NCBI GenBank assembly: GCA_023205875.1
Contig: CP060762.1
Location: forward strand, 124,001-188,000
DNA length: 64,000 nucleotides
DNA from: Chloropicon primus
Taxonomy: Eukaryota; Chlorophyta; Chloropicophyceae; Chloropicales; Chloropicaceae
Direction of reading: 5' to 3'
This document shows positions 1 through 64,000 of this stretch, piece after piece. Position numbers and translations under genes: made by a program. Each line of letters opens with the position of its first letter. Positions within the stretch are counted from its first letter, which is position 1. Under the pieces are notes generated by a model. The model worked only from the letters and a program-made list of their open reading frames with translations. It was not told the DNA's origin and made no database searches.

Positions 1-76
1 TTGGTTTTTGAGGAGACAACAAGAGGGAAGGGTCTTGCGTTTGGTGAGCATTGGAGGGGCGACGCCTGGCGTGTGG

Positions 77-610
77 ATGACATTGGCGTGCAGCAGACAG
101 GGCACTACTTTGGTCTCGCGACGTTTTACGTCATTCAGTCCAAGGCGAGTTTGGGTTTGCCCTCGAGGGAGCAAGGGAGGAGTAACGAGGATTGTGAGGA
201 TGAGTGGAGGGGAGGCGAAGCACACGATTGATGCGGAGGGGCTGCCCTACGCCCCCGAGAAGCTGGAGAGGAAAAAGGACGTCAGTTGGAAGGATTTCAG
301 CGGGGTCGACCTGCGGGCAGGGAGGATCTTGCGGGTGGAAGACTTTCCCCAAATGCGGAAGCCGAGCTACAAGCTCGAGGTGGACTTCGGTCCGGTGGTG
401 GGGAAGCTCTGGACGAGCGCCCAAGTCACGAACTACTCCAAAGAGGAGCTCCTCGGCCGAATGGTCGTGGGGACGATCAACTTGGGGAAGAAGAAACTTC
501 CAACAGGTTTCATCTCCGAGTTCCTCGTGATGGGAGCCCTGAATCCGGACGGCACGGTGAAGCTGCTGCAGCTCCCGGGCGACACCTTGGAAGGGAGCTG
601 CGTGATGTGA
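77..610 (+). CDS. CsaA-like tRNA-binding-domain (OB-fold) protein, probably organelle-targeted
   Basis: The C-terminal about 110 residues (WKDFSGVDLRAGRI through to GDTLEGSCVM) match the CsaA/EMAP-II type tRNA-binding OB fold: D-x-R-x-G-x-I near the start, then SSAQ-like SAQVTN, then the G(F)xSEFLVMG strand. Bacterial CsaA is a small dimeric protein of about 110 residues that binds tRNA or unfolded preproteins. The reading frame is open upstream. From the ATG at 77 it would add an S/R-rich, acid-poor leader (MTLACSRQGTTLVSRRF), which looks like a plastid or mitochondrial transit peptide and is why this start is chosen. The alternative ATG at 200 gives a 136-residue protein with only a short extension. 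The family is clear. The location and the exact role are inferred. Confidence 0.72.
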   Translation: MTLACSRQGTTLVSRRFTSFSPRRVWVCPRGSKGGVTRIVRMSGGEAKHTIDAEGLPYAPEKLERKKDVSWKDFSGVDLRAGRILRVEDFPQMRKPSYKLEVDFGPVVGKLWTSAQVTNYSKEELLGRMVVGTINLGKKKLPTGFISEFLVMGALNPDGTVKLLQLPGDTLEGSCVM

Positions 611-835
611 GAAACGCAAGGTGGAGGAGAGCTGAAGGGCTTCTGTGTTTCGACTACGCAAGTGGCTTCAAACCAAACAAGACCTAAGATTCCCTAGGCA
701 CATTGATATTCATTGATTCATTCCAGGATTTCTCTAGACACAACAACACAAGAGAGAGAGAGAGAAGGAGATCGGCGCTGAGGCGGGCGACCGACCAACC
801 AATCGAACCAAAGAGCCTTATCAATTCTCGGTAGG

Positions 836-1239
836 ATGTCACTCCAGGACTTCCAGGACTACGTCAATGAAGCGAGAAAGAGCATGCAGGGGAGGAAGGG
901 TGAGCGTCTTCCCCTACTGGAGTTTCACCTCGAAGAAGCGGAAGCGGAACTGGGTCTGAGCAAGAAGAAGGTGTGTTGATTTCGGTCCCCTTCCTCGTAG
1001 CGCATCGCACGGACTGCTAAGGCGTTTCTCTCCCTGTCTCTCTGCCTTCCCCACCAATTCCTATTTTGTTTCAGATGAAGGAATACGCCCGAGCGACCGG
1101 ACTCTGTCTCTCAAACTTCGTCCTCTATGGGTCGCCAGGGAAACTCCGTCGCTTCCTTCGCGATCATCCTTCCCAGATCATCAGCAGAGAGAAAGCTAAA
1201 GAGCACAAGCTCGTGAAGTTCTTCCTGGTTCGCTTATAG
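836..1239 (+). CDS. Small two-exon protein of unknown function (99 aa)
   Basis: Two exons join cleanly in phase 0: 836-970 and 1075-1239, around a 104-nt intron (GTGTGT donor, pyrimidine tract, TTTCAG acceptor). The first exon would otherwise stop two codons into the intron. The predicted product is 99 residues, charged, with no signal peptide or membrane segment. Its N-terminal half looks helical and acidic (LLEFHLEEAEAELGL). Its C-terminal half is basic (GKLRRFLRDHPSQ). I do not recognise the family. It is convergent with the PPAN gene, whose stop lies 122 bp away. The good splice signals and the coding-like composition on both sides support a real gene. Without them the region would look empty. 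Confidence 0.5.
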
Positions 1240-1361
1240 CTTTGAACCACAGCAAGGGCAGCTGATAAAATTTTCCTTGGCACCAAACGCCAGCTCGGGT
1301 TCCTATGCTCGAAAGCAGCTGTGCATTAGCTTGAATGAAAAATACATTTACAGGAAGCGTC

Positions 1362-2696
1362 TTAGGACGACGAGGACTTCTTTCTCTGCACGTTCGCGTC
1401 TTGCGTTTCCCTTCTCTTCCTCTTCAGGTTGGCGGCCTGCTTCTTTTTGTTGTCCATCTCGGCCACTTCGGCCTCCGTCTTGCTCACGTAAGCGTGGTAG
1501 AGGACCTTCCCCTCGCAGACCCCCTCTTCAATCTTCACCAGGCTAAGCTCCAGCCTTGGTCCTATCTCCCGAAGCTTCACCACATTCTTCTTCACCCCTC
1601 CACCGCCCCTGACCTTTGCGACTGCAGCCACGCCATCGCTGCCCCCGGCCTCCGCGTCCACGGTGTTCTCCTCCTTCTCTTCCGGGTCCGAGTCCTCTGA
1701 GCCGCTTGAGTCCTCGTCGCCGCCATTCAGATCGTCCTGGAGGTACTGGCTTATATCTTGCAGGTGGCCGAGCTCCGGAAGGTCCCTCTTCAGGATGTTC
1801 CTCACGCTTTTCGAGATCCCCGCAGGCTGCTGTGAGATGTTGTAGTGCCTGAATTGGAACTTGTTCTCCTCGCTCGAGTAGTGGACCATCACGACGCGCT
1901 GACAGTTTGCTATCTTGAGGGAGTTCACCTCCATCGTCGGAAACATGTTCTGGGGCAACCAACCACGGGTTTCGTTTCGTTTCGTTCAGCAGAGAGAGAG
2001 AGAGAGCGTGTGTGTGTGTGTGTGTGTGTTGAGATTGAGATTGAGTGAGATCCATCGTTCCGCGCGTCGTCCAGCGTGAGAAGAGAAGGGAAGGGAAGGA
2101 GTGAAGCAGGCAGGAGTCAGCCAGACGGTCCAAGGCACGCCCGACAGTCCAAGGCACGCAGGTGCAGCGAAAACAAGAACGGTTTGGTTGCTGCCACTCC
2201 AACTTACCTGAAAGAGAGAAGCGCAGAGCTTCCCGTGCCTGTCCGAATTCTTGAAGCCGGAGAGGACCAGGAGGGGCGGGTACTTGAAGGCCCCGACGGG
2301 AGAAGTGTAATGCTTCATGGCCGCCGCGAAGTCGGCACAGCTCGACCACTGCTCGATCCTAAACGTCGCCGTCGGGCCCTGGGGCGTCTTCGCCACCTTG
2401 AGGTACTGGCACCTCTCCGTCGCGCTGAGAATGAGGAAGTGCGATATCCCAAGAGGTCCAACGACGTTCAAGAAGTCCTTCATGACGTTCCCCTTCTTCT
2501 GCTTCAGCTTGTCCGCAGTATGCGGCCGCATGCAAAGCTTCAAGTCCTTCTCCAACTTCTTCACGACCTTGGTGTGTTTCCCCGTCCGAAGCACGAGGGC
2601 GCGCGGCACCTTCTTCTTGCTCGGGTCGAGGGACCCCACCACGTTCTCATCCGGCGCATGCGTCCTCCTCTTCCTCTTCCTCTGCGGCTTTCCCAT
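1362..2696 (-). CDS. PPAN: PPAN / SSF1 Brix-domain ribosome biogenesis protein
   Basis: A Brix-domain protein of 358 residues that acts in the nucleolus in 27S pre-rRNA processing and 60S subunit assembly. Exon 1 (2696-2208) carries the N-terminal basic tract and the hallmark RALVLRTGKHTKVVKKL, then MRPHTADKLKQKKGN and VVGPLGISHFLILS. Exon 2 (1949-1362) begins NMFPTMEVNSLKIANCQRVV, the second conserved block, and ends in an acidic-basic tail (DEDSSGSEDSDPEEKEE, then RKKSSSS). The intron 2207-1950 (258 nt) has a GTAAGT donor and a CCCCAG acceptor, and the junction is phase 0. The ATG at 2696 (MGKPQRKRKRR) is the natural family start. The intron contains a GA/GT microsatellite. Confidence 0.93.
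1991..2030. repeat. (GA)n-(GT)n compound microsatellite in PPAN intron
   Basis: About 14 bases of alternating AG are followed by a run of alternating TG. The tract lies inside the single PPAN intron, next to three copies of TTTCG. Confidence 0.9.
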
Positions 2697-3103
2697 CCTC
2701 TCACCAACCCACACAAAGTACGTCCCTCCCCCGCTCGAGCTCGACTTCACTCGACTGCGCCCGCCGGCAGAGATGGACCTCCAGACTTTTCACTTTTCAG
2801 AGGTGAGGTGAGGGAGGAGGAGGAGGAGGTGCCCGAAGAGACAATGCCTTGGCTTGGCTTGGCTTGGCTTAGCCCTGAATGAATCCCTCTCTCTCTTTCG
2901 TTCTCGTGCTCGTGCTCTGGCTGTCTCAGGAGACAAGGAGGTAACTGTGTTTGCTCTATGTAATAGTAGGATGTCAATAAATAGGAGCGCCTTGGGACCT
3001 GCCGTGTGAGCACTCTTTCTTTTTTAGGTCTGTTTTGAATTGGAAAAAATGTCGTCGGCGAGCCAGTGGACCGCCGCGGCGTTCGCCGCGCACTGTGACC
3101 TGC
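2697..3103. other. Intergenic, upstream of PPAN
   Basis: This 407-bp stretch lies between the PPAN start and the stop of the P-domain gene, both on the minus strand. It holds the presumed PPAN promoter, a short (TTGGC)n run near 2850-2870 and an A/T-rich tail near 2955-3040 that is likely the P-domain gene's 3'UTR. No gene is seen. Confidence 0.6.
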
Positions 3104-4222
3104 CTAGTAGGAACCCGCAGACTCCAAAATGGGGATGAGCCACTCCGAGAGGGGTGGGACGTCCACCGGGCAGGTGGGGTCGGTGACGAACTGGATGCCA
3201 AGGAAGATTGGGCCGCCGAAGGTGTTGCAGTACCACAACTCCAAGATTCTGTAGGCCTCTCCGATCCCGTAGCACGCGGCGAGCTCGACATAAAGTCCTC
3301 CCAAGTACGTCAAGAACCCCCTGGCAGGTCCTGGGATCCTGGATCCGAGCCTCCCGGTAATTCTACGCACGAAAGAGGCGGCCATGGCTCCGGCCTGCTG
3401 GTCGGCCACGTCCAGGGTCTCCCCCACGGCCATCTCGTCCAGGACGCCCTCCACGCTGTTCTCGTCGGGGACGTAGCAGAGCTGCAGGGTCCACTCCATC
3501 TCCGGGGCCTTGTCCTCCCCCGGGACGTGGGCCTCGAGGGTCCACCTGCCGAAGGTGCCGCCCTCCGCGGCGTTCACGCCGTCCCCAGCCCTGGCGATGC
3601 TCAGGGGCTGGACTGGCTTGTACTCCCCGGTGAAGGGGGCCTCGTTCTCGTCCTGGGGGAAGGACTCGACGGACTCGTCGGAGAACATCACGCCGGTCAT
3701 GTCCTCGCCGAAGTGGTCGCAGTGGGCCTCGGTGGTCCCGCAGGGGTCCTTGAGCACCAAGTGGGGCCTGTCGGTCGGGGAGTTCCCGAAGTAAAGCTCG
3801 ACTCCAGCGGAGCCGGCCTTGGGGTGGGTCAGGTTCATCTCGACCGAGGCCGACAGCAGCTTTCCGGTCACGGGGACCATGACGGAGGACACGGTGTCCG
3901 CGACGTCCGAGGGCGAGTCGAACATCGGGATGGCCCTGGCGTGGAACCTCCTGCACCTTCCGCCCTGGGCCTCCGCCTTGGCGACCTCGGCCTTCAAGGC
4001 GGTCCCCTCCTCCAGGCTCTGAGAGTGGAGGGCATGCCCCTGAATCGGCTCGAAGTCCATGCTCACGTCTCCCACGTAGTTCCCCTCCTCGTCCAGCACC
4101 TGGACAGCGCCGCTGTACTGCTGCAACTGTCGGGACACGTCCGCGTAACACTGCGTCACGGACGCGGCCACCACCAGGGCGCACACCACCGCATGAGACA
4201 CACGACACACCGTCCTCTTCAT
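3104..4222 (-). CDS. Secreted protein with a proprotein-convertase P (homo B) domain
   Basis: 372 residues. The ATG at 4222 is the only in-frame ATG at the 5' end and starts a clear signal peptide (KRTVCRVSHAVVCALVVAA, cut near QCYA). The middle of the protein, about residues 120-265, carries the P-domain pattern of kexin/furin proteases. This includes SASVEMNLTHPKAG, then LYFGNSPTDRPHLVLKD, FGEDMTGVMFSDE, APFTGEYKPVQPLS, and GTFGRWTLEAHV followed by WTLQLCY. No subtilase catalytic domain precedes it, so this is a stand-alone P domain, not a protease. The C-terminal about 100 residues contain several cysteines and hydrophobic turns of unknown role. The product is likely extracellular, periplasmic or vacuolar. 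The family call is firm. The function is not. Confidence 0.72.
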   Translation of the reverse strand: MKRTVCRVSHAVVCALVVAASVTQCYADVSRQLQQYSGAVQVLDEEGNYVGDVSMDFEPIQGHALHSQSLEEGTALKAEVAKAEAQGGRCRRFHARAIPMFDSPSDVADTVSSVMVPVTGKLLSASVEMNLTHPKAGSAGVELYFGNSPTDRPHLVLKDPCGTTEAHCDHFGEDMTGVMFSDESVESFPQDENEAPFTGEYKPVQPLSIARAGDGVNAAEGGTFGRWTLEAHVPGEDKAPEMEWTLQLCYVPDENSVEGVLDEMAVGETLDVADQQAGAMAASFVRRITGRLGSRIPGPARGFLTYLGGLYVELAACYGIGEAYRILELWYCNTFGGPIFLGIQFVTDPTCPVDVPPLSEWLIPILESAGSY

Positions 4223-4584
4223 CCTCTCCTCGGAACTGGAACTCCCTCCTTTTTGGGGGTTAAACAAAAAAAAGCAACTCGGTCACCCTCGCCAGCCGTT
4301 ACGTTTGAGCCGTTACGCGCGACGCCGATGTCGTACCCTCTGGATTCTGCTTCCCCCGACCGCCCGGTTTCGTCGATGGTGTTCGTGTTCGTGTGTGACC
4401 CTCCATGGTTTCTCCTCGTTTTCCTCGCCAGCAGGCGTTACCTTCGAGGGGATCCGAATTCCAAAAAAATAGGAAAAAAAGTAAAGATCCGTGACAGACA
4501 GAAAGTTCCGTGAGGGGTACGCGAACCAAGACAAAGGGAGGAAAGGATCGGGACCGGGATCGATTCCTTCCTCCGCTACGACCG
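4223..4584. other. Divergent intergenic region
   Basis: This 362-bp stretch separates the two divergent starts (P-domain gene at 4222, dehydrogenase-like gene at 4585). It has an A-rich patch near 4262-4275 and no recognisable gene or RNA. It presumably holds both promoters. Confidence 0.55.
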
Positions 4585-6203
4585 ATGGATATGGATCCAA
4601 CATCCAACACCTCGACCTCGACAGGTTGTTCCTTTCGTTTGGTTCCAAAACGAAAAAGAAAACGAAACGATGCCTTGTCCTGCCTCAGGAGGTGTGGACT
4701 CATCGTGGGGGTGGTGGTCGCTCTCGCTCTCGTCCTCGTCCTCAGGGTCGGTGCTGACGACGGCCAGGACTCGTCCTCGTCGTCGTCGTCGTCGTCGTCG
4801 TCGTGCAACACCCGCCGGTACAGCGACCAGGCCAGGGTTCCTCGGCAGCTCTGCGTTACCAGGTTCGCCTCCGAGGGGCTGCACCGTCCCCGGGGGCTCC
4901 TCAGCAGCCCGAGGACGGGTGGGGACGTCCTGGTGGCGGACATCGGTCCGGGAACCGGGTTCTTCACCACGGGGGGAGAGGGGGGGAGAGTCATCGCGCT
5001 CCGGGACCGGGACGGCAGCGGAAAGATAGAGGAAGGGGAGTGGGTCGTCCTGGCGAGGAAATCCGGGCTGAACCACGGGCTCGCCGTCCACGGCGGGTAC
5101 CTCTTCGCCTCGACCTCGGACGAGGTCTGGCGGTGGCCGTACTCCCCAGGTGAGTGGCGGGACCTCGGAGAGGGCGAGCTGGTGTTGACTGGGATGGACC
5201 AGACCGGGCCGCCGGGGCCCGGTGGGCCGCTCTCGAGCCCCTTGGGACACAACACGCGCACGATCATCTTCGATGAGAGTGGGAGGCTCTACGTCTCGGT
5301 GGGCTCCGTGGCCAACGTGGACGGGGACTCGTACAGGTCAAGGATCAGGAGGTTTCAGAACTTGACGGAGCCGAACTTGGCGGCGGGGGTGGTGGACTTC
5401 GCGGACGGAGAAGTTTTCGCGGATGGCCTGCGCAACGAGGTGGGCCTCGCGTGGGGGGACGAGAGGCAGGAGGTGCTCTACGGCGTGGAGAACGGCATGG
5501 ACAATTTGGCGAGGTCAGACCTCGGCGGAGACATCCACGAGGACAATCCCGCGGAGGAGCTCAACGCCTTCCCGGTCTCCTCGCCGGGGCGTTACTACGG
5601 GTACCCGAGGTGCTTCACCGAGTTCAAGCTCGACCACGAGAGGGCCGAAGGGAAGGGCGCTCAGTGGGGGCTCTCCGAGTCGGACGACCCTTACTGCAAG
5701 AGCGAGGAGAACGTCGTGCGGCCCATTCATTCCATGCAGGCCCACAGCGCTCCGTTGGGCCTGGCTTTCTACGGCCAGGATTGGAAGCAAGTGTCGGATT
5801 GCTGCGTCCGTAAGAACGCTTCCGCGTGCGAGGAGATCTCCGAGGGGCTGCCTTGCGAGTACCACGGAGATCTTTTCGTCGGGTTTCACGGCAGCTGGAA
5901 CAGGAAGGGTGAGTAACGGTCACGAATGAACCCCCGTTTTTTTGTTTTTGCTGACTTTTGCGCGCGTCCCTCTCTCGCTCAGAGCCAACGGGGCACAAGG
6001 TCGTGAGGCTGGTGGTGAGCAGGGACGAAGGCGGCAGAGTGGTCTCGGTCGAGGAGGAGGAGGATTTCGTTTGGGCCGACCCCGGCCCGGAGTGGAGCAC
6101 GGGGTTCAGGCCCGTCGACATCGCCTTTGGCAAGCAGGGTGCCCTGTTCGTCTCCAGCTACAAGTCCGGAGAGATTCTCGTCGTGCATTCGCCTTCGCCT
6201 TGA
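4585..6203 (+). CDS. Membrane-anchored glucose/sorbosone dehydrogenase-like beta-propeller protein
   Basis: Two exons, 4585-5908 and 5983-6203, join in phase 1 around a 74-nt GTGAGT...CTCAG intron. The protein starts with a basic cytosolic tail, then one hydrophobic segment (CGLIVGVVVALALVLVL), then a poly-Ser linker encoded by a TCG run, so it looks like a type II membrane or secreted protein. The rest matches the PQQ-type GSDH propeller: RPRGLLSSPRTGGDVLVADI, then GLNHGLAVHGGYLF, GHNTRTIIFDESGRLYVSVG, FADGLRNEVGLAW, GDLFVGFHGSWNR and finally VDIAFGKQGALFVSSYKSG. Members oxidise sugars or bind ligands. The substrate here is unknown. The splice restores the final propeller strands, which supports the model. 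Confidence 0.82.
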
Positions 6204-6278
6204 CTACTTTGCTTTTGCTTGTTTTGTTTACATTGTATAAAATAGAGTTCGCGTGCGATATGACATGAGGCATCGTCG

Positions 6279-7139
6279 TTAGGCCTCCTTCCCACTGCGC
6301 GACGTTCCAGCGAGGGCTCCGGTCACGACGTTCATCGCCCCCCTTGCGGCGTTGAGGACGAGCGGAGGGGACTCCCGGTACACGACCTTGTTGTGGCCAA
6401 AGGCCTCGTGCGCGGCTTTCACGGCCGCTTCCCTCGCCCCGCACGACAAGTCATCCCCCGCCCTGTTCAGACCCAAATAAATCGTTTCTATGTACTCCCT
6501 CCTGGACAACTCGCCGAGATCGAACACGTAGTGCCTTGGCGAGGCGGGGAGCCCCAGTGCAAGCTGTGTGGGCCTGCCGAGCAACTGCCCCCCGAACAAG
6601 TCCGCCAAGTACCGCGTGTACAGGTGCCCGAGCAAACCCGCCCCCTCGTGCTCCCTGCCACACCGCCGGATCGCGTCGACGTAGCCCCTCGTCCCCTTCG
6701 AAAGGTGCTCAAAGCCCACGTCCACCCCCATGCCCTGCACATCCTCAAGGTCTCGCTTAAGGGAAGGGGCACGCCTGAGTATTGTTTCATGCTCTCTCCA
6801 CAACTTGGCCACGGCGCCGTCGCCCCCGTCGTCGTCGTCCACCACCCTGTCCAGCTGCGTCTCCATCTCGGTGTACACGTGGTGCATGGCGACGGTGAAG
6901 TTGGCGTACGTCACGAGGCTCGCCATCGCAGCCGCGGTGCCCAACCCAAACACCGTCATGTCGTGGCCATCCTTGAGGGTCTTGTCGAGCTCAAGACTCA
7001 AACTGTTTGGTATCTTATTCGCTGCACTCGTTTTGAGAATGTTGGACGACTCCGTCTCGAGACTCTTGGCGGCCCATTGACCCAACCGCTTCGCCAGCGT
7101 CCCCATCCTCTCTGCAGACAGAAGACAGAAGCAGCTCAT
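6279..7139 (-). CDS. Heme-oxygenase-like protein
   Basis: About 286 residues. The helical heme-oxygenase fold is indicated by MHHVYTEMETQLDR (like the YHIYVALEEEIER block) and by GHLYTRYLADLFGGQLL, the family signature HAYTRYLGDLSGGQ with the Gly-Gly-Gln distal helix kept. The His in TLKDGHDMTVFGLGT lies about 22 residues before the second block's Phe, where the proximal heme ligand is expected. No clear plastid transit peptide is seen. The first in-frame ATG is at 7139, but the sequence just before a second ATG at 7106 (TTCTGTCTTCTGTCTGCAG) looks like a splice acceptor, so translation may begin at 7106 or in an unseen upstream exon. Heme cleavage to biliverdin is likely but not proven. Confidence 0.72.
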   Translation of the reverse strand: MSCFCLLSAERMGTLAKRLGQWAAKSLETESSNILKTSAANKIPNSLSLELDKTLKDGHDMTVFGLGTAAAMASLVTYANFTVAMHHVYTEMETQLDRVVDDDDGGDGAVAKLWREHETILRRAPSLKRDLEDVQGMGVDVGFEHLSKGTRGYVDAIRRCGREHEGAGLLGHLYTRYLADLFGGQLLGRPTQLALGLPASPRHYVFDLGELSRREYIETIYLGLNRAGDDLSCGAREAAVKAAHEAFGHNKVVYRESPPLVLNAARGAMNVVTGALAGTSRSGKEA

Positions 7140-7511
7140 GTCAGCCACGAACGACGAAGCCGAGGAGATCTAGACTGCTGATCTGGCAGATCAGGTTGGC
7201 CTTGGCGTGTTGGTCTGAGCGAAAGAAAGAGTGGTGCACGAGGGAGGACGAGAGAGGACGAGGGGTTGTCCAATCGAAGGAAGGTCTCGAGGGCTTCCGA
7301 TGGATGTCTTGGTTGCGTCATAATCTGATCAGGTTTCTGGATTGTCCAGGAGGGAGTTGTGGTCGCCTGGAGTTGTGCAATCGCGAGAGATGATTCTTTT
7401 ATCTTTTCTATTAAAAACTATATTCATATAAATAACATGTTGCGTCTCCTCCTCGGACCCTCCTCCTCCCATTATGAATTATGTACACACACCCTACGCC
7501 TGCGCCTGCGC
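7140..7511. other. Intergenic, upstream of heme-oxygenase-like gene
   Basis: About 370 bp between two minus-strand genes. The right half (7390-7440) is A/T-rich and fits the 3'UTR of the kinase gene. The left half would hold the promoter, or a 5' exon, of the heme-oxygenase-like gene. No other gene is seen. Confidence 0.5.
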
Positions 7512-9794
7512 CTACGCAATCGCCTTGAGAAGTCTGGTGCCTTCCGGGCCGGCGGTGTCGCTGTTCATCGCCCTCTTCTTCGACAGGAGCATGAGGAAGT
7601 ACGTTGCCGTGGTGTGGTTGCACTCGCCCTGGACGAGGTACTCCATTGTTCGGGCCCTGTCGAAGCCCTGGAGCTCCATCTGCTGCAAGATGTCCTCCTC
7701 CATCTCCACGACGCCCAGGACCGGGTCGACCTTGACCGCGAGTCCGTAGCTCGGGATCTCCTGCCTCCTCACGAACTGGACCCACTTGTGTCTCCAGATC
7801 TGCTCGCTGGTGGCCCTCTTGCTGGGCTCCACCGTGAGCATCATGCTGAGCAGGTCCCTGGCCTCCTTCGAGATGAAGTCCGGGGAGCTGTAGGACCCCC
7901 TCAAGATCTTCTTGCTAAGCTCCGCCTTGTTGCCCTTGCCGGCGTGGAAGGGCAAGTACCCGCTGATCATGGCGAAGAGGACCACCCCCAGGCTCCAGAT
8001 GTCCGCGGGGGGGCCGCAGTAGTGCCTCCTGGCCACGATCTCAGGCGCCGCATACGAGGGCGAGCCGCAGTACACCTTGAGCTTCTTGTGGTGGCTGGCG
8101 ATGGCGGACAGACCGAAGTCGATGATCTTGATGTTGTTCCTGTCGTCCAACAGGAGGTTCTCGAGTTTGATGTCCCTGTGAATCACCTTGCTGTGGTGGC
8201 AGTAATCCATCCCGGACAAGATCTGCTGGAAGAGCAGGCAGGCCTCCCTCTCGCCCAACCGCCTCTTGCTCTTCACGTAGTCCAAAAGCGACCCGTTGTT
8301 GGCGTGCTCCATGACCACGAATATCTTGCTCTCCGTCTCTATCGCCTCGAACATGTGAATGATGTTGCAGTGGTTCAGCCGCTTCAGCACCCTGATCTCC
8401 CGGTCCACCCTCTTCCTGTCCTCCGTGCTGTTCAGCCTAAACTTATCGATGACCTTCACGGCGACCTTCTCCTTGGTCAGCTTTTGGATCCCCAGCCGGA
8501 CCTGGCAGAACCCCCCCTTTCCTATCACGTGCCCAAGGTTGTACCCAGGAAGCGCTTCCCTCTTCTCGTTCAGGAGCCTGGACTTGTCCATGGCCCTGTC
8601 GTGCTTGTGCATCGGCACAGCCGCCGAAGTCCAACGCCCTTTCGTCCTTTCCTTCCTTCCGGGTATCTTCACAACAGCGGCGGACACGGTACTAGGTCTC
8701 TCGACGTTCCTGTACTTGTGGACCTCGCCGCTCACGGCGCTGGAGGCAGTCGAGGGCCGCTTCTGCTGCTGGTCCTCGTGGCTGTGGCCGCTGTAATTCT
8801 TGTTGCTGGCCTTGCCCTGGGAGCTTGATCCCGAGGTGGACTGTACCTCGACCCTCAAGGTGTCCGTGATTCCATTCAAAGCTTCTTCCAAGTTTTGGTT
8901 CTTGCTGTTCCCGGCGCCGGCAATGTAGTTGTTCTCCTGCACCTGCGGCGGCGCTGCAGCCGACCCGCTCTTTGGCTTTGCTCCCTGCCTCGCGGACATC
9001 GGCCTCTTTTGGGGCGACGAAGACCCGGGCCTCTTCTGTGCGGAGACCGGCCTCTGGTGGCCCGCCGACGAAGGCCTCTGGCCAGCGTTGTGGCTGGCGT
9101 GAGACTGCGATTCCTTTGCGTCCGCAGGGCTGTCCCCCTCCTTCCCCTGGGAGCTCCTCGCCGACAGTGGACGCCTCGTCGGCACCTGCTTCATCGCGTA
9201 AAGCCTGTGGTGGTTGTAGGTCCTCCTCGTGATGGCGAAGCCGTTCTCGACGCCGGTGCTGTTCGTCGTCGTGTTGGTCGTCATGTAGTTGTCCACCCTG
9301 CTCTTCGGAATCATCTTTTGGGCGGAAAGGATCCGCACCCTCGGGGACATTAGGACTGGAGTGACGGCCCTCTGCCTTTGAACCTCCTGCACCCGCTTCT
9401 CCTTCGCTTGCCTGGCCGATGCGCTCCTCGCTGCCTGCTGCCTCCTCTTTTCTGCTCGGGCCTCCGTGGCCAAGCCAATCGAAAACGCGCTCGCTGGCCT
9501 TTGCTTGCTCGCCGGCTTCCCCTCAACGATGCGCCTGCCCTTGGACCTTTCGTACATGGTGCCGCCCTTCACGCCGCTCGCGCTCGTGCTGCTCTTTGGC
9601 CGCGTCTTTGGGGCACTCGGGGGCCGGGGAGCGTTCTTCTGCATCGGCAGAGGAATCTTGTGAGGCTTCTGGGGCGGCTGCGGGATCAAGTGCAGGGTGC
9701 TCTCCGCCTGGCCGTTCGCTCCGTTCATCGTTGCGCTCCCTCCCCTTTGTACGAACCTGTGAGAGGAATCGTATTTCGTTCTGTCTGCTGTCAT
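7512..9794 (-). CDS. SNF1/MARK-like Ser/Thr kinase with UBA-like tail and RPxS-repeat N-terminus
   Basis: 760 residues. The kinase domain, about residues 419-673, belongs to the CAMK group: GKGGFCQVRLG loop, VAVKVID lysine, HRDIKLENLLL catalytic loop, DFG, a CGSPSYAAPEI activation loop and PADIWSLGVVLF. About 25 residues later a UBA-like segment (DILQQMELQGFDRARTMEYL, then ATYFLMLL) matches the regulatory UBA of MARK/AMPK-type kinases. The first 400 residues are disordered, basic and rich in Ser/Ala. They contain at least eight RP-x-S motifs (RPPSA, RPASA, RPLSA, RPSSA, RPVSA, RPMSA, RPSTA, RPSTV). Such motifs are frequent in cilium- and microtubule-associated proteins, so a cytoskeletal role is a reasonable inference. 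The start is the ATG at 9794. Confidence 0.9.
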   Translation of the reverse strand: MTADRTKYDSSHRFVQRGGSATMNGANGQAESTLHLIPQPPQKPHKIPLPMQKNAPRPPSAPKTRPKSSTSASGVKGGTMYERSKGRRIVEGKPASKQRPASAFSIGLATEARAEKRRQQAARSASARQAKEKRVQEVQRQRAVTPVLMSPRVRILSAQKMIPKSRVDNYMTTNTTTNSTGVENGFAITRRTYNHHRLYAMKQVPTRRPLSARSSQGKEGDSPADAKESQSHASHNAGQRPSSAGHQRPVSAQKRPGSSSPQKRPMSARQGAKPKSGSAAAPPQVQENNYIAGAGNSKNQNLEEALNGITDTLRVEVQSTSGSSSQGKASNKNYSGHSHEDQQQKRPSTASSAVSGEVHKYRNVERPSTVSAAVVKIPGRKERTKGRWTSAAVPMHKHDRAMDKSRLLNEKREALPGYNLGHVIGKGGFCQVRLGIQKLTKEKVAVKVIDKFRLNSTEDRKRVDREIRVLKRLNHCNIIHMFEAIETESKIFVVMEHANNGSLLDYVKSKRRLGEREACLLFQQILSGMDYCHHSKVIHRDIKLENLLLDDRNNIKIIDFGLSAIASHHKKLKVYCGSPSYAAPEIVARRHYCGPPADIWSLGVVLFAMISGYLPFHAGKGNKAELSKKILRGSYSSPDFISKEARDLLSMMLTVEPSKRATSEQIWRHKWVQFVRRQEIPSYGLAVKVDPVLGVVEMEEDILQQMELQGFDRARTMEYLVQGECNHTTATYFLMLLSKKRAMNSDTAGPEGTRLLKAIA

Positions 9795-11040
9795 GGCAAG
9801 TCCGTCCGTGGTTCAGGTCATAGTACTCCTCCCCTTTCAAGTGCTCGCAAACACCCTCCTCTCTCTCAACTAGTCCGGCCGAGGCTTCGACGCTCTGTCT
9901 CCTTCAGTCCTGTCGCCTGCGGCTACTCCATCCTCGCTCTTTCGACCCACTCCTCCCTCTGTCGAGCAGAGCAGTGCCCTATCCAGTCCACAAAGGCCTC
10001 GTTGCTCTAGTGTATGGTGTATGGGGTTCCACCCAACCTCGGGCTCGTCCCAAGCCAAGGCCTTCTCGAGCTCCGTCCGTCTCTGTCCGTCCGTCTGTTT
10101 CTTTTTTGGGGTCGGTTCGGGTCAACCTCAACCTCTTCCCCTTGGCCTCACCAAAGCTCGTGTCTTGGACGGGTTCTCGTCCACAAAGGCGGTATCTTGG
10201 CAAGATTAGTAGTACTCTCTCCCCGTCCCCCCTTGGCCCCTCTCTCGCCCTCCGCACCCCAAACTCAAAACTCAACTTTTCCGAAACTCGTATTTGCTCG
10301 ACCGCGAACCTCCTCAAGACGGTTTCACTGTTAAAACCCTAAAAACCAGAGCGTATTTCAAATTTCAAGTCCGAGGAACGTTTCCAAGCCCAGAGTCCGT
10401 CCTTCTGCACCAAGATCTGGCCTTTCCCTTGCCCTGTAGTGTTTCCGTCTTGGGCCACCGCATTTGTTGAAGGGAAGGAGTCGTTGAAGGTTTTCCATTC
10501 CATTTGTTCGTGAGAGACGTTTCCATTTCTTCGCGAATTTGCGCACCACGAGTCTCGGGATGGTCTGGTCCCACGTGGTAAATCCGTGTTACGCCTCCGC
10601 CCGTGGGACCCGGTTTTGCTCTTCTTCCCTCCTCGTGTGAAACGTGTCTCCTAGAATTGACTGACCCAGCCCAGGAGGAGGGAGGAGAACGAGGCTTCAG
10701 CTTCAAGGTCAAGCGAGGACACAAGTCCACACAAGTCCAAGTGACGAGAGCAAGACGAGAGCAAGACTCACAAAAGGAGACAGGTCGTTGCACATTGCAT
10801 TGCTGGAGACGCCAGAGGACCACCCAAGGACTTGCTGGCGAGCACCGTGACCTTGGTAGACAGGAGAAGGAGAAAGACACTTCACTTGGTTCGAGAACCG
10901 AGGAACAGACTTGGGAAGGAGTCCAGTCCCGCTTGCTTGATTGTCGAGAGGGGACAGAGGGGAGGAGGGGGACCTTGGTCAAGAATTGAGGTTGCTCGTT
11001 GTTTCGGATTGTTCAGGGATTCCTTTCGTGTTGGACCGAC
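9795..11040. other. Long divergent intergenic region
   Basis: 1.25 kb between the kinase start and the coiled-coil gene start. Open frames here are short, of mixed composition and show no recognisable domains. One telo-box-like AAACCCTAA lies near 10335. The region must hold two promoters, and possibly a long 5'UTR or a non-coding 5' exon of the coiled-coil gene. I see no RNA gene. Confidence 0.5.
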
Positions 11041-12656
11041 ATGGCTTTGGGTATCTCAGGAAGCAAGCCACCAACTGCCTCGTCCCGAGGAGGGAGCAGG
11101 AGTGGAACGAGTGGTGCAGTCAGGGTAAGGAAAACGTTTTTTTTGTTCTCTCTCTCTCCTCTCTCTCTCTCTCTCTTGCTCTCGGGAGTTCTCTCGCCCC
11201 CCCACTCCCTCTCAAGCTTGAGTGCTGACACACCACCTCGCCTCTGCCTCTCTCGGAACACACAACACACAGGAAACGGAAGCGAGTGTGTTGCAAGACT
11301 TGCAAGGGAAGCTCAATGGCAAAATGCGACAAAAGTTTGCGGTAAGTGGTGTCCTCCTCGAGGTGTTCTCCCCCGCCACCCCCAATCACCCCGTGGTGTA
11401 GCTCAAGCTTATCTGACGCCTCGGTTCGCTACCTTTGACTCCTCCTCCCTCGCCAGGCCGTTGCCACTGAGTTGCCAGCGCAAGAGATCATCGCCAAGGA
11501 GGTGAGCAAATTCCTTAATAGCGGAAGGAAGATATCCGTGAGCGCTCTGGATTCCCTGGAGAAGTCCATCAAGCTCGCACTGACCGGAGAGAAGCCAGCC
11601 AAGGCTGTCAAGTCCGGCCGCGTCAAGTCCATGACGGACGAGTGGAGCGAAATCATGAAGAAGGACCAAGAACTTTACCTCGAGCAGGAGAAGAAGCTCA
11701 AAGAGGAGCAGTTTAAGAAGACCCTTCAGATGAAGAAGGACCTCGAGTCTCAGATGAAGGAGAAGACCGAGATCCAGACCAAGCTGAAGCGGGAGGACTA
11801 CAAGTACTATGCCGAGGACCAGAAGGCGGTCGAGCAGTGGAAGCTCGAGGAGGAGAAGAAGGAGGTCGTTAGAAAGCAAAAGATGCTAGACATAAAGAAG
11901 CAAAGGGCGCAGCAGATCGACGACAGGATGACTCGAAAGAAGCAAGAGATCAACAAGAAGAAGATCGAGGAGGACGAGCTGAAGAAGAGGATCGAGATCG
12001 AGACCATCAAGGAGATGGAGAAGGAGGAGTCCATCAAGAAGAGAATGAAGGAGGAGATGGAGCAGCTCTTGAAGCACAACGAGAAGAACAAAGCTCTCAG
12101 GGCGGAGGCGAAGCGTGTCGAGGAGGAGATCGAGCTCAAGTACCAGAACGACTACATCAAGTTGCTGGAGCAACAGGAGAAAAAGAGGGCCCAGGCCCTT
12201 CTCGACCTCAAGGCCAAGCAGGACAGGCAGGAAGCCATCGGCAGGGAGATCGGCGAGTACAAGAGGTGGGTCGACCCAAAAATCATAGAGGACAACTTCA
12301 AGAAAAACGAGCAGGCCGAGGCGAAGAAGGAGGCCGAGAAGCAGAAGAAGAGGATCGAGATGAACTACGAGGTGAAGAAGATCCTCGAGCAGCAAATAAA
12401 GGAGAAGAACGAGATCAAGGCGAGAGAGGCCGAGATCGAGAGGAAACACGTGGAGCAGTTCAAGCAGGAGACTTTGGAGTTTGAGACCGAGAAGGAGAGG
12501 AAGAGGAAGGAGAAGCTACTGACGAAAATCAGGCACAAGGAGGCCCTTGAGGAGCAGATGAGAGAAAATGCCAAGAGAAGGGAGGTTACCTCGGCCATGT
12601 CAAGAATAGAAAAGTCGTTGAACAGGAGAAAGCTTGAGCAGCTCAACCTCAATTAA
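11041..12656 (+). CDS. Long coiled-coil protein, trichohyalin/plectin-like, possibly axonemal
   Basis: Three exons, 11041-11124, 11273-11341 and 11457-12656, all phase 0, with GTAAGG and GTAAGT donors, give 450 residues. The first about 110 residues are Ser/Gly-rich and then weakly helical. Residues from about 115 to the end are one almost unbroken highly charged coiled coil of E/K/R/Q with heptads, ending MSRIEKSLNRRKLEQLNLN. This composition and length resemble the trichohyalin/plectin-homology proteins of cilia and flagella (CFAP45/CFAP53 type), but low-complexity helices match many families and I cannot assign an orthologue. If it is axonemal, the organism or a life stage is flagellate. 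The first exon begins after a run of stops, so the ATG at 11041 is well placed. Confidence 0.7.
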
Positions 12657-12894
12657 AATACTGGCGTTACATTCCACGCGTGTAACGTACAAACGGGGAA
12701 TGCAAATGGAAGGGCGACCCCTCTCCTTCCACTTGCAAATGGAGTTTGGCTCCCGGGATTTTTTGGTGTCCCCTATCGAGGGAGCGTTTCTTCGTTCCTT
12801 TTCAGGCCTCAAAAAGCTAGTCGAGTAAATTTAATGAGATAGGTTTGTGTGTAGTTTAGCGCCTTTTTTACTCCTTGTGTCGAAGACCGTGTCT

Positions 12895-14280
12895 TCAAGT
12901 CGACGCTTGTGCCATCTTCATCCGGCTGAAGCGAAAGAAATCCCTCCAAAGAAGCTCGAAAAGGAACTCCTTCTCTTCCCCCCTCTTCACCTCTGCGATG
13001 GACGACGTGCTCTCTCGAGCGCCACCCAAGACCTCCTCACAGGCCCTTTTCACAGAGACGCAGCCGAGGCTGAACCAGGGTGCCAGCTGGTCGGGAAGGC
13101 TCTGAACCCCTTGCCGTTGAAGCTTTCCACGGTTCATGCCGCGAGGCAGCAACCCTCCCTTCACCTTCTTGCTGTGGTGCTTGAGGTATGACAGCGCCCT
13201 GTCCTCCCCTCCCCTCGCTCTGCACCCGTCCTTGGTCTTGATGTGCAAGGCCTTGGAGGCAGGGCTGTCCAGGCCAAGCTCCTGCAAAGTCGGAATGTTC
13301 CCTCTTGGAATTTTGCCCCGGGCGAGGGCTGGCCACTCCTTCAATTTCTTCGGCGTCCGCGCCGGGGGTTTGATCTCTGCGCTCTGAAGCTGCTTGCAGA
13401 ATGCCGAGTAGTTGGTTGGCATGGATTTGAGTTCGAACGGAACGTCGTCGATGTGATGCAAGGTGCTCGACCCCCAGCACCTCTCGAGCCTCCTCTCTTT
13501 CCCCCCCGTCACAGACTTGTTGCTAGACTTGATTGCCTTCTCCACGGCTTCCTCGATCTCCTGATCCCTCTTGGAGACCTCCCCCTGGCAGAACACCAGG
13601 GTTGCCTTCACCTCGTCACAAAGTTCCGGGATGATGTCTTCCGGCTTGCCCACCCTAACAACTAAGTCTGACCCCAGCGACTTGAGCTTCTTGCGAAGGG
13701 CTCGGACAGCTTCCTGCGTGAACGCTGCCTTGTACGGACCAGCCCTGTCAAACCTCCCCTTGTTCTTTTGGGCCGAGCTTCCACCGCTGCCTCCGTACTC
13801 CCTCGTATCAAAGCAGAAGACAGGCAGGATTGATGAGCATCTCTTCATCGCTTCCGATAAGGCTTCGTTGTCGTGGACTCGGAGGTCGTTCCGGAACCAA
13901 AGCACGCCAGCCTCGCCACTTGGCCCTGCGCCACTTGGTGGCGTGGGATCGGTGCTCTGCCCGGCGAGCTCGCAGGCCTCTCTTGGGCCACGTCCCCTGC
14001 GCACCTGGGAGAGCCTGCCAAGGAGGACCTGGAATGGGCTTGTGAGCACCAGGCGCAGCTGCCTCGACCTCTCGAGGAAGCCCTCCCCCCTCAACCTCGT
14101 GGACGCAGGCCCCTGCCCCTGCTCGTGCTCGGCAACCCCCGCCCTCGGCCTGTTGCCGCTAGGCCCGCTCCTCCTCACCCTCTTGCTCCTGTCACCCCTC
14201 CTCACCAGCTGGACCTGGGCTGCACTTGCGAGGCGGGAGGAGTGAGCGAGCGAAAAGCTCGCCAAGCTCGGAGGCATCAT
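12895..14280 (-). CDS. PHR2: PHR2-type photolyase-like protein (N-terminal photolyase half only)
   Basis: From the ATG at 14280 the protein is 461 residues. It has an N-terminal Ser/Arg-rich leader (MMPPSLASFSLAHSSRLASA), probably a plastid transit peptide. The photolyase alpha/beta domain starts near residue 125 (GVLWFRNDLRVHDNEAL, ILPVFCFDTREYGG, LVVRVGKPEDIIPEL, STLHHIDDVPFELKSMP). It ends soon after FELLWRDFFRFSRMKM. Normal photolyases and cryptochromes continue for about 200 residues with the FAD-binding helices. The plant protein PHR2 (about 447 residues) stops at the same point, so this looks like a true PHR2 orthologue and not a broken CRY-DASH gene. The frame stays open upstream of 14280 to 14508 but without a better start. 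A splice-acceptor-like CATGGCAG near 14490 leaves a 5' exon possible. Function unknown. Confidence 0.8.
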   Translation of the reverse strand: MMPPSLASFSLAHSSRLASAAQVQLVRRGDRSKRVRRSGPSGNRPRAGVAEHEQGQGPASTRLRGEGFLERSRQLRLVLTSPFQVLLGRLSQVRRGRGPREACELAGQSTDPTPPSGAGPSGEAGVLWFRNDLRVHDNEALSEAMKRCSSILPVFCFDTREYGGSGGSSAQKNKGRFDRAGPYKAAFTQEAVRALRKKLKSLGSDLVVRVGKPEDIIPELCDEVKATLVFCQGEVSKRDQEIEEAVEKAIKSSNKSVTGGKERRLERCWGSSTLHHIDDVPFELKSMPTNYSAFCKQLQSAEIKPPARTPKKLKEWPALARGKIPRGNIPTLQELGLDSPASKALHIKTKDGCRARGGEDRALSYLKHHSKKVKGGLLPRGMNRGKLQRQGVQSLPDQLAPWFSLGCVSVKRACEEVLGGARESTSSIAEVKRGEEKEFLFELLWRDFFRFSRMKMAQAST

Positions 14281-14541
14281 CGCTCTCGCCCTTCCTTCGA
14301 GCTTGGACTGCCCCTCGTGCCCGGCAACCTGAGAGTGAGGTTGCTGATGACCACCGCGAGAGGAGGAGGGGGATCTCTCTCGGCACGGAAAGGACCCCAT
14401 GGCCAGCACAACCCGCTCGTTGCGCCGGCACCACTCGCTCACCTCCTGCCAATCGTTCATCCCTTCCGACCGTCTCGCCTCCAACTGCCATGAGATCACA
14501 ATCAACACAAAAAAACGGAGCAGAAGCGTTTAGTTGTCTCC

Positions 14542-14590
14542 CATCTTCACCACGCCGCCATTCTTGTCAAGCGAGGGCTCTTTCGAAAGC
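14542..14590 (-). promoter_or_regulatory. 5'-proximal repeated element, copy upstream of PHR2-like gene
   Basis: On the minus strand it reads TTTCGAAAGAGCCCTCGC, then 18 nt, then TGGTGAAGAT. The start-to-start spacing is 36 nt, the same as in the copies near 25065, 45305, 53205, 59225 and 60765. It lies in the orientation of PHR2, about 260 bp before its ATG. It may be a core promoter module or a shared 5' leader exon ending in a GTGAAG donor. Confidence 0.55.
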
Positions 14591-14724
14591 CTGCGACACA
14601 ACGGATCGCCTCCACTTCTTCTCCACCACCTCCGCTTTCCTCCCCGTCGTCCCTCACCTTTCCTCCTTCAACAACGCAGACCAGGCGCAACAACCGAGAG
14701 ATCTGCTGCAGTGGAGTGGAAGGG

Positions 14725-16590
14725 ATGGCGTCCAAGGTGGCGACGGCAGGCGCACTGCTGAGGCAGTGGAAGGGTCTCGGGACCAAGTGCGTCCCTCGTG
14801 GGATCGGTAGGCAGCTTCCGTGGCCTCAGGGGACGTCTGGCGTGAGTCCAGGAGGAGCGAGGGACGCGTTCTGTCGAAGGTATGCCACGGCAGAGGCCAC
14901 AAGAGGGGGAAGGCATGAGGGGAGGGCTTGGGTGAAGGGGTTGTTTGCGGTGGGATCTCTGGGCGTTGGAGGGGGATTGGTGGCGGGGACGACGGTGTAC
15001 AGCAGGGATGCGAAGGGGAAGGGGGTGGAGGTCGAGTCAGGGTCGCAAGTTGTGAGTGGGATAACGAATGGCTTGGCTCGTTCTGCAGTGTTTTACTGGT
15101 ATGCCTTGCCCATCTACACCCAATACAAGTTGACGGAGTGGTGGTTCGATGGCACGCCGTTCGAGGACAGCGAGTACTACTGGGATCTCCTGCACGACAG
15201 GCACTGCGGGACCGTGGAGTACGTGTGCCTGCTCCTGAAGGGTTTCTACCTGAAAGGGGCCCAGGTGGCTTCGACGCGGGATGACTTGCTTCCGCAGCAG
15301 TACCTCGCGTTCTGCAAGAAGTTCCAGGACGAAGTTCCTACAGAACTCGCGGGGCGGGAGGAGCTGGAGAGGACCATCTGCTCCTCTCTTGGGATCAAGG
15401 ACATCCACGAGGTGTTCGAGTGCATTGATTCAACGCCCGTCGGGGCGGCGTCCATCGGGGTGGTCCACAGGGCGAAGCTCAGGGACGGCCGGGTCGTTGC
15501 GGTGAAGGTTCAGTTCCCCGACATCGAGGAGAGGTTTCGAAACGACTTGAAGACGGTGAAGAGGTTCTGCTCCTTTGCTTTGCCGTCCCACATGCCCTTC
15601 CTGGATGAGATAGAAAGGCAGTTTCTGACGGAGTTCGACTACAGGGGGGAAGCCGAGAACCTGGAGAGGATACGGAAAGACGTCTTGCCTGGGTGGAAGC
15701 GGCACGTGTACATCCCGTACGTCGTCAAGGATCTTTGCACCAAGGAGGTGATGGTGATGGAGTACCTCGAGGGCACAAACCTGTTGAAGTCCTTGGTGAA
15801 GCAGTACGAAAGGTACGCGGCCAAGCAGGGCCTGACCCTGAAGGAGCTCGCAGAGAAGAGCGCCGGCGAGGGGAAGGGGAAGGGCGGCGGAAGCAAGGCG
15901 ACCTCTCTCGCTGTGCAGGGCGCCAAGATGTACGTTGCAGAGAAAGTGGCCCAGCTGAGGGACCTTGGGCTGAACCTTCCTCGCTTCCTTTACAACCTCA
16001 CGCTCGGGTGGGTGCCGGGGTGGGCTGTCCCGTACAGGTGGTCTGAGCGGCCCATCAACCTCGCCAGGGTGCTGGACATTCTGATGCAAGTCCACGCCCA
16101 CGAGATATTCCGGCACGGCTTCTTTAACGCTGACCCCCATCCGGGGAACATCATGCTCCTGAAGGACGGCAGGATCGGCCTGATCGATTACGGGCAAGTG
16201 AAGCAGCTCAGCCTGGAGAAGAGGGTCGAGTACGCCAAGCTCGTGGTCTACCTCGCGAAGGACAAGAGGAAATCCGCGGTTTTGCAGGCGACGGAGGGCA
16301 TGGGGCTCGTGACCAAGAACATGAACCACCAGATCATCTACAGGACCCTCGCCTTCTTTCACGACAGGGACACGGACGACGTCACCGGGGGCAAGAACAT
16401 CCAGCAGTTCATGGACTGGTGCAACGCGGAGGATCCCATCCTCGACCTGGACGACGACTACGTTCTGGTCGGGAGGGTCTCCCTGCTTCTCAGGGGTCTT
16501 GGAAACGCCTTCAACTTGAAGTTGAGGGTGACGCAGTACTGGAGGTCCGAGGCGGAGAGGTTGCTGAGGTCCGCCGGGGTGCGGGCGTGA
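14725..16590 (+). CDS. ABC1/ADCK (UbiB-family) atypical kinase, probably mitochondrial
   Basis: 621 residues. An Arg-rich presequence-like N-terminus (RQWKGLGTKCVPRGIGRQL) precedes a hydrophobic glycine-rich stretch near residue 75. The UbiB-family motifs follow in order. The KxGQ helix appears as YLKGAQVASTRDDLLP near residue 177, with Ala in place of the motif Gly. The Ala-rich nucleotide loop is PVGAASIGVVHRA, the lysine strand is VVAVKVQFP, the catalytic region is FFNADPHPGNIML near 470, and the metal site is LIDYGQ near 489. Family members support coenzyme Q synthesis or lipid homeostasis in mitochondria and plastids. KxAQ variants are known in some eukaryotic subgroups, so the change need not mean loss of function. 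A charged Gly/Lys insert (about 385-400) is lineage-specific. The first ATG in frame is at 14725. Confidence 0.88.
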   Translation: MASKVATAGALLRQWKGLGTKCVPRGIGRQLPWPQGTSGVSPGGARDAFCRRYATAEATRGGRHEGRAWVKGLFAVGSLGVGGGLVAGTTVYSRDAKGKGVEVESGSQVVSGITNGLARSAVFYWYALPIYTQYKLTEWWFDGTPFEDSEYYWDLLHDRHCGTVEYVCLLLKGFYLKGAQVASTRDDLLPQQYLAFCKKFQDEVPTELAGREELERTICSSLGIKDIHEVFECIDSTPVGAASIGVVHRAKLRDGRVVAVKVQFPDIEERFRNDLKTVKRFCSFALPSHMPFLDEIERQFLTEFDYRGEAENLERIRKDVLPGWKRHVYIPYVVKDLCTKEVMVMEYLEGTNLLKSLVKQYERYAAKQGLTLKELAEKSAGEGKGKGGGSKATSLAVQGAKMYVAEKVAQLRDLGLNLPRFLYNLTLGWVPGWAVPYRWSERPINLARVLDILMQVHAHEIFRHGFFNADPHPGNIMLLKDGRIGLIDYGQVKQLSLEKRVEYAKLVVYLAKDKRKSAVLQATEGMGLVTKNMNHQIIYRTLAFFHDRDTDDVTGGKNIQQFMDWCNAEDPILDLDDDYVLVGRVSLLLRGLGNAFNLKLRVTQYWRSEAERLLRSAGVRA

Positions 16591-16653
16591 CCGGTTGTAA
16601 CGGCTCTCAAAGTGGTGGTGGTGCGCCACAATAAGAATGAATTGATTGCCAAA

Positions 16654-16698
<45 letters not shown>

Positions 16699-17417
16699 AT
16701 ATAGCTATATCTAATCTCTATCTATCTGAATTCTACAAGGATGTGACTGTGAAGGTAGGCCTAAAGTTCCCTCGCCATGCGGTGCAAGGAAAAGCAATGC
16801 AAGGAGCCCTCCCCTTTGTCCGTCCCTCTCCCCGCTTTCAGTGCAGGACCTCAATCCAAGCGATGCGGGCCTTTTCTGCCCAAGAACTTCTTTTTTCGGC
16901 TCTTCTTCCCCCTCCCTCTGGTCAAAGGAGAACTGTGGTCCCGCGGTGTAAGGCTGCAATGCCGTAGGATTCCATACGGCCTTAGGGTTCTTCTTCCAAG
17001 CCGAACAAGACGACGGCTGGGGCGGAGAGAACAAGGAGACAGGAGAGGATTGTCGAGGCAAGGGAGAGGTCATTGCATTCGCATCCTCTTGCCCTCGACT
17101 TGTCCTCCTGGACGCTGCAGACCTAGGTCGTGTTGTGGAGGCGCGCGCGCAAGTGTGTCTTCGTCATTATTCTATCTGAAAACAAGGATAGACTGGAGAG
17201 GGAGAGACACACCTTCATCTTCATCTTCGTCACTGGAGTGGATTTGGGTTGAGTGGCAGAGCAGAGCTTGAACCATTGGCTGGCCGCGTCCTTGGTGTCC
17301 TAGACTCGCTTGATTATTGTCCAACCATTAGCCAGCAGCCAACAAGAACAAGTCTTTGCCATACCACACATACATACACATACCTCCGAGAGTCTAGTCT
17401 AGTCTAGTGTTGTCAAG
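16591..17417. other. Intergenic with CT/GT microsatellite, upstream of PKG
   Basis: 827 bp between two plus-strand genes. A (CT)n run followed by (GT)n and ATATAGC lies at about 16658-16705, in the presumed 3'UTR of the ABC1 kinase. A telo-box-like TTAGGGTT is near 16984. The tail before the PKG ATG contains CATACACATAC-type A/C runs and repeated CTAGTCTAGT. No gene or RNA is seen. Confidence 0.55.
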
Positions 17418-20400
17418 ATGGCCGAGCGAGCAATCATGGCCCTGCTGGACCCGCGCAGGAACTTCAAGTCGGACTTCGACCAGCAGCTTGTGCAGGAGAC
17501 GGTCGACCCCATCATTGCGGGATACATCCGCAAGAAGGGGTTGAAGCCTGCCTTGCGTTCGATACTTCGCATCACAACCGACCAGAACTTTCGTGAGGTT
17601 TGGGCCAAAGACTTCGAGCACATGCTTCAGAAGGAGGGAGACCTGACAAGGAAGGAGCTGAAGGAGAAGGTGGCGAGTGGGGTCGATCTCGAGCTGCTGC
17701 GCAGCCGGGGAGCGACCGAGCACGAGCTCGAGGTTGCTGGTGTTCCACCGGGAAAGCTGGACGAGGAGAAGATGATCGAGGAGGATAACTACGAGGAGTT
17801 CCTGAAGAACATCTTCTTGCAGGCGGACAAGAGGATGAACGACGTGAACCAGAGGGAAGTCGCGAGTGCTCTGAATGACTTGAACAAACTCACGAATTAC
17901 ATGAACATCTTGGTCAAGGACACGACGGACTACATGTCCAAGACCAACGACCTCATGCAGAACACCGGGGAGGCCGAGAGGTACGCAGGCACGACGAAGG
18001 GAAGCCTGGGAAGTGGCAGAAACGTTCATCAGATCAATCTGAAGGACGTGTCTCCAGACGGAGCCACCATGGACCTCACCGCGAGCAGGCTGGCCAGTCC
18101 CATGGATTCTTATACCTCCCAGAACGACAGGGACAGGAGACTCAGTAACGCGTACGAGCAGAGGAGGCTGAGCAACGCTTACGAACAGAGGAGGCTGAGC
18201 AACGCTTACGAGCAGAGGAGGCTGAGCAACGCGTATGAGAACAGAAGGCTCAGTAATGCCATGGAAGGCAAGACCGTTGCTTCAAGAGGGGTGGGCTCTC
18301 AGATGGAGGGAAATATGAGCACGATCAATATGACTCAGTTCCAACTTCCAGGGATCAACGCGGCGGCGAACAACATCAAGTTCTGCAAGCTTTTGCTTCA
18401 GTCCGGTGTAAAGTGTTTCTGCTTCTCGCGAAAGAATCCTGCCAAGGCGCCAACGGAGTACTGTCTGTACAGGGACGGCGACCAGCTTTTCTGGAAGCTG
18501 AAGAACAAGGGCAAGAAGACTTACCTCAACGTGGTGAGCGCGGCGGAGGGTTTGCCTCTTTGGTTCACGGACGGCGACATCTTGAAGAACTCGTTCATCA
18601 AGGCAAAGTTCTTGGGCAAGAACTTCTTCGAGAGGTGCTCCCTCCAGATCAACATGCAGGACCTGAGGAAGAAGGTCGCGGTGGAGTGCGTGTTGACCTT
18701 CGAGGCGGACGTGATTGCCGAAAAGCTTGCGTTCTACTTGAACACCGACGCCCTCGACGATAGCATGACGAAGATCAGGGGCACCAAGAGGGCCTCCATC
18801 ATCATGCAGACAAGGAGCAGAGCGAAGACGCTTCAGAACCAGTCCCAGCAAGGCAACTTCATCTCCCAGAACGAGGTCAAGAAGCAGGACAAGGCGTCCA
18901 ACGCGTTCTACACCAACACTGCGGCGAGGAAGAAGCAGGAGAAGACGAAGAAGGAGGCAGAGTTCCTTCTCAACGCCATGTCCAAGTGCCCCGTCTTCAA
19001 CGGCATCAGCGACGAGTTGAAGAACGAGGTCGTGCAGGTGGCCAGGAAGACGAACATTGCGGAGGGCATGATCGTGTGCCAGAAAGGAAACTTTGCGAGC
19101 AACTTCTACATTGTGGAAGAAGGCTCTTTGCTGGCTTATCTGAGCGAGATGGTGGACGAGTCCTCTATACCGGACATCGAGTACAAGAAGGAGGATTACT
19201 TTGGAGAGTGCTCCCTGATATTCAAGTCACCAAATCTGCACCACGTGATTGCGGATGGAGACTGTGTTCTGTGGGCCCTGGATCAAGAGACGTTCAAGAA
19301 AGTTGTCTCGGGCAACGCTGACCTTCAGAAGTCCCTTGACACCCTGCTTGAGGTCGCCATCTTCAACGGGCTGGACGATGCAATGTTTGCGAACATTATT
19401 CTGGACTTCGAGGTGCAAAAATTCGGGCCAGACGAAGTCATCGTGGCCATGGACTCCAAAACTCCGCGCTTTTACGTCCTGCAGGGCGGCACCGTGGATG
19501 TTGCTGGCAACTGGTACGGGAAGAGTGAGACGTCCGATAGGGTGGAAAAGAGTCTCAACATACCTGGTCAGTTCTTTGGTGACTTTGAGCTCTGTTTTGA
19601 CTTGAATATGGCGAGGACGTACAAAGCTGGGGCCAAGGGGGCTACATTGCTTACTCTGAGCAGGCAAAGGTTCGGCGAGCTCTCCGACTTCATCGTCGAG
19701 GTCTCTGAGAGCAACTTGAAGAGGCAGGTCCTGCACAGTCTTCCTACATTCGCAACACTTGATGACTTTGAGGTCATGGATGTCATAGACTCGTTTGAGG
19801 TGGAGACGGTTAAGAAGGGAGAGTTGATCATTAAGAAGGGAGATATTGGTGACAAGTTCTACTTCATCAAGACGGGAGAATGCGTCGTGATGGACAAGGA
19901 CAAGGATGGAAACCTGAAGATTTTGACCAAGATCATTGGCCACGCGTCTTTCGGTGAGCTGGCTCTGCTCAGTGACGACCCAAGGAGTGCTTACGTTGCT
20001 GCGGACACGGATGTGGAGCTCTACTCCTTGACGAGGGAGGCCTTCAGGCAGCTTGTGGACACAGCCAACAAGCAGGGCTCGAAGAGCAAGACTCTGAGCA
20101 TCATTTCCAACATTGACCTTCTCAACGCTCTTTCCGAGAACGATTTCAGTGTCCTCACGGATGCCTTGAACGTCGAAAACTTTTCGGAGGGCGACAGGAT
20201 CATCAAGAGCGGGGATATTAACGACAAATTGTTCATCGTTTCCAAGGGAGAGCTCCTGCTGACAAGGGACCAAGAGTCATTCACTGAGAGGGTCCGCTTG
20301 CTTCCCGGTAACCACTTCGGGGAAAGGGCGCTGATGCAGGCGGAGCACTGCTTTTACAACGTCACCGCAACTCGTGTGACGGAGCTCCTGACGCTGTCGA

Positions 20401-21482
20401 GGCACGTCTTCGAGCAGTACTGCGGTTCTCTTGCCGGCCTTCTTCAGACTGAGCTGAAGAAGACTGAGGAGGAGGGCAAGCTGCTCAGGGCTGGCATCGA
20501 CGACTTCATCGACAAGGGAATTATCGGTAGAGGCGCCTTCGGTACGGTGAGACTGGTGAAGAGCAAGGATTCCAACAAATACTATGCCCTCAAGTATCTC
20601 ATCAAGGACAACATCGTCAAGAAGCAGCAGCAGCGTCACTTGAAGCAGGAGATCAGCATTATGTGCATGCTGGAGCACGCCATGATCATCAGCCTGTGGA
20701 AGAAGTGGCAGGACAAGAAGTACATTTACCTGCTGACGGAGATTTGCACGGGTGGAGAGCTCTTCATGGAGATCAAGAAGTCCAAGGGTTTCGCAGAGGA
20801 CCGGGCAAAGTTTTACGCCGCCTGCGTCGCTTCCATTCTCATCGAGTTGAGAAAGAAGGAAGTCGTCTTCCGAGACTTGAAGCCCGAGAACATCCTTATC
20901 TCCGGCGATGGTTACCTCAAACTGATCGATTTCGGCTTTGGAAAGGTCCTGGGCAAGAACAAGAAGACGTTCTCTCTTTGCGGTACCCCCGACTACGTCG
21001 CCCCTGAGATTCTGCTGAATCAGGGATACAACCACTCGGTGGACACCTGGGCTTTGGGTGTCTTGGTTTACGAGATGGTTGCCAACGAGACCCCGTTCAA
21101 GAGCTCGGGCGGGGCCAAGGGAATTCTCAAGAACATTCTGAACAAGAAGCTTCAGTTCCCCAAGGACAAGTTTTCCGGTGTTTCCAAGGAGTGCATTTCC
21201 TTCATGTCGGAGTGCTTGAAGAAGGAGCCCATGCACCGCCTGGGTTACAAGGATGCCAGGGAACTCAAGTCCCATCCGTGGTTCCAGGAGTACGGAAAGC
21301 ACGGCTGGAACGCCCTGGAGAGGAAGCTCATCCGGCCGCCGTACGTGCCAAACGACGTGAACCCCGAGAAGATCCCAACGAAGGAGCCCAAGGAGGGCGA
21401 GCTCGAACCACCTCCAGACGTTCATGATTATGAGATCGATTCCATTTTCGCAGACTTCACTGCGATGAACGAGGTGGCCTGA
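17418..21482 (+). CDS. Large cGMP-dependent protein kinase (PKG-like, four CNB domains, AGC kinase)
   Basis: A single-exon protein of 1354 residues. Residues 1-235 are an unknown helical region. Residues 240-284 are five tandem nine-residue RRLSNAYEQ-type repeats, each holding an RRxS kinase consensus. Residues about 318-440 look like a PH-type domain (CFSRKNPAKAPTEYCLYRDG, then LFWKLKNKGK). Four cyclic-nucleotide-binding domains follow at about 524-632, 646-757, 775-884 and 893-1005. Only the third has the canonical phosphate-binding cassette FGELALLSDDPRSA. The others have FGECSLI, FGDFELC and FGERALM without the Arg. The kinase (about 1031-1287) has GRGAFG, YYALKYL, an FRDLKPEN loop (Phe for Tyr/His), DFG and TFSLCGTPDYVAPE, then an AGC C-tail ending in a SIFADF-type motif. 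Apicomplexan and algal PKGs share the four-domain plan but are shorter. Confidence 0.92.
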   Translation: MAERAIMALLDPRRNFKSDFDQQLVQETVDPIIAGYIRKKGLKPALRSILRITTDQNFREVWAKDFEHMLQKEGDLTRKELKEKVASGVDLELLRSRGATEHELEVAGVPPGKLDEEKMIEEDNYEEFLKNIFLQADKRMNDVNQREVASALNDLNKLTNYMNILVKDTTDYMSKTNDLMQNTGEAERYAGTTKGSLGSGRNVHQINLKDVSPDGATMDLTASRLASPMDSYTSQNDRDRRLSNAYEQRRLSNAYEQRRLSNAYEQRRLSNAYENRRLSNAMEGKTVASRGVGSQMEGNMSTINMTQFQLPGINAAANNIKFCKLLLQSGVKCFCFSRKNPAKAPTEYCLYRDGDQLFWKLKNKGKKTYLNVVSAAEGLPLWFTDGDILKNSFIKAKFLGKNFFERCSLQINMQDLRKKVAVECVLTFEADVIAEKLAFYLNTDALDDSMTKIRGTKRASIIMQTRSRAKTLQNQSQQGNFISQNEVKKQDKASNAFYTNTAARKKQEKTKKEAEFLLNAMSKCPVFNGISDELKNEVVQVARKTNIAEGMIVCQKGNFASNFYIVEEGSLLAYLSEMVDESSIPDIEYKKEDYFGECSLIFKSPNLHHVIADGDCVLWALDQETFKKVVSGNADLQKSLDTLLEVAIFNGLDDAMFANIILDFEVQKFGPDEVIVAMDSKTPRFYVLQGGTVDVAGNWYGKSETSDRVEKSLNIPGQFFGDFELCFDLNMARTYKAGAKGATLLTLSRQRFGELSDFIVEVSESNLKRQVLHSLPTFATLDDFEVMDVIDSFEVETVKKGELIIKKGDIGDKFYFIKTGECVVMDKDKDGNLKILTKIIGHASFGELALLSDDPRSAYVAADTDVELYSLTREAFRQLVDTANKQGSKSKTLSIISNIDLLNALSENDFSVLTDALNVENFSEGDRIIKSGDINDKLFIVSKGELLLTRDQESFTERVRLLPGNHFGERALMQAEHCFYNVTATRVTELLTLSRHVFEQYCGSLAGLLQTELKKTEEEGKLLRAGIDDFIDKGIIGRGAFGTVRLVKSKDSNKYYALKYLIKDNIVKKQQQRHLKQEISIMCMLEHAMIISLWKKWQDKKYIYLLTEICTGGELFMEIKKSKGFAEDRAKFYAACVASILIELRKKEVVFRDLKPENILISGDGYLKLIDFGFGKVLGKNKKTFSLCGTPDYVAPEILLNQGYNHSVDTWALGVLVYEMVANETPFKSSGGAKGILKNILNKKLQFPKDKFSGVSKECISFMSECLKKEPMHRLGYKDARELKSHPWFQEYGKHGWNALERKLIRPPYVPNDVNPEKIPTKEPKEGELEPPPDVHDYEIDSIFADFTAMNEVA
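18135..18269 (+). repeat. 27-bp coding minisatellite encoding RRLSNAYEQ repeats
   Basis: Five tandem 27-bp units, the last degenerate (RRLSNAMEG), lie inside the PKG-like gene. The third-position differences between units (AGA/AGG, CTC/CTG, AGT/AGC) show that the array is not brand new and that the protein motif is kept. Confidence 0.92.
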
Positions 21483-22046
21483 TTCGCGGCGCAACTCTCA
21501 GATTTTATTAAACACCTTCTTACACTTCAAATTGTAATTACAAACCTTCCTATCAACGACTCCCAATCCCACCCACTCGGTCTTCCCCTCCTCCTTCCTT
21601 CAGAGCAGTCGACGAGAGTGCTCTCTCTGTCTCTCTTTCCTCGAGGGGACATGGGATCCTTGGGTAGAAAAGCGGTGGCAGTGAGATCACAACCTTTCTC
21701 TCAAACCCGTCCCCCCCCTTCTCCCCACCCTCCTTTCCCTCCATTGCAGCCCCCCCCATGTCCCCCTCCCTTGGCCTGCCTGATCAGTGATGATCCATGA
21801 CCTTCTTTCCCGGTTACCCCATCAAGCGCGAGTTCTTTGGAAAGAGGGAGAGGAGCACGAATTCATTGTCCTTCGACCTCCCACCGTCCCTCTCCTTCCC
21901 CGCCATCATCATCATCATCATCATCACCATCATCATCACCATCTTCATCACCTCCCTCCATTAATCGAGCGAGCATTAGCAATCAGCGGTTTCGCCTGAG
22001 ATTAGCGCAGCGGAGGCGGAGGAGAGGGAAGGCGAAGGCGAAGGCG
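21483..22046. other. Intergenic with CAT repeat, upstream of ASCC2-like gene
   Basis: 564 bp. It holds C-rich and T/C-rich tracts (21700-21775) and an imperfect (CAT)n run at about 21903-21950. The frame of the next gene stays open back to about 21837, but that segment would be His/Ser/Pro low complexity, so it is treated as 5'UTR. Confidence 0.55.
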
Positions 22047-24014
22047 ATGGCGTCTTCCACGCCGTCCTCGTCCAAGTATGAATACATGCCGGTCGTTCCG
22101 AAGGATCTCGACGAATCGAGGACGTCCTTTTACGGCAGCGAGGTTGTGGGTTACCTGAACCAAGACCTGAGAGAATTGCTGGAGCAGAGTGACTCGGTGT
22201 TTTGGGAAATGTGCAAGGAGAACGAGTCCCTGCACGTTGCTTTGGACTCGTACTTGAGGTACGCGAGGAGGCCACACGACCTGGAGGGAGAGCAGAGGGG
22301 GAACGACGAGGAAGCGGAAGCGGCTCTGTCGAGGAGGGTGTTCATGTGCTACTATCGCATGACTCTGCCCTCCCTCTGTACCACACCAGACTCAGATTCC
22401 AAGCAGAACGAGCAAGGGGACGCTCTCTACCGTCGGTGGATGGTCGACATACCCAAGCTGTTTGATCTCTGCGCGATTTATGGGCCGAGCAACTCCAGGT
22501 TGGTGCAGGAGCTCGTCAAGAACATGTTCACAGTGCAGCCCCGGTACAGAAGCGACCTGGCCTCGTGCCTGCAGACCGTGGTGCTGAACATGACTCAGGT
22601 CATCCAGACCGTGTTGGCCTCGGAAGAGGACTTTGGGGATCTCATGGATCACTTGCTTTACTTGGTGGATGGGTTCTCAAGCCTCTGCTGCTTTCTGACT
22701 TCGTATGGGGACTACTCTTTGATGTGGGTGCCCAAGGAAGGGGAAGACGCCGCAGGCGGTTCGCCGGGCTCGGAGGCGAGCGAGCTGCTGCACTTCCTGG
22801 TGCACAGCCACGTGGTGAGCCTGCCGAAGGTCGCTCTGGTGCTCGACATGGATGGGACAGAGGTGTTTGAGCAGTTCAGACAGGTTGGGAGAAAGATCGA
22901 GTCGGTCATTTTTGACGCCGTGAAGCACTGTCTTGGGGGACGGAAGCACGGCGAGGAGGAGGGCGGCGGCAGGACCTTGGTCAGGGCTTTCCGTGGCATG
23001 AGAACCTTGGAGGAGGAGAAAAACGCTACAAGTTTGCTGAACAGTCTGGAGGCGAATCACAGCTTGAGCGAGGAACTCCTGCGGGCGGTGAAGGAGAACA
23101 GGTTAAGCCTCTCCAAGGGTCAGGCCACGGACCTGGACAAAATTTTAGGACCCATTCTCGAGTCCAAGGACCTCTTCGTGAATTGCCTGTACCCGGAGGA
23201 GAAGGGCGGGGTCAAGGCCGAGAAGCCATTGGCTGATGCGCTCCTCGACCGCCAGGTGGACACAATCAGATCGATCCTGCCGGAATACGGTCGAGGCTTC
23301 ATCAAACGGGTGTTGAAGCATTACGAGTTCAACCTGGACAACTGTGTGAGCCACATGATGGAGGGTTCGCTTCCATACGAGTTGGCGACTTTGGATAGTA
23401 AATTAGAAGAGGAGCAAGAGGCGGTCTCGGGGGGGGAGACTACTCGGGATGAACAACCTGCGGCCAACCGAGTCGTCGATAGCCAAGGGAATGACGGAGG
23501 AAGTGAAGCTGGTTTCACTTACTACAAGAAGAGAGCTGCGCCAGAAGAAGACAGTGACTTTCTTGACAGGGACATGGTCGTGCGTGACAAGATCATGGAG
23601 CTCTCTTTGTACGACGATGATTACGACGATTCGATCGATTTTGCGGACAAGTCAATGCAGCACGAGCTCGAGGACCTTGAAGGCATGAATGGCGACGGTT
23701 CAGGGAACCAAAACAAGCCACAAGAGAAAACGAGAGAGTTCTGGGTGCATGACAACAAGGTGTATAACTATTCGAAACCGGGGGCTACCAAAGTCATGGC
23801 GCCAAGCGCACCCGTAGCCATCGTGATGGCGAGGCAAGTCGAGGCAGACGAAGACAAGGCTGCCCGCAAGAAAGCCAGGGAGGACAGGCTGATTAAGGAG
23901 CCAAGGAAGCAACAGCAGCGCAGCGCGAATTCGTACAAGAGGAAGGAGAAAAACAAAGCGAAAGTGGGGAATCACAACAGGAAGCAGAGGGCGCTCAAGA
24001 AGCAGGGGATGTGA
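22047..24014 (+). CDS. ASCC2: ASCC2 / Rqt3-like CUE-domain protein
   Basis: 655 residues from the ATG at 22047 (MASSTPSSSKYEYMPVVPKD). The helical N-terminal half contains the ASCC2-like blocks YRRWMVDIPKLFDLCAIYG, then FTVQPRYRSDLASCLQ, VVLNMTQVIQTVL, LLYLVDGFSSLCCFL. A CUE domain follows at about 415-460 (VDTIRSILPEYGRGF, then YEFNLDNCVSHMMEGSLP). It would bind ubiquitin. The tail is acidic, then strongly basic, with the typical KAREDRLIKEP and GNHNRKQRALKKQG ending. ASCC2 works with the ASCC3/Slh1 helicase, in alkylation repair in animals and in splitting collided ribosomes in yeast (RQT complex). The gene is convergent with the DsbA-like gene, with 47 bp between stops. Confidence 0.85.
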   Translation: MASSTPSSSKYEYMPVVPKDLDESRTSFYGSEVVGYLNQDLRELLEQSDSVFWEMCKENESLHVALDSYLRYARRPHDLEGEQRGNDEEAEAALSRRVFMCYYRMTLPSLCTTPDSDSKQNEQGDALYRRWMVDIPKLFDLCAIYGPSNSRLVQELVKNMFTVQPRYRSDLASCLQTVVLNMTQVIQTVLASEEDFGDLMDHLLYLVDGFSSLCCFLTSYGDYSLMWVPKEGEDAAGGSPGSEASELLHFLVHSHVVSLPKVALVLDMDGTEVFEQFRQVGRKIESVIFDAVKHCLGGRKHGEEEGGGRTLVRAFRGMRTLEEEKNATSLLNSLEANHSLSEELLRAVKENRLSLSKGQATDLDKILGPILESKDLFVNCLYPEEKGGVKAEKPLADALLDRQVDTIRSILPEYGRGFIKRVLKHYEFNLDNCVSHMMEGSLPYELATLDSKLEEEQEAVSGGETTRDEQPAANRVVDSQGNDGGSEAGFTYYKKRAAPEEDSDFLDRDMVVRDKIMELSLYDDDYDDSIDFADKSMQHELEDLEGMNGDGSGNQNKPQEKTREFWVHDNKVYNYSKPGATKVMAPSAPVAIVMARQVEADEDKAARKKAREDRLIKEPRKQQQRSANSYKRKEKNKAKVGNHNRKQRALKKQGM

Positions 24015-24061
24015 TTTCATTCTCTTCGCAAGAGCAGTTTTGTTATTTATATGGGTCTCCT

Positions 24062-24958
24062 TCATTGCGGCACATGGGCATAAATTTTCCCCAGGCGCTG
24101 TACGAACTGTTCTTCGTGCACCACCCCCTCCACGTGCTCGTTATTGATCAGGAAGTGCGGCGTCCCGATGACTCCCATCTCCCTCGAGAGCCTCGATATC
24201 CTGTGCACTTCCTCCACGTAGCGCTGGCTGTAGAAACACGTCGAGAAAGCCTTCAGCTCCAGGCCTGCAAGGTTGGCCAGCCTTCTCAGAAGCGCGGCGT
24301 TGAACACCGACTTTGCCCTGTCCGGTTTCGAGGACAAATCAACCTGGTAAAGCAGGTCTCTAATCTCCCAGTACTTGTGCTGCTCTTGCGCGCACAGCGC
24401 TGCTGCTGCTGCCCTCAAGCTGTCGTCGTCAAGGAAGGCTACAGGGTTGCTCTCAAACCTGAGCTTCCCGGTAGGCACATACTTTTTCATTATGGTGTCT
24501 CTGACGACGTCGTGAGCCTCCTGGCAGTGATGGCAGAGGAAATCTGTGAACTCCACCACGTGGATCGGCGAGTCTGCCTTGCCCAGCGCTCTCCCCTCTG
24601 GTTCCAGCACTCCCGGAGTGAAGTGGTAGCCCGCCTTGGGCCTCGAAGCGACCGACTTGGATGGCAGCTCCGCGTCAGGGGGCTCGAAGAGCTGCTTTGG
24701 CTCAGGCAGACCGCTCTCGAAGAGGAGATAAAAGGGAAGCACCAGGAAGCAGACCATCGATAGGCCGAACAGGTAATACGGCAGGTCCTCCAAGGTTGGG
24801 CAGATTCTAGCACTGACCTTTTTCTGCACAGCTCTTTGGCTCTTCGAGAAGGTTTTTCTGGTTGACTTGACGAACCCGCTTGCCCTGGACCGTGGACCCA
24901 ATTCCAGGTGTGCCAGCCTCGCCCTCAGCTGCCTCAAGTGGGTGTCGCTATCTGCCAT
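24062..24958 (-). CDS. Membrane-anchored DsbA-like thiol-disulfide oxidoreductase
   Basis: 298 residues. A basic N-terminal tail precedes one membrane span near residues 60-80 (YYLFGLSMVCFLVLPFYLLF). The rest is a thioredoxin-fold DsbA/BdbD-type domain: VVEFTDFLCHHCQEAHD with the CHHC redox pair near 147-150, a helical insert, and the cis-Pro loop in MGVIGTPHFLINNEHVEG near 265. The C-terminal domain should face a non-cytosolic compartment such as the thylakoid lumen, ER or intermembrane space, where it would make disulfides. Which one cannot be told from the sequence. Bacterial relatives are common, so an endosymbiotic origin is possible. Starts at the ATG at 24958. The start region of TOP3B lies 507 bp away on the other strand. 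Confidence 0.85.
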   Translation of the reverse strand: MADSDTHLRQLRARLAHLELGPRSRASGFVKSTRKTFSKSQRAVQKKVSARICPTLEDLPYYLFGLSMVCFLVLPFYLLFESGLPEPKQLFEPPDAELPSKSVASRPKAGYHFTPGVLEPEGRALGKADSPIHVVEFTDFLCHHCQEAHDVVRDTIMKKYVPTGKLRFESNPVAFLDDDSLRAAAAALCAQEQHKYWEIRDLLYQVDLSSKPDRAKSVFNAALLRRLANLAGLELKAFSTCFYSQRYVEEVHRISRLSREMGVIGTPHFLINNEHVEGVVHEEQFVQRLGKIYAHVPQ

Positions 24959-25040
24959 CTTTCCCTCTCTCTCTCTCTCTCCCTCACCGATGCTTCATCG
25001 CTGCAAACTGTCCAACAAACAAACACAATCCTCAGTCAAA

Positions 25041-25089
25041 ACATCCTCACCAGGGCGCCATTTGTTTCGATTAAAGGCTCTTTCGAAAG
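25041..25089 (-). promoter_or_regulatory. 5'-proximal repeated element, copy upstream of DsbA-like gene
   Basis: The minus strand reads TTTCGAAAGAGCC, diverges in the middle, then AAATGGCGCCC and TGGTGAGGAT, with the same 36-nt start-to-start spacing as other copies. It shares ATGGCG just before the tail with the PHR2 copy. It lies about 85 bp before the DsbA-like ATG, in the same orientation, within the 507-bp divergent region that also serves TOP3B. Confidence 0.55.
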
Positions 25090-25465
25090 ACAAAGAGTCA
25101 ATCTCGACATCTACAACGACTTTGACCTCTCCACTCCTTGCCCTTGTCGTCCACTGATCCCTCAAAGCTCACCTTGTGTGCCTTTCCAGACCCCAGACCA
25201 AGGCTCTTCTTGTCCTTAGGATGAATGCACCAGTTGCAGGAGGAGGAGGAGGAGGGTGAAGTTGTCGTAAGGAAGGCGGTCAAGGAGGCAGTGAGGGAGG
25301 CTAGAGTGAGAATTCACTTGAAGAATCGAGCATCGGAGTCACGAATAACATCTCCACACCTTTTTTTCCCTCGTTCAAAGCCACAGGGGGTACCAAATTG
25401 CTGAATCAGGTGGAGGAGAACAGCGAGAGAGCCAAGGGGAGGGCGTTGCATAGAGGTGTTCGGGG

Positions 25466-28400
25466 ATGTCTGGCGGGGAGAGGGGGCGTGGGAGGGGGCG
25501 AGGAAGGGGGAGGGGTCGTGGACGAGGGAGGGGAAGGGGCAGAGGGATTGAAGAGGGTTCACACGGAGCTCCAGGGGATACCGGCGGGAGCCAGGGCCAG
25601 ATCAAGGGGAAGTCACTGAACGCTTCTGCGGCCGTTTTCGTTCCCGGATCGGCAAGCCTTCCGGTTGGAAAGGGGACCGATGCTCCCGGAAGGGTGAAGG
25701 ATGACGGACAGAAGGAGAAGAGGCAGAGGAAATCGCGTGGTGGGAAGAATGAGGGAAGAGGCGAGCTTCTGAAGGCTCCTCAGCCTCCTGGCTTGGGAAC
25801 TAGGACTGAAAAGGGCAACGGGTCCAAGAAGCAGCCGCAGAAGCACAAGGGGGACAGGGCGGAGAGCAAGGGGGGCGGCAAGCCATCCGGGGGGCAGCAG
25901 CAGAAGCATAAGGGGGACAGGTCGGAGAGCAAGGGGGGCGGCAAGCCCAACCGGTCCGAGAAGCCCAATCGTCCAGGCAAGACCAAGAGCAACGAAGGCA
26001 AGCCAAATGCTGCAAGGGCGGAAGATCCCAAGAAGAAGCCACGGGGTTCGGAAAAACTCAATGGCGCTGACCCGGTCGTGGACAAGCTGGCAGACCTTCA
26101 AGTCAGCGACGCGTCCTCGTCTTACGTTCGATTTCAGAAGCAGTTGGCGAACTTTTCCCTCTCCAAGGTCGCGAAGGGCATCCCTGAAAACGCAACGGTG
26201 CTCTGCGTGGCCGAGAAGCCCTCGCTGGCCCAGTCTATCGCGATATTTCTCGCGGGGGGCAAGGGGAGAGTGAACTCCAGGAAGTCGTTCCAAGACGTCC
26301 ACGAGTTCACGGCCAACTTCCTTGGGAAGCAAGCAAAGTTCAAAGTGACTTCAGTGATTGGCCACGTTTATGGCTTGGATTTCAAGCTCCCGCGTCACAA
26401 GAGCTGGGACGTGGACCCGGCCGAGCTCTTTGACGCCCCAACGGAGAGGGCGGAGGCCAACCCAAAGGCGAACATCTGCAAGCACCTCAAGCAGGAGGCA
26501 AAGAATTGCCAATTCCTCCTCCTGTGGCTGGACTGTGATCGGGAGGGGGAGAACATCTGCTTCGAGGTCATCGAGAACACCAAGCCCTACATGAAGTCCA
26601 GCGGCATCCAGTTTCCGATTCTGAGAGCCAAGTTCTCAGCAATCACGGAGAGCGCAATCCGGAGCGCGATGCAGAACCTGACCCTGCCGAATGAGAATGA
26701 AGCCATGGCAGTTGACGCCAGGCAGGAGCTGGACCTCAAAGTTGGCGTCACGTTCACGAGATTTCAAACGCGGTACTTTCAGGGCAAGTACAGCAATCTG
26801 GATGCGTCCGTTGTTTCGTATGGCCCGTGCCAAACTCCCACTTTGGGCTTTTGCGTGGAGAGGCACATTGAGAGGGTTCAGCATGTGCCAAAGCCATTCT
26901 GGACGCTGTCTGTGGAGGCCAAGAAGAGCGGCGAGATCTTCTCGCTTAACCCGAACTCAGGGAGAATGTTCGACAAGAAGAAGGCGGAGCGACTGAAGAA
27001 TTCGCTCTTGTCCATTGGTAGTGCCACTGTTGTGAGTGTGGAGGAGAAGAAGGGCTCGTCCCAGAGGCCAACGGGCTTGAACACAGTGAACATGCTCAAG
27101 ATGGCGAGTACTGTGCTTGGCATGGGCCCTCACCACGCCATGCAGGTGGCAGAGAGGCTCTACATGCAAGGCTTCCTGTCCTATCCTCGAACAGAATCGA
27201 CGGGGTATCCCAAGGGCTTTGACATGAGTGGGACGCTGGGGCTCCAACAAAACAACCGGTACTGGGGTGCCTACGTGAGAAGCTTGTTGGAGTTGGGGTA
27301 CAAGGAACCCAGGCCTGGCAAGGACATGGGCGACCATCCCCCGCTCACCCCGACTCAGAGCGCGACAGAGAATGATATCGGCGGAGGGGACGCCTGGAGG
27401 CTTTACGATTTGGTGGCTAGACACTTCATAGCGTCCGTTTCGCCTGACGCGACCCACCAGACAACAAAGATCGTTTTGCAGTGCGGGGAGGAGAGGCTGA
27501 GTGCAACGGGGAAACGGCCAATCTCGCCAGGATTCACAGCAGTCCTCCACCACTCGTCCATAGAGTCGTCCAGCGTGCCGGCCCTGGCCAAGGGCGACGT
27601 TGTGCCTTTGGCAGACGTTTTCATTGGCCAAGGGGAAACGGAACCGAAAGGCCACCTGAGCGAGTCCGAGCTCATCGAGAGGATGGAGAAGAACGGCATA
27701 GGCACGGACGCATCGATTCCCACGCACATCAACAACATTTGCGTGAGGCGCTACTGTAACACGTCGGAGAGCAGGCACATGGTGCCCACGGGCCTTGGCA
27801 TCGTGCTGGTACAAGGCTACAAGCTAATCGACAAGGAGCTGGTGGAGCCCACGGTCAGGAGTTTCATAGAGAAGCAAATCGACGAGGTCGCTCAGGGCAG
27901 GGTCAGCCTGCAAGCGGTGTTGAGGAAATCCATACATACGTTCAGGGAAAAGTTCAAGTCCTTCGTTTCCGAAATCGAAAAGATGGATGCGCTTTTCGAG
28001 GCCAGCTTCACCAGTGCGGAGAGCTCCAAGATTTACACGAGGTGCGGAAAGACTATGCGATACCTGAAAATCATAAACTCGCGTCCGCCTCGGCTTTACA
28101 ATCCTTTGACGGAGGACATTTACATCATGCCCCTCGGCGGGACCGTCAAGCAGTACAAGGCCCTCGCTTGCCCTCTGTGCAACTTTGAGCTCAGCTTGTA
28201 CTCGCTCGGGCACAAGAACTTTCCCTTATGCCCAAACTGTTATTGCAATCCCCCGGAAGGAATGATGGAGCCCGAGAAAGGCGTTTGCACAACGTGCCCC
28301 ATGGACGACGACCACCCTGTCATCCAAAAATTGACGGTCTGCGATTGTCCTGAGAGCGACGGCGTTCTCATGGTGGATCCCGTGGGCGGTCCAAACTGGA

Positions 28401-28732
28401 AACTCATATCCACGAGGAGTCCGCTGATCGCGGCATTTCCAAAGGGAATCAACAAGGTGACCGTCCTGCCCGAAGTGGACGAGAACGGGTGCCACATGCT
28501 CGAGATCGACTTCAACGAGAGGAAGAACACCGTCGCGGTTCCCGGTGGCGGGCTCAAGTACATCGGCTCCCTCAGCGACCCCTTTGTGGAAGGATTGATA
28601 GAGTACAAACACGGAAGGGACCGGGCTCAAATCGGCAGGAAGAGGAACTTCAAGGGCAAGCGGCGTGGCAGGGGCAGAGGAAGGGGAAGAGTCAACCAGC
28701 ACGATCTCAAAATGTCATTCTATGGTTTCTAA
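25466..28732 (+). CDS. TOP3B: DNA/RNA topoisomerase III beta
   Basis: 1088 residues, single exon. Type IA topoisomerase of the TOP3B group. The Toprim start is TVLCVAEKPSLAQSIA near residue 245. Then come VDPAELFDAPTERAEANPKA, LLWLDCDREGENICFEV (metal-binding DxD-type), AVDARQELDLKVG, FTRFQTRYFQGKY and SYGPCQTPTLGFCVERH. The catalytic tyrosine block is FLSYPRTESTGYPKGFD near 575. C-terminal Cys pairs (CPLCNFELSLY, then LCPNCYCNP, CTTCPMDD) form the zinc region. TOP3B removes supercoils and unknots RNA, usually with TDRD3. Unusually, an RG-repeat tract of about 20 residues opens the protein, followed by 200 disordered basic residues with two KHKGDR-SESKGGGKP repeats. A second short RG tract lies near the C-terminus (GKRRGRGRGRGRVNQHD). 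Confidence 0.95.
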   Translation: MSGGERGRGRGRGRGRGRGRGRGRGRGIEEGSHGAPGDTGGSQGQIKGKSLNASAAVFVPGSASLPVGKGTDAPGRVKDDGQKEKRQRKSRGGKNEGRGELLKAPQPPGLGTRTEKGNGSKKQPQKHKGDRAESKGGGKPSGGQQQKHKGDRSESKGGGKPNRSEKPNRPGKTKSNEGKPNAARAEDPKKKPRGSEKLNGADPVVDKLADLQVSDASSSYVRFQKQLANFSLSKVAKGIPENATVLCVAEKPSLAQSIAIFLAGGKGRVNSRKSFQDVHEFTANFLGKQAKFKVTSVIGHVYGLDFKLPRHKSWDVDPAELFDAPTERAEANPKANICKHLKQEAKNCQFLLLWLDCDREGENICFEVIENTKPYMKSSGIQFPILRAKFSAITESAIRSAMQNLTLPNENEAMAVDARQELDLKVGVTFTRFQTRYFQGKYSNLDASVVSYGPCQTPTLGFCVERHIERVQHVPKPFWTLSVEAKKSGEIFSLNPNSGRMFDKKKAERLKNSLLSIGSATVVSVEEKKGSSQRPTGLNTVNMLKMASTVLGMGPHHAMQVAERLYMQGFLSYPRTESTGYPKGFDMSGTLGLQQNNRYWGAYVRSLLELGYKEPRPGKDMGDHPPLTPTQSATENDIGGGDAWRLYDLVARHFIASVSPDATHQTTKIVLQCGEERLSATGKRPISPGFTAVLHHSSIESSSVPALAKGDVVPLADVFIGQGETEPKGHLSESELIERMEKNGIGTDASIPTHINNICVRRYCNTSESRHMVPTGLGIVLVQGYKLIDKELVEPTVRSFIEKQIDEVAQGRVSLQAVLRKSIHTFREKFKSFVSEIEKMDALFEASFTSAESSKIYTRCGKTMRYLKIINSRPPRLYNPLTEDIYIMPLGGTVKQYKALACPLCNFELSLYSLGHKNFPLCPNCYCNPPEGMMEPEKGVCTTCPMDDDHPVIQKLTVCDCPESDGVLMVDPVGGPNWKLISTRSPLIAAFPKGINKVTVLPEVDENGCHMLEIDFNERKNTVAVPGGGLKYIGSLSDPFVEGLIEYKHGRDRAQIGRKRNFKGKRRGRGRGRGRVNQHDLKMSFYGF

Positions 28733-28751
28733 ACTCTGTTAAAACTTTAGT

Positions 28752-28895
28752 TCATTGCTTAGCGATATCTTCAACTGTTGCGACTCCACTATCAGTTCCT
28801 GATGATAGAACTACATCTGTTCTTGTTGGAGTTACCGCCGAACCACCACCATGGGCTGCTAGGGCCAGAAAACCAAAACCAGCAAAGAGCTTCAT
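28752..28895 (-). CDS. Possible small secreted peptide (47 aa), unusual codon use
   Basis: An ATG-to-TGA frame on the minus strand between TOP3B and the GON4-like gene. Its N-terminus looks like a signal peptide (MKLFAGFGFLALAAHGGGSA), followed by VTPTRTDVVLSSGTDSGV and an ending VEDIAKQ. Codons such as GTA, CTA, TCA, ACA and GAT dominate, against the G/C-ending codons of every neighbour. That suggests either foreign or organelle-derived DNA, or simply an AT-richer spacer that is open by chance. I do not recognise it. It overlaps nothing and its stop lies 20 bp from the TOP3B stop. Confidence 0.25.
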   Translation of the reverse strand: MKLFAGFGFLALAAHGGGSAVTPTRTDVVLSSGTDSGVATVEDIAKQ

Positions 28896-29074
28896 TTTTT
28901 CGCGCCATCATAGATCTCCTAGAGAGAGAGAGAGAGAGGCGAGGAGGATGCGAAGGAGGATGCTGCGAAGGAGGCTGGCGTGGTTTCGGTGGCGGTGACT
29001 GACCCGGTTGCCTGTTCTGATTCGTCCTGAGAGGAGGCTGGCGAGGTCGCGGTCTCGTTGTCGTTGCCGGAAGC

Positions 29075-31387
29075 ATGGCGGGAAACCTTCCTGATGGCGG
29101 GAAACCGGAGCCTGTCGATGAGGCCCTGGACCTCCTTATGCAGGATCTCCCCGAGGAGGACGAGCTGGACGTGGACTTTGACTTCCAAGGATTCCTGGAG
29201 AGCGAATCGCTGGGCCTCAAGGGCGCGAGCGCTGGGGACGTCGACGCGGAGCCCTCCACTTCCCAAGGCAGCGATGAGGAGGAAGGGGATGAGGATGAGG
29301 ATGAGGATGAGGATGAGGAGGGGACCGAGGCCCCGGAGACTCCCGGTGGGGCGTTGGGGGAGCCCGATGGCGATGGGATCTTCAAGCGGACTCGAACGCA
29401 CGTCGCGCTCAAGGACGTGGAGCTGGCTGACCTCGAGCGCCCTCTGCGCGTTGCACTGACAGGCAACGAGGGGGACTGGGAGGAAGGCGGTCGCGAATAC
29501 ATGTCTTACGTGAACTTCCTGGAGACGCTGAACAATGATGAGGACGAGTCGCTCGAGGACGGGTCCGAGGAGGAGGAGGAGGAGTACAATGGCTTCGACG
29601 CCTCGATCTTTGGCCGGAGGCACCAGACGCGGCAGGCCACAAAGGAGTGGGCCAAGCGAGTGGGCCTGGAGTTCCAGCCCGTCGAGCTGCCTAATCGGAA
29701 CGATGCCGGGCACGAGGAGGAGGAGGAAGTGGACGACGAAGCGGATGACGAGATCGTGAGACTCTTCGCCCGAGTAGATTTATCTGATTCTGATCGTCTG
29801 GAGGCGCCCACGACGAGCCAGGCAGGAGAAGCATTCACGGGCGAGCAGCTAAGGCAGCTCTACTTCCAGCTGCATTCCCACACGCAGCTCCTGCTGCAGA
29901 CTTTGGATCACAGGTACGACCCGAATGCGCACGCCGTGGTTGAGACGGAGGCCGTGCCCGACGCGGACGGGTCTGCGTCAACTGACTTGCAGAGGCTGAG
30001 CGGAGACCCGACGCCGAGCCAGGAGATGTTGCAAGATGTTTTGAGGCAGGAGCAAAGGGCGTGCCACCTCAACCGCGCAGGGATTCCATTCAGGATTTGG
30101 GAGGACAGGAAGGACGTTGAAAAGCTCAGCGACTCTTTGACGGAGCTCCACCTCGATTACTTGAGTGAAGAGGAACCCCTGAGTATCTGGAGCAACAGTC
30201 TCGTCGCCGAAATTCCCACCATTGTCTACAGCTGCAGTAGGGACTGCCTCATCGCTGAAGGCTCTGGGGATCCGATCATGGAGGAACTGGGCGAGTACCT
30301 GAACCTCAAGGCTTGGGAAGAGCAAGAGGCTGAGAAGGGAGAATTGAGGAGGAGGAAGAAGATGGCGGAAAGGAGCTTGAAGCGACATAATAAAAAACAG
30401 CAGAACGATTCCGGGACTGAGAATTGGGATTACATGAACCAGGCCCTCTTCTCCCCCGCGGAGGACGAGCTCCTCGCCCGGGGGGTGGAGATGCACAGTC
30501 TGCGCTACGATTTGATTCACCAGAACTACGTCATCAAGACGCCCAAGCAGATCAGGCAGAGGATCAACAACTTGATGAATCGGTGCAAGGGCAACGCGGT
30601 CGAGGTGATGGTGAAGCACATGAGGGAGAAGCCACTCGATGAGTCTGAGGTCCGGATGATCAAGAGCGGGATGGAGAAACACGGGCCCACGGGGTTCAGA
30701 GGGATTCACGGGGATCATCCTCGCTTGGGGAGGGAGGTGGGTTACCTCAAGAGGTTGTGGGAGAACCACATCGAGTCGAATGAGCAGGACAGACTCTTTA
30801 TGCAACGCTTGGTGGCCAAAGCCGAGGAGGAGGAAAGAGCGAGAGACGCTGCCAAAGAGGAGGAAAAGAGGAGAAAGAGGGAGGCCAAGGAGAAGGAGAG
30901 GCTGGAGGCCAAGCTACAGAGGCAAAGAGAAAGGGAGGAGAAGAGAAAGGTAAAGGAGCAGCAGGAATTACATCTGAAGAAGGTTAGGGAAGAAAAGAAG
31001 AGGGCCAGGGAGGAAAAGAAGAGGCAAGACCTGGCGAGCAAGCTCGCGAGGCCGAAGGGAAGCAAGCAAGTCGCCGTGGAGCAAGGACCCCCTCTGGGCA
31101 CCTCTCAGGATTATCACTTGGCCGGGGATTTGGGGGCTCGGTATTGGTGTGGAGAAAATGATGAGAGAGCCGAGCCTGCTTCGTTTTCAGGAGGATGGTC
31201 GAAGGAGCTCGACAGGATCATACTGCTGTCCGTGAAGACCCACGGGGAGTCCGACACGGCATTCCATTCCGCTTGGAATCAGATGGGAGGAGAGGTGGCC
31301 TCGCCGTTCTCGATAGAAGAAGTCACGCAGAGGTGGCACTGGCTCTGCGCAAAGTTCATGGAGGGAGAGCTCACCACAGCTTCCTGA
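29075..31387 (+). CDS. GON4-like nuclear protein with SANT/Myb-like domains
   Basis: 770 residues, single exon. The N-terminal 230 residues are acidic, with E/D runs (29278-29315 encodes a GDEDEDED tract). The middle carries HLNRAGIPFRIWEDRKDVEKL and a SANT-like block FSPAEDELLARGVEMHS, then KTPKQIRQRINNLMNRCKGN, which matches the GON4L/YY1AP1 family. A 120-residue charged coiled coil (about 590-680, E/K/R) leads to a second SANT-like domain WSKELDRIILLSVKTHGE, then EEVTQRWHWLCAKFM at the C-terminus. Family proteins act in transcriptional repression and cell-cycle control in the nucleus. Starts at the ATG at 29075. The upstream segment encodes only Arg/Glu repeats from GA-rich DNA and is left out. 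Confidence 0.8.
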   Translation: MAGNLPDGGKPEPVDEALDLLMQDLPEEDELDVDFDFQGFLESESLGLKGASAGDVDAEPSTSQGSDEEEGDEDEDEDEDEEGTEAPETPGGALGEPDGDGIFKRTRTHVALKDVELADLERPLRVALTGNEGDWEEGGREYMSYVNFLETLNNDEDESLEDGSEEEEEEYNGFDASIFGRRHQTRQATKEWAKRVGLEFQPVELPNRNDAGHEEEEEVDDEADDEIVRLFARVDLSDSDRLEAPTTSQAGEAFTGEQLRQLYFQLHSHTQLLLQTLDHRYDPNAHAVVETEAVPDADGSASTDLQRLSGDPTPSQEMLQDVLRQEQRACHLNRAGIPFRIWEDRKDVEKLSDSLTELHLDYLSEEEPLSIWSNSLVAEIPTIVYSCSRDCLIAEGSGDPIMEELGEYLNLKAWEEQEAEKGELRRRKKMAERSLKRHNKKQQNDSGTENWDYMNQALFSPAEDELLARGVEMHSLRYDLIHQNYVIKTPKQIRQRINNLMNRCKGNAVEVMVKHMREKPLDESEVRMIKSGMEKHGPTGFRGIHGDHPRLGREVGYLKRLWENHIESNEQDRLFMQRLVAKAEEEERARDAAKEEEKRRKREAKEKERLEAKLQRQREREEKRKVKEQQELHLKKVREEKKRAREEKKRQDLASKLARPKGSKQVAVEQGPPLGTSQDYHLAGDLGARYWCGENDERAEPASFSGGWSKELDRIILLSVKTHGESDTAFHSAWNQMGGEVASPFSIEEVTQRWHWLCAKFMEGELTTAS

Positions 31388-31506
31388 GAGGGAGACGTTG
31401 GCAGAGGTGCCAAGCACCTCTATTTTGTATATCTAAAAGCATTCCCAAGTGGGCCTTCACAGTGAAACAAAACGTTAGCACTTGTACATCGACAGGCAGA
31501 AGCGTC

Positions 31507-31797
31507 TCAAGACGACTTCTCTTCCCGCTGCGTCAGCGATGCGATCTTCCTGATGGCCTTGACAATCTTGTTCTGCTTCTTCTTATCTTGGAAGGCGCTC
31601 TCTTCGGGAATGTACCAGGACCCCAGCCCCACTCCCGCCCCGAAACCAAGGCCGAGGCCCACACCACAACCTCCCCCCATGCTTGCACCCAGTATCCCAA
31701 GAGGTGCACCCCCGAACCCCCATCCGATCCCAAAGCCGCATCCCAGGCCGACACCCACACCCACCCCTGCTCCTTGCCCCCTCTTCAAGTTCCCCAT
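31507..31797 (-). CDS. TGD5: TGD5-like small glycine-rich envelope protein
   Basis: 96 residues. The core is an alternating Gly-rich pattern with conserved Cys, Trp and Phe: [19 protein letters not shown], then [20 protein letters not shown] and YIPEE. This is the arrangement of the plant protein TGD5, a small glycine-rich component of ER-to-plastid lipid transfer in the chloroplast envelope. The C-terminal 35 residues are basic ([18 protein letters not shown]) and likely soluble. The ATG at 31797 (MGNLKRGQ) is the only in-frame one nearby. Convergent with the GON4-like gene. I recall the family pattern but cannot align it here, so orthology is inferred. Confidence 0.6.
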
Positions 31798-32319
31798 CCA
31801 CTCCACCTCCCTCTACCCCTTTGCCTTTGTGTCCTGTTGATGTTGTTGCTGCTGCTGCTGCTGCTGCAGATGTTTGCAGAAGATGATGTCTCCCAACGAG
31901 GCTTCCCCCTTCGAGACACCAAAGCTCCGATACAGATGCGATGCAGTGACGAGGCCAACGGATGAATGGATGAACTCCTTGGTCTCTACCCCTCTTCCCC
32001 TCTCTACCCTCTGTCCTTGTTGTTGTTGAAGCTGATGCAGATGCTGGCTGTTAGAGGAAAGAAGAAGAAGATGATGATGTTGAAGAAGACTCAAGTAAGG
32101 AGAGCAGCGAACGCAAGGCTTCCTCCTCCGAGCTCCGATACAGATTGCGATGGATGGACTCGTCCTTGGCCCCAATGGATGAATGCGATGGATGGACTCG
32201 TCCTTGTCGTCGTCCAAGCCAATCGCTCCTCCTCTTCTCTCTCTCTCTCTGACTCGACGGGTTCAAAAACTTTTTGGACGAGGGCGTACGGCTTTGGCTT
32301 TGGGTTGGAGGGGAGGACG
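31798..32319. other. Divergent intergenic region with CTG repeat
   Basis: 522 bp between TGD5-like and Coa1-like starts. It contains a (CTG)n run near 31843-31870, a GAAGAAGATGATGATG tract near 32055-32085, and short direct duplications: CTCCGATACAGAT at about 31925 and 32133, and GATGGATGGACTCGTCC at about 32150 and 32189. No gene is seen. Confidence 0.55.
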
Positions 32320-33787
32320 ATGGCAAGGTTCGTCCGAGGAGGGGGAGAGCTGGTGCGGCAGCTGAGGGCTTCGGTTGGTCCGCTCCCTTGCTCTCTGTCG
32401 CGACGAAGGCAGCCTTTGGTAACCGTAGTAGCGAAGAGAACAAAGTTTGAGACGAGCCATTGGACAAAACCTTTTTCTCCATTCAAAGGTAAGTCCAGTC
32501 GTTGCCTTTTGGCGGATGACAGGAGGGGTTGTGGCGCGTGTCCAGTGGCGGTCACTTGGAGTGGATCCTCTTCTTCTCTTGTGGCTTGGCTTGGCGTGAC
32601 GCAATCAAGGAATCAAGGAATCAAAGGAACCAGCAAGTGATTCACTGACAAGTTGAACTCCTTTTTGTGTGGTTTGGTTCCATTCCCAAGGACAAGCAGG
32701 TGAGAGCGGTCCTGTGATGTGGAGGACAGTGGAGGGGTCTCCGCTGCAGAGCGCAATGCAGGGACGTCACCTGATACGGCAGTGGACGCGGCAGTACTCT
32801 GACTCGAGCAAGGGCTGGGGGTATGGCGCGATACTCGAGCGTGGAAGGAACCTGCTGAGCAAGGGTGAGGGTGGTGGCACAGGCTTGGGCGCGAAGCTGC
32901 CGAGGCCCAGGTTGATCCCCCTGTCGGAGCTGAGGGGGAACGTGAAAGAGAATTTTGCCAGGGTAGTGACCGAGAGGATGCGTGGGTTTTGGCAGCGCAA
33001 CAAGCACATTGTTTTGGGCGTGTCCGCTTCTTTTGCTGTCTACTACATATGGCGCACGACGTACGGGGTAGCGAGCATGTTCATCGACTTGACAGAAACC
33101 TTTGCGGAGATGGGTTTCCTGGCTCTCTCCGTCGCTATGACGGGCGCTTTCTATTTGTATATAAGGGAAAGGTCGAGGATCAACCCCAACAAACTGTTTC
33201 GGATGGCGATGACGAGGCTCAACACCTCTCCCGCCGTTCTGGAGGTGATGGGGGCGCCCCTGACAGGCTCGCACCTGCAGGCCTCAGTCTTGTCGGGGGG
33301 CGGACTGCGGGTGAAGGGGTACCTCGGCTCCGAGGGCGTCAAAATTCGATCCACGAGGCTTCACATGATCTTCCCAGTTGCAGGTCCGGAGGCCCGAGGG
33401 GTGGTGAGCATCGAAGCGAAGAAGAAGAGGGGGAAGCACCAGTTCAAGCTCTTGGCGGTGGACGTGGTGACGAAGAGTGGGCTGGAAGAAAGGATATTTT
33501 TGGACGGGGACGAGAGCTACTACAGGCGCGGCGGTATCCTGAGCGAGCTCAGAGACCCGTTCTTGAAAGTCGCCGCGGCGCAGACGATGTACGAGATAGA
33601 AGACGACGAGGAGGAGCGTGCCGCCATTGCCGCCAACGTGGCGGCGAAGAGTGAGCGGGCGAGTTCAGCCGGTGAGACCGGCCAGGAGAAGAAACAAATT
33701 TACTTTTACGAGTGGGGTTGGGAGTACTTGAAGGCGCAGCTGTCGAGCGTGCCACAGAAACTGGCTCAGAAACCAGTCCAGAGTTAG
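32320..33787 (+). CDS. Coa1/Tim21-like mitochondrial membrane protein
   Basis: Two exons, 32320-32488 and 32691-33787, join in phase 1 (AAA G | GA CAA) around a 202-nt GTAAGT...CCCAAG intron to give 421 residues. The N-terminus (MARFVRGGGELVRQLRAS) is a strong mitochondrial presequence. Without the first exon, translation could start at 32717 with another presequence-like MWRTVEGSP. Two hydrophobic segments follow (VLGVSASFAVYYIWRTTYG and FLALSVAMTGAFYLYI). Then a beta-rich domain SPAVLEVMGAPLTGSHLQAS, ending KRGKHQFKLLAVDVVTKSG. That last domain resembles the Coa1/Tim21 fold (cytochrome oxidase assembly or inner-membrane translocase). The fold call is tentative. Mitochondrial location is better supported. 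Confidence 0.6.
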
Positions 33788-33872
33788 CAACCTCGGGCCA
33801 AAACCTTGATGTTTTCTTTTTGTATTATTTTGTTTGATATATAGAACCCGTGATTCACCATTATGTAGTGGC

Positions 33873-34916
33873 CTACCAAACCGATGGCTCGGCCACCTCG
33901 ATTTTGAGGAAGGTGTAACCACTTTCGTCGCACCGCTTCCCCAGCGCCGCTGCTTGGTCTTCCCCCTCAAAACAGTAAACGACGATGGCGCCGCCCGACC
34001 CAGTGAACTTGGCTGCAGCTCCCTGCGACTCAGCCAGGTTCACCATGTCCAGGTTGGCCTTCCCCAGGACCTGATCGCCGAAGAGCGACCTCCTGAGCTT
34101 GAAGTTTGCTCTCATGATCTCCGCGAACGGTTTTCCTGGCTCCCCCTCCCCCCTCAAAAGGACCTCTCTCCCCTCTTCCGCCAGCCTTGCGAACGTTCTC
34201 ATGGCCTCCCGCGCCTCCTCGTCGCCGTCCAGCCACCTCTGCCTGACGTTGGAATGGATCTTGCCGGACTCCCCCCCACCCTCGTCGCTCCCGGCCTCCG
34301 CCTTTGGCCTTGGAAACATCAGGTAAAGGTGCTCGGGGAGGACCTTGGGATCGAGCTCCTCGTACGCCCCGTGCCCCTTGGCCTCGAACACCTCCTTGGC
34401 GAAGTCCATGAACACCGCACCGCCGTAGACCTGTATCACCCGGTCCATGTAACCCGCGACGATGCCCAGTGCGTTCTCGGCGGCGAGAACCAGGTTGGGC
34501 AAGACGGCCTTGTCAATGCGGTCCCCGACATTGTAGTACCGCACCAGGCAGCGCAATGCCGCGCAGATGATGGCACTAGATCCGCTCAGACCCGCCTGAA
34601 AGGGTATGCTCGACTCGTACGACAGGGAGAACCCAAGCTTGTTCTCCTCCCGGACGTCTTCAAGTCCTGGGTGTTGGTAGAACAACTTCAAGAGGGACTC
34701 CAGGAGTCGCACCCCTCCCTTCCCTCCGTTCGCATCCCTCTCGCCCGGAACGACCGCGATGGCCTCGTCGCCACCACTCTCGTTGGCCTTCAGGGTCACG
34801 CTCGCCCTGAAGTTCGACACCGACAAGGCAATCACCTTGCCGTGGTAGATGTCACTCGGATTGCCCAGGAGCCCCACCCTGGCGTGAGCGTGTTCCTTTA
34901 TCACCGCCACCTCCAT
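33873..34916 (-). CDS. GLCAK: Glucuronokinase (GHMP kinase family)
   Basis: 347 residues, single exon. GHMP-kinase motifs: HARVGLLGNPSDIYHGKVIA at the N-terminus, then LGFSLSYESSIPFQAGLSGSSAIICAA in two parts holding the GLSGSSA nucleotide loop near residue 115, and a C-terminal AAKFTGSGGAIVVYC glycine loop. The NPSD-Y-GK and SYESSIP-Q-GLSGSSA combination is that of plant glucuronokinase, which phosphorylates glucuronic acid in the inositol-oxidation route to UDP-glucuronate for cell-wall sugars. Starts at the ATG at 34916. The gene is convergent with the Coa1-like gene, 85 bp between stops. Alternatives in the same superfamily (galactokinase, mevalonate kinase) fit less well. Confidence 0.85.
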   Translation of the reverse strand: MEVAVIKEHAHARVGLLGNPSDIYHGKVIALSVSNFRASVTLKANESGGDEAIAVVPGERDANGGKGGVRLLESLLKLFYQHPGLEDVREENKLGFSLSYESSIPFQAGLSGSSAIICAALRCLVRYYNVGDRIDKAVLPNLVLAAENALGIVAGYMDRVIQVYGGAVFMDFAKEVFEAKGHGAYEELDPKVLPEHLYLMFPRPKAEAGSDEGGGESGKIHSNVRQRWLDGDEEAREAMRTFARLAEEGREVLLRGEGEPGKPFAEIMRANFKLRRSLFGDQVLGKANLDMVNLAESQGAAAKFTGSGGAIVVYCFEGEDQAAALGKRCDESGYTFLKIEVAEPSVW

Positions 34917-35889
34917 GCTTTACTCCCTCCGCGACGACCACAAGAAACACCAACGCTGCTGCTGCTGCTGTCGGTGGTGGTGGTGGTGGTGGTACCGATG
35001 GTGGCGGAGAAAATGAATGGCACGACTCCCTCCCCCTCCTCCGCCGGGACACACTCAATGCCGCTGGTAGGATGCCCAATCCTCCTCCGACGGGACTCTC
35101 TCTCTCTCTCTGGAAACGAAGCCGAAACCGAAACCGAAACCGAAACGGAACGGCGAAGTGTTTCCACGAAGGCGTTGTTCATCGAAAGCTCCTGGCTTCC
35201 CAACCGGAGCGTTCGACGGACCGGCTGGAGCCAATGGCCTTTCCTCTCCTCTCCTCTCTCTCCTGGCTCCTGCTCCTGGAGAGGAAGAAGCACAAGTTCT
35301 GGAAGGAAAGAGGAAAGAGGAAGAGGAAGAGGAAGAGGAAGAGGAAGAGGATCCTGGACTGGATCCGATCGGGGGGTTGACTTGACGCTTGATGCCCTCG
35401 TGCAGCACGTGCTTGTCCTAGGTCAAGTATTTAGTTTGGTTATTCTCTTTGGACGACGAATGATTCCCTTGAGAGAGCCAGCTAATCAAAAGGATCAAGA
35501 GCGGATCGTCGTGGATGCCTTGGTCCACCTCCCGTTTCATTAAAGCAATGCCATGGGCCACGTTGCAGACCTCCTTGGCTCTGCTTCCTTCCGTTCCCAC
35601 GAGAGATTCCTCTCGTCTCGTCCAAGCGTCCAAGCGTCCAAGCATCTTTGATACTTTGCCTACACTTTGCGTTTGCCTCCAAGCGTCCAAGCAAGCGACC
35701 AAGTGGACAACGTAAGCGTAAGCCTTCTTTGTCTTTGTCACAAGAGCAAGCGGTCGTATCGAGGGGAACCGATCCCGGCAATCCATTCGTATCAACCAAG
35801 GCAAGGAATGCAAGATAAGACCTGAGGAAGACGAGACGGTTGGTGTGTTGTTGAGTTGACTCTGGGTTGGGTACGAACCTGTCGTGTGA
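34917..35889. other. Long divergent intergenic region with simple repeats
   Basis: 973 bp between glucuronokinase and the RWP-RK gene. It contains (TGG)n near 34973-34992, four CCGAAA hexamers near 35118-35146, a GGAAGA-type purine run near 35300-35350, and a cluster of TCCAAGCG units near 35623-35690. Frames through it are open only because of the repeats. No gene or RNA is seen. Confidence 0.55.
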
Positions 35890-37194
35890 ATGGGAAAGAA
35901 GATGAACAAGAAAGGGAAGGATGCGAGTAGCAAGCCCAAGGGCGGAGAGACCAAAGCGCGCATCCAGAAGACCGAGGGAAAGAAAGTAAGTGTTTGTGAC
36001 GATCCGTGGGGTCTCACGTGAGCAAGACCTTGACCTTTTCGACGAGGGGGAGGGAAAGAAACGCTCCAGCCCATCAAGGTTGCGCTTCCACCACCACACG
36101 ATAACAAGGGACATCACAAGCCATGCTTCCCTCTTCCATCTTGCGTTGCCTGACACAATCTCCTCTCGCATGGATACTCTCGTTCAAAGGGTCGGCCCAA
36201 GTATGTGATCGATCGGGAAACGCTTAGCCAAGTGTTTCACTTGCCGTTCGAGAAAGCATGTGAGCAGCTTGGGATAGGATCGACGACGCTGAAGAGGATC
36301 TGCAGGGAGCAAGAGATCGGCAGGTGGCCCTACAGGCGGCTCATGTGTGCGGACACCGGGAAGAGGAAGGGGGGAAGCAGCACCGGGGACAAGAAGGCTG
36401 CCTCGGGGAAGAAGAAGGCCCAGAGCAACGGTACCGCATCGAACAATGGGAGCAGCAGAAACGGCGGGCAGACCTCGGGTGCTTGGTCGAATTTGAACAA
36501 CATCCAAGAAGCTCGGGAGAGCTTGAAGAAGGACGGTCCCAAGGGTCCCATCAAGAGGAACAGGTCTTTCCTCATCTATCAGACGGGCAACGTGTGGCAC
36601 GAGCAGCCCTTGAACCTGCCGGAGAACCTTCCCCTGGCGAGCTTCTTCCGCGAGGACTTCTTGAACGGGGACGCCAACATGCCGGAGTGCAGCGGGCAGG
36701 ACGACGGCAAAGGCGGCCGCAGGAGGGTCAAGAGGTCGAGGTCTCTGTTGCTTCAAATCATGGGAGAGGGGAACTCGGTGACGTTGTCTCCGACGATGGC
36801 TTATGACATCCCAATGGAAAGCTTTGAGACCACGGAGGACCTGCTCAAGGTGTTTGAGAATCCAACGAGCCTGCAGAGCGCCTTGCAGCACAAACCCCCC
36901 CAGCTGCCTCTGCTCGTGAGCCCCGGCGTGCCAAGCAATTCCAATCTGAACCTGAACGGAGTGAAGAAGAACTCGTCCTTCATCGGTGCGAATGGGCTCA
37001 ACAGCAGCTCCTGGCGCTCGGAGAACAACAAGAACGCGCAAAATAGCCAGTCCACCGCGTCATCCTTCCAGGGCGCGACGGCGGGCGCCACCACGGATCG
37101 GATCAGCCAAGGCCAACTGAGTCCGAAAACGATTGCCAGTAAGCAAGTGAATAAGGGGGAGAACATCGAGGAGCTGTTAAAGTATTTCGACTGA
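35890..37194 (+). CDS. RWP-RK domain transcription factor
   Basis: Two exons, 35890-35985 and 36190-37194, phase 0, with a 204-nt intron (GTAAGT donor, TTCAAAG acceptor) give 366 residues. A 32-residue Lys-rich start (MGKKMNKKGKDASSKPKGG) precedes the RWP-RK domain at about residues 33-85: LSQVFHLPFEKACEQLGIG, then TLKRICREQEIGRWPYRRL. The signature reads RWPYRRL, with Arg in place of the usual Lys. The rest is disordered, rich in Ser/Asn/Gln, with two KRxRSxLL-type blocks (IKRNRSFLIYQ and VKRSRSLLLQIM) that may be short regulatory or docking motifs. In green algae and plants these factors control nitrogen response and gamete or egg identity. The upstream region is the divergent spacer to glucuronokinase. 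Confidence 0.88.
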
Positions 37195-37509
37195 TCTGGG
37201 CAAGGGATGCGTGCCTGCCTGGCTGGCCTGGTGCGCTGAGTTGACCCCCGCCGCACACACCACTCCAGTGGTGAAGACCCCGCGATCAGGAGAAGCCCCT
37301 GACTCCGTCGCCGTGTTGTCACCATAAGAAAAGAAAGAGTAACGTAACGATAGATGGGGACACATACCGTTCTTGTGTAATCTATGGAGTTCATATATAT
37401 ATATGGAGGTTCTCTCCATCTCCTGCTCCTCTGCTCCCTCGCTGCCTCTCTCTCTCTCTCTGTCTGTCTGTCTGTCTGTCTGATGGAGGCATTGAGCCAT
37501 TGATCCAAG

Positions 37510-37542
<33 letters not shown>

Positions 37543-37828
37543 CACGGGACAATGCAATGCCGCTCACTGTCCTCCACCTCCATCCATCCATCCATCCAGA
37601 CTTCCCCTTCTTCGCCATCAGCTAATTTTTGGCGCGAACGAGAAGGAGGAGAGGGAGAGGGGGGACTACAGCCGTGGACTGGACGGCACGGTGTGCCTCT
37701 CCGCTTCTTCGCGGACCCACGCGCCTAGACCTTTGATTCGCTTCGTTTCGTTTCGTTTCGGTCCACAAACGAAGGAAGGAAGCGACTGTTTGATTGATTA
37801 ATTGAACGACCATCGCCATCGTCGGAGG
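37195..37828. other. Intergenic with CT, GA and TTTCG repeats
   Basis: 634 bp between two plus-strand genes. It has ATATATATATG at about 37395, (CT)n then (GTCT)n at about 37447-37482, a matching (GA)n run at about 37508-37542 that could pair with it, (CCAT)n near 37580, and (TTTCG)n near 37742-37760. No gene is seen. Confidence 0.55.
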
Positions 37829-38554
37829 ATGAGGATGAGGATGTTGTCCCTCGAAGCTTTGGATGTTCGCGGTGTTCACTGCGTGCAGTGCGGGGGAGGA
37901 GGGGGGAGGGATAGGGCCTCTTCTCGAAGAGTGTGGTCATCGTCTGCCAAGGGGAGTGCCGCCGTCCTTGGCGCTGGTGGTGGAACTTTGAGAGAAAACG
38001 TCAAGGCGTCGTCGTTTTGCCGAAGAAACATCTCCTGCAAGAGTGCGAGCTCCTCGGGGCGAGACTTGGCCCTCTCCGTGACTCGGACCTTCGACACGCT
38101 GCAAAACCCAGCGGTTCACAACGTGACGTACTCTGGGGCGCTCAATGAGTTCGTCCGGGCTGCGATCCTGGCATACGAGTGTGGATGCTCCCACGAAGTG
38201 TTGAGGCAAGCCTTTGCTGTTGAAGGTGGGAAGCTGGAAGGGGGCGGGGAGGGGGGCTTCGAAGGGTACACGGAAGTGGGGCTCGTTTGGCTCTCCATCC
38301 GGCTGTCTAGGGTCCCGGACAAGAGGTGGTCCACTGGCGGGGCTGTCGACAAAGAGTTCGAGAAACGTTGGCTCGGCTTCGTGAAACTCATCGCTAACGC
38401 TTATTTCGGCAAGCGCATGGCGTGGTACCCCATAGACAAGCTCCAATTGGAGCAAGTAGTGTCCTGCGAGAAGGTTGATCCGCCAGATATCGTCGCAGAG
38501 AGAGCGAGACTCGTGTTCACGACGCTGCGGTTTATGAATTTCCAAGGTTATTGA
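37829..38554 (+). CDS. Unknown protein, probably organelle-targeted (241 aa)
   Basis: The ATG at 37829 opens MRMRMLSLEALDVRG. An 80-residue basic, Ser/Arg/Gly-rich leader with a VHCVQCGGGGG patch and few acidic residues resembles a plastid or mitochondrial transit peptide. The mature part begins near TLQNPAVHNVTYSGALNEF and is a compact, mostly helical domain (FVRAAILAYECGCSHEVLRQ, then GYTEVGLVWLSIRLSRVP, WLGFVKLIANAYFGKRMAWY). The well-spread conserved-looking residues (W, Y, C, P) suggest a real enzyme-sized fold. I do not recognise the family. Its gene stands alone on the plus strand between the RWP-RK and ARL2 genes. Confidence 0.65.
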   Translation: MRMRMLSLEALDVRGVHCVQCGGGGGRDRASSRRVWSSSAKGSAAVLGAGGGTLRENVKASSFCRRNISCKSASSSGRDLALSVTRTFDTLQNPAVHNVTYSGALNEFVRAAILAYECGCSHEVLRQAFAVEGGKLEGGGEGGFEGYTEVGLVWLSIRLSRVPDKRWSTGGAVDKEFEKRWLGFVKLIANAYFGKRMAWYPIDKLQLEQVVSCEKVDPPDIVAERARLVFTTLRFMNFQGY

Positions 38555-39135
38555 GGAGCACAGACGCGGGGAAAGAAGGGTGCTTGGGGATCGCGTTCCA
38601 CGGGGAGCCTCGCCAACAAACTTGTTGTTCTATCCTGTCATGCACACCACAAAGGACCCCGCCCCTTCACTTGTTTTTGCTCTGTCCTACCCCTCCCCCA
38701 CGCTTGCGGACGAGGCAGAACACCCTCTCACCAGGCCTCCTCCATCATGGGAGGGAGGATGGGATCAACCGAAAGAGGGTGACGCTCTTCATCACGCAGT
38801 CGCCCTGGATCAAGCCTACCTCCCCGTCCTCCCCCCCCCCGTCCTCCACGCATTCATCCAATCGCTTGCTTTGTCTCTGGGAAAGCCAAAGCCTCTCTCT
38901 CTCTCCATCGGTTCAAACCAAGAGCAACAGACAGAGCAGCGAGGCGACAGAGGCTGGCTCCTCTCACTGGTCTTCGACAGGAAAGCGAGGGCGAGGGCGA
39001 AGGCGAAAGGGGCAGACGAGTTGACCGGTCGAGAGGTTCCCAAGATTCGTGCCCTCGTTAGAAGTTTTGAAGCCCGAGAAGGCTTTCTTTGCAGTGACGA
39101 AGCGAAGGGAAAGGTAGATCCAAGAGGTTGGCGTC
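38555..39135. other. Intergenic, upstream of ARL2
   Basis: 581 bp. C-rich tracts near 38690 and 38820-38845 and a (CT)n patch near 38900. No gene, RNA or long repeat recognised. Presumed 3'UTR of the unknown gene and ARL2 promoter. Confidence 0.5.
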
Positions 39136-40011
39136 ATGGGCCTTCTTACTGTGATTAAGAAAGTGAAGGCGAAGGAGAAAGAGATACGACTTCTTATGGT
39201 GTAAGTGAATCTCCGGCACGACATCCTCAACCTTTCCGCCTCGACACTCCTCGCTCCCTCCCTCTCTCTCTCCGGAGCTGGACCAAAGCTAAACGAGGAC
39301 GATGATGACCTTGACAATCCTGGCGACGCACAGGGGACTCGATAATGCGGGGAAGACTACGATCGTGAAGAAGCTCTGCGGAGAGGACGTCTCGAAGACG
39401 AGTCCGACCCTCGGCTTCGAGATAAAAACTTTGGCGCACAACGGGTAAGTGAGGACGAGGGGGGAACTCGGGTCCAAACCCGAACCAGACCTTGGTCTTG
39501 GCCTTGGTGGTGGTGGTGGTGGTGGTTCCCGAGCGCCTGGCTTGACTTTGCCCCTCTCTTGGGGTGGCGACGGCAAGCGAAGTGAGGGGTTTTGCTCACG
39601 AATGGACGGGTTCTTCGTCTGGGCTGCAGGTACAAGCTGAATATTTGGGACGTCGGAGGACAGACTACGCTACGCTCGTATTGGAGGAACTACTACGAGC
39701 AGACTGAGGGTTTGATTTGGGTTATAGACAGCACTGACGTGAGGCGGCTGAAGGACTGCAAGGAGGAGCTCCACAAGCTTCTCGTGGAGGAGAGGCTTGC
39801 TGGTGCGACTCTGCTCATCTTTGCGAACAAGCAGGACATTTCGGGTGCCCAAAGCAGCAAAGAACTTCTCAAGGCACTGGAGCTGGACAAGATGGGCGAA
39901 AGGCACTGGAAGATCGTCTCTTGCAGCGGGATCACGGGGGACGGGGTGCGCAAAGGGCTCAACTGGGTGGTGGAAGACATAGCAGCTAGAATTTACATGT
40001 TTAATTCGTGA
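39136..40011 (+). CDS. ARL2: ARL2 small GTPase
   Basis: Three exons, 39136-39200, 39334-39444 and 39630-40011, in phases 2 and 2, give 185 residues, the family length. Sequence order is [21 protein letters not shown]-loop [14 protein letters not shown], switch [13 protein letters not shown], switch [37 protein letters not shown], then a C-terminal helix. Gly2 is present, but as in ARL2 it is followed by Leu-Leu and so is likely not myristoylated. ARL2 binds tubulin cofactor D and regulates alpha/beta-tubulin dimer assembly, and it has mitochondrial roles. All three exon junctions fall inside conserved motifs and restore them exactly, so the model is reliable. Confidence 0.96.
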
Positions 40012-40212
40012 CGCGCGATTGATGTGGTGGCGGGGCGCTGCTCCCCACAAGGGAGGGGCCGCACCAGCACCCGCGCGCCAGCTGTTTCTCATTTATTTTC
40101 TGTTTCGTGATTCATAAACTTCCCCTCGCCCGGGAAAATACGTGGCGTATCCATGATGGGTCGACCCCTTGCGCCGCACTCAAGATACCCCCGCTTGGAC
40201 CTTGGTCCGAGC

Positions 40213-40908
40213 TCACTTCTTCGCGTAGGACACCCTCATGGAGTTCTCTTTCGTGATTTGGAAACCCTGAAGCCCGCTGAGAGCGACACTGGACTCCATC
40301 TCGTTCCCGAACTCCACGAAGGCGATGCCTGGCCTCGTCTCGACCATCCTCACCTCCTTAAAACCAGGAAACTGCTCGAACAGCATAGCTATCATGGCCT
40401 GGCTTGTCGCCGGAGGAAGGTTCTGTACAAAGAGAATGTTGTGCGGCGGCTCTTCCGAGTCGAGGGTCCCCGCCAATGCCGCACCTGCAGCGAAAGGCGC
40501 CTGCTGGTCGGGCCGGCTCCCGCCCTTCCTCATCGCTGCCCTCTTCTGCAGGGCCTCCCTCTTCTCCTTGTTAACCCTCGCCGTCTCCGCCTTGTCGCGC
40601 GACACGTACGTTCCATCAAGCTTCGCCACCGCATCCGACTTGGTCTTCGCGTAAGCGATCTTCATCGGCTTGTCGTAGAACGGGAAGCCCTGCATCAACC
40701 GCAATGCGTTCGTCGCGCTCGTGATGTCCTCAAACACCACCCAAGCCTGCCCCCTCAACCTGTAGTTCTTCATGCACACGATGTCCAGTATCTTGCCAAA
40801 TTGCGAGAACACCGCGTGAAGCGACTTGCGCAGCTCATCCTTGCTCAGCTTCTCGTACAAGTTGCTCACGTACACCGTCTGGTTCGGCAAACTCCCGTCT
40901 ATGCTCAT
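40213..40908 (-). CDS. U1A / U2B'' spliceosomal snRNP protein (two RRMs)
   Basis: 231 residues, single exon. RRM1 begins QTVYVSNLYEKLSKDELRKS (RNP2 VYVSNL) with RNP1 RGQAWVVFED and the U1A/U2B''-type MQGFPFYDKPMKIAYAKTKS. A charged linker (KEKREALQKRAAMRKGG) leads to RRM2 with ILFVQNLPPATSQAMIAMLF and RNP1-like PGIAFVEF, ending RVSYAKK. The family binds U1 or U2 snRNA stem loops. A single SNF-like protein may do both, as in flies. The ATG at 40908 (MSIDGSLPNQTVY) is the family start. Convergent with ARL2. Confidence 0.93.
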   Translation of the reverse strand: MSIDGSLPNQTVYVSNLYEKLSKDELRKSLHAVFSQFGKILDIVCMKNYRLRGQAWVVFEDITSATNALRLMQGFPFYDKPMKIAYAKTKSDAVAKLDGTYVSRDKAETARVNKEKREALQKRAAMRKGGSRPDQQAPFAAGAALAGTLDSEEPPHNILFVQNLPPATSQAMIAMLFEQFPGFKEVRMVETRPGIAFVEFGNEMESSVALSGLQGFQITKENSMRVSYAKK

Positions 40909-40918
40909 CTTCCAGCCA

Positions 40919-41230
40919 CCCACGCACGCACGCACGCACGCACGCTTGCTTCAAAAGAGGAATCGCCAATCAGACACACAACACACACACACACACACAC
41001 ACTTCCTCGCTTCTCCTTCCGCACCGATCAACCTCACGAACGAACAAAGGAAGGAAAGACACCAACCTCCTCGTCGTCTTCGGTGGTCGAAACGAAGCAA
41101 ATCAAATCAAATCAAATCAAATCAAATCAAATCAAATCAAAGGTTTTCGCTGCACGATCGGTCCACTTCTCCTTCCGCACCCACCCACCCACCTCACGAA
41201 CGAAGAAAGGAAAGACACTACCACCTCCTC

Positions 41231-41275
<45 letters not shown>

Positions 41276-41367
41276 TTCGGTGGTCGAAACGAAGCAAAGG
41301 TTTCGCTGCCCTCACTCTGTTTTGTCTTCGTCTTCGTGTTTCGTTTTTTTTTTTTTTTTTTTTTCTT
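40919..41367. repeat. Simple-repeat cluster and duplicated segment between U2B'' and uL14 genes
   Basis: In the 665-bp divergent spacer lie (ACGC)n at about 40920-40945, (CA)n near 40980-41002, about nine CAAAT units at 41097-41141, (GTC)n at about 41227-41277 and a T-run near 41345-41365. Two related segments, about 41008-41100 and 41165-41300, share CTTCTCCTTCCGCAC, CCTCACGAACGAA and TCTTCGGTGGTCGAAACG. This shows a local duplication in which each copy has expanded a different microsatellite. No gene is seen. Confidence 0.85.
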
Positions 41368-41573
41368 GGGGGGTAACGTGTTTTATTAAAAGTATCCAAA
41401 TGCATGGTATTTCTTGACCCCCCCTTCCCCGCCGCCGCCTTTTTAAGATGAGATTTGTACACGATCCCCCCCACGGTGGAGGGCCCAAAGGCGAGAGGTT
41501 CCCACCGAGCAGAAAGCGGCGAAACCTTTGGCGCACGAGCAGGACGCGACGGAGTGAAGACAGAGGAGAGAAC

Positions 41574-42349
41574 ATGTCGAAGAGAGGTAGAGGAGGTGGA
41601 GCTGGAGGTAACAAGTACAGGGTTACCCTCGGTCTTCCTGTCGGTGCGCTCATCAACTGCGCCGACAACACGGGTGCGAAGAACATCTACATTATTGCTG
41701 TCAAGGTGAGGACGAGGACAAAGACGAGGGAGGAAGACTTGAGGACGACCACGACGACCACGACGACCACGAGGAGGAGAAGGAGGAGGAGGAGATCATG
41801 TGGGTGTGTCTCTCCCCCCCTTTTCTCTCTGTGTGTCTCTCTGCGTCTGTCTCTTGCGTTGGTTTTCTCTCTCCTCTCGAGCAGGCGTCGCCCTCGCGGC
41901 GTGGTGCTTGGTTGATCCCGAGGAGCAGCGGGGACTCTGGTCTCTCAAGGGGGATCTCGCCTTGATCGAAGACAAACGCTGGAGCTTTTTTCTGACACGG
42001 AAGAACCAACTTTTTTTCTTCTTGTTCTTGTTCTTGTTCTTGTTCTTGTTTTTAGGGATGGGGTGCTCGCTTGAACCGTCTTCCTAGCGCTTGCAGTGGG
42101 GATATGGTCATGGCCACCGTGAAGAAGGGAAAGCCTGACTTGAGAAAGAAGGTGCATCCGGCTGTCGTGGTGAGGCAGAGGAAGGCGTTCAGGAGAAAGG
42201 AAGGAACTTGGATCTATTTCGAAGACAACGCCGGGGTGATTGTCAACCCCAAGGGAGAGATGAAGGGTTCCGCCATCACCGGACCTGTTGCCAAGGAGTG
42301 CGCCGACTTGTGGCCACGTATTGCCTCCGCTGCCAACTGCATCGTTTGA
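41574..42349 (+). CDS. RPL23: Cytosolic ribosomal protein uL14 (RPL23)
   Basis: Two exons, 41574-41705 and 42056-42349, phase 0, encode 141 residues, the standard length. [20 protein letters not shown] and [18 protein letters not shown] are in exon 1. Exon 2 resumes [20 protein letters not shown], then [20 protein letters not shown] and [18 protein letters not shown]. uL14 sits at the subunit interface of the 60S ribosome. The 350-nt intron is the longest found here. It ends in a (TTCTTG)n pyrimidine tract and TTTTTAG. It contains GAC/CAC-type triplet runs near 41740-41780. Confidence 0.97.
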
Positions 42350-42794
42350 GTGAAGCGCGAGGGAACCAAACGCCGTTTTGTTTCACGGACGACAACAATA
42401 GATGAAAATTATGGACCAGCCGAAGGGTCGTGTCCTGAAATTTATAAAACAAAACCTTACCATAGAAAGACCCCCGCCTGGCTTGCTCCGCCAGCCCCTC
42501 CTTCCCGTTCCCCCTCCCTCGAACACTGCACACGCAGACAGACAGAGAGTGAGTGAGAGAGAGACCGGTCCCGCTCGAGGAGGTAAACCTGCAAATGGAT
42601 GTGACAATGAGAGGGGGGCACAGAGAGAGAGAGAGAGAGTGTGTGTGTGTGTGTGGAGTGAAGTGCCTCTCTCTCCTTCTCCTCCCTCCCTCCCACCCCC
42701 CCTCCCCCCCTCCCTCCCTCCATCATGATCATGGCCAAGTCTCCCTCGTCCCTCCGATCAGTCGAACCGTGGATTGGACAGAAGAGCATCGAGG
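42350..42794. other. Intergenic between uL14 and plastid IscA genes
   Basis: 445 bp. It has (GA)n and (GT)n near 42620-42652 and C-rich tracts near 42695-42718. Several frames stay open through it because of the repeats. None matches a known protein or joins the downstream exon in frame. Confidence 0.5.
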
Positions 42795-43713
42795 ATGGAG
42801 ACGAAGGCAGCAGCGAGGGCGGAGGGTTCGTGGAGGGCAGGAGGGCGAGGGTGGAGGACAGGGAGGTGGGAAGGAACGCAGTGGACGAGACCACACCTCG
42901 CCTCGTCCAAAGCGTCGCCTTTCTGCCCTTTCGCGTACGGGACTTGTTGTGCGAAGAGGTTTGGGCTCGCGATGTCGTCACGCGGTTGGACCAGAGCGAG
43001 GTCGACCGCGGGGGAGGAGCAAGCGGGTAAGGGGGACGCCAGAGACCTTCGAGGGAGCGTTTTCCCTTTTCCTTTGTTTTTTTTTCGTGTGGAGGGTGGC
43101 TCGCTGACTCCGCGGCTTCTTTCTGTTTCTCCTCGTTCTTCTTCTTCTTCACAGGTCATCTAGCTCCGTGCATCACTCTGACCGACGACGCCCTTGCTCA
43201 CCTGAAGCAGCTCAAGGAGCAGAAGAAGAGTCTTTTGGACCAGGGGCTCCAGCTCTTGCTGAGGATTGGTGTCAAGCAGGGTGGCTGTTCTGGCATGTCT
43301 TACTTCATGGATTTCGAGACACCAGATAAAGTGGTGGGCGACGACGCGGTGATGGATTTGGAAGGGGACATGAAACTTGGTAAGGGGAATGAGGCCCTTG
43401 TCCTCCCAGCGCCCACGTATTCTTCTCGTTTCCTTTCTCTCCGGCGAGTCCAGCCAAAGGTGGAAGGATGCCCGAAGGGAAGCGTCGTGGTGCTCGAGAG
43501 AGAAGTGTGGAGATCTCTCCTTTCCAACTTTTTTCTTCGTCCGAACTGACAACCAAGCCCCCCTGCTCGTTCTCAGTGTGTGATCCAAAGTCTTTGCTGT
43601 ACCTTTTCGGGATGGAGCTGGACTACAGCCACGAGCTTATCGGCGGTGGCTTCAAGTTCACCAACCCGAACGCCGAGAGCACTTGCGGTTGCGGCAAGTC
43701 GTTCTCTGTCTGA
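42795..43713 (+). CDS. Plastid A-type iron-sulfur carrier (SufA/IscA-like)
   Basis: Three exons, 42795-43026, 43155-43379 and 43577-43713, both junctions phase 1, give 197 residues. Exon 1 encodes an R/S/W-rich transit-peptide-like leader ([19 protein letters not shown], later [18 protein letters not shown]). Only this frame joins exon 2 correctly. The mature part matches plant chloroplast Isc[56 protein letters not shown] and [20 protein letters not shown]. It keeps all three cluster-binding Cys (one in GGCSGM, two in TCGCGKS). A-type carriers pass Fe-S clusters from the SUF scaffold to target proteins such as photosystem I components. Confidence 0.9.
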
Positions 43714-43963
43714 GGGGAAGGGCGAGCGACGAAGCGTGGGGAGGAGAGCGGGAGGAAGAGGGCAATTTTGAACGAAGAGTAACACTGCAATTTTGGGTTA
43801 GCCTTGGGGGAAGAGAAGGCACGTTTTGGCGCAGTGGTGTCGAGGAACCAGTAACGAAAAAACTAATAAAAATGATGTAGTTAGGTAGAGAGACTAGTGA
43901 ATTATCGAACCCCCTGGACGTTTCTCCCTGGCTCCTTGTGCACGTGATGGACTCTGCCACCCT

Positions 43964-44905
43964 TTATTTTTCTGGGACCACGCCCACTTCAGCTGGCCTG
44001 ATGACTCTATCGTGGAGGGTGTACCCAACCTTTGTTACAACAACAACGGTTCCGGGCTCTTTGTCGGGCACAGGAACCTCGAACCTCGCCTCGTGGAGGT
44101 TGGGATCGAATGGCTGGCCCGTGGGGTCGAAACGCTCCACGCCGTTCTTCTTCAAAACGGAGAGCATTTGCTTTTCGGTCATCTCGATGCCCTCGTGCAG
44201 GGATTTCAGGAATCCAAAAGCCTTCCCCTCGGCCTTGGCCTCGGCCTCGCCCTCTCCTCCTGACTTGAGGTAATCCACGTCCACCGCGGCGAGTGCTCGC
44301 TCGAAGTTGTCGGAGACGTCGAGGAGGTCCTTCACAAAGCCCTGGACCGCAAACTTTTGAGAGTTCTCTACCTGGCGAGCGGTCCTTTCTCTCAGGTTTT
44401 CCATGTCGGCCAAGGTCCTGATGAGCTTGTCCTTGTAGTCCGCGTTCTCCCCGCCCATCTTGGCCACGGTGGCCTCCAGGGCTTCGCACTTGGACCTCAG
44501 ATCGCTCAACTCCTCCTCCGCACAGGGTGCTCCTCCCTCCTCCTCCTCCTTGGGCTCCTCCTCCTGGCCCTCTCCCTCCTCCTGGGGCTTCTCCTCGGCC
44601 CCTGCTGCTGCCTTCTCCTCCGCCTTCTCCTCCTCGCTGCTCTTCGTCGAGAAGCTGAACAGCGGACGAGACGAGTGCGAGCACGTCGAAGGGGGCAGTC
44701 CACCCAACTCCCTGTGGACGCCCGCTACTGACGTGGCCGGCCGCCACCACTTCACACCATGGGGAGCAGAAGCTCTCGTGGCCACACTCTCCGGAAACGC
44801 ACCGCCTTCCGCTTCCAGGACGCCACACACGAGCCTCGCCGTCGTGGAGGAGCAAGTGCAACCCAACCTGCTCTGATGCCTCAACACTGCACGAAACATC
44901 ATCAT
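43964..44905 (-). CDS. MGE1: Mitochondrial GrpE (Mge1-like) co-chaperone
   Basis: 313 residues. Translation likely starts at one of three consecutive ATGs (44905, 44902, 44899). The leader MMMFRAVLRHQSRLGCTC is Arg-rich and presequence-like. An acidic E/K/A spacer follows (about residues 85-125). The GrpE core has LRSKCEALEATVAKMGGENA, KLIRTLADMENLRERTARQ, FVKDLLDVSDNFERALAAVD and FDPNLHEARFEVPVPDKEPG, ending GYTLHDRVIRPAEVGVV. GrpE exchanges nucleotide on mitochondrial Hsp70 during import and folding. Convergent with the plastid IscA gene. A degenerate form of the 5'-proximal repeated element (ATTCGAACG on the minus strand) lies about 110 bp upstream. Confidence 0.93.
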   Translation of the reverse strand: MMMFRAVLRHQSRLGCTCSSTTARLVCGVLEAEGGAFPESVATRASAPHGVKWWRPATSVAGVHRELGGLPPSTCSHSSRPLFSFSTKSSEEEKAEEKAAAGAEEKPQEEGEGQEEEPKEEEEGGAPCAEEELSDLRSKCEALEATVAKMGGENADYKDKLIRTLADMENLRERTARQVENSQKFAVQGFVKDLLDVSDNFERALAAVDVDYLKSGGEGEAEAKAEGKAFGFLKSLHEGIEMTEKQMLSVLKKNGVERFDPTGQPFDPNLHEARFEVPVPDKEPGTVVVVTKVGYTLHDRVIRPAEVGVVPEK

Positions 44906-45282
44906 CAACAACACCAAAACCAAAACCAAAACCACCAGTTTGCAATGACAATGCAAACTCCAGGACCAAAAAAACGAATCCCTTCCACTCGGAACCGTTT
45001 CCTCTTCTCGCTGCGTTCGAATGAGCCAAGTCCCTGGACACGAAGGTCACTCCCTTACTAAGGTCGCGCTCCTCGGTACTCGGTCTCTCTCTCTCTCTCT
45101 CTTCTGATCGCCTTCGTCTGCAAAGCGCCGAGCGATCGATCTTCTGATCACCTGAGGGCATTGATCGCCGATCGATCGGCACACGAGGAGAGGAGAGGAA
45201 GGGGAGGAGAGGGGCGGAATAGGAGGCGATCGAGGAGGCTGGGCCGCGTGGGAAGGCGACAGATCGATAGAGTGTCTGTTTT

Positions 45283-45330
45283 TCTTTCGTTCGAGTGTTC
45301 TCTGGAAGGAAACGACGATCTGGTGAGGAA
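45283..45330 (+). promoter_or_regulatory. 5'-proximal repeated element, copy upstream of iron-type alcohol dehydrogenase
   Basis: TTTCGTTCGAGTGTTCTC is followed by GGAAACGACG and TGGTGAGGA, with 36 nt between the head and tail starts, as in the other copies. The AAACGAC part matches the copies before the ankyrin genes. It ends about 20 bp before the dehydrogenase ATG and has the same orientation. The rest of the 442-bp divergent spacer to GrpE has a (CT)n patch near 45085. Confidence 0.5.
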
Positions 45331-45347
45331 GTTGGGCATCGGCAAGG

Positions 45348-46643
45348 ATGAACATAATCCAGGCCACGAACCTTCGTCCTCGTCCTCCTGGGTCGGGCAT
45401 CGGTCCTGGTTCGCGGCCATCGACTTCGAAGCGTTGGTCGCAATCTCGTCCACGGGCACTGCCTGGCTTTGAGTTCACTTCAGGGAAGATTGTGTTCGGG
45501 AGGAACGCGTTCGAGAAAGTGCCTTCACTCGTCCAGGGATATCAACAACAACTGGAGGAAGACTGCGGCGTGTTCATTGTTTGCGGAAGCGCGGATAGGT
45601 TGAGCCGACCCCTGGCGGGTGCTTTGGGGTCGGCGGGCGTGGACAATATCAAAGTCTTCCACGTGGCCAAGGAGCCGACGGTGGAGCTGGTGCAGGAGGC
45701 TACCCGCGAGGCCAAAGGGTGCGGTGTCGTGGTCGCAGTCGGGGGGGGGGCAGCGATTGACACCGCCAAAGCGGTGTCGGTGATGTTGACGAACGGTGGA
45801 GCCGATCCCGACCCGCTTGACTTTCTTGAGGTGGTCGGGCGAGGGCTGCCGATAGAAAAGCCCGGGGTTCCATTCATCGCGTGCCCTTCGACGGCGGGAG
45901 TAGGCAGCGAGGTGACGAAGAACGCGGTCCTGGGAGCCGGACCCCAGAAGGTATCCATGAGATCCCCGTTTCTCGTCCCAAGCGTAGCTGTGGTTGACCC
46001 CGTCCTCACGGTGAGCTGCCCAAAAACGACTACGGCGTACACTGGCTTGGACGCCCTCGTTCAGTGCATCGAGCCGTACTGCACACACCTAGCGACCCCG
46101 CTGAGCGATCTGTACGCGAGGCAGGGAATCGTTTACGGAGCGAGGAGTTTGAGGTTGGCCTTCGACGAGCCTCAAAACCTCGATGCGAGGGAAGACATGT
46201 CTCTTTGCGGCCTCTTCAGTGGGGTGGCCCTGGCCAACAGCAAACTGGGCAGCGTTCACGGCTTCGCGGGGGTTTTGGGAGGAATGTTTCCCACCGCGCC
46301 GCACGGGGCCGTCTGTGGCCGGCTCCTCCCGCCTTGCTGGAAATCGAATTACGAGGCCTGCCAGTCGGAAGGAAGCGAGCAGAGCTCCAAAGCCCTCAAG
46401 AGGATGGAAGAGGTGGCCTCTCTGCTCTTGGACCGCCAAAATGCCAGTGTCGAGGAAGCGCACGCGTGGATGCGCTCGCTTGTGGAGCATCTGCAGGTTC
46501 CAGGCTTGCGATCGTGGGGCATGGGGGAGAAGGACATTCCAATGGCCGTGGAAAAATCGGCTGGAAGCTCGAGTATGCAAGGCAACCCCGTAAAGCTCAG
46601 CCACGGCGTCCTCGCTGACATTCTCGCAGAAGCCCTCGATTAG
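45348..46643 (+). CDS. Iron-containing alcohol dehydrogenase family protein
   Basis: 431 residues, single exon. Rossmann-like N-domain with the NAD(P) loop AVGGGAAIDTAKAVSVML. Conserved PFIACPSTAGVGSEVTKNAV and VSMRSPFLVPSVAVVDPVL follow. The metal region is TGLDALVQCIEPY, then SVHGFAGVLGGMFPTAPHGA. Asp and both later His ligands are present, but the usual His of DALTHAIEAY is Gln here (DALVQCIEPY). A Q at this place is known in one bacterial subgroup, so this looks like a subfamily trait. The N-terminal 40 residues (NLRPRPPGSGIGPGSRPS) are Pro/Arg/Ser-rich and may target an organelle. The substrate is unknown (alcohols, hydroxyacids or maleylacetate in relatives). Confidence 0.87.
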   Translation: MNIIQATNLRPRPPGSGIGPGSRPSTSKRWSQSRPRALPGFEFTSGKIVFGRNAFEKVPSLVQGYQQQLEEDCGVFIVCGSADRLSRPLAGALGSAGVDNIKVFHVAKEPTVELVQEATREAKGCGVVVAVGGGAAIDTAKAVSVMLTNGGADPDPLDFLEVVGRGLPIEKPGVPFIACPSTAGVGSEVTKNAVLGAGPQKVSMRSPFLVPSVAVVDPVLTVSCPKTTTAYTGLDALVQCIEPYCTHLATPLSDLYARQGIVYGARSLRLAFDEPQNLDAREDMSLCGLFSGVALANSKLGSVHGFAGVLGGMFPTAPHGAVCGRLLPPCWKSNYEACQSEGSEQSSKALKRMEEVASLLLDRQNASVEEAHAWMRSLVEHLQVPGLRSWGMGEKDIPMAVEKSAGSSSMQGNPVKLSHGVLADILAEALD

Positions 46644-46812
46644 GCTTGGCGCGACCACGTTGTGGGAAGAAAATTGGTAGGACAAGAGCGTCAGGGGAAT
46701 CAGAATTCAGAGGCCAAACAACTGCGGGTGAGCTTAATGAGTGACGATGTACTACAACTGCATTTCTTATTCCAAGAAAAAGTGCGCGGGGAAACGACGG
46801 CGCCATGAGAGA

Positions 46813-48685
46813 TCACACCCTGGCGTTGGTGAACTTCTTCCAACAGGCCTGGTCGATTCTCTTGACCATGGCCTTGATCTGCTGCCCCGGTCCCAGCTCG
46901 TGCAGACTTGTCTTTCCGTTGGAGATGAGGGCCTTGACCAAGGACTCCCACTGAACGGGCTCGACGAGCTGCCTCATGAGGAGCTTCTTGATCTCTTGTT
47001 CCTCCTCGGGGAAGGGAGCGGCGGTCACGTTGGAGTAAACAGGGATCCTTGGCTTGCTCAGGGAGATCGTGGAGAGGACCTTCTCCAGGTTGTCGGAAGC
47101 AGACTGCATGAGGGGCGTGTGGAATGCTCCAGAGACGGCAACCTTCTGCGCTTTCAAGGCGCCCTTCGAGGTGGCGAGCTTGGCAAGGTGGTCGAGAGCC
47201 TTGTTGTGGCCACTCACCACACGGCCCTGAGGGAAGAGGTAATTTGCCATCTGGCAAACCACTTTGTCGTCCCCGGCCTTTTTGAAGTGGTCGACCGTCT
47301 GCTTGCAAATGTCGGAGACGTCCTTGTCGCTCAATCCGACGATGGAGAGCATTCCGTGCGGGTCTCCCATCGCCGCGGCCTCTGCCATGCTCTCGCCTCT
47401 CACCTTTACGACCTTGAGCGCATCCTTGAAGCTCATCACGCCCGCGAAGACGAGCGCGGTGTACTCCCCGAGGGAGAGCCCAGCCGTGCAGCTGCACTGC
47501 TTCACCGTCTTGTCGTTGTCTTGCTTGAACATCTCGACCGCGGCCATGGAGCAAACGAAGAGAGCGGGCTGGGCGTAGACCGTGTTGTCGAGCTTGCTCT
47601 TGGGGCCGTTCAGGCAGACGTCGAGGAGATCGTACCCCAGGACTTCCTTGGCCTCGTCGAACATCTCCTTCACGCGAGGGATGCCAAGCGTGTCCTTGAC
47701 CATCCCGACGGCCTGAGACCCCTGGCCAGGGAAAAGGAAGGCGATTGGCGTGTTCAGGCTAGCGGATGGCTGCATGGAGGCCGCTAAGGCAGGGTTCGCG
47801 GCGATCTGAGCCTGCTTCTCCTTTCTCAGCTTCTTCTCCTTCTTCCTGTCCTCCTCGTCCTTCTGCCTCTTCACCTCCTCGGGGTACTCTGGCTTGTAGC
47901 TCTTCTTCCACTGCTTGACGGTGTCCAAGCCGTAGTCGTACAGGGCCCACCAGTCGCCGATGTCCGGGTGGGGCTCAGGGCTCTTATCGGTGCCCTTGTA
48001 CTTCTTCTCCAAGGCCTTGATCTTGCCTCGGATGACCTCGTCGTCCACGGCGACCTCGATGGGGAGCTTCTTGCCTTTTTTTGTTGTTGGTCGGTTTGGC
48101 GGTGGGGGTGAAGATGAAGCAAAGAAAGAAGGGAAAAGGGGCGTCAGCGCCATGCTTTCTCTCAACGTCACGCCACGAACAAGCCGCGGGGGACGGGAAG
48201 GTTGGAACAAAACGCTCGAAAGAAAGAAAAACCACTCGGGTTGGCTGGCAAAGGAAACGCATAATGTCCCCCGCCGCGTCCCGGCTTGTCGTCGGAGGCT
48301 TACCTGGGTTGAGGTAGGGGTCGTAGTCCTCGCTCCTGATGCTGGGGTCCGCCCCGCGGCTCAGGAGGTACTCGTAGATCTCCAAGTAGCCCTCGAAGTG
48401 GGCGAGGTACGCCGCGCGATGAAGAGCCGTGAAACCCTTCGCGTCACGCTGGTTCACCACCCCACCGTTGTTTAGAATATGGTGAAGCATGTCGAGCTGC
48501 TTGTACGTCGTCGCGAAGTGGATCGGCGCACCCGCACCATTGTCCTGCGTCCAAAAGTAAGGGTCCTTCTCCATAATCTTCGCCAGCTGCTCAGGGTCCC
48601 CCAGCCTTATCGTGCTGTAGAACGCGAATGGAGGGTACTTGGGTGAAGGGGGGTACCTCCCCGTTCCTGTCATGTCTCTCGGCAT
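46813..48685 (-). CDS. Ankyrin-repeat / malonyl-CoA:ACP transacylase fusion
   Basis: Exon 1 (48685-48304) and exon 2 (48074-46813) join in phase 1 around a 229-nt GTAAGC...AAAAAAG intron to give 547 residues. Residues 1-127 are ankyrin-like: KYPPFAFYSTIRLGDPEQLA, GAPIHFATTYKQLDMLHHIL, GFTALHRAAYLAHFEGYLEI, and DYDPYLNPG at the junction. A linker follows (PHPDIGDWWALYDYGLDTVK, then a K/E-rich helix). From about residue 240 it is FabD/MCAT: IAFLFPGQGSQAVGM, then GLSLGEYTALVFAG with the nucleophile Ser (His of GHSxG is Leu), and VAVSGAFHTPLMQSA with the catalytic His. MCAT loads malonyl groups onto ACP for fatty acid synthesis. Each exon alone would begin or end mid-protein, so the fusion is real unless the splice is alternative. 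Confidence 0.85.
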
Positions 48686-49031
48686 CTTATCTTCTCACAC
48701 CACCAAAGGCTTTGGCCCTCTCTCCCTCGCTCGTCGTCCTCGTCCTCGTGTTCGCCGAGTCCTCGCTCCTTTCTGAAAAACGAAACAACACGAAACAACG
48801 AAACGAAACGAAACGAAACGCTTGAGGGAGCGTTTCAAAAAAAGAATGTCGTGGACCGAAAAGAAAACGGCCAAGATGGAGGAAGCGAGGCATGGAGGAT
48901 TGCGATGGGATGGGGAGGTGGGAGTAAAGAAAAGAAAATGCCCATGATCACCAGACTAAGATGTGGGGTGCCGATGGATGGGGGGCGAAGAGGACGGGGG
49001 CACGACTCGAAATTGTATAAATACATCATCA
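48686..49031. other. Intergenic, upstream of ankyrin-MCAT gene
   Basis: 346 bp between two minus-strand genes. It contains four or five CGAAA units near 48780-48820 and, on the minus strand, GAAACGCTCCCTCAAGCG near 48820-48838. The motif AAACGCTCCCTCGA also occurs near 12780 and 43058. The left part is A/T-richer and fits the FMO 3'UTR. No gene is seen. Confidence 0.5.
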
Positions 49032-50691
49032 TCAAAGGTTGTGGTGGTGATCCTCCCTGATCATGGCTTCCCGTCCGGCATCCATGAAAGGCCTCTCCTC
49101 CGGCAAGACCAGGTCTCGGTACTGGTTGGGGTGCTTGGCCTTCTTGGCGCGGTTCAGCTCGTACAGCTGGATCTTCCAGTCCTCCAGCTTCTCGCAGCCC
49201 TCCACTTGGGACGTGATGCGTTCGAGGTAGTCCCACTGGATCCCGTCCATGCAGTGCGTCATGTCGATCCTGGCGCCCTCTCTGTCGATCGACTCGTAGA
49301 AGCTCAGAGCCCTCCTCAGCATCTCCTGCTTGGTCGGGAGCTCGCAGCCGCCGGCGAGGCACTTGGCCACCCACTTGGCCTGGATCTCGAAGAACGGGAA
49401 AGGGAGGATCCTGAAGCCCAAGCCAATGAACGAGAGACGGGCCCCGAAGCTGGGGTGGAACAGGTGCTCGTACAGGGGCTCGATCCTGCCGTTCCGCGTC
49501 TCCACGACGTCCCCGGTCAAGAACGGGACGCTGTAGTGGTAGCCCGTGCACCAGAGGATGGTGTCCACTTCCGCCGGCTCGTCCTCCCCCTTCTCAAAGT
49601 GCGCCATCCCCCCCTCCACTCTCACCACGTTGGAGCACAAGCGAACCTTCGGGGGGAGGGAATCCCTGAAGCTCGCCATCTTGTCGGCGTCAAATCGATC
49701 GAACCCTGGTGGGGACACACACACACACACACACACACGAGGGAGAGGGAGAGGGAGAGAGAGAACCAACCGCGAGCGAATCAGCAAGGTGAATCAGCAA
49801 GGAAGAAGGCCGTCACTTTTCGGCTGCTTACCCCTCCCACTCCAGTGCACCGCGCTCGCGACTTGGGCAACCTCCCTGGACAAGTCGTCCCCAGAGGGGC
49901 CGGCGCCGACGACGAGGACCCTCTTGCCAATAAATTCCTCCACGTCCGCCCTCTTGTAGTCCCTGCTGTGCACCTGGGCCCCCACGAATCCCTTGTCCAC
50001 GCCCTGAGGGAGCTTCGGTGACTCAAAGTGGCCATTGCAAACGACAAGGGCGTCAAACACCCTCTCCTCGCTCTCCTCGCTTCCCTTCGGCCTCACCCGG
50101 AGGCGCCACTTGTCTTCCGACGTCGCCTCCGCTTGCTCCACGAGCGTGTCCTTCTCGATGAACCTTGGTGGGAACACAACCCAAACGAAAGTCAGACCCA
50201 AGCTGGGACGAAGAACAAGTGCATCGCGACTTTTCCGGAGCTTCTCGCGTCACATAATACTTTGGTCAAGCGGCGATGGCTTACCTGTCTATACCGAAGA
50301 AGGAAGCAAAGTCCTGCAGGTACTGGTGCACCTCCAGATGCTTGCAGTACCTCATTCCGGTCCTGTCCACGAAAGGAAAGTCCGAGTAACCCATGATCTC
50401 CTTGGGCAAGTTGACGCGGAGGCTCTTGTACAAGCTGCTGTGGATGTGGTACGCCGACTTATCGCCGGCTGCCTCCTCGTTGTACACCCAGGTGCCACCC
50501 ACCTCCGATCCCCTCTCGAACAAGGTGACGTGTAGATTCTCTCGCGCGAGCTCCCTCGCGGCAACGAGGCCGGCCGCGCCAGCACCGACGACCGCGACGG
50601 AGGAGTAAGGCCTTCCGCAGGAGGCTGACCCGGACGCCGAGGCCTGGGTTCCTCGAAGCATTCTCCTCGTCCCCCTCAGCAGCTTCGCCAT
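49032..50691 (-). CDS. Flavin-containing monooxygenase (FMO family)
   Basis: Three exons, 50691-50285, 50163-49832 and 49705-49032 (junction phases 2 and 1), give 470 residues. The N-terminus MAKLLRGTRRMLRGTQASAS is basic and presequence-like. Then come the FAD motif VAVVGAGAAGLVAARELA, the GGTW block (ERGSEVGGTWVYNEEAAGDK), and PKLPQGVDKGFVGAQVHSRD with the FMO identity motif FxGxxxHxxxY. The NADPH loop is VLVVGAGPSGDDLSREVA and the closing block is ILWCTGYHYSVPFL. FMOs oxygenate N, S or carbonyl groups of small molecules. The intron before exon 3 holds a (CA)n and GA-rich repeat. Exon borders restore all motifs. Confidence 0.9.
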
Positions 50692-50795
50692 CCTCAGCAG
50701 CAGCTGGACGGGGGGGAATGGAATTCAATCAATTCGTTTCCTTGAGGATGCAGGGGCAAGAGAGACGCGTTCAAGGATGATGGCTGGACAAGCCT

Positions 50796-50847
50796 CACCA
50801 GGACAGGAGAAAACCTCTCCTGTTGAGAATCTTCTCCTGTCCTGGTG
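50796..50847. repeat. Perfect 16-bp inverted repeat (hairpin) between IPT and FMO genes
   Basis: Arms CACCAGGACAGGAGAA (50796-50811) and TTCTCCTGTCCTGGTG (50832-50847) pair perfectly across a 20-nt loop. It lies in the 229-bp spacer, upstream of FMO and downstream of the tRNA isopentenyltransferase stop. Next to it is an A/T-rich CATATCATATCATTATCATATC run (in part) near 50890-50915. Confidence 0.9.
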
Positions 50848-50920
50848 GGACTAAAACCTAAAGGAACATCGGGGAGGGCAATCCTAATATCATATCATAT
50901 CATTATCATATCATACAAGA

Positions 50921-52387
50921 TCATCCTTGTTGTTGTTTGTTTGATGACTTCGTTGAAAGGGAGAACACAGACCTGTTGATGTCCGGCAGGAAGGCTTCGA
51001 CCAGGGTACAGGCCGCTGGCTTGTTCTGCTTCCTGAGCTTGCTCATCCTCTTGCGGTGAGCTCTGCTGTTGCGGTGGCTCTCCCACTCCAAAGGTCCTCG
51101 GAAGACTCTGCCGTTACAGACGCTGCACTGGTACGTCCGCCAATTGGTCTCCTCCCCGGCCTCCGCTGGTGCAGTCTCGCCCTCTGTCGCCGCTGAGCGC
51201 TTGGTGAGGAACGACTCGACTCTAGGGAGGACCCTGTCCATGACCTCCTCCTTCCATATCGCTTGTCTTGACCTCCCGGCGTCCTCGTTCCCGCTGCTGG
51301 CTTCCAGCTTGCTTCGGATGACCCCTGTCATGTCAACCGTGGAGCAACCAATGGCCTGATCGGAGACCCAGCGCTGGACCCTTCTCCTCTGCCTCTTGGC
51401 GAGCCTGATGGTGTTCTTCTTCATCTCCTCGACCCCCTCCTCGATCATTTCCCCGGAACCACGATCTTCGCGCCCCGCCTCCTCGGCCTGGCCAGGGCTG
51501 AAAACGTGCCTGAACTCCTTCACACCGATGGCTTGGAAGATTCCTCGCTCGGTATCCGGGTGGCACCTCGCGTACAAGTCCGTGAGCTCTTCCTCCATCC
51601 CCCTCTCGATCATCGCGCCCACCCTGGCACGCAGGTGGGGAGCGAGAACAGAGTCATCGGCATCCAAGAAGAAGACGCAACAATGGTACAGCAGGGTGCT
51701 CCCCTTGGTCTTCGACGCCACCCTCTGCCTCTTGAACAGCTCGCTCGCGGGCACCCCAGTAGTCTCGTAAATGTCCAAGTACCTTCGTATCCTCCTCGTG
51801 TTGTTCGGATGCAGCCACGCCGCGCTGATCGGGTCCACCTCCTGAAGCTGCTTGTACTTGTCCTCCAAGTCCGCGCCGTCCGCATCAGGCCTTGAGGGCG
51901 GCGCTTCGTTCGATTCGAGGGCATCGTCGTCCTCGTCTTCGCCACCACCGCCACCATCTCCTGGTGCTGTTCCTGGTGCCGTCGTCACTTGAGAGAGGTC
52001 GAAGTGTCTGCTCAGGAGGGCCTTGGCGTAGTAGTCGGACCCACCACAAAGGATGGGCAACACGTTTCGTTTACGCAAGTCTTCCAGGACCCCCTGGGCC
52101 TCAATTCTGTACTCCTGGGTCGTGAAGTCCTTGCGAGGATCAGCGAACCCGATGAGATGGTGCCTCACCCCCCTCTGCTCCTCTGGGGTTGCCTTGTTGG
52201 TCACGATGGGAGATCCAGAGTAACACTGGAGAACGTCGCAGTTGATCACTTCGCAGGAGATTCCGTGCCTGTCACGCAGAGCCTGCGCGACCTCAATGGC
52301 AACCTTCGTCTTCCCCGTACCAGTTGCCCCCAGGATCACGAGCACCTTGCCCCCCGCTTCCCACTTCTTCGATGTCTCCATCATCAT
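50921..52387 (-). CDS. tRNA dimethylallyl (isopentenyl) transferase with C-terminal zinc finger
   Basis: 488 residues, starting at the first of three ATGs at 52387. The P-loop GATGTGKT is at about residues 19-26, followed by CEVINCDVLQCYSGSPIVTN, GVRHHLIGFADPRKDFTTQE and LPILCGGSDYYAKALL. Later come the MiaA/MOD5 blocks RRIRRYLDIYETTGVPASE and HPDTERGIFQAIGVKEFRHV. The C-terminus has a matrin-type C2H2 finger (YQCSVCNGRVFRG, then HRNSRAHRKRMSK), typical of eukaryotic MOD5/TRIT1/IPT2. It adds dimethylallyl to A37 of tRNAs reading UNN codons. The MTH1-like gene ends only 5 nt upstream on the same strand, so this gene has no room for its own promoter outside that coding sequence. Confidence 0.93.
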   Translation of the reverse strand: MMMETSKKWEAGGKVLVILGATGTGKTKVAIEVAQALRDRHGISCEVINCDVLQCYSGSPIVTNKATPEEQRGVRHHLIGFADPRKDFTTQEYRIEAQGVLEDLRKRNVLPILCGGSDYYAKALLSRHFDLSQVTTAPGTAPGDGGGGGEDEDDDALESNEAPPSRPDADGADLEDKYKQLQEVDPISAAWLHPNNTRRIRRYLDIYETTGVPASELFKRQRVASKTKGSTLLYHCCVFFLDADDSVLAPHLRARVGAMIERGMEEELTDLYARCHPDTERGIFQAIGVKEFRHVFSPGQAEEAGREDRGSGEMIEEGVEEMKKNTIRLAKRQRRRVQRWVSDQAIGCSTVDMTGVIRSKLEASSGNEDAGRSRQAIWKEEVMDRVLPRVESFLTKRSAATEGETAPAEAGEETNWRTYQCSVCNGRVFRGPLEWESHRNSRAHRKRMSKLRKQNKPAACTLVEAFLPDINRSVFSLSTKSSNKQQQG

Positions 52388-52392
52388 CCTCT

Positions 52393-52863
52393 TCACGTCT
52401 CGCGAAGGTGATGCCTCACGAGTTTGTGCGTGTTCTCAAAGTAAAAGTCGCCCTCGAACTCCTTGCCCGCCAACAGCAGCGGGTACCAGTACTCATCGTC
52501 CGCCCACATCTTCTGGTACGGGATATCCTCCACAGCAAACCACTGTGGCTTCATCTCTTCCGTCTCCTTGGGCTCCTTGGGCTCCAAGTTCAGGCCAGTC
52601 GTGAACACGTGGACTTCCCAAGGCACAGGCTTGTCGTCAAAGTGAAACCGAAGCAGCCCCTTCCTCACACACTCCTTGGCAGTCACACCGGCCTCCTCCT
52701 CCAGCTCCCTCCTCGCGGCTGCCTCCACTGATTCGTCGCTTGGCTCCACCTTTCCACCGAAGCCGTTGTAGTACCCTTCCCCGAAGCCTCGCTTCTTCAA
52801 CCCGAGCAGCACTCGCTTCCCATCCGTGGGGATCAAGAGCGTCAGCACCTTGGCCTTGGCCAT
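52393..52863 (-). CDS. MTH1-like Nudix hydrolase (8-oxo-dGTP diphosphatase)
   Basis: 156 residues. The sequence follows human MTH1 closely: VLLGLKKRGFGEGYYNGFGG, the Nudix box GGKVEPSDESVEAAARRELE then EEAGV, WEVHVFTTGL, and EEMKPQWFAVEDIPYQKMWA followed by DDEYWYPLLL. It keeps the W/D pair that recognises 8-oxopurine in the MWxDD(E/S)YWFP block. It would cleanse oxidised nucleotides from the cytosol, mitochondrion or plastid. Starts at the ATG at 52863. Its TGA is separated from the ATG of the tRNA isopentenyltransferase gene by 5 nt, the tightest junction in the window. Confidence 0.95.
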   Translation of the reverse strand: MAKAKVLTLLIPTDGKRVLLGLKKRGFGEGYYNGFGGKVEPSDESVEAAARRELEEEAGVTAKECVRKGLLRFHFDDKPVPWEVHVFTTGLNLEPKEPKETEEMKPQWFAVEDIPYQKMWADDEYWYPLLLAGKEFEGDFYFENTHKLVRHHLRET

Positions 52864-53180
52864 CAACTCACCACTGACGTCTCAATCGCGTTCCCGTGCG
52901 ATGTTCCTAGGTCAAGTGAGGTATCAATCGAAAGCCCGCGAGACGTACTTTCGTTTGATCGACTCGTCCTTCCCTCTCTCGCCTCGACCTGTTCGTCAGA
53001 AAGGTAAAGCGACCTCCCCCTCGATCGGTCCCACAGCGCGCCCGAGACGAAGAGAAGACATCCCCGTGATCGCTGCCGCTGCGGAGAAGTCGAGGGGAGG
53101 GGACGGAAAACCGCAAGGAGAGGGCGAGAAGGGAGGAGAGGGCGAGGATAGGGTCGACCATCAGAAGCGTCTTGTCGCCA

Positions 53181-53231
53181 GCTTTCGAAAGAGCCCTCGC
53201 TCGAAAGGAGTAACGCTCTGGCGAGGATTTC
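53181..53231 (+). promoter_or_regulatory. 5'-proximal repeated element, copy upstream of HERP
   Basis: TTTCGAAAGAGCCCTCGC is followed by TCGAAAGGAG and TGGCGAGGAT, with 36 nt between the starts. The head is identical to the PHR2 copy. The tail has TGGCGA instead of TGGTGA, so a splice-donor reading would fail in this copy. It ends 35 bp before the HERP ATG, in the same orientation. Confidence 0.55.
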
Positions 53232-53265
53232 AGACAGTGAGAGAGAGAGAGAGAGAGAGAGGAGC

Positions 53266-54930
53266 ATGAGCATGAGCGTGGAGGAGGGAGAGGGGAGGGA
53301 AGCTTCTTCTTCTTCTTCTTCTTTGGTGTCGGAGGAAGGGAGGGAGGGCGCGAGCGGAGTTAGGCTGGTGATAAAGAACCCTGCGAACGCGACGGACTTC
53401 GAGGTGTTCTGTCCGTGGAACTGCACGGTGGGAGGCCTGAAGGACAAGTTGAGCGAGGAGTACGAAGGGCGTCCACCGTCCAGCAAGCAGACGCTGATAT
53501 TCGCTGGCAAGGTGCTGAGGAACGACCAGGTGTTGGGTGATACGATAAAGACGCCGAAGAAGCAAGCGCAGTGTTGCGGGGAGGTCAGCTGTGGTAGCGA
53601 GAGCGACGGGGAGGAGGAGAACTTTTTGGCAAAGCTCCACCTCGTTGTTCAGTCTGCGCCCAGTCCAGCGGTCAGGTCTCGCAGCGGGAGCGGAGCGAAA
53701 GCTCCGGAAGCGAGGAGGCCGGAGGCCGGCGAGGGAACGCTCCCCGCGGCGGCAGAGGCGAGCACGAGCGGAACAAACGAAGAGGTTTCTTTGTCAGAAC
53801 AGAGTGATGCCACGACTGGCGGTCTGGCAGGGCTGGGAGGGGTGGATGATGGTCAGGTGACCCTCCCTACACCCAGTTTTACGACGCCAAGCCCTTCGGA
53901 GCCCCTTGGATCGCCCCAAGGGGAGAGGCAGGATCTTCCTCCCAGCAGCGCGGGAGCAGAAAGCTCCGGCGCGCAGCCGCCCCCTCAAACTCCAAGTCAA
54001 TGTGCCCAGCCCAGCACCCCGCAGACTGCGACGCCACCTATGAGCCCAGCAATGTCGGCTGCGTATGACGCTGCGCTGAGGGCCGTGATGAGCTCGCCCG
54101 CGGTGACTCCGGGGCAGCAGCACCACCCGCAAGGTTTTCACTACGACCCGAGGACTCCCGTGATGGCGCCTTATCCCGGGTATATGTACGCCCCTAGCCC
54201 TTACAGCCCCTATCCCATGGCCATGAGTCCGTGGGGGCCGTTCTTTCCACCCCCTCCGCCCACGGCAGCGGGGTTCCCTGGATACGACCCGGCTCTGCTC
54301 TTTGCCAATCAGGCAAACTTGATGCGAGCTCACCAGGCTCAGTTTGCGCCGATGGGTCAAAACAGGCTGGCGGACAGGATGGCGCACATGCAGCAAGGAC
54401 CTGCTCGGACAGCAGAGGAGGCCAGAGGGCCAGGGCAGCCGGGAAGGCAGGGGAACGCTCCCAGGGTCGATGCCGCGGCTGGCAACCGGAACAACAACAA
54501 CGCGAATGCGAACGGAAACCGAAACGGGAACAACCGGAACAACGGGTTCTGGGATTATCTGAACTTGCAGCTCACTCTGAAGCTCTTTGTTCTCGGGATC
54601 ATCATAAATCACGACGGGTCCGTGGGTCGGTTGCTGCTCACTGCGTTCATCTTCATGTTTGTTTACATGCAGCAGATGGGCATTTTCTCGTCCAACGGGA
54701 CCCTGATTCAGAAGTTCAGCGCCTGGTACTCCTCAACCTTTCGAAGGCTGGACGGCGCGAACGCCAACTCACCTGATGCGCCACCGGCGCCCCCCGTGAA
54801 CCCTCTGGTCAGGCTCTTCATTGAGGTGCAGTGGTTCTTCATGGCGTTGCTGGCGTCTCTTCTCCCCTCCTTCTCTGCGGAATCCTTTATGGAGCAGGCC
54901 GCAGCCCAAGTGAGGCCGCACCAAGACTGA
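53266..54930 (+). CDS. HERP-like ubiquitin-like membrane protein (ERAD)
   Basis: 554 residues, single exon. A ubiquitin-like domain lies at about residues 31-127: GVRLVIKNPANATDFEVFCP, WNCTVGGLKDKLSEEYEGRP, QTLIFAGKVLRNDQVLGD. A long disordered Ser/Pro/Ala region follows, with P-rich YAPSPYSPYPMAMSPWGPF and an Asn-rich tract (NRNNNNANANGNRNG). Two hydrophobic segments near 430-470 (LTLKLFVLGIIINHDG, LLLTAFIFMFVYMQQMGIF) form the membrane hairpin. HERPUD proteins sit in the ER membrane and bring HRD1 complexes to misfolded proteins. The ATG at 53266 follows a (GA)n tract. Head-to-head with the MTH1-like gene, 402 bp apart. Confidence 0.87.
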   Translation: MSMSVEEGEGREASSSSSSLVSEEGREGASGVRLVIKNPANATDFEVFCPWNCTVGGLKDKLSEEYEGRPPSSKQTLIFAGKVLRNDQVLGDTIKTPKKQAQCCGEVSCGSESDGEEENFLAKLHLVVQSAPSPAVRSRSGSGAKAPEARRPEAGEGTLPAAAEASTSGTNEEVSLSEQSDATTGGLAGLGGVDDGQVTLPTPSFTTPSPSEPLGSPQGERQDLPPSSAGAESSGAQPPPQTPSQCAQPSTPQTATPPMSPAMSAAYDAALRAVMSSPAVTPGQQHHPQGFHYDPRTPVMAPYPGYMYAPSPYSPYPMAMSPWGPFFPPPPPTAAGFPGYDPALLFANQANLMRAHQAQFAPMGQNRLADRMAHMQQGPARTAEEARGPGQPGRQGNAPRVDAAAGNRNNNNANANGNRNGNNRNNGFWDYLNLQLTLKLFVLGIIINHDGSVGRLLLTAFIFMFVYMQQMGIFSSNGTLIQKFSAWYSSTFRRLDGANANSPDAPPAPPVNPLVRLFIEVQWFFMALLASLLPSFSAESFMEQAAAQVRPHQD

Positions 54931-55023
54931 TCGCGATTAGATGGGCTATTTTGTGTTTGCTTCATAAAATGCTTTCGTTTTTAGAAAAATTCTTATATTA
55001 TTTTGGCTTTGCATTTACCTTCC

Positions 55024-56979
55024 TCACTTCCCCTTGTTCCCCAGCTCCGTGAGTTGCTGCAAGAACTCGCAAGGTGCTAGCATCTCCGTCGCACCATACA
55101 CTACATTACACTTTGGCTGGACCCTTTGCGACATCTCTTGCAGGGAGTGGTACTCCAGGTAGTTCCCCCCACCGATGATGCACACCATGACGTCTCTGTA
55201 GGCGGCAGACTTGGAGCTTGCTGGACTCGTGCCCCTGGGCAACTTTGGATCAAAGTAGAGATATTTCTCCTGCTCTTCGCCACTTCCCTTGGACTCGACA
55301 AGAGCTTGGACAGCCCTCGTGACGGCAAAGGTCTGGCCCTGGCTCATCAAGTTCTTCATGCCTTTGGCCATGACGTCCAGGCCCTTGGACACGAATTTGT
55401 CCGCGAAATCCAGAATGTTTCCCTGCGCCCCAGAAGAACCCGCGCTGCCCGGCATGGCAAAGCTCCTCTGAGCTCCCGTCAGGCTCAAGTTTCTGAGCCT
55501 CTTCAGGTAATTCAGGGCCTCGAGATCCGCTCCAGCTCCCTTGAGGCACTGGTCGATTTCCTCAAAGTCTGCCGCAGAGGGCAAGGTCTCGCACGTAAGC
55601 AGCCAGGTGGCCACCAACCTGAGCTTGTCGGAAAGAAGTCCTTTTGGAGTTGTGATGACCTTGAGGACCGCGCTCTTGTCCGCTTTCCCAGCGAAGAGCT
55701 CCTCTTCCACAGCAACGAAGTTGTCGATTTGCCTGTCTTTGATCTCCTTCAGAAGAGCAGTGGCAATGTTCGTGTGCTTGTCTATCACCCTCTTCCTCTC
55801 GGTGAGCTCCGGCAGTGAGCTCACGGCATTCATCAAGTTCTTCGTGTTTGCTTGGAGGTTGTCGTCCTCGTCCTCTCCCGCCCCAGAGGTGTGCGTATTA
55901 ATGGCAGCCATGTCCTTCTTGTATTTATTGAGTTGCTCTTCCACCTCCTCTGCAACTTTGGGGAACGGCCTGCCTCCATTCTCCTCCCAGAAAAAGTCTC
56001 CCGGGCCGACATCATAACTCTTCTTGGATCCAGTCGACCCACCGCTCGCAGGGTTCTCGCTCGCCACGGCGGTCCGGCCAAGCTTGAGGCCCAGGACGTC
56101 GTGAACCATCGCGTGATACGTCCAGCAGTGTTGGATCTGAGGCGTCAGATCAAAATTTCTGTCGAACAGGACCAAGAGCGGTCTCTGGAAGCTGCCGCCC
56201 TTCATGGTCGACGAGCTAAATGCGTTGCTCCTCTGCTCAAGGTGCTTTCGGATGTACCCGTCCAGAGCCCGAGCCACGTGCTCTGCCGCCCCACCCCGTT
56301 GGCACCTGATAATAGGAACTGAGCCCCAGGTCGCTATCGCACAAAAGAGGCCGTCTATGATGTCCCCTATCGCTTTCTCGATCTCCACGTCCTTGGCCGA
56401 GGGGTCATTCAGGGCAACATAGGCTTTCGGGATCATCAGGGAGAACAGGTCCTTCTCGAGAGCAACGAACGCCAAGTTCTGGTCAAACAGCTTGGCAACC
56501 CTTCCCAAACAGCGTTGCTTCGTCAGTCCTGACGCCAAGTCTTGCAGCGACTTGTCCGAAAGCGGGGCGCAGAAATTGAGGTGGGCCACATCGTACGTCC
56601 CAACGGCGAGGTCTTGCGTCACCCTGCTCACGTTGACGTCCGTAGCCCTCACAAAGTAAACGGCCGGCACGTCAGGCACGTTTTGCCTCTCGCTGTCGAT
56701 CAAAAGGTACAGCGTCACGCCGCACTTTCTTAGGTCGTTCAACCTCAGCAGGGGCGTGATCACGTCCCTCGTGAAGCTGTCCAGGACCAGCACCTTGTAC
56801 GACGAACCGCTCTGCCCGCCTCCCTGCCCCCCGGAGCTCGCCCCTCCTCTCCCCTTCCCCTTCCCAGGTGATGCCAAACCCAATGGAGTCGACGAAGGTC
56901 CGCCGCTTTCGTTGAACGACAAAAGGCGGACAAGGGCGTCGATCTGCCGCTTCCGGAGCGACGTCCCTGACGACGCCAT
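55024..56979 (-). CDS. SLY1: SLY1 / SCFD1 Sec1-Munc18 family protein
   Basis: 651 residues from the ATG at 56979 (MASSGTSLRKRQIDALVRLL). SM-family blocks: YKVLVLDSFTRDVITPLLRL, LYLLIDSERQNVPDVPAVYF, LFDQNLAFVALEKDLFSLMI, PLLVLFDRNFDLTPQIQHCW, then TYHAMVHDVLGL and a C-terminal CIIGGGNYLEYHSLQEMSQR with VYGATEMLAPCEFLQQLTEL. The GGGNY-EY and YG(S/A)TE endings are SLY1 traits. SLY1 binds syntaxin-5/Ufe1 type SNAREs in ER-Golgi transport. A Gly/Ser-rich insert (about 42-62) is local. An in-frame ATG at 57123 would add 48 residues of Ser/Glu/Arg-rich sequence and is judged unlikely. Convergent with HERP. Confidence 0.94.
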   Translation of the reverse strand: MASSGTSLRKRQIDALVRLLSFNESGGPSSTPLGLASPGKGKGRGGASSGGQGGGQSGSSYKVLVLDSFTRDVITPLLRLNDLRKCGVTLYLLIDSERQNVPDVPAVYFVRATDVNVSRVTQDLAVGTYDVAHLNFCAPLSDKSLQDLASGLTKQRCLGRVAKLFDQNLAFVALEKDLFSLMIPKAYVALNDPSAKDVEIEKAIGDIIDGLFCAIATWGSVPIIRCQRGGAAEHVARALDGYIRKHLEQRSNAFSSSTMKGGSFQRPLLVLFDRNFDLTPQIQHCWTYHAMVHDVLGLKLGRTAVASENPASGGSTGSKKSYDVGPGDFFWEENGGRPFPKVAEEVEEQLNKYKKDMAAINTHTSGAGEDEDDNLQANTKNLMNAVSSLPELTERKRVIDKHTNIATALLKEIKDRQIDNFVAVEEELFAGKADKSAVLKVITTPKGLLSDKLRLVATWLLTCETLPSAADFEEIDQCLKGAGADLEALNYLKRLRNLSLTGAQRSFAMPGSAGSSGAQGNILDFADKFVSKGLDVMAKGMKNLMSQGQTFAVTRAVQALVESKGSGEEQEKYLYFDPKLPRGTSPASSKSAAYRDVMVCIIGGGNYLEYHSLQEMSQRVQPKCNVVYGATEMLAPCEFLQQLTELGNKGK

Positions 56980-57072
56980 GGCCTCCCTCACCGCCTCACT
57001 CTCCCTCTCCCTTCGCGCCGCTAAAACCCTTTCCTTTCCAGAGCCCTCGCTCCCCCGCCACGCGCTCCTGTC

Positions 57073-57414
57073 ATGGACTGGCTCAGGAGAGGAGGAGGAG
57101 GAGGCGCAAAGGATGATGGACATCGATGGCGATTGAGGACGGATGGCAAGCTTGCCAGGAGAAAGGATGTTGCTGGTGCAAAGATCGTCTCTTCACCTTT
57201 CGAAAGAGGTCCCGCATTGGAGACTGGGACTCACTCTGTCAATGGACTGGCTCTGCAGGAGGAGAGAAGGAGGAGAGGAGGAGGAGGCGCAAAGGATGGT
57301 GGACATCGATGGCGATTGAGGACGGATGGCAAGCTTGCCAGGAGAAAGGATGTTGCTGGTGCAAAGATCGTCTCTTCACCTTTCGAAAGAGGTCCCGCAT
57401 TGGAGACTGGGACT
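57073..57414. repeat. Imperfect tandem duplication upstream of SLY1
   Basis: Copy 1 (57073-57241) and copy 2 (57242-57414) both begin ATGGACTGGCTC and both hold ATCGATGGCGATTGAGGAC, GGATGTTGCTGGTGC and CACCTTTCGAAAGAGGTC. They differ mainly by a purine-rich insertion of about 14 bp in copy 2. The duplication lies in the 508-bp spacer between SLY1 and the F-box/ankyrin gene and duplicates a TTTCGAAAG palindrome. Confidence 0.9.
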
Positions 57415-57487
57415 CTTCTAGCTTTTCTTTTCTGTGGAGGATCGATCGCGGCGTCCGGCAAGTTCTCGAGAACGCAGAAGCAATGTA

Positions 57488-58705
57488 CTACAAGAACTGG
57501 GAAATCCACTGCGAGACGTGCGTGTGGCCGTTCTTGTCCGCGCAGAACGCGCACGTGTACTTGTCCCAAGGGCACCCTGCCCTCGTTGTCCATTGCAACA
57601 ACTCAAGGTGGCCGTACTGTCGTCGAACAAGAGTGGAGGGAGAGAGAGAGAGAGAGAGAGAGAGTCAGCAACTCGTCCAGCTCAAGTCCTGACAGAGGGT
57701 TCAACTTACCATCGCAGCATACTCTGCAGTATCCTCGTCCCAGGGACAAGGCGGATCCTGGCTTCGAAGCCACTGCAGCACGTCAAGGTGGCCCCCTTTG
57801 GCTGCGCAAAACGAAGTTCTAGTGTTGAGGATCTCCAACTCGGGCATATCAACCCAGAGATTCGCCCTGTGCTCCTCCTCCAGGTGCGACACTAGCCACT
57901 TCAGTGTTTCCAGGTGTCCTCCTTCAGCGGCATAGCTGCAGACCTTCCTGTCCGTCCAAGGGCACCCATTCTCCCTGGCCCACTTCAAGCACTTGAGGTG
58001 TCCGCCACGTGCAGCCCGGTGGCAAACTCTCTCTCCCCAAGGGCACCCATTCTCCCTGGCCCACTTGAGGACCTCCAGGCGACCCTCCGCAGCTGCACCA
58101 GCGCAAGTGTACTCGTCCCAAGCGCAGCCAGCCTTACTCCTCAGCCATTTCAGCACCTCGATGTGGCCGCCCTTGGCGGCGTTCGCACACGCCCATGGCT
58201 CCCACACTCTACTTCTGACGCTGGCTCTGCCGTACAACGATCCATAGAGGTCCTTGGACCTCTGCTCCCAAAGCTGGAGGATCGAGAGGTAGCCACGGCT
58301 GGCCGAACCGTTGATGAGCAAGCTCCTCACTTTCAGCTCCCTCTTCACGTCCTCCTCCTCCTCCTCCTCGTCGTCGTCCTCACAATCGTCGTGAACGTCC
58401 ATCTCCATGCCCTCCATCAAGCGTTTCAGGCTCGAGGTGTGCCAGGCAGTGTGCCACGCGAACCAGTCCTCCGACAGGGTGTCGACCGAGTTGTGGAGGT
58501 AAACTTTCATTCTCGTTCTCAGCGGTCTTTTGGATTGGGCTTGAACGCTTCTGAATCTCTTGCAAGCCATTGAAAACGCCAACACGTCGTTCCCGTGGAC
58601 ATCATCCAGTATCCTCCCCCAAACGTGGGTCGGCAAGTCCACCAAGGTTCCCCTCCCTCCCTCCTCCTCCCTTCCTCCTTCACTCCCTCGCCTTCTCTTC
58701 GTCAT
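57488..58705 (-). CDS. F-box-like ankyrin-repeat protein
   Basis: Exon 1 (58705-57710) and exon 2 (57616-57488) join in phase 0 around a 93-nt GTAAGT...CGACAG intron to give 374 residues. An F-box-like N-terminus (LVDLPTHVWGRILDD, then FSMACKRFRSV) is followed by an acidic run (CEDDDEEEEEEDVK). About seven ankyrin-like repeats of the algal type follow, such as GGHIEVLKWLRSKAGCAWDE, GRLEVLKWARENGCPWGE and GGHLDVLQWLRSQDPPCPW. Exon 2 supplies the last units (YGHLELLQWTTRAGCPWDK) and the ending HVSQWISQFL. F-box/ankyrin proteins are candidate ubiquitin-ligase adaptors. It is a distant paralogue of the two plus-strand genes to the right. The open frame continues upstream through antisense of a truncated paralogue and is not used. 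Confidence 0.78.
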
Positions 58706-58766
58706 CCTCCTGGACGGGAGGAGGGAGGGAAGGTCGACCAAGTGGAGAGAATGCCGAGTCCTCAAG

Positions 58767-58941
58767 CCACTTGTACGACTGTGACCTGATGCACCTCGCC
58801 GCTTTCCAGGGCAGCAATCAGGTGCTGCAGTGGTTGCGAAGCCAGGACCCGCCTTGCCCTTGGATCCCAAACAGGTGCAGAATTGTGGCGAAGCACCGCA
58901 ATCACCAGCACGCCGTCGATTGGATCAATGCCAATATTTAA
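58767..58941 (+). pseudogene. Truncated copy of the F-box/ankyrin gene family
   Basis: A 175-bp remnant joins the family's first ankyrin segment (LYDCDLMHLAAFQGS) directly to a last repeat (VLQWLRSQDPPCPW) and the C-terminus HAVDWINANI, with its stop. The F-box half and all middle repeats are missing. It is followed by the same 3' flank as the intact gene at 59478-60293. It is a leftover of unequal crossing-over or deletion in the tandem cluster. Confidence 0.8.
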
Positions 58942-59257
58942 CCAAGAACAATGTCTCACGACGAACCTGTCATCGACCTTCGCTTTCCTTCCTGGTTCCT
59001 CCTCCTTCCTCTTTCTCCTCTCCTCCTCTCTTTGTTTCTTTCTCTCGGTGGATTTTCTCCCTTCCGCTGAACCATCATAACGGCCCGAGGCCACGAGGGG
59101 CCGAACGAGGAGCACGAGAGAGAAACGGAGAGGACGGGAGAGCGCGGAGGAGGAAGAGAGAGAAGAGGCGGACAGGAAAGAAGGAAGCGTCGTCTCGTGC
59201 TCTTTCGAACGAGCTCTCGCGCGAAAGAAACGACCCAGTGGTGAGGATCTGGCGACG
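58939..59257 (+). repeat. Duplicated 3'-flank/promoter segment, copy 1
   Basis: From the TAA of the truncated ankyrin copy to the first 5' element, this about 320-bp segment appears identical to 60291-60609, at a constant offset of 1352 bp with no indel that I can see. Confidence 0.9.
59199..59250 (+). promoter_or_regulatory. 5'-proximal repeated element, distal copy upstream of ankyrin gene 1
   Basis: TTTCGAACGAGCTCTCGC, then GCGAAAGAAACGACCCAG, then TGGTGAGGAT, 36 nt between starts. About 230 bp before the ATG at 59478. Identical to the copy at 60551-60602. Confidence 0.55.
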
Positions 59258-59390
59258 ACACGAAACGAGAGAGAGAGGAAACGAAAGGACGATCAAGGCG
59301 TAGATCACCGAGGAGGGGAGGCGACGACGAGGGCGGGAGTTTGTGCCGGAGGGTTTTCGAGTGATAGACGAGCGGAAGGAGTGTCTTTTC

Positions 59391-59442
59391 CTCATTCGAA
59401 CGAGCCCTCGCGCGCCACAAGAAGGACCCGGTGGTGGGGATC
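59391..59442 (+). promoter_or_regulatory. 5'-proximal repeated element, proximal copy upstream of ankyrin gene 1
   Basis: ATTCGAACGAGCCCTCGC, then about 20 nt including ACAAGAAGGACCC, then TGGTGGGGAT. Spacing is 38 nt here, the only clear exception. About 40 bp before the ATG. Confidence 0.5.
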
Positions 59443-59477
59443 ATCTGAGGAGCACGGGCACACGGACGGACGTGATC

Positions 59478-60293
59478 ATGATGGAGGAGACGAGGGAGAG
59501 CAGAAGGCAGAGGAGGAAGGGCAGGGACGCGTTGGATGTGCTGCCGGAGTGGGCGTGGCTCCTGGTCTTGAAGCAGCTGGATGAGTACGACCACCTCGCT
59601 TTTGGTTTGACCTGCAGGGCGTTCCTCGTCGTGGGGAGGATTACGGCGAGGGCGATGGCGAACCCTTCTGACCACCCTCAGAAGGAAACGCAGAAGGGTC
59701 TTCCTCTGAGGACGAACTTGGCACACGAAACGTTGTTCAAGCAGATGCCTCGCTTCAGTTTGAGTTGGTTCCAGTGGGTGTCTCGGTCGTTCAAAAGGAG
59801 GAAGGGAGCACCGAAAGAGTTGAGATATGGCGAGTACTACGACCACTTGTACGACTGTGACCTGATGTACCTCGCCGCTTTCCAGGGCAGCAAGAAGGTG
59901 ATGGAGTGGTTGGCGAGCCAAGGGATCTCTTTTGGTATCGAGCGCTATTATCATGGAGTGGTAGCAGTAGCAACTGGAGGAGCCGCTGCAGGAGGTCATA
60001 TTGAGATATTGGAATGGCTGGGGAGCGAGGGGTGCGAGTTTGATAACTTGACTTGTTCTTCTGCAGCTCTTGGAGGTCACCTTGACGTTCTGAAGTGGCT
60101 CCGAAGCCAGGATCCGCCTTGCCCTTGGGACTGGAGGACTTGTGAATATGCAGCTGAAGGAGGTCACCTTGAGGTTCTGCAGTGGGCTCGAAGCCAGGAC
60201 CCGCCTTGCCGTTGGGACCCAATTGAATGCATGGTGTGGGCGGAGAGCAGGAAAGACCAGCACGCCATCGAATGGATCAATGCCAATATTTAA
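59478..60293 (+). CDS. F-box-like ankyrin-repeat protein, short paralogue
   Basis: 271 residues from the ATG at 59478 (MMEETRESRRQRRKGRD). An F-box-like helix pair (ALDVLPEWAWLLVLKQLDEY, then AFGLTCRAFLVV) is followed by a family-specific block (LFKQMPRFSLSWFQWVSRSF). Ankyrin units begin at LYDCDLMYLAAFQGSKKVME. Three later units have the form GGHLDVLKWLRSQDPPCPW. The C-terminus is HAIEWINANI. It shares promoter, N-terminus and repeat type with the gene at 60813, which has many more repeats. It ends in the same WINANI as the truncated copy at 58767-58941. Likely a substrate-binding adaptor; partner unknown. Confidence 0.8.
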   Translation: MMEETRESRRQRRKGRDALDVLPEWAWLLVLKQLDEYDHLAFGLTCRAFLVVGRITARAMANPSDHPQKETQKGLPLRTNLAHETLFKQMPRFSLSWFQWVSRSFKRRKGAPKELRYGEYYDHLYDCDLMYLAAFQGSKKVMEWLASQGISFGIERYYHGVVAVATGGAAAGGHIEILEWLGSEGCEFDNLTCSSAALGGHLDVLKWLRSQDPPCPWDWRTCEYAAEGGHLEVLQWARSQDPPCRWDPIECMVWAESRKDQHAIEWINANI

Positions 60294-60609
60294 CCAAGAA
60301 CAATGTCTCACGACGAACCTGTCATCGACCTTCGCTTTCCTTCCTGGTTCCTCCTCCTTCCTCTTTCTCCTCTCCTCCTCTCTTTGTTTCTTTCTCTCGG
60401 TGGATTTTCTCCCTTCCGCTGAACCATCATAACGGCCCGAGGCCACGAGGGGCCGAACGAGGAGCACGAGAGAGAAACGGAGAGGACGGGAGAGCGCGGA
60501 GGAGGAAGAGAGAGAAGAGGCGGACAGGAAAGAAGGAAGCGTCGTCTCGTGCTCTTTCGAACGAGCTCTCGCGCGAAAGAAACGACCCAGTGGTGAGGAT
60601 CTGGCGACA
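60291..60609 (+). repeat. Duplicated 3'-flank/promoter segment, copy 2
   Basis: Second copy of the segment at 58939-59257 (offset 1352 bp). The coding regions on either side are far less alike than this non-coding piece. Confidence 0.9.
60551..60602 (+). promoter_or_regulatory. 5'-proximal repeated element, distal copy upstream of ankyrin gene 2
   Basis: TTTCGAACGAGCTCTCGC to TGGTGAGGAT with 36-nt spacing. Part of the identical duplicated segment, about 210 bp before the ATG at 60813. Confidence 0.55.
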
Positions 60610-60738
60610 CGAAACACGAAAAAGAAAGGCAGAAAGAAATCGAGGAGTAGATCACCGAGGAAGGGAGGCGACGACGAGGGCGGGATTTTGTGCCGGAGGT
60701 TTCTCTCGAGTGATAGACGAGCGGAAGGAGTGTCTCTT

Positions 60739-60790
60739 GCTCTTTCGAGCGAGCCCTCGCGCGACAAGAACGACCCATTGGTGAGGATCA
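60739..60790 (+). promoter_or_regulatory. 5'-proximal repeated element, proximal copy upstream of ankyrin gene 2
   Basis: TTTCGAGCGAGCCCTCGC, then GCGACAAGAACGACCCAT, then TGGTGAGGAT, 36-nt spacing. The GACAAGAA part matches the PHR2 copy 46 kb away. About 25 bp before the ATG. Confidence 0.6.
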
Positions 60791-60812
60791 TCTGAGGTGC
60801 ACGGACGTGAAG

Positions 60813-62402
60813 ATGGAGGAGACGATGGAGAGCAAGAGGCAGAGGAGGGAGGGCAGGGATGCACTGGACGTGCTGCCGGGGGTACTGTGGAGCGTCATTG
60901 GCACGCATGTGGCCGACTACGACCGGGTCGCTTTCGGGTTGACCTGCAGGACGTTCCTCGAGGCGGTGACAATGGCGACGACGGCGACGGCGACGGCGGC
61001 GAACCCTGAGCAGAAGAAGGTTGCTCTGAAGACGGACCTGTCGCAAGAGAAGTTGTTCAAGGAGATGCCTTGCTTCAGCATGGATTGGTTCCAGTGGGTG
61101 CTTCGGTCGTTCGAAAGGAGGAAGGGAGCATCGGCAGAAGAGGATGATAGATGTCGAGGGTACGACGACCCCTTGTACGATTCTGACCTGCTGCACCTCG
61201 CCGCTTTCCAGGGCAGCAAGAAGGTGATCAAGTGGTTGGTGAGCCAAGGGATCCCTTTGGAGATCAAGGGCTGGTGGTCTGGAGCAGCTGCTACAGAAGC
61301 TGCTACAGGAGCTGCTGGAGGAGGTCACCTTGAGTTGCTGGAATGGTTGAGGAGCGAGGGGCACGGGTTTAATGTGTGGACCTGTTCTTATGCAGCTCGG
61401 GGAGGTCACCTTGACGTTCTGAAGTGGCTCCGAAGCCAGGATCCGCCTTGCCCTTGGAACAAGAGGACTTGTGAATATGCAGCTCGAGGAGGCCACCTTC
61501 ACGTTCTGCAGTGGGCTCGAAGCCAGGACCCGCCTTGCCCTTGGGACGAGGTGACTTGTTTGGGGGCAGCTGAAGGAGCTCACCTTGATGTTCTGCAGTG
61601 GGCTCGAAGCCAGGACCCGCCTTGCCCTTGGAACAAGTGGACGTGTAGGATGGCAGCTCTTGGAGGTCACCTTGAGGTTCTGCAGTGGGCTCGAAGCCAG
61701 GACCCGCCTTGTGTTTGGGACGAGTGGACTTGTTATGAGGCAGCTCGAAGAGGTCACCTTGACATGCTGCAGTGGCTTCGAAGCCAGGACCCACCTTGCC
61801 CTTGGGACCGGAAGACTTGTTCTAATGCAGCTGGAGGAGGTCACCTTGAGGTTCTGCAGTGGGCTCGAAGCCAGGACCCACCTTGTGATTGGGACGAGAT
61901 GACTTGTGGATGGGCAGCTGAAGGAGGTCACCTTGACGTTCTGCAGTGGGCTCGAAGCCAGGACCCACCTTGTGATTGGGACTTGTGGACTTGTAAATGG
62001 GCAGCTCGAGGAGGGCACCTTCACGTTCTGCAGTGGCTTCGAAGCCAGGACCCGCCTTGCCCTTGGAACAAGGCGACTTGTGATTGGGCAGCTCGAGGAG
62101 GTCACCTTGATGTTCTGCAGTGGGCTCGAAGCCAGGACCCGCCTTGTGATTGGGGCGAGATGACTTGTGGATGGGCAGCTCAAGGAGGTTGGCTTGATAT
62201 TCTCATGTGGCTCCGAAGCCAGGACCCGCCTTGCCCTTGGGACCCTGAGGAGATTTATGACACGGCAGATGAAGAAGGCCACCTTCACATCTTGCAGTGG
62301 CTTCAGCTGGAGTTGCGTTTCGAACCGAGTTTAAGCGACGTGAGCTCCGGACGAAGCAGCGTGGAGGAGGACGAGGACGACGACTACACTGATGACGTCT
62401 GA
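60813..62402 (+). CDS. F-box-like ankyrin-repeat protein, long paralogue with 29-aa repeats
   Basis: 529 residues from the ATG at 60813 (MEETMESKRQRREGRDALDV). N-terminal F-box-like part (GVLWSVIGTHVADYDRVAFG, then LTCRTFLEAV), family block LFKEMPCFSMDWFQWVLRSF, then LYDSDLLHLAAFQGSKKVIK. About twelve ankyrin-like units of exactly 29 residues follow. Typical units are GGHLDVLQWARSQDPPCDWD then TCGWAAE. Variation is concentrated at the residues after W, at the two before TC, and at the two after TC. The C-terminus is acidic (SVEEDEDDDYTDDV). The near-identity of the units at DNA level points to recent expansion or conversion. A frame of about 1110 codons without stops on the opposite strand is an antisense shadow of these repeats. 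Confidence 0.82.
   Translation: MEETMESKRQRREGRDALDVLPGVLWSVIGTHVADYDRVAFGLTCRTFLEAVTMATTATATAANPEQKKVALKTDLSQEKLFKEMPCFSMDWFQWVLRSFERRKGASAEEDDRCRGYDDPLYDSDLLHLAAFQGSKKVIKWLVSQGIPLEIKGWWSGAAATEAATGAAGGGHLELLEWLRSEGHGFNVWTCSYAARGGHLDVLKWLRSQDPPCPWNKRTCEYAARGGHLHVLQWARSQDPPCPWDEVTCLGAAEGAHLDVLQWARSQDPPCPWNKWTCRMAALGGHLEVLQWARSQDPPCVWDEWTCYEAARRGHLDMLQWLRSQDPPCPWDRKTCSNAAGGGHLEVLQWARSQDPPCDWDEMTCGWAAEGGHLDVLQWARSQDPPCDWDLWTCKWAARGGHLHVLQWLRSQDPPCPWNKATCDWAARGGHLDVLQWARSQDPPCDWGEMTCGWAAQGGWLDILMWLRSQDPPCPWDPEEIYDTADEEGHLHILQWLQLELRFEPSLSDVSSGRSSVEEDEDDDYTDDV
61401..62310 (+). repeat. 87-bp tandem coding repeat (ankyrin-like units)
   Basis: Units start at 61401, 61488, 61575 and so on at 87-bp intervals, each opening GGAGGTCACCTTGACGTTCT or a close variant. 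About ten full units plus a degenerate end. Confidence 0.92.
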
Positions 62403-62523
62403 TGTAATAAAGGAATCATCATCTCTCTTTGGCTTTGGCCTTGGCTGGGTGGGTTTCTTCGCGAGCGCTCGCGAGGAGATGGATGGATTGCGGGGCGCGA
62501 GAGTCGATCCGGGCTCTGGAGAT

Positions 62524-62533
62524 AAAAAAAAAA
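62524..62533 (-). terminator. Pol III T-run terminator of the 5S gene
   Basis: Ten consecutive T on the minus strand, 4 nt after the 5S 3' end. Confidence 0.85.
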
Positions 62534-62537
62534 GAAG

Positions 62538-62657
62538 AACATACGCCACGAGAGATTCCCGTGTTGTCACCAACCACAGTACTGATCTCGCCCACACGCG
62601 CTTGACTTCCGAGTTCTGATGGGATCGGGTATTTTCACGTAGGTATGAACGTATGAT
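62538..62657 (-). rRNA. 5S ribosomal RNA
   Basis: 120 nt on the minus strand. The 5' end ATCATACGTTCATACC pairs with the 3' end GGCGTATGTT (helix I, CATACG with CGTATG). The universally conserved ACCCGATCCCATCAGAACTC and GGAAGTCAAGCGC follow, then GCGAGATCAGTACTG and GGTTGGTGACAACACGGGAA. The internal box A/IE/box C region is intact. A run of ten T follows 4 nt after the mature end. A TATA element lies 23-30 nt upstream. It is a single dispersed gene here, not part of a visible 5S array or rDNA unit. Confidence 0.95.
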
Positions 62658-62679
62658 AAAGGAAGGTGCGAATTTCGCG

Positions 62680-62687
62680 TATATATA
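62680..62687. promoter_or_regulatory. Palindromic TATATATA between 5S rRNA and PH gene
   Basis: TATATATA reads the same on both strands. It is at -23 to -30 from the 5S start on the minus strand, the plant-type position for 5S genes, and 77 bp before the ATG of the plus-strand PH gene. It could serve Pol III and Pol II. Confidence 0.65.
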
Positions 62688-62763
62688 CCCACCTTGTTCC
62701 CCCTTCTCGCTGGCGGGGCGGGGGGGAAGAGCGCGCGCGGGAGAGACAGAGGGTCTGGGGTGG

Positions 62764-63138
62764 ATGGCGCACAGTGCGGGTTCGGAGTACTTGAAGGGCG
62801 TGCTGGAGGATGGCGAGGCGGTGGTGAGGTTCGGTGAGGTGACCAAGAGGAAGGCTGGGATCGCGACTGGGGCGTTTACTTGCCAGAAGCGTCTTTTGGT
62901 TCTCACGAGCAAGCCGAGACTGCTTTACTTCTGCGTCGATTCCAAGGTTTTCAAGGGAGAGCTTGACGAGGTCGTGACGTGCTACAAGAAGACCGAGACC
63001 AAGTTCGTGGTGAAGACGACGAAGAAGGAGAGGATCTTCGAGACGGGGGAGGACACCGGGGATCAGTCCGCCGATGCTTGGTGCACGCAGATAAGGTTCG
63101 ACTTTGCTGGAACGGAGCACTACGGGAGCCGCTATTGA
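62764..63138 (+). CDS. Stand-alone PDK1-type PH domain protein
   Basis: 124 residues from the ATG at 62764 (MAHSAGSEYLKGVLEDGEAV). The whole protein is one PH domain of the PDPK1 kind: FGEVTKRKAGIATGAFTCQK, then RLLVLTSKPRLLYFCVDSKV with the LTxxPRLLY core, FKGELDEVV, and FVVKTTKKERIFETGEDTG, ending ADAWCTQIRF. In PDK1 this domain binds phosphoinositides or inositol phosphates and follows a kinase. Here no kinase is attached, so it may be a free lipid sensor. Its stop is 46 nt from the ATG of the ADAT2 gene on the same strand. Confidence 0.82.
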   Translation: MAHSAGSEYLKGVLEDGEAVVRFGEVTKRKAGIATGAFTCQKRLLVLTSKPRLLYFCVDSKVFKGELDEVVTCYKKTETKFVVKTTKKERIFETGEDTGDQSADAWCTQIRFDFAGTEHYGSRY

Positions 63139-63184
63139 CCGATTTGCGGGACCTCTTCTTGCATCTTTTGTTGTTGTGTGTTTG

Positions 63185-63799
63185 ATGATGACGCCGACGA
63201 CGGAGTTCTCGGACGGGGAGGAGGGGTTCATGAGGCTCGCGCTGGCGGAGGCGACCAAGGCGTTCGGGGAGGGGGAGATTCCGGTGGGGTGCGTCCTGGT
63301 TAGGGGGGGGGAGGTCGTCGGCAGGGGGGGGAACAAGACGAACGAGAGCAGGAACGGGAGCCGGCACTGCGAGATGGAAGCGATCGACGAGGTCCTGGGG
63401 AAGTTCGAGGCCGGATCGTTGGAGGTGGGTTCCGACTGCGCCATGTCCAAGTTCTGGTCGGAGGTCGACCTTTACGTGACCTGCGAGCCTTGCATCATGT
63501 GCGCCGGGGCGATCTCCCTCATGGGAATCAAGAACGTTTACTACGGTTGCTCCAACGACAAGTTCGGGGGCTGCGGGTCCGTGCACCCCGTGTCCGACCA
63601 AGGCTGCGGGACCTGCGGCGGGGGGGAGGAGCGCTTCGGCGCGGAGAACGTGAGGAGCTTCAGGTGCAGGAAAGGCCTTTTCGCGGAGGAAGCCATCGCG
63701 ATGCTGCAAGACTTTTACCTCAGGGGGAACGCGAGGGCGCCGAAGCCTCACAGGAAGGTCCTGTGGATGGATCGCAGGGAACAGCAGCAGGAGCACTGA
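63185..63799 (+). CDS. ADAT2: tRNA adenosine deaminase ADAT2 / Tad2
   Basis: 204 residues. Cytidine-deaminase fold with FMRLALAEATKAFGEGEIPV, GCVLVRGGEVVGRGGNKTN, the zinc and proton-shuttle motif RHCEMEAIDEVL (H-x-E, Cys in the middle) and YVTCEPCIMCAGAISLMGIK (PCxxC). The ADAT2-type C-terminal part is KFGGCGSVHPVSDQ, then CRKGLFAEEAIAMLQDFYLR and PHRKVLW. With ADAT3 it converts A34 to inosine in tRNA anticodons. An internal Ser/Ala insert (about 75-90, FEAGSLEVGSDCAMSKFW) is local. The start is one of two adjacent ATGs (63185, 63188), only 46 nt after the PH gene's stop. Confidence 0.93.
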   Translation: MMTPTTEFSDGEEGFMRLALAEATKAFGEGEIPVGCVLVRGGEVVGRGGNKTNESRNGSRHCEMEAIDEVLGKFEAGSLEVGSDCAMSKFWSEVDLYVTCEPCIMCAGAISLMGIKNVYYGCSNDKFGGCGSVHPVSDQGCGTCGGGEERFGAENVRSFRCRKGLFAEEAIAMLQDFYLRGNARAPKPHRKVLWMDRREQQQEH

Positions 63800-63906
63800 C
63801 CAGCGGTCGAGTGCGTGTGCATCTTTTGTTTTTGGGGTGAAATCTATTTATTTTGAGGAAGAGTCTCTCTCTCTCCCTAAGGTCGACGGACTGTCTTCTT
63901 CTCTGC

Positions 63907-63947
<41 letters not shown>

Positions 63948-63950
63948 TGC
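63907..63950. repeat. (CT)n-(GT)n compound microsatellite
   Basis: About 20 bp of alternating CT followed by alternating GT, about 110 bp after the ADAT2 stop. Confidence 0.9.
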
Positions 63951-64000
63951 GTGTCGATGCGTGCGATAGTCGATCTATCTAAAGCCTAGTAGTTTTCAAG

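Follow-up and report, generated by a model that had tools for sequence, protein, structure and literature searches.

The Chloropicon primus genome carries a repeated element of ~65 nt, with the consensus GAA...TCTC..G..CTTTCG...GA..C.T...GAGGAT, which lies upstream of unrelated genes. We confirm that the repeat is real, and that it is larger than in the preliminary description of this DNA, which had listed eight copies of a head and a tail in the 64,000-nt stretch of contig CP060762.1 analyzed here (the window). Judging from sequence alone, we think the element is probably a long, oriented core-promoter module, situated at or beside the transcription start and repeated at nucleosome-like spacing. 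The earlier statement that no described element of this form was known agrees with our own searches, as we found no description of it in the open-access literature, among the matches listed.

Architecture and number of copies

Numbering columns from the TTTCG anchor (column 0), the element opens with a GAA box (columns −19 to −17) followed by TCTC..G, and its strongest block is CTTTCG...GA (columns −1 to 9). Its middle is partly palindromic, the core CTTTCGAANGAGCCCTCGCTCGAAAG forming an imperfect 26-bp palindrome centered on column 11.5 with a right arm less conserved than the left; the conservation outlasts the palindrome and is strongly oriented. There are at least two subclasses. The GAGGAT tail belongs to class 1 only, and class 2, which contains TCTCGCG, has a degenerate right palindrome arm and a tail that is mostly absent or weak; the downstream part is thus not common to all members. 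Purine-rich DNA of ~100 bp (bins −120 to −20) precedes the element. The columns vary unequally, with no uniform decay, and the edges fade gradually, with no sharp ends. The summed information of class 1 is ~65 bits, a figure inflated by the way the copies were chosen.

The preliminary description had the tail starting exactly 36 nt after the head in seven of its eight copies. These seven indeed have TGG at column 36, the exception near 59394 carrying a 2-nt insertion. The rule applies to the strict class, however the tail is loose among copies retrieved by the head alone and mostly missing in class 2. A single total length (42) was found in 98 of the 100 strict genome matches listed, though 40–44 was permitted, and apart from 2 extra nucleotides in some ankyrin copies the spacing between upstream and downstream parts is strict.

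Genome-wide, the pattern TTTCG-N2..4-GAG-N24..26-TGGTGA matched 140 times, against once in the reversed control, and a further pattern found 346 copies against none in its control. Two other patterns gave 1,205 and 1,410 copies, compared to 10 and 54 in the reversed control. Because each of these two recovers just 4 of the 13 copies in the window, the true genome total is likely a few thousand. When the eight copies were scored by leaving one out, with the ankyrin copies withheld as one group, PHR2 scored 45, DsbA 50, ADH 32, HERP 45 and three ankyrin copies 41–48, while the copy at ~59394 scored −0.3 because of its insertion; the top score of the full model among 30 Markov-shuffled windows was 13.7. 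A model trained on other loci detected 13 window copies above 20 bits, compared to a top score of 11.6 in 350 kb of reversed sequence, and added the copies 7295+, 21843−, 52933−, 57198+ and 57381+ to the earlier list. Nine of the 13 provide an independent test; the four ankyrin copies do not, since two of the training loci (L005 and L015) overlap with the ankyrin region of the window. The final models were anchored on TCTC..G..CTTTC; retraining a general model with a low cutoff let it become symmetric and match the reverse strand of known copies, and this model was dropped.

Five 4-kb stretches of copy-poor regions contained no copies (best 7.4 bits), indicating that many genes do without the element. 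Among the matches listed, copies are spread unevenly on chromosomes 1, 2, 3 and 5, which a plain promoter would not predict and which counts against one. Neither random placement or orientation nor a match count at shuffled level, the outcomes that the preliminary description had set against its own proposal, was what we found. Sharing with giant viruses was considered and rejected: five matches of the strict pattern in viral contigs had unlike middles and scored <2 bits each, and the exact general pattern had no match in these contigs.

Copies within the window

The eight copies listed earlier are all present at the places and on the strands given, and each has an assigned gene downstream on its own strand, as had been claimed. 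Class-1 elements precede a PHR2-like photolyase ORF (521 aa; Pfam DNA_photolyase) at 14543..14607 on the minus strand (column 0 at 14588; 46.7 bits), with the ATG 128 nt from column 0, and a DsbA-like gene (Pfam DSBA/Thioredoxin_4) at 25043..25107, also on the minus strand (column 0 at 25088; 44.6 bits), with the ATG at +130. On the plus strand, class-1 elements precede an Fe-type alcohol dehydrogenase (Pfam Fe-ADH; 45266..45330, column 0 at 45285, 34.7 bits; ATG at +63) and a HERP-like ubiquitin-domain gene (Pfam ubiquitin; 53164..53228, column 0 at 53183, 54.7 bits; ATG at +83). The HERP element has a divergent partner 250 nt off, a class-2 element at 52888..52952 on the minus strand (column 0 at 52933; 53.1 bits), which serves a NUDIX-domain gene (52393–52863) with its ATG at +70. 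Two ankyrin genes have two plus-strand class-1 elements each. For the first gene, the upstream element (59184..59248, column 0 at 59203, 63.5 bits) is followed after 191 nt by the downstream one (59375..59441, column 0 at 59394, 44.2 bits), the copy with the insertion, with the ATG at +84. For the second gene the upstream element (60536..60600, column 0 at 60555, 63.5 bits) is followed after 188 nt by the downstream one (60724..60788, column 0 at 60743, 59.3 bits), with the ATG at +70.

In this way 9 of the 13 window copies have an assigned same-strand gene downstream (PHR2, DsbA, ADH, HERP, NUDIX and four at the ankyrin genes), and four do not. A plus-strand pair at 57179..57243 (column 0 at 57198) and, 183 nt beyond, 57362..57426 (column 0 at 57381), each scoring 33.2 bits, has only small ORFs without assignment downstream; the first of the pair lies 75 nt from the ATG of an opposite-strand Sec1-family gene. 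The identical cores and similar upstream flanks of this pair point to a recent duplication. A class-2-like element at 7276..7340 on the plus strand (column 0 at 7295; 33.3 bits) goes against the rule, as it points at the 3’ end of a minus-strand kinase gene. A weak class-1-like element at 21798..21862 on the minus strand (column 0 at 21843; 23.9 bits) points at the 3’ end of a plus-strand kinase gene and is either another rule-breaker or a false match.

Orientation and spacing

In a sample of 70 unique copies from 3-kb loci and the window, the ankyrin family included, 60 had an ORF of ≥120 aa on the same strand beginning within 400 nt, compared to 47% for random positions and 33 of 70 in the reverse direction. 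The main ATG was located for 130 of 175 non-redundant copies and not found for 45; in 48 of the 130 it lies 60–100 nt from column 0. A second group of 20 copies has its ATG at 250–300 nt, with a further element in between in 11, and where no downstream copy was detected the ATG is 220–300 nt away in 15 of 112. Depletion of upstream ATGs is weak (4.0 vs 5.2 per kb). In L040 an alanyl-tRNA synthetase ORF has its first ATG at column 46, and in L034, L092, L093 and L105 shorter ORFs (66–124 aa) have ATGs at columns 38–45. The downstream genes are unrelated, since 8 of 10 sampled had Pfam families and these were all different (WD40, SDR, alanyl-tRNA synthetase, PhoD phosphatase, Myb/SWIB, calcineurin-type phosphatase, RF-1 and C2CD3).

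Opposite-strand neighbors within 1.5 kb were divergent in 42 of 42 cases and convergent in none, once overlaps (−60 to 0 nt), in which the palindrome matches itself, had been excluded. These distances cluster, with 25 of the 42 at 236–290 nt, 28 at 222–306 nt and 7 at 414–455 nt. The 311 listed sites likewise include 10 divergent pairs up to 1.5 kb apart and not one convergent pair in that range, and for 29% of 136 copies a divergent partner lies 230–290 nt off. The preliminary description had also suggested a degenerate copy before GrpE; this did not hold up, the site at 45022 scoring −21. Its distance from the ADH element, 263 nt, is nonetheless close to that typical of divergent pairs.

Same-strand pairs 60–1000 nt apart are similarly regular, with 38 of 41 at 170–199 nt (mean 182.4, sd 6.3). 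Without the ankyrin family the figure is 23 of 26, the others being at 230, 352 and 355 nt, and among the matches listed 25 of 27 tandem pairs under 1 kb are 170–194 nt apart. Tandem copies occur at unrelated genes. When the flanks of tandem pairs were compared, both z-scores were below 2.5 in 27 of 36 pairs and one was above in 9, and in 22 of 36 the identity between the paired elements was within 1 sd of that of random copies, or lower. Recent tandem duplication, as in 57198/57381 and L156, would thus appear to account for some pairs and not most; old duplications with decayed flanks may be among the remainder. Downstream of the element, the periodograms of CpG and A/T showed no period near 182 nt, their peaks being at ~196 and 164–168.

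A probable core-promoter module and its alternatives

The preliminary description had offered two readings, a core promoter or a mobile 5’ leader exon that terminates at a splice donor, GTGAGG. The first is the better supported, by the orientation, the proximity to the ATG, the outward-facing pairs and the >1,000 matches before unrelated genes. We propose that a sequence-specific factor or initiation complex would bind the whole module as one unit, which would explain its fixed internal spacing, and that the module would set the transcription start at or near itself, most often 60–100 nt ahead of the start codon. Genes with two or three modules have them in register ~182 nt apart, and the simplest explanation would be that successive gaps between phased nucleosomes hold one module each. 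The ~65 bits speak against a core promoter, being far more than such a motif needs. More tentatively, and with some doubt on our part, a single module might write both the start site and the chromatin grid, with each copy positioning a start in a nucleosome linker, arrays of two or three copies serving as a ruler of ~182-bp steps, the ~260-bp outward pairs serving as the standard bidirectional unit for much of the genome, and a lineage-specific factor reading it.

To our knowledge, core promoters are little known beyond animals, fungi, land plants and a few parasites. If our proposal is right, an ecologically important marine green lineage (Chloropicophyceae) would have a long, information-rich promoter module, whose >1,000 copies and exact geometry make start-site choice and nucleosome placement testable against one sequence. 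The module would also help mark gene starts in Chloropicon and supply promoters for expression work. C. roscoffensis, at ~78% ANI (PMC12301720), is the natural species for comparison.

The animal core-promoter elements Inr, MTE, DPE and TCT are oriented, strictly spaced, near the start and TATA-less. The algal element is likewise oriented, has strict internal spacing, probably lies near the start and is TATA-less; class-1 columns 19–30 presumably resemble MTE, and CTCTTTC the TCT initiator. However, at ~65 bp it holds far more information and has tandem copies ~182 nt apart. Class 2 moreover goes without the MTE-like part and the tail, and the algal start site is a presumed one. In the oomycetes, a combined INR+FPR supra-motif is present in ~13% of genes, TATA boxes were not detected, and there is an extra downstream element, DPEP, according to the abstract of Roy et al. 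2013 (PMC3599244). As described there, it too is a lineage-specific compound core promoter with a downstream element, found in a minority of genes. It differs from the Chloropicon element in its length (16–19 nt), its sequence and its mapped start sites, and the abstract mentions no tandem or divergent spacing (PMC3599244).

Rather than a core promoter, the element could be the binding site of one specific transcription factor, either a regulon or a chromatin opener, which we regard as unlikely. A dimer would read the half-palindrome CTTTCGANNGAG, open chromatin and phase nucleosomes, with polymerase starting nearby. The palindromic core would suit such a dimer, and two copies per gene at nucleosome-scale spacing would suit a pioneer-type factor. 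Furthermore, the TCTCGCG of class 2 resembles the vertebrate CGCG/BANP element TCTCGCGAGA, also a CpG-containing promoter element, which is reported to drive bidirectional TATA-less promoters (PMC6192621). That element is 10 bp, palindromic and vertebrate, whereas the algal one is oriented and matches it only partly (PMC6192621). The conserved block also exceeds the palindrome, with the right arm weaker than the left and degenerate in class 2, and the sampled genes with a Pfam family (8 of 10) have no common function.

We give still less credence to the idea of a promoter-bearing mobile element, intact or as a relic, that is dispersed by insertion into nucleosome linkers in the manner of introners. 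The high information, the subclasses, the uneven chromosomal spread and the nucleosome-like tandem spacing would fit. However, the orientation tracks genes (60 of 70) and is not random, no convergent pairs occur within 1.5 kb, variation falls mainly in certain columns, the edges fade, and copies are placed before housekeeping-type genes. The introner elements of Micromonas are nucleosome-sized insertions that form introns inside genes; the algal element shares with them the nucleosome-scale spacing and a small green-algal genome, but it precedes genes, is independent of a splice site, and its mobility is hypothetical.

A conserved upstream reading frame, with the peptide S-K-E-P-S-L-E-R-N-D-A-L-V-R-I, has been largely refuted. 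In one frame of the 84 unique strict copies, the third positions seem to be the least conserved. This frame has 1 stop, compared to 4 and 35 for the other two, and a synonymous fraction of 0.239 vs 0.223 (sd 0.006) in column shuffles, and 25 copies have a common stop in it at column 47. However, of 173 non-redundant copies no more than 24 show an in-frame upstream ATG ahead of a stop, compared to 32 for the next frame; 18 of the 173 have internal stops, and the phase differences are not significant (P 0.15 for class 1, 0.49 for class 2). Another frame shares its stop more often (50 copies, column 39), and copies not chosen by tail differ among themselves at the second position of the putative V codon. 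A structured RNA, with the palindrome as a hairpin in the 5’ UTR, is also largely refuted because covariation is absent. The palindrome would form a 7–8 bp stem and right-arm changes are often G-U compatible, but Watson-Crick pairing is near the independent-column expectation in both classes, no Rfam family reached threshold there, and the nine stem pairs (−1 to 5, 8 and 9) of 100 class-1 copies have only 2 double-compensated cells. In class 2, the outermost pair (−2/25), and that pair only, is double-compensated in 5 of 63 copies. The mobile leader exon, finally, is scarcely credible: the class-1 tail is often GGTGAGGAT, a good donor, but GT stands at columns 38–39 in only 57 of 163 copies (49 of 100 in class 1, 8 of 63 in class 2), so the donor is not conserved, and one at column 38 would place the ATGs at column 46 (L040) and columns 38–45 (four loci) inside an intron.

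Sequence, subclasses and number of copies

All eight copies named in the preliminary description are present in the window. The fixed 36-nt spacing claimed there holds for seven of them, in which the tail starts at column 36 (column 0 being the TTTCG of the head), and the eighth carries a 2-nt insertion. Held-out scores of the eight copies were 32–50 bits, the inserted copy excepted, compared to 13.7 for the best of 30 shuffled windows. Across the whole genome, the strict pattern gave 140 matches and its reversal 1, with a single pattern length in 98 of 100 among the matches listed; TCG-N2..4-GAG-N24..26-TGGTGAGG matched 132 times, versus 9 in the control.

We built a conservation model of class 1, the copies with a GAGGAT tail, from 120 unique copies in sampled C. 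primus DNA (effective number ~84). Conservation in these copies runs from GAA at columns −19 to −17 through to about column 45, and peaks at columns −2 to 10, TCTTTCGAANGAG. Model scores were well separated, with 120 sequences above 30 bits and 15 weaker ones between 2 and 21, and 296 kb of reversed control contained no score above 2 bits. Several of the weaker sequences led us to recognize a second subclass, with CTTTC[GC]NNNGA[CT]ACCT in place of GAGCC[CG]T (346 genome matches versus 0 in the control). Its consensus, drawn from 55 sequences that include overlapping loci and a few non-element sequences, has GAA and TCTC..G..CTTTCG...GA..CCT..G.T.GA in common with class 1. At its end it reads TTTGGCG, and the GAGGAT tail is missing from most of these sequences. 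A single copy, in sampled locus L111, joins a class-2 middle to a class-1 tail. Seven sampled loci (L112, L120, L122, L123, L127, L128 and L129) have closely alike class-2 promoters and gene starts with MRRPTRQ-like reading frames; scattered across contigs 1–4, they look like a repeated gene family.

The window covers 124001–188000 of contig 9 in the compact nuclear genome of the tiny marine green alga C. primus (RCC138), which has 20 contigs and 8,627 protein-coding genes; its 17,584,162 bases and longest contig of 1,855,637 agree with the published values (PMC12301720). An ALG8-like protein encoded on contig 1 is 100% identical to a C. primus record. Joint patterns for the element matched this genome 1,205 times (10 in the control) and 1,410 times (54 in the control). 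A model trained on other loci, two of which extend into the window's ankyrin stretch, found 13 copies in the window, and each joint pattern detects 4 of these. Dividing the pattern counts by 4/13 gives, very roughly, ~4,000 copies in the genome, with large uncertainty on a base of 13 copies, and copy density in the window is possibly above average.

Spacing of neighboring copies

The geometry of the copies is the most striking result. Among the matches listed (311 sites), 27 same-strand pairs lie within 1 kb, 25 of them at 170–194 nt. The other two measure 230 and 369 nt, and the 369-nt distance is that between the outermost copies of a triple (175 + 194). For pairs 60–1000 nt apart in the sampled loci and the window, 38 of 41 fall at 170–199 nt (mean 182.4, sd 6.3). 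Excluding ankyrin-repeat genes, the figure is 23 of 26 (mean 179.5; remainder 230, 352 and 355, the latter two again outer distances of triples), although locus L013, counted here, is possibly ankyrin-type and pairs inside a triple are not independent. Steps of 173–194 nt make up triple arrays at L156 (201, 379, 556), L149 (201, 380, 553) and chromosome 5 (132198, 132373, 132567). The expanded ankyrin-repeat family keeps a double element 177–199 nt apart before the ATG (for example L001, L003, L006, L009 and window 58700–62700), with the 2-nt insertion in several second copies. Directly past ankyrin gene 2 lies a 5S rRNA gene (window 62538–62656, minus strand; Rfam RF00001, 101 bits).

Recent duplication accounts for some tandem pairs, but most are not evidently of this origin. 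The flank z exceeded 2.5 in 9 of 36 pairs, and in 22 of the 36 the identity between paired elements was at most 1 sd above that of random copies, or lower (random: 30/52, sd 5.7).

All 42 distances between opposite-strand, non-overlapping neighbors in the sampled loci and the window are divergent, 28 at 222–306 nt and 7 at 414–455 nt; the latter may represent the primary divergent distance plus one tandem step. A divergent partner occurs at 230–290 nt for 29% of 136 copies and at 410–470 nt for 10% of 99, with 0–5% in every remaining bin across 130–530 nt. Convergent pairs within 1.5 kb were absent, both from the sampled loci and window and among the matches listed, where six occur at 1.6–2.6 kb.

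Position relative to genes and the promoter reading

The genes downstream of the element are unrelated to one another. For 60 of 70 unique copies (3-kb loci and window, ankyrin family included), an ORF of 120 aa or more begins on the same strand within 400 nt, compared to 47% of random positions and 33 of 70 in the reverse direction, the latter a rate to be expected if many genes are divergent. The main ATG, identified for 130 of 175 non-redundant copies, lies 60–100 nt from column 0 in 48 and at 250–300 in 20 more. Where another copy follows 150–215 nt downstream, the ATG lies at 240–300 in 14 of 18; without one, the ATG lies at 220–300 in 15 of 112, which could reflect introns, an overlooked weak copy or genuine long leaders. 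The first ATG of an alanyl-tRNA synthetase ORF (L040) is at column 46, and ATGs of shorter ORFs in L034, L092, L093 and L105 are at columns 38–45; if these are true starts, transcription would begin at or upstream of the element's middle. Gene-strand DNA is 63–78% purine in bins −120 to −20 and pyrimidine-rich beyond −160, a switch expected of a pair of divergent promoters that mirror each other.

The simplest account of this arrangement would be a compound core promoter bound as one unit, with transcription starting at or near the element, which would serve either alone or in two or three registers that nucleosomes dictate. The ~182-bp step would match the expected nucleosome repeat; base-composition periodicity gave no sign of such a repeat. 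A partial palindrome in the core would leave room for a dimeric factor. Peptide-coding and RNA-hairpin readings were tested and are unsupported, as is the splice donor suggested earlier.

Several observations count against the promoter reading, among them an information content that is excessive for a core promoter and the copy-free stretches and long chromosomal gaps described below. Two of the 13 window copies (7295 and 21843) face kinase 3' ends and may be relics, false hits or marks of transcripts that are antisense or noncoding, and two further copies are ahead of no assigned gene.

Uneven distribution and known promoters

Among the matches listed, one part of each of chromosomes 1, 2, 3 and 5 is denser in copies, and these chromosomes have long copy-free gaps (P ≤ 0.006 in a largest-gap test that treats tandem copies as independent, which they are not). 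Few or no copies are listed for chromosome 1 at 0.09–0.69 Mb, chromosome 2 at 0.94–1.77 Mb, chromosome 3 at 0.77–1.23 Mb and the right part of chromosome 5. Where sampled, these stretches are ordinary in composition and genes, and five 4-kb stretches from copy-poor regions contained no copy; nor did the viral contigs scanned.

A term search of the main text of both Chloropicon genome papers did not return the word 'promoter' (PMC12301720, PMC6731263). Among the papers listed in searches of a largely open-access literature, we found no earlier description of such an element. As far as surveyed, none of the known promoter kinds compared matches its length, sequence or spacing. Nearest in kind are other compound core promoters, among them Inr-MTE-DPE and the oomycete INR+FPR with DPEP. 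Nearest in spirit is the CGCG/BANP element of bidirectional CpG-type promoters.
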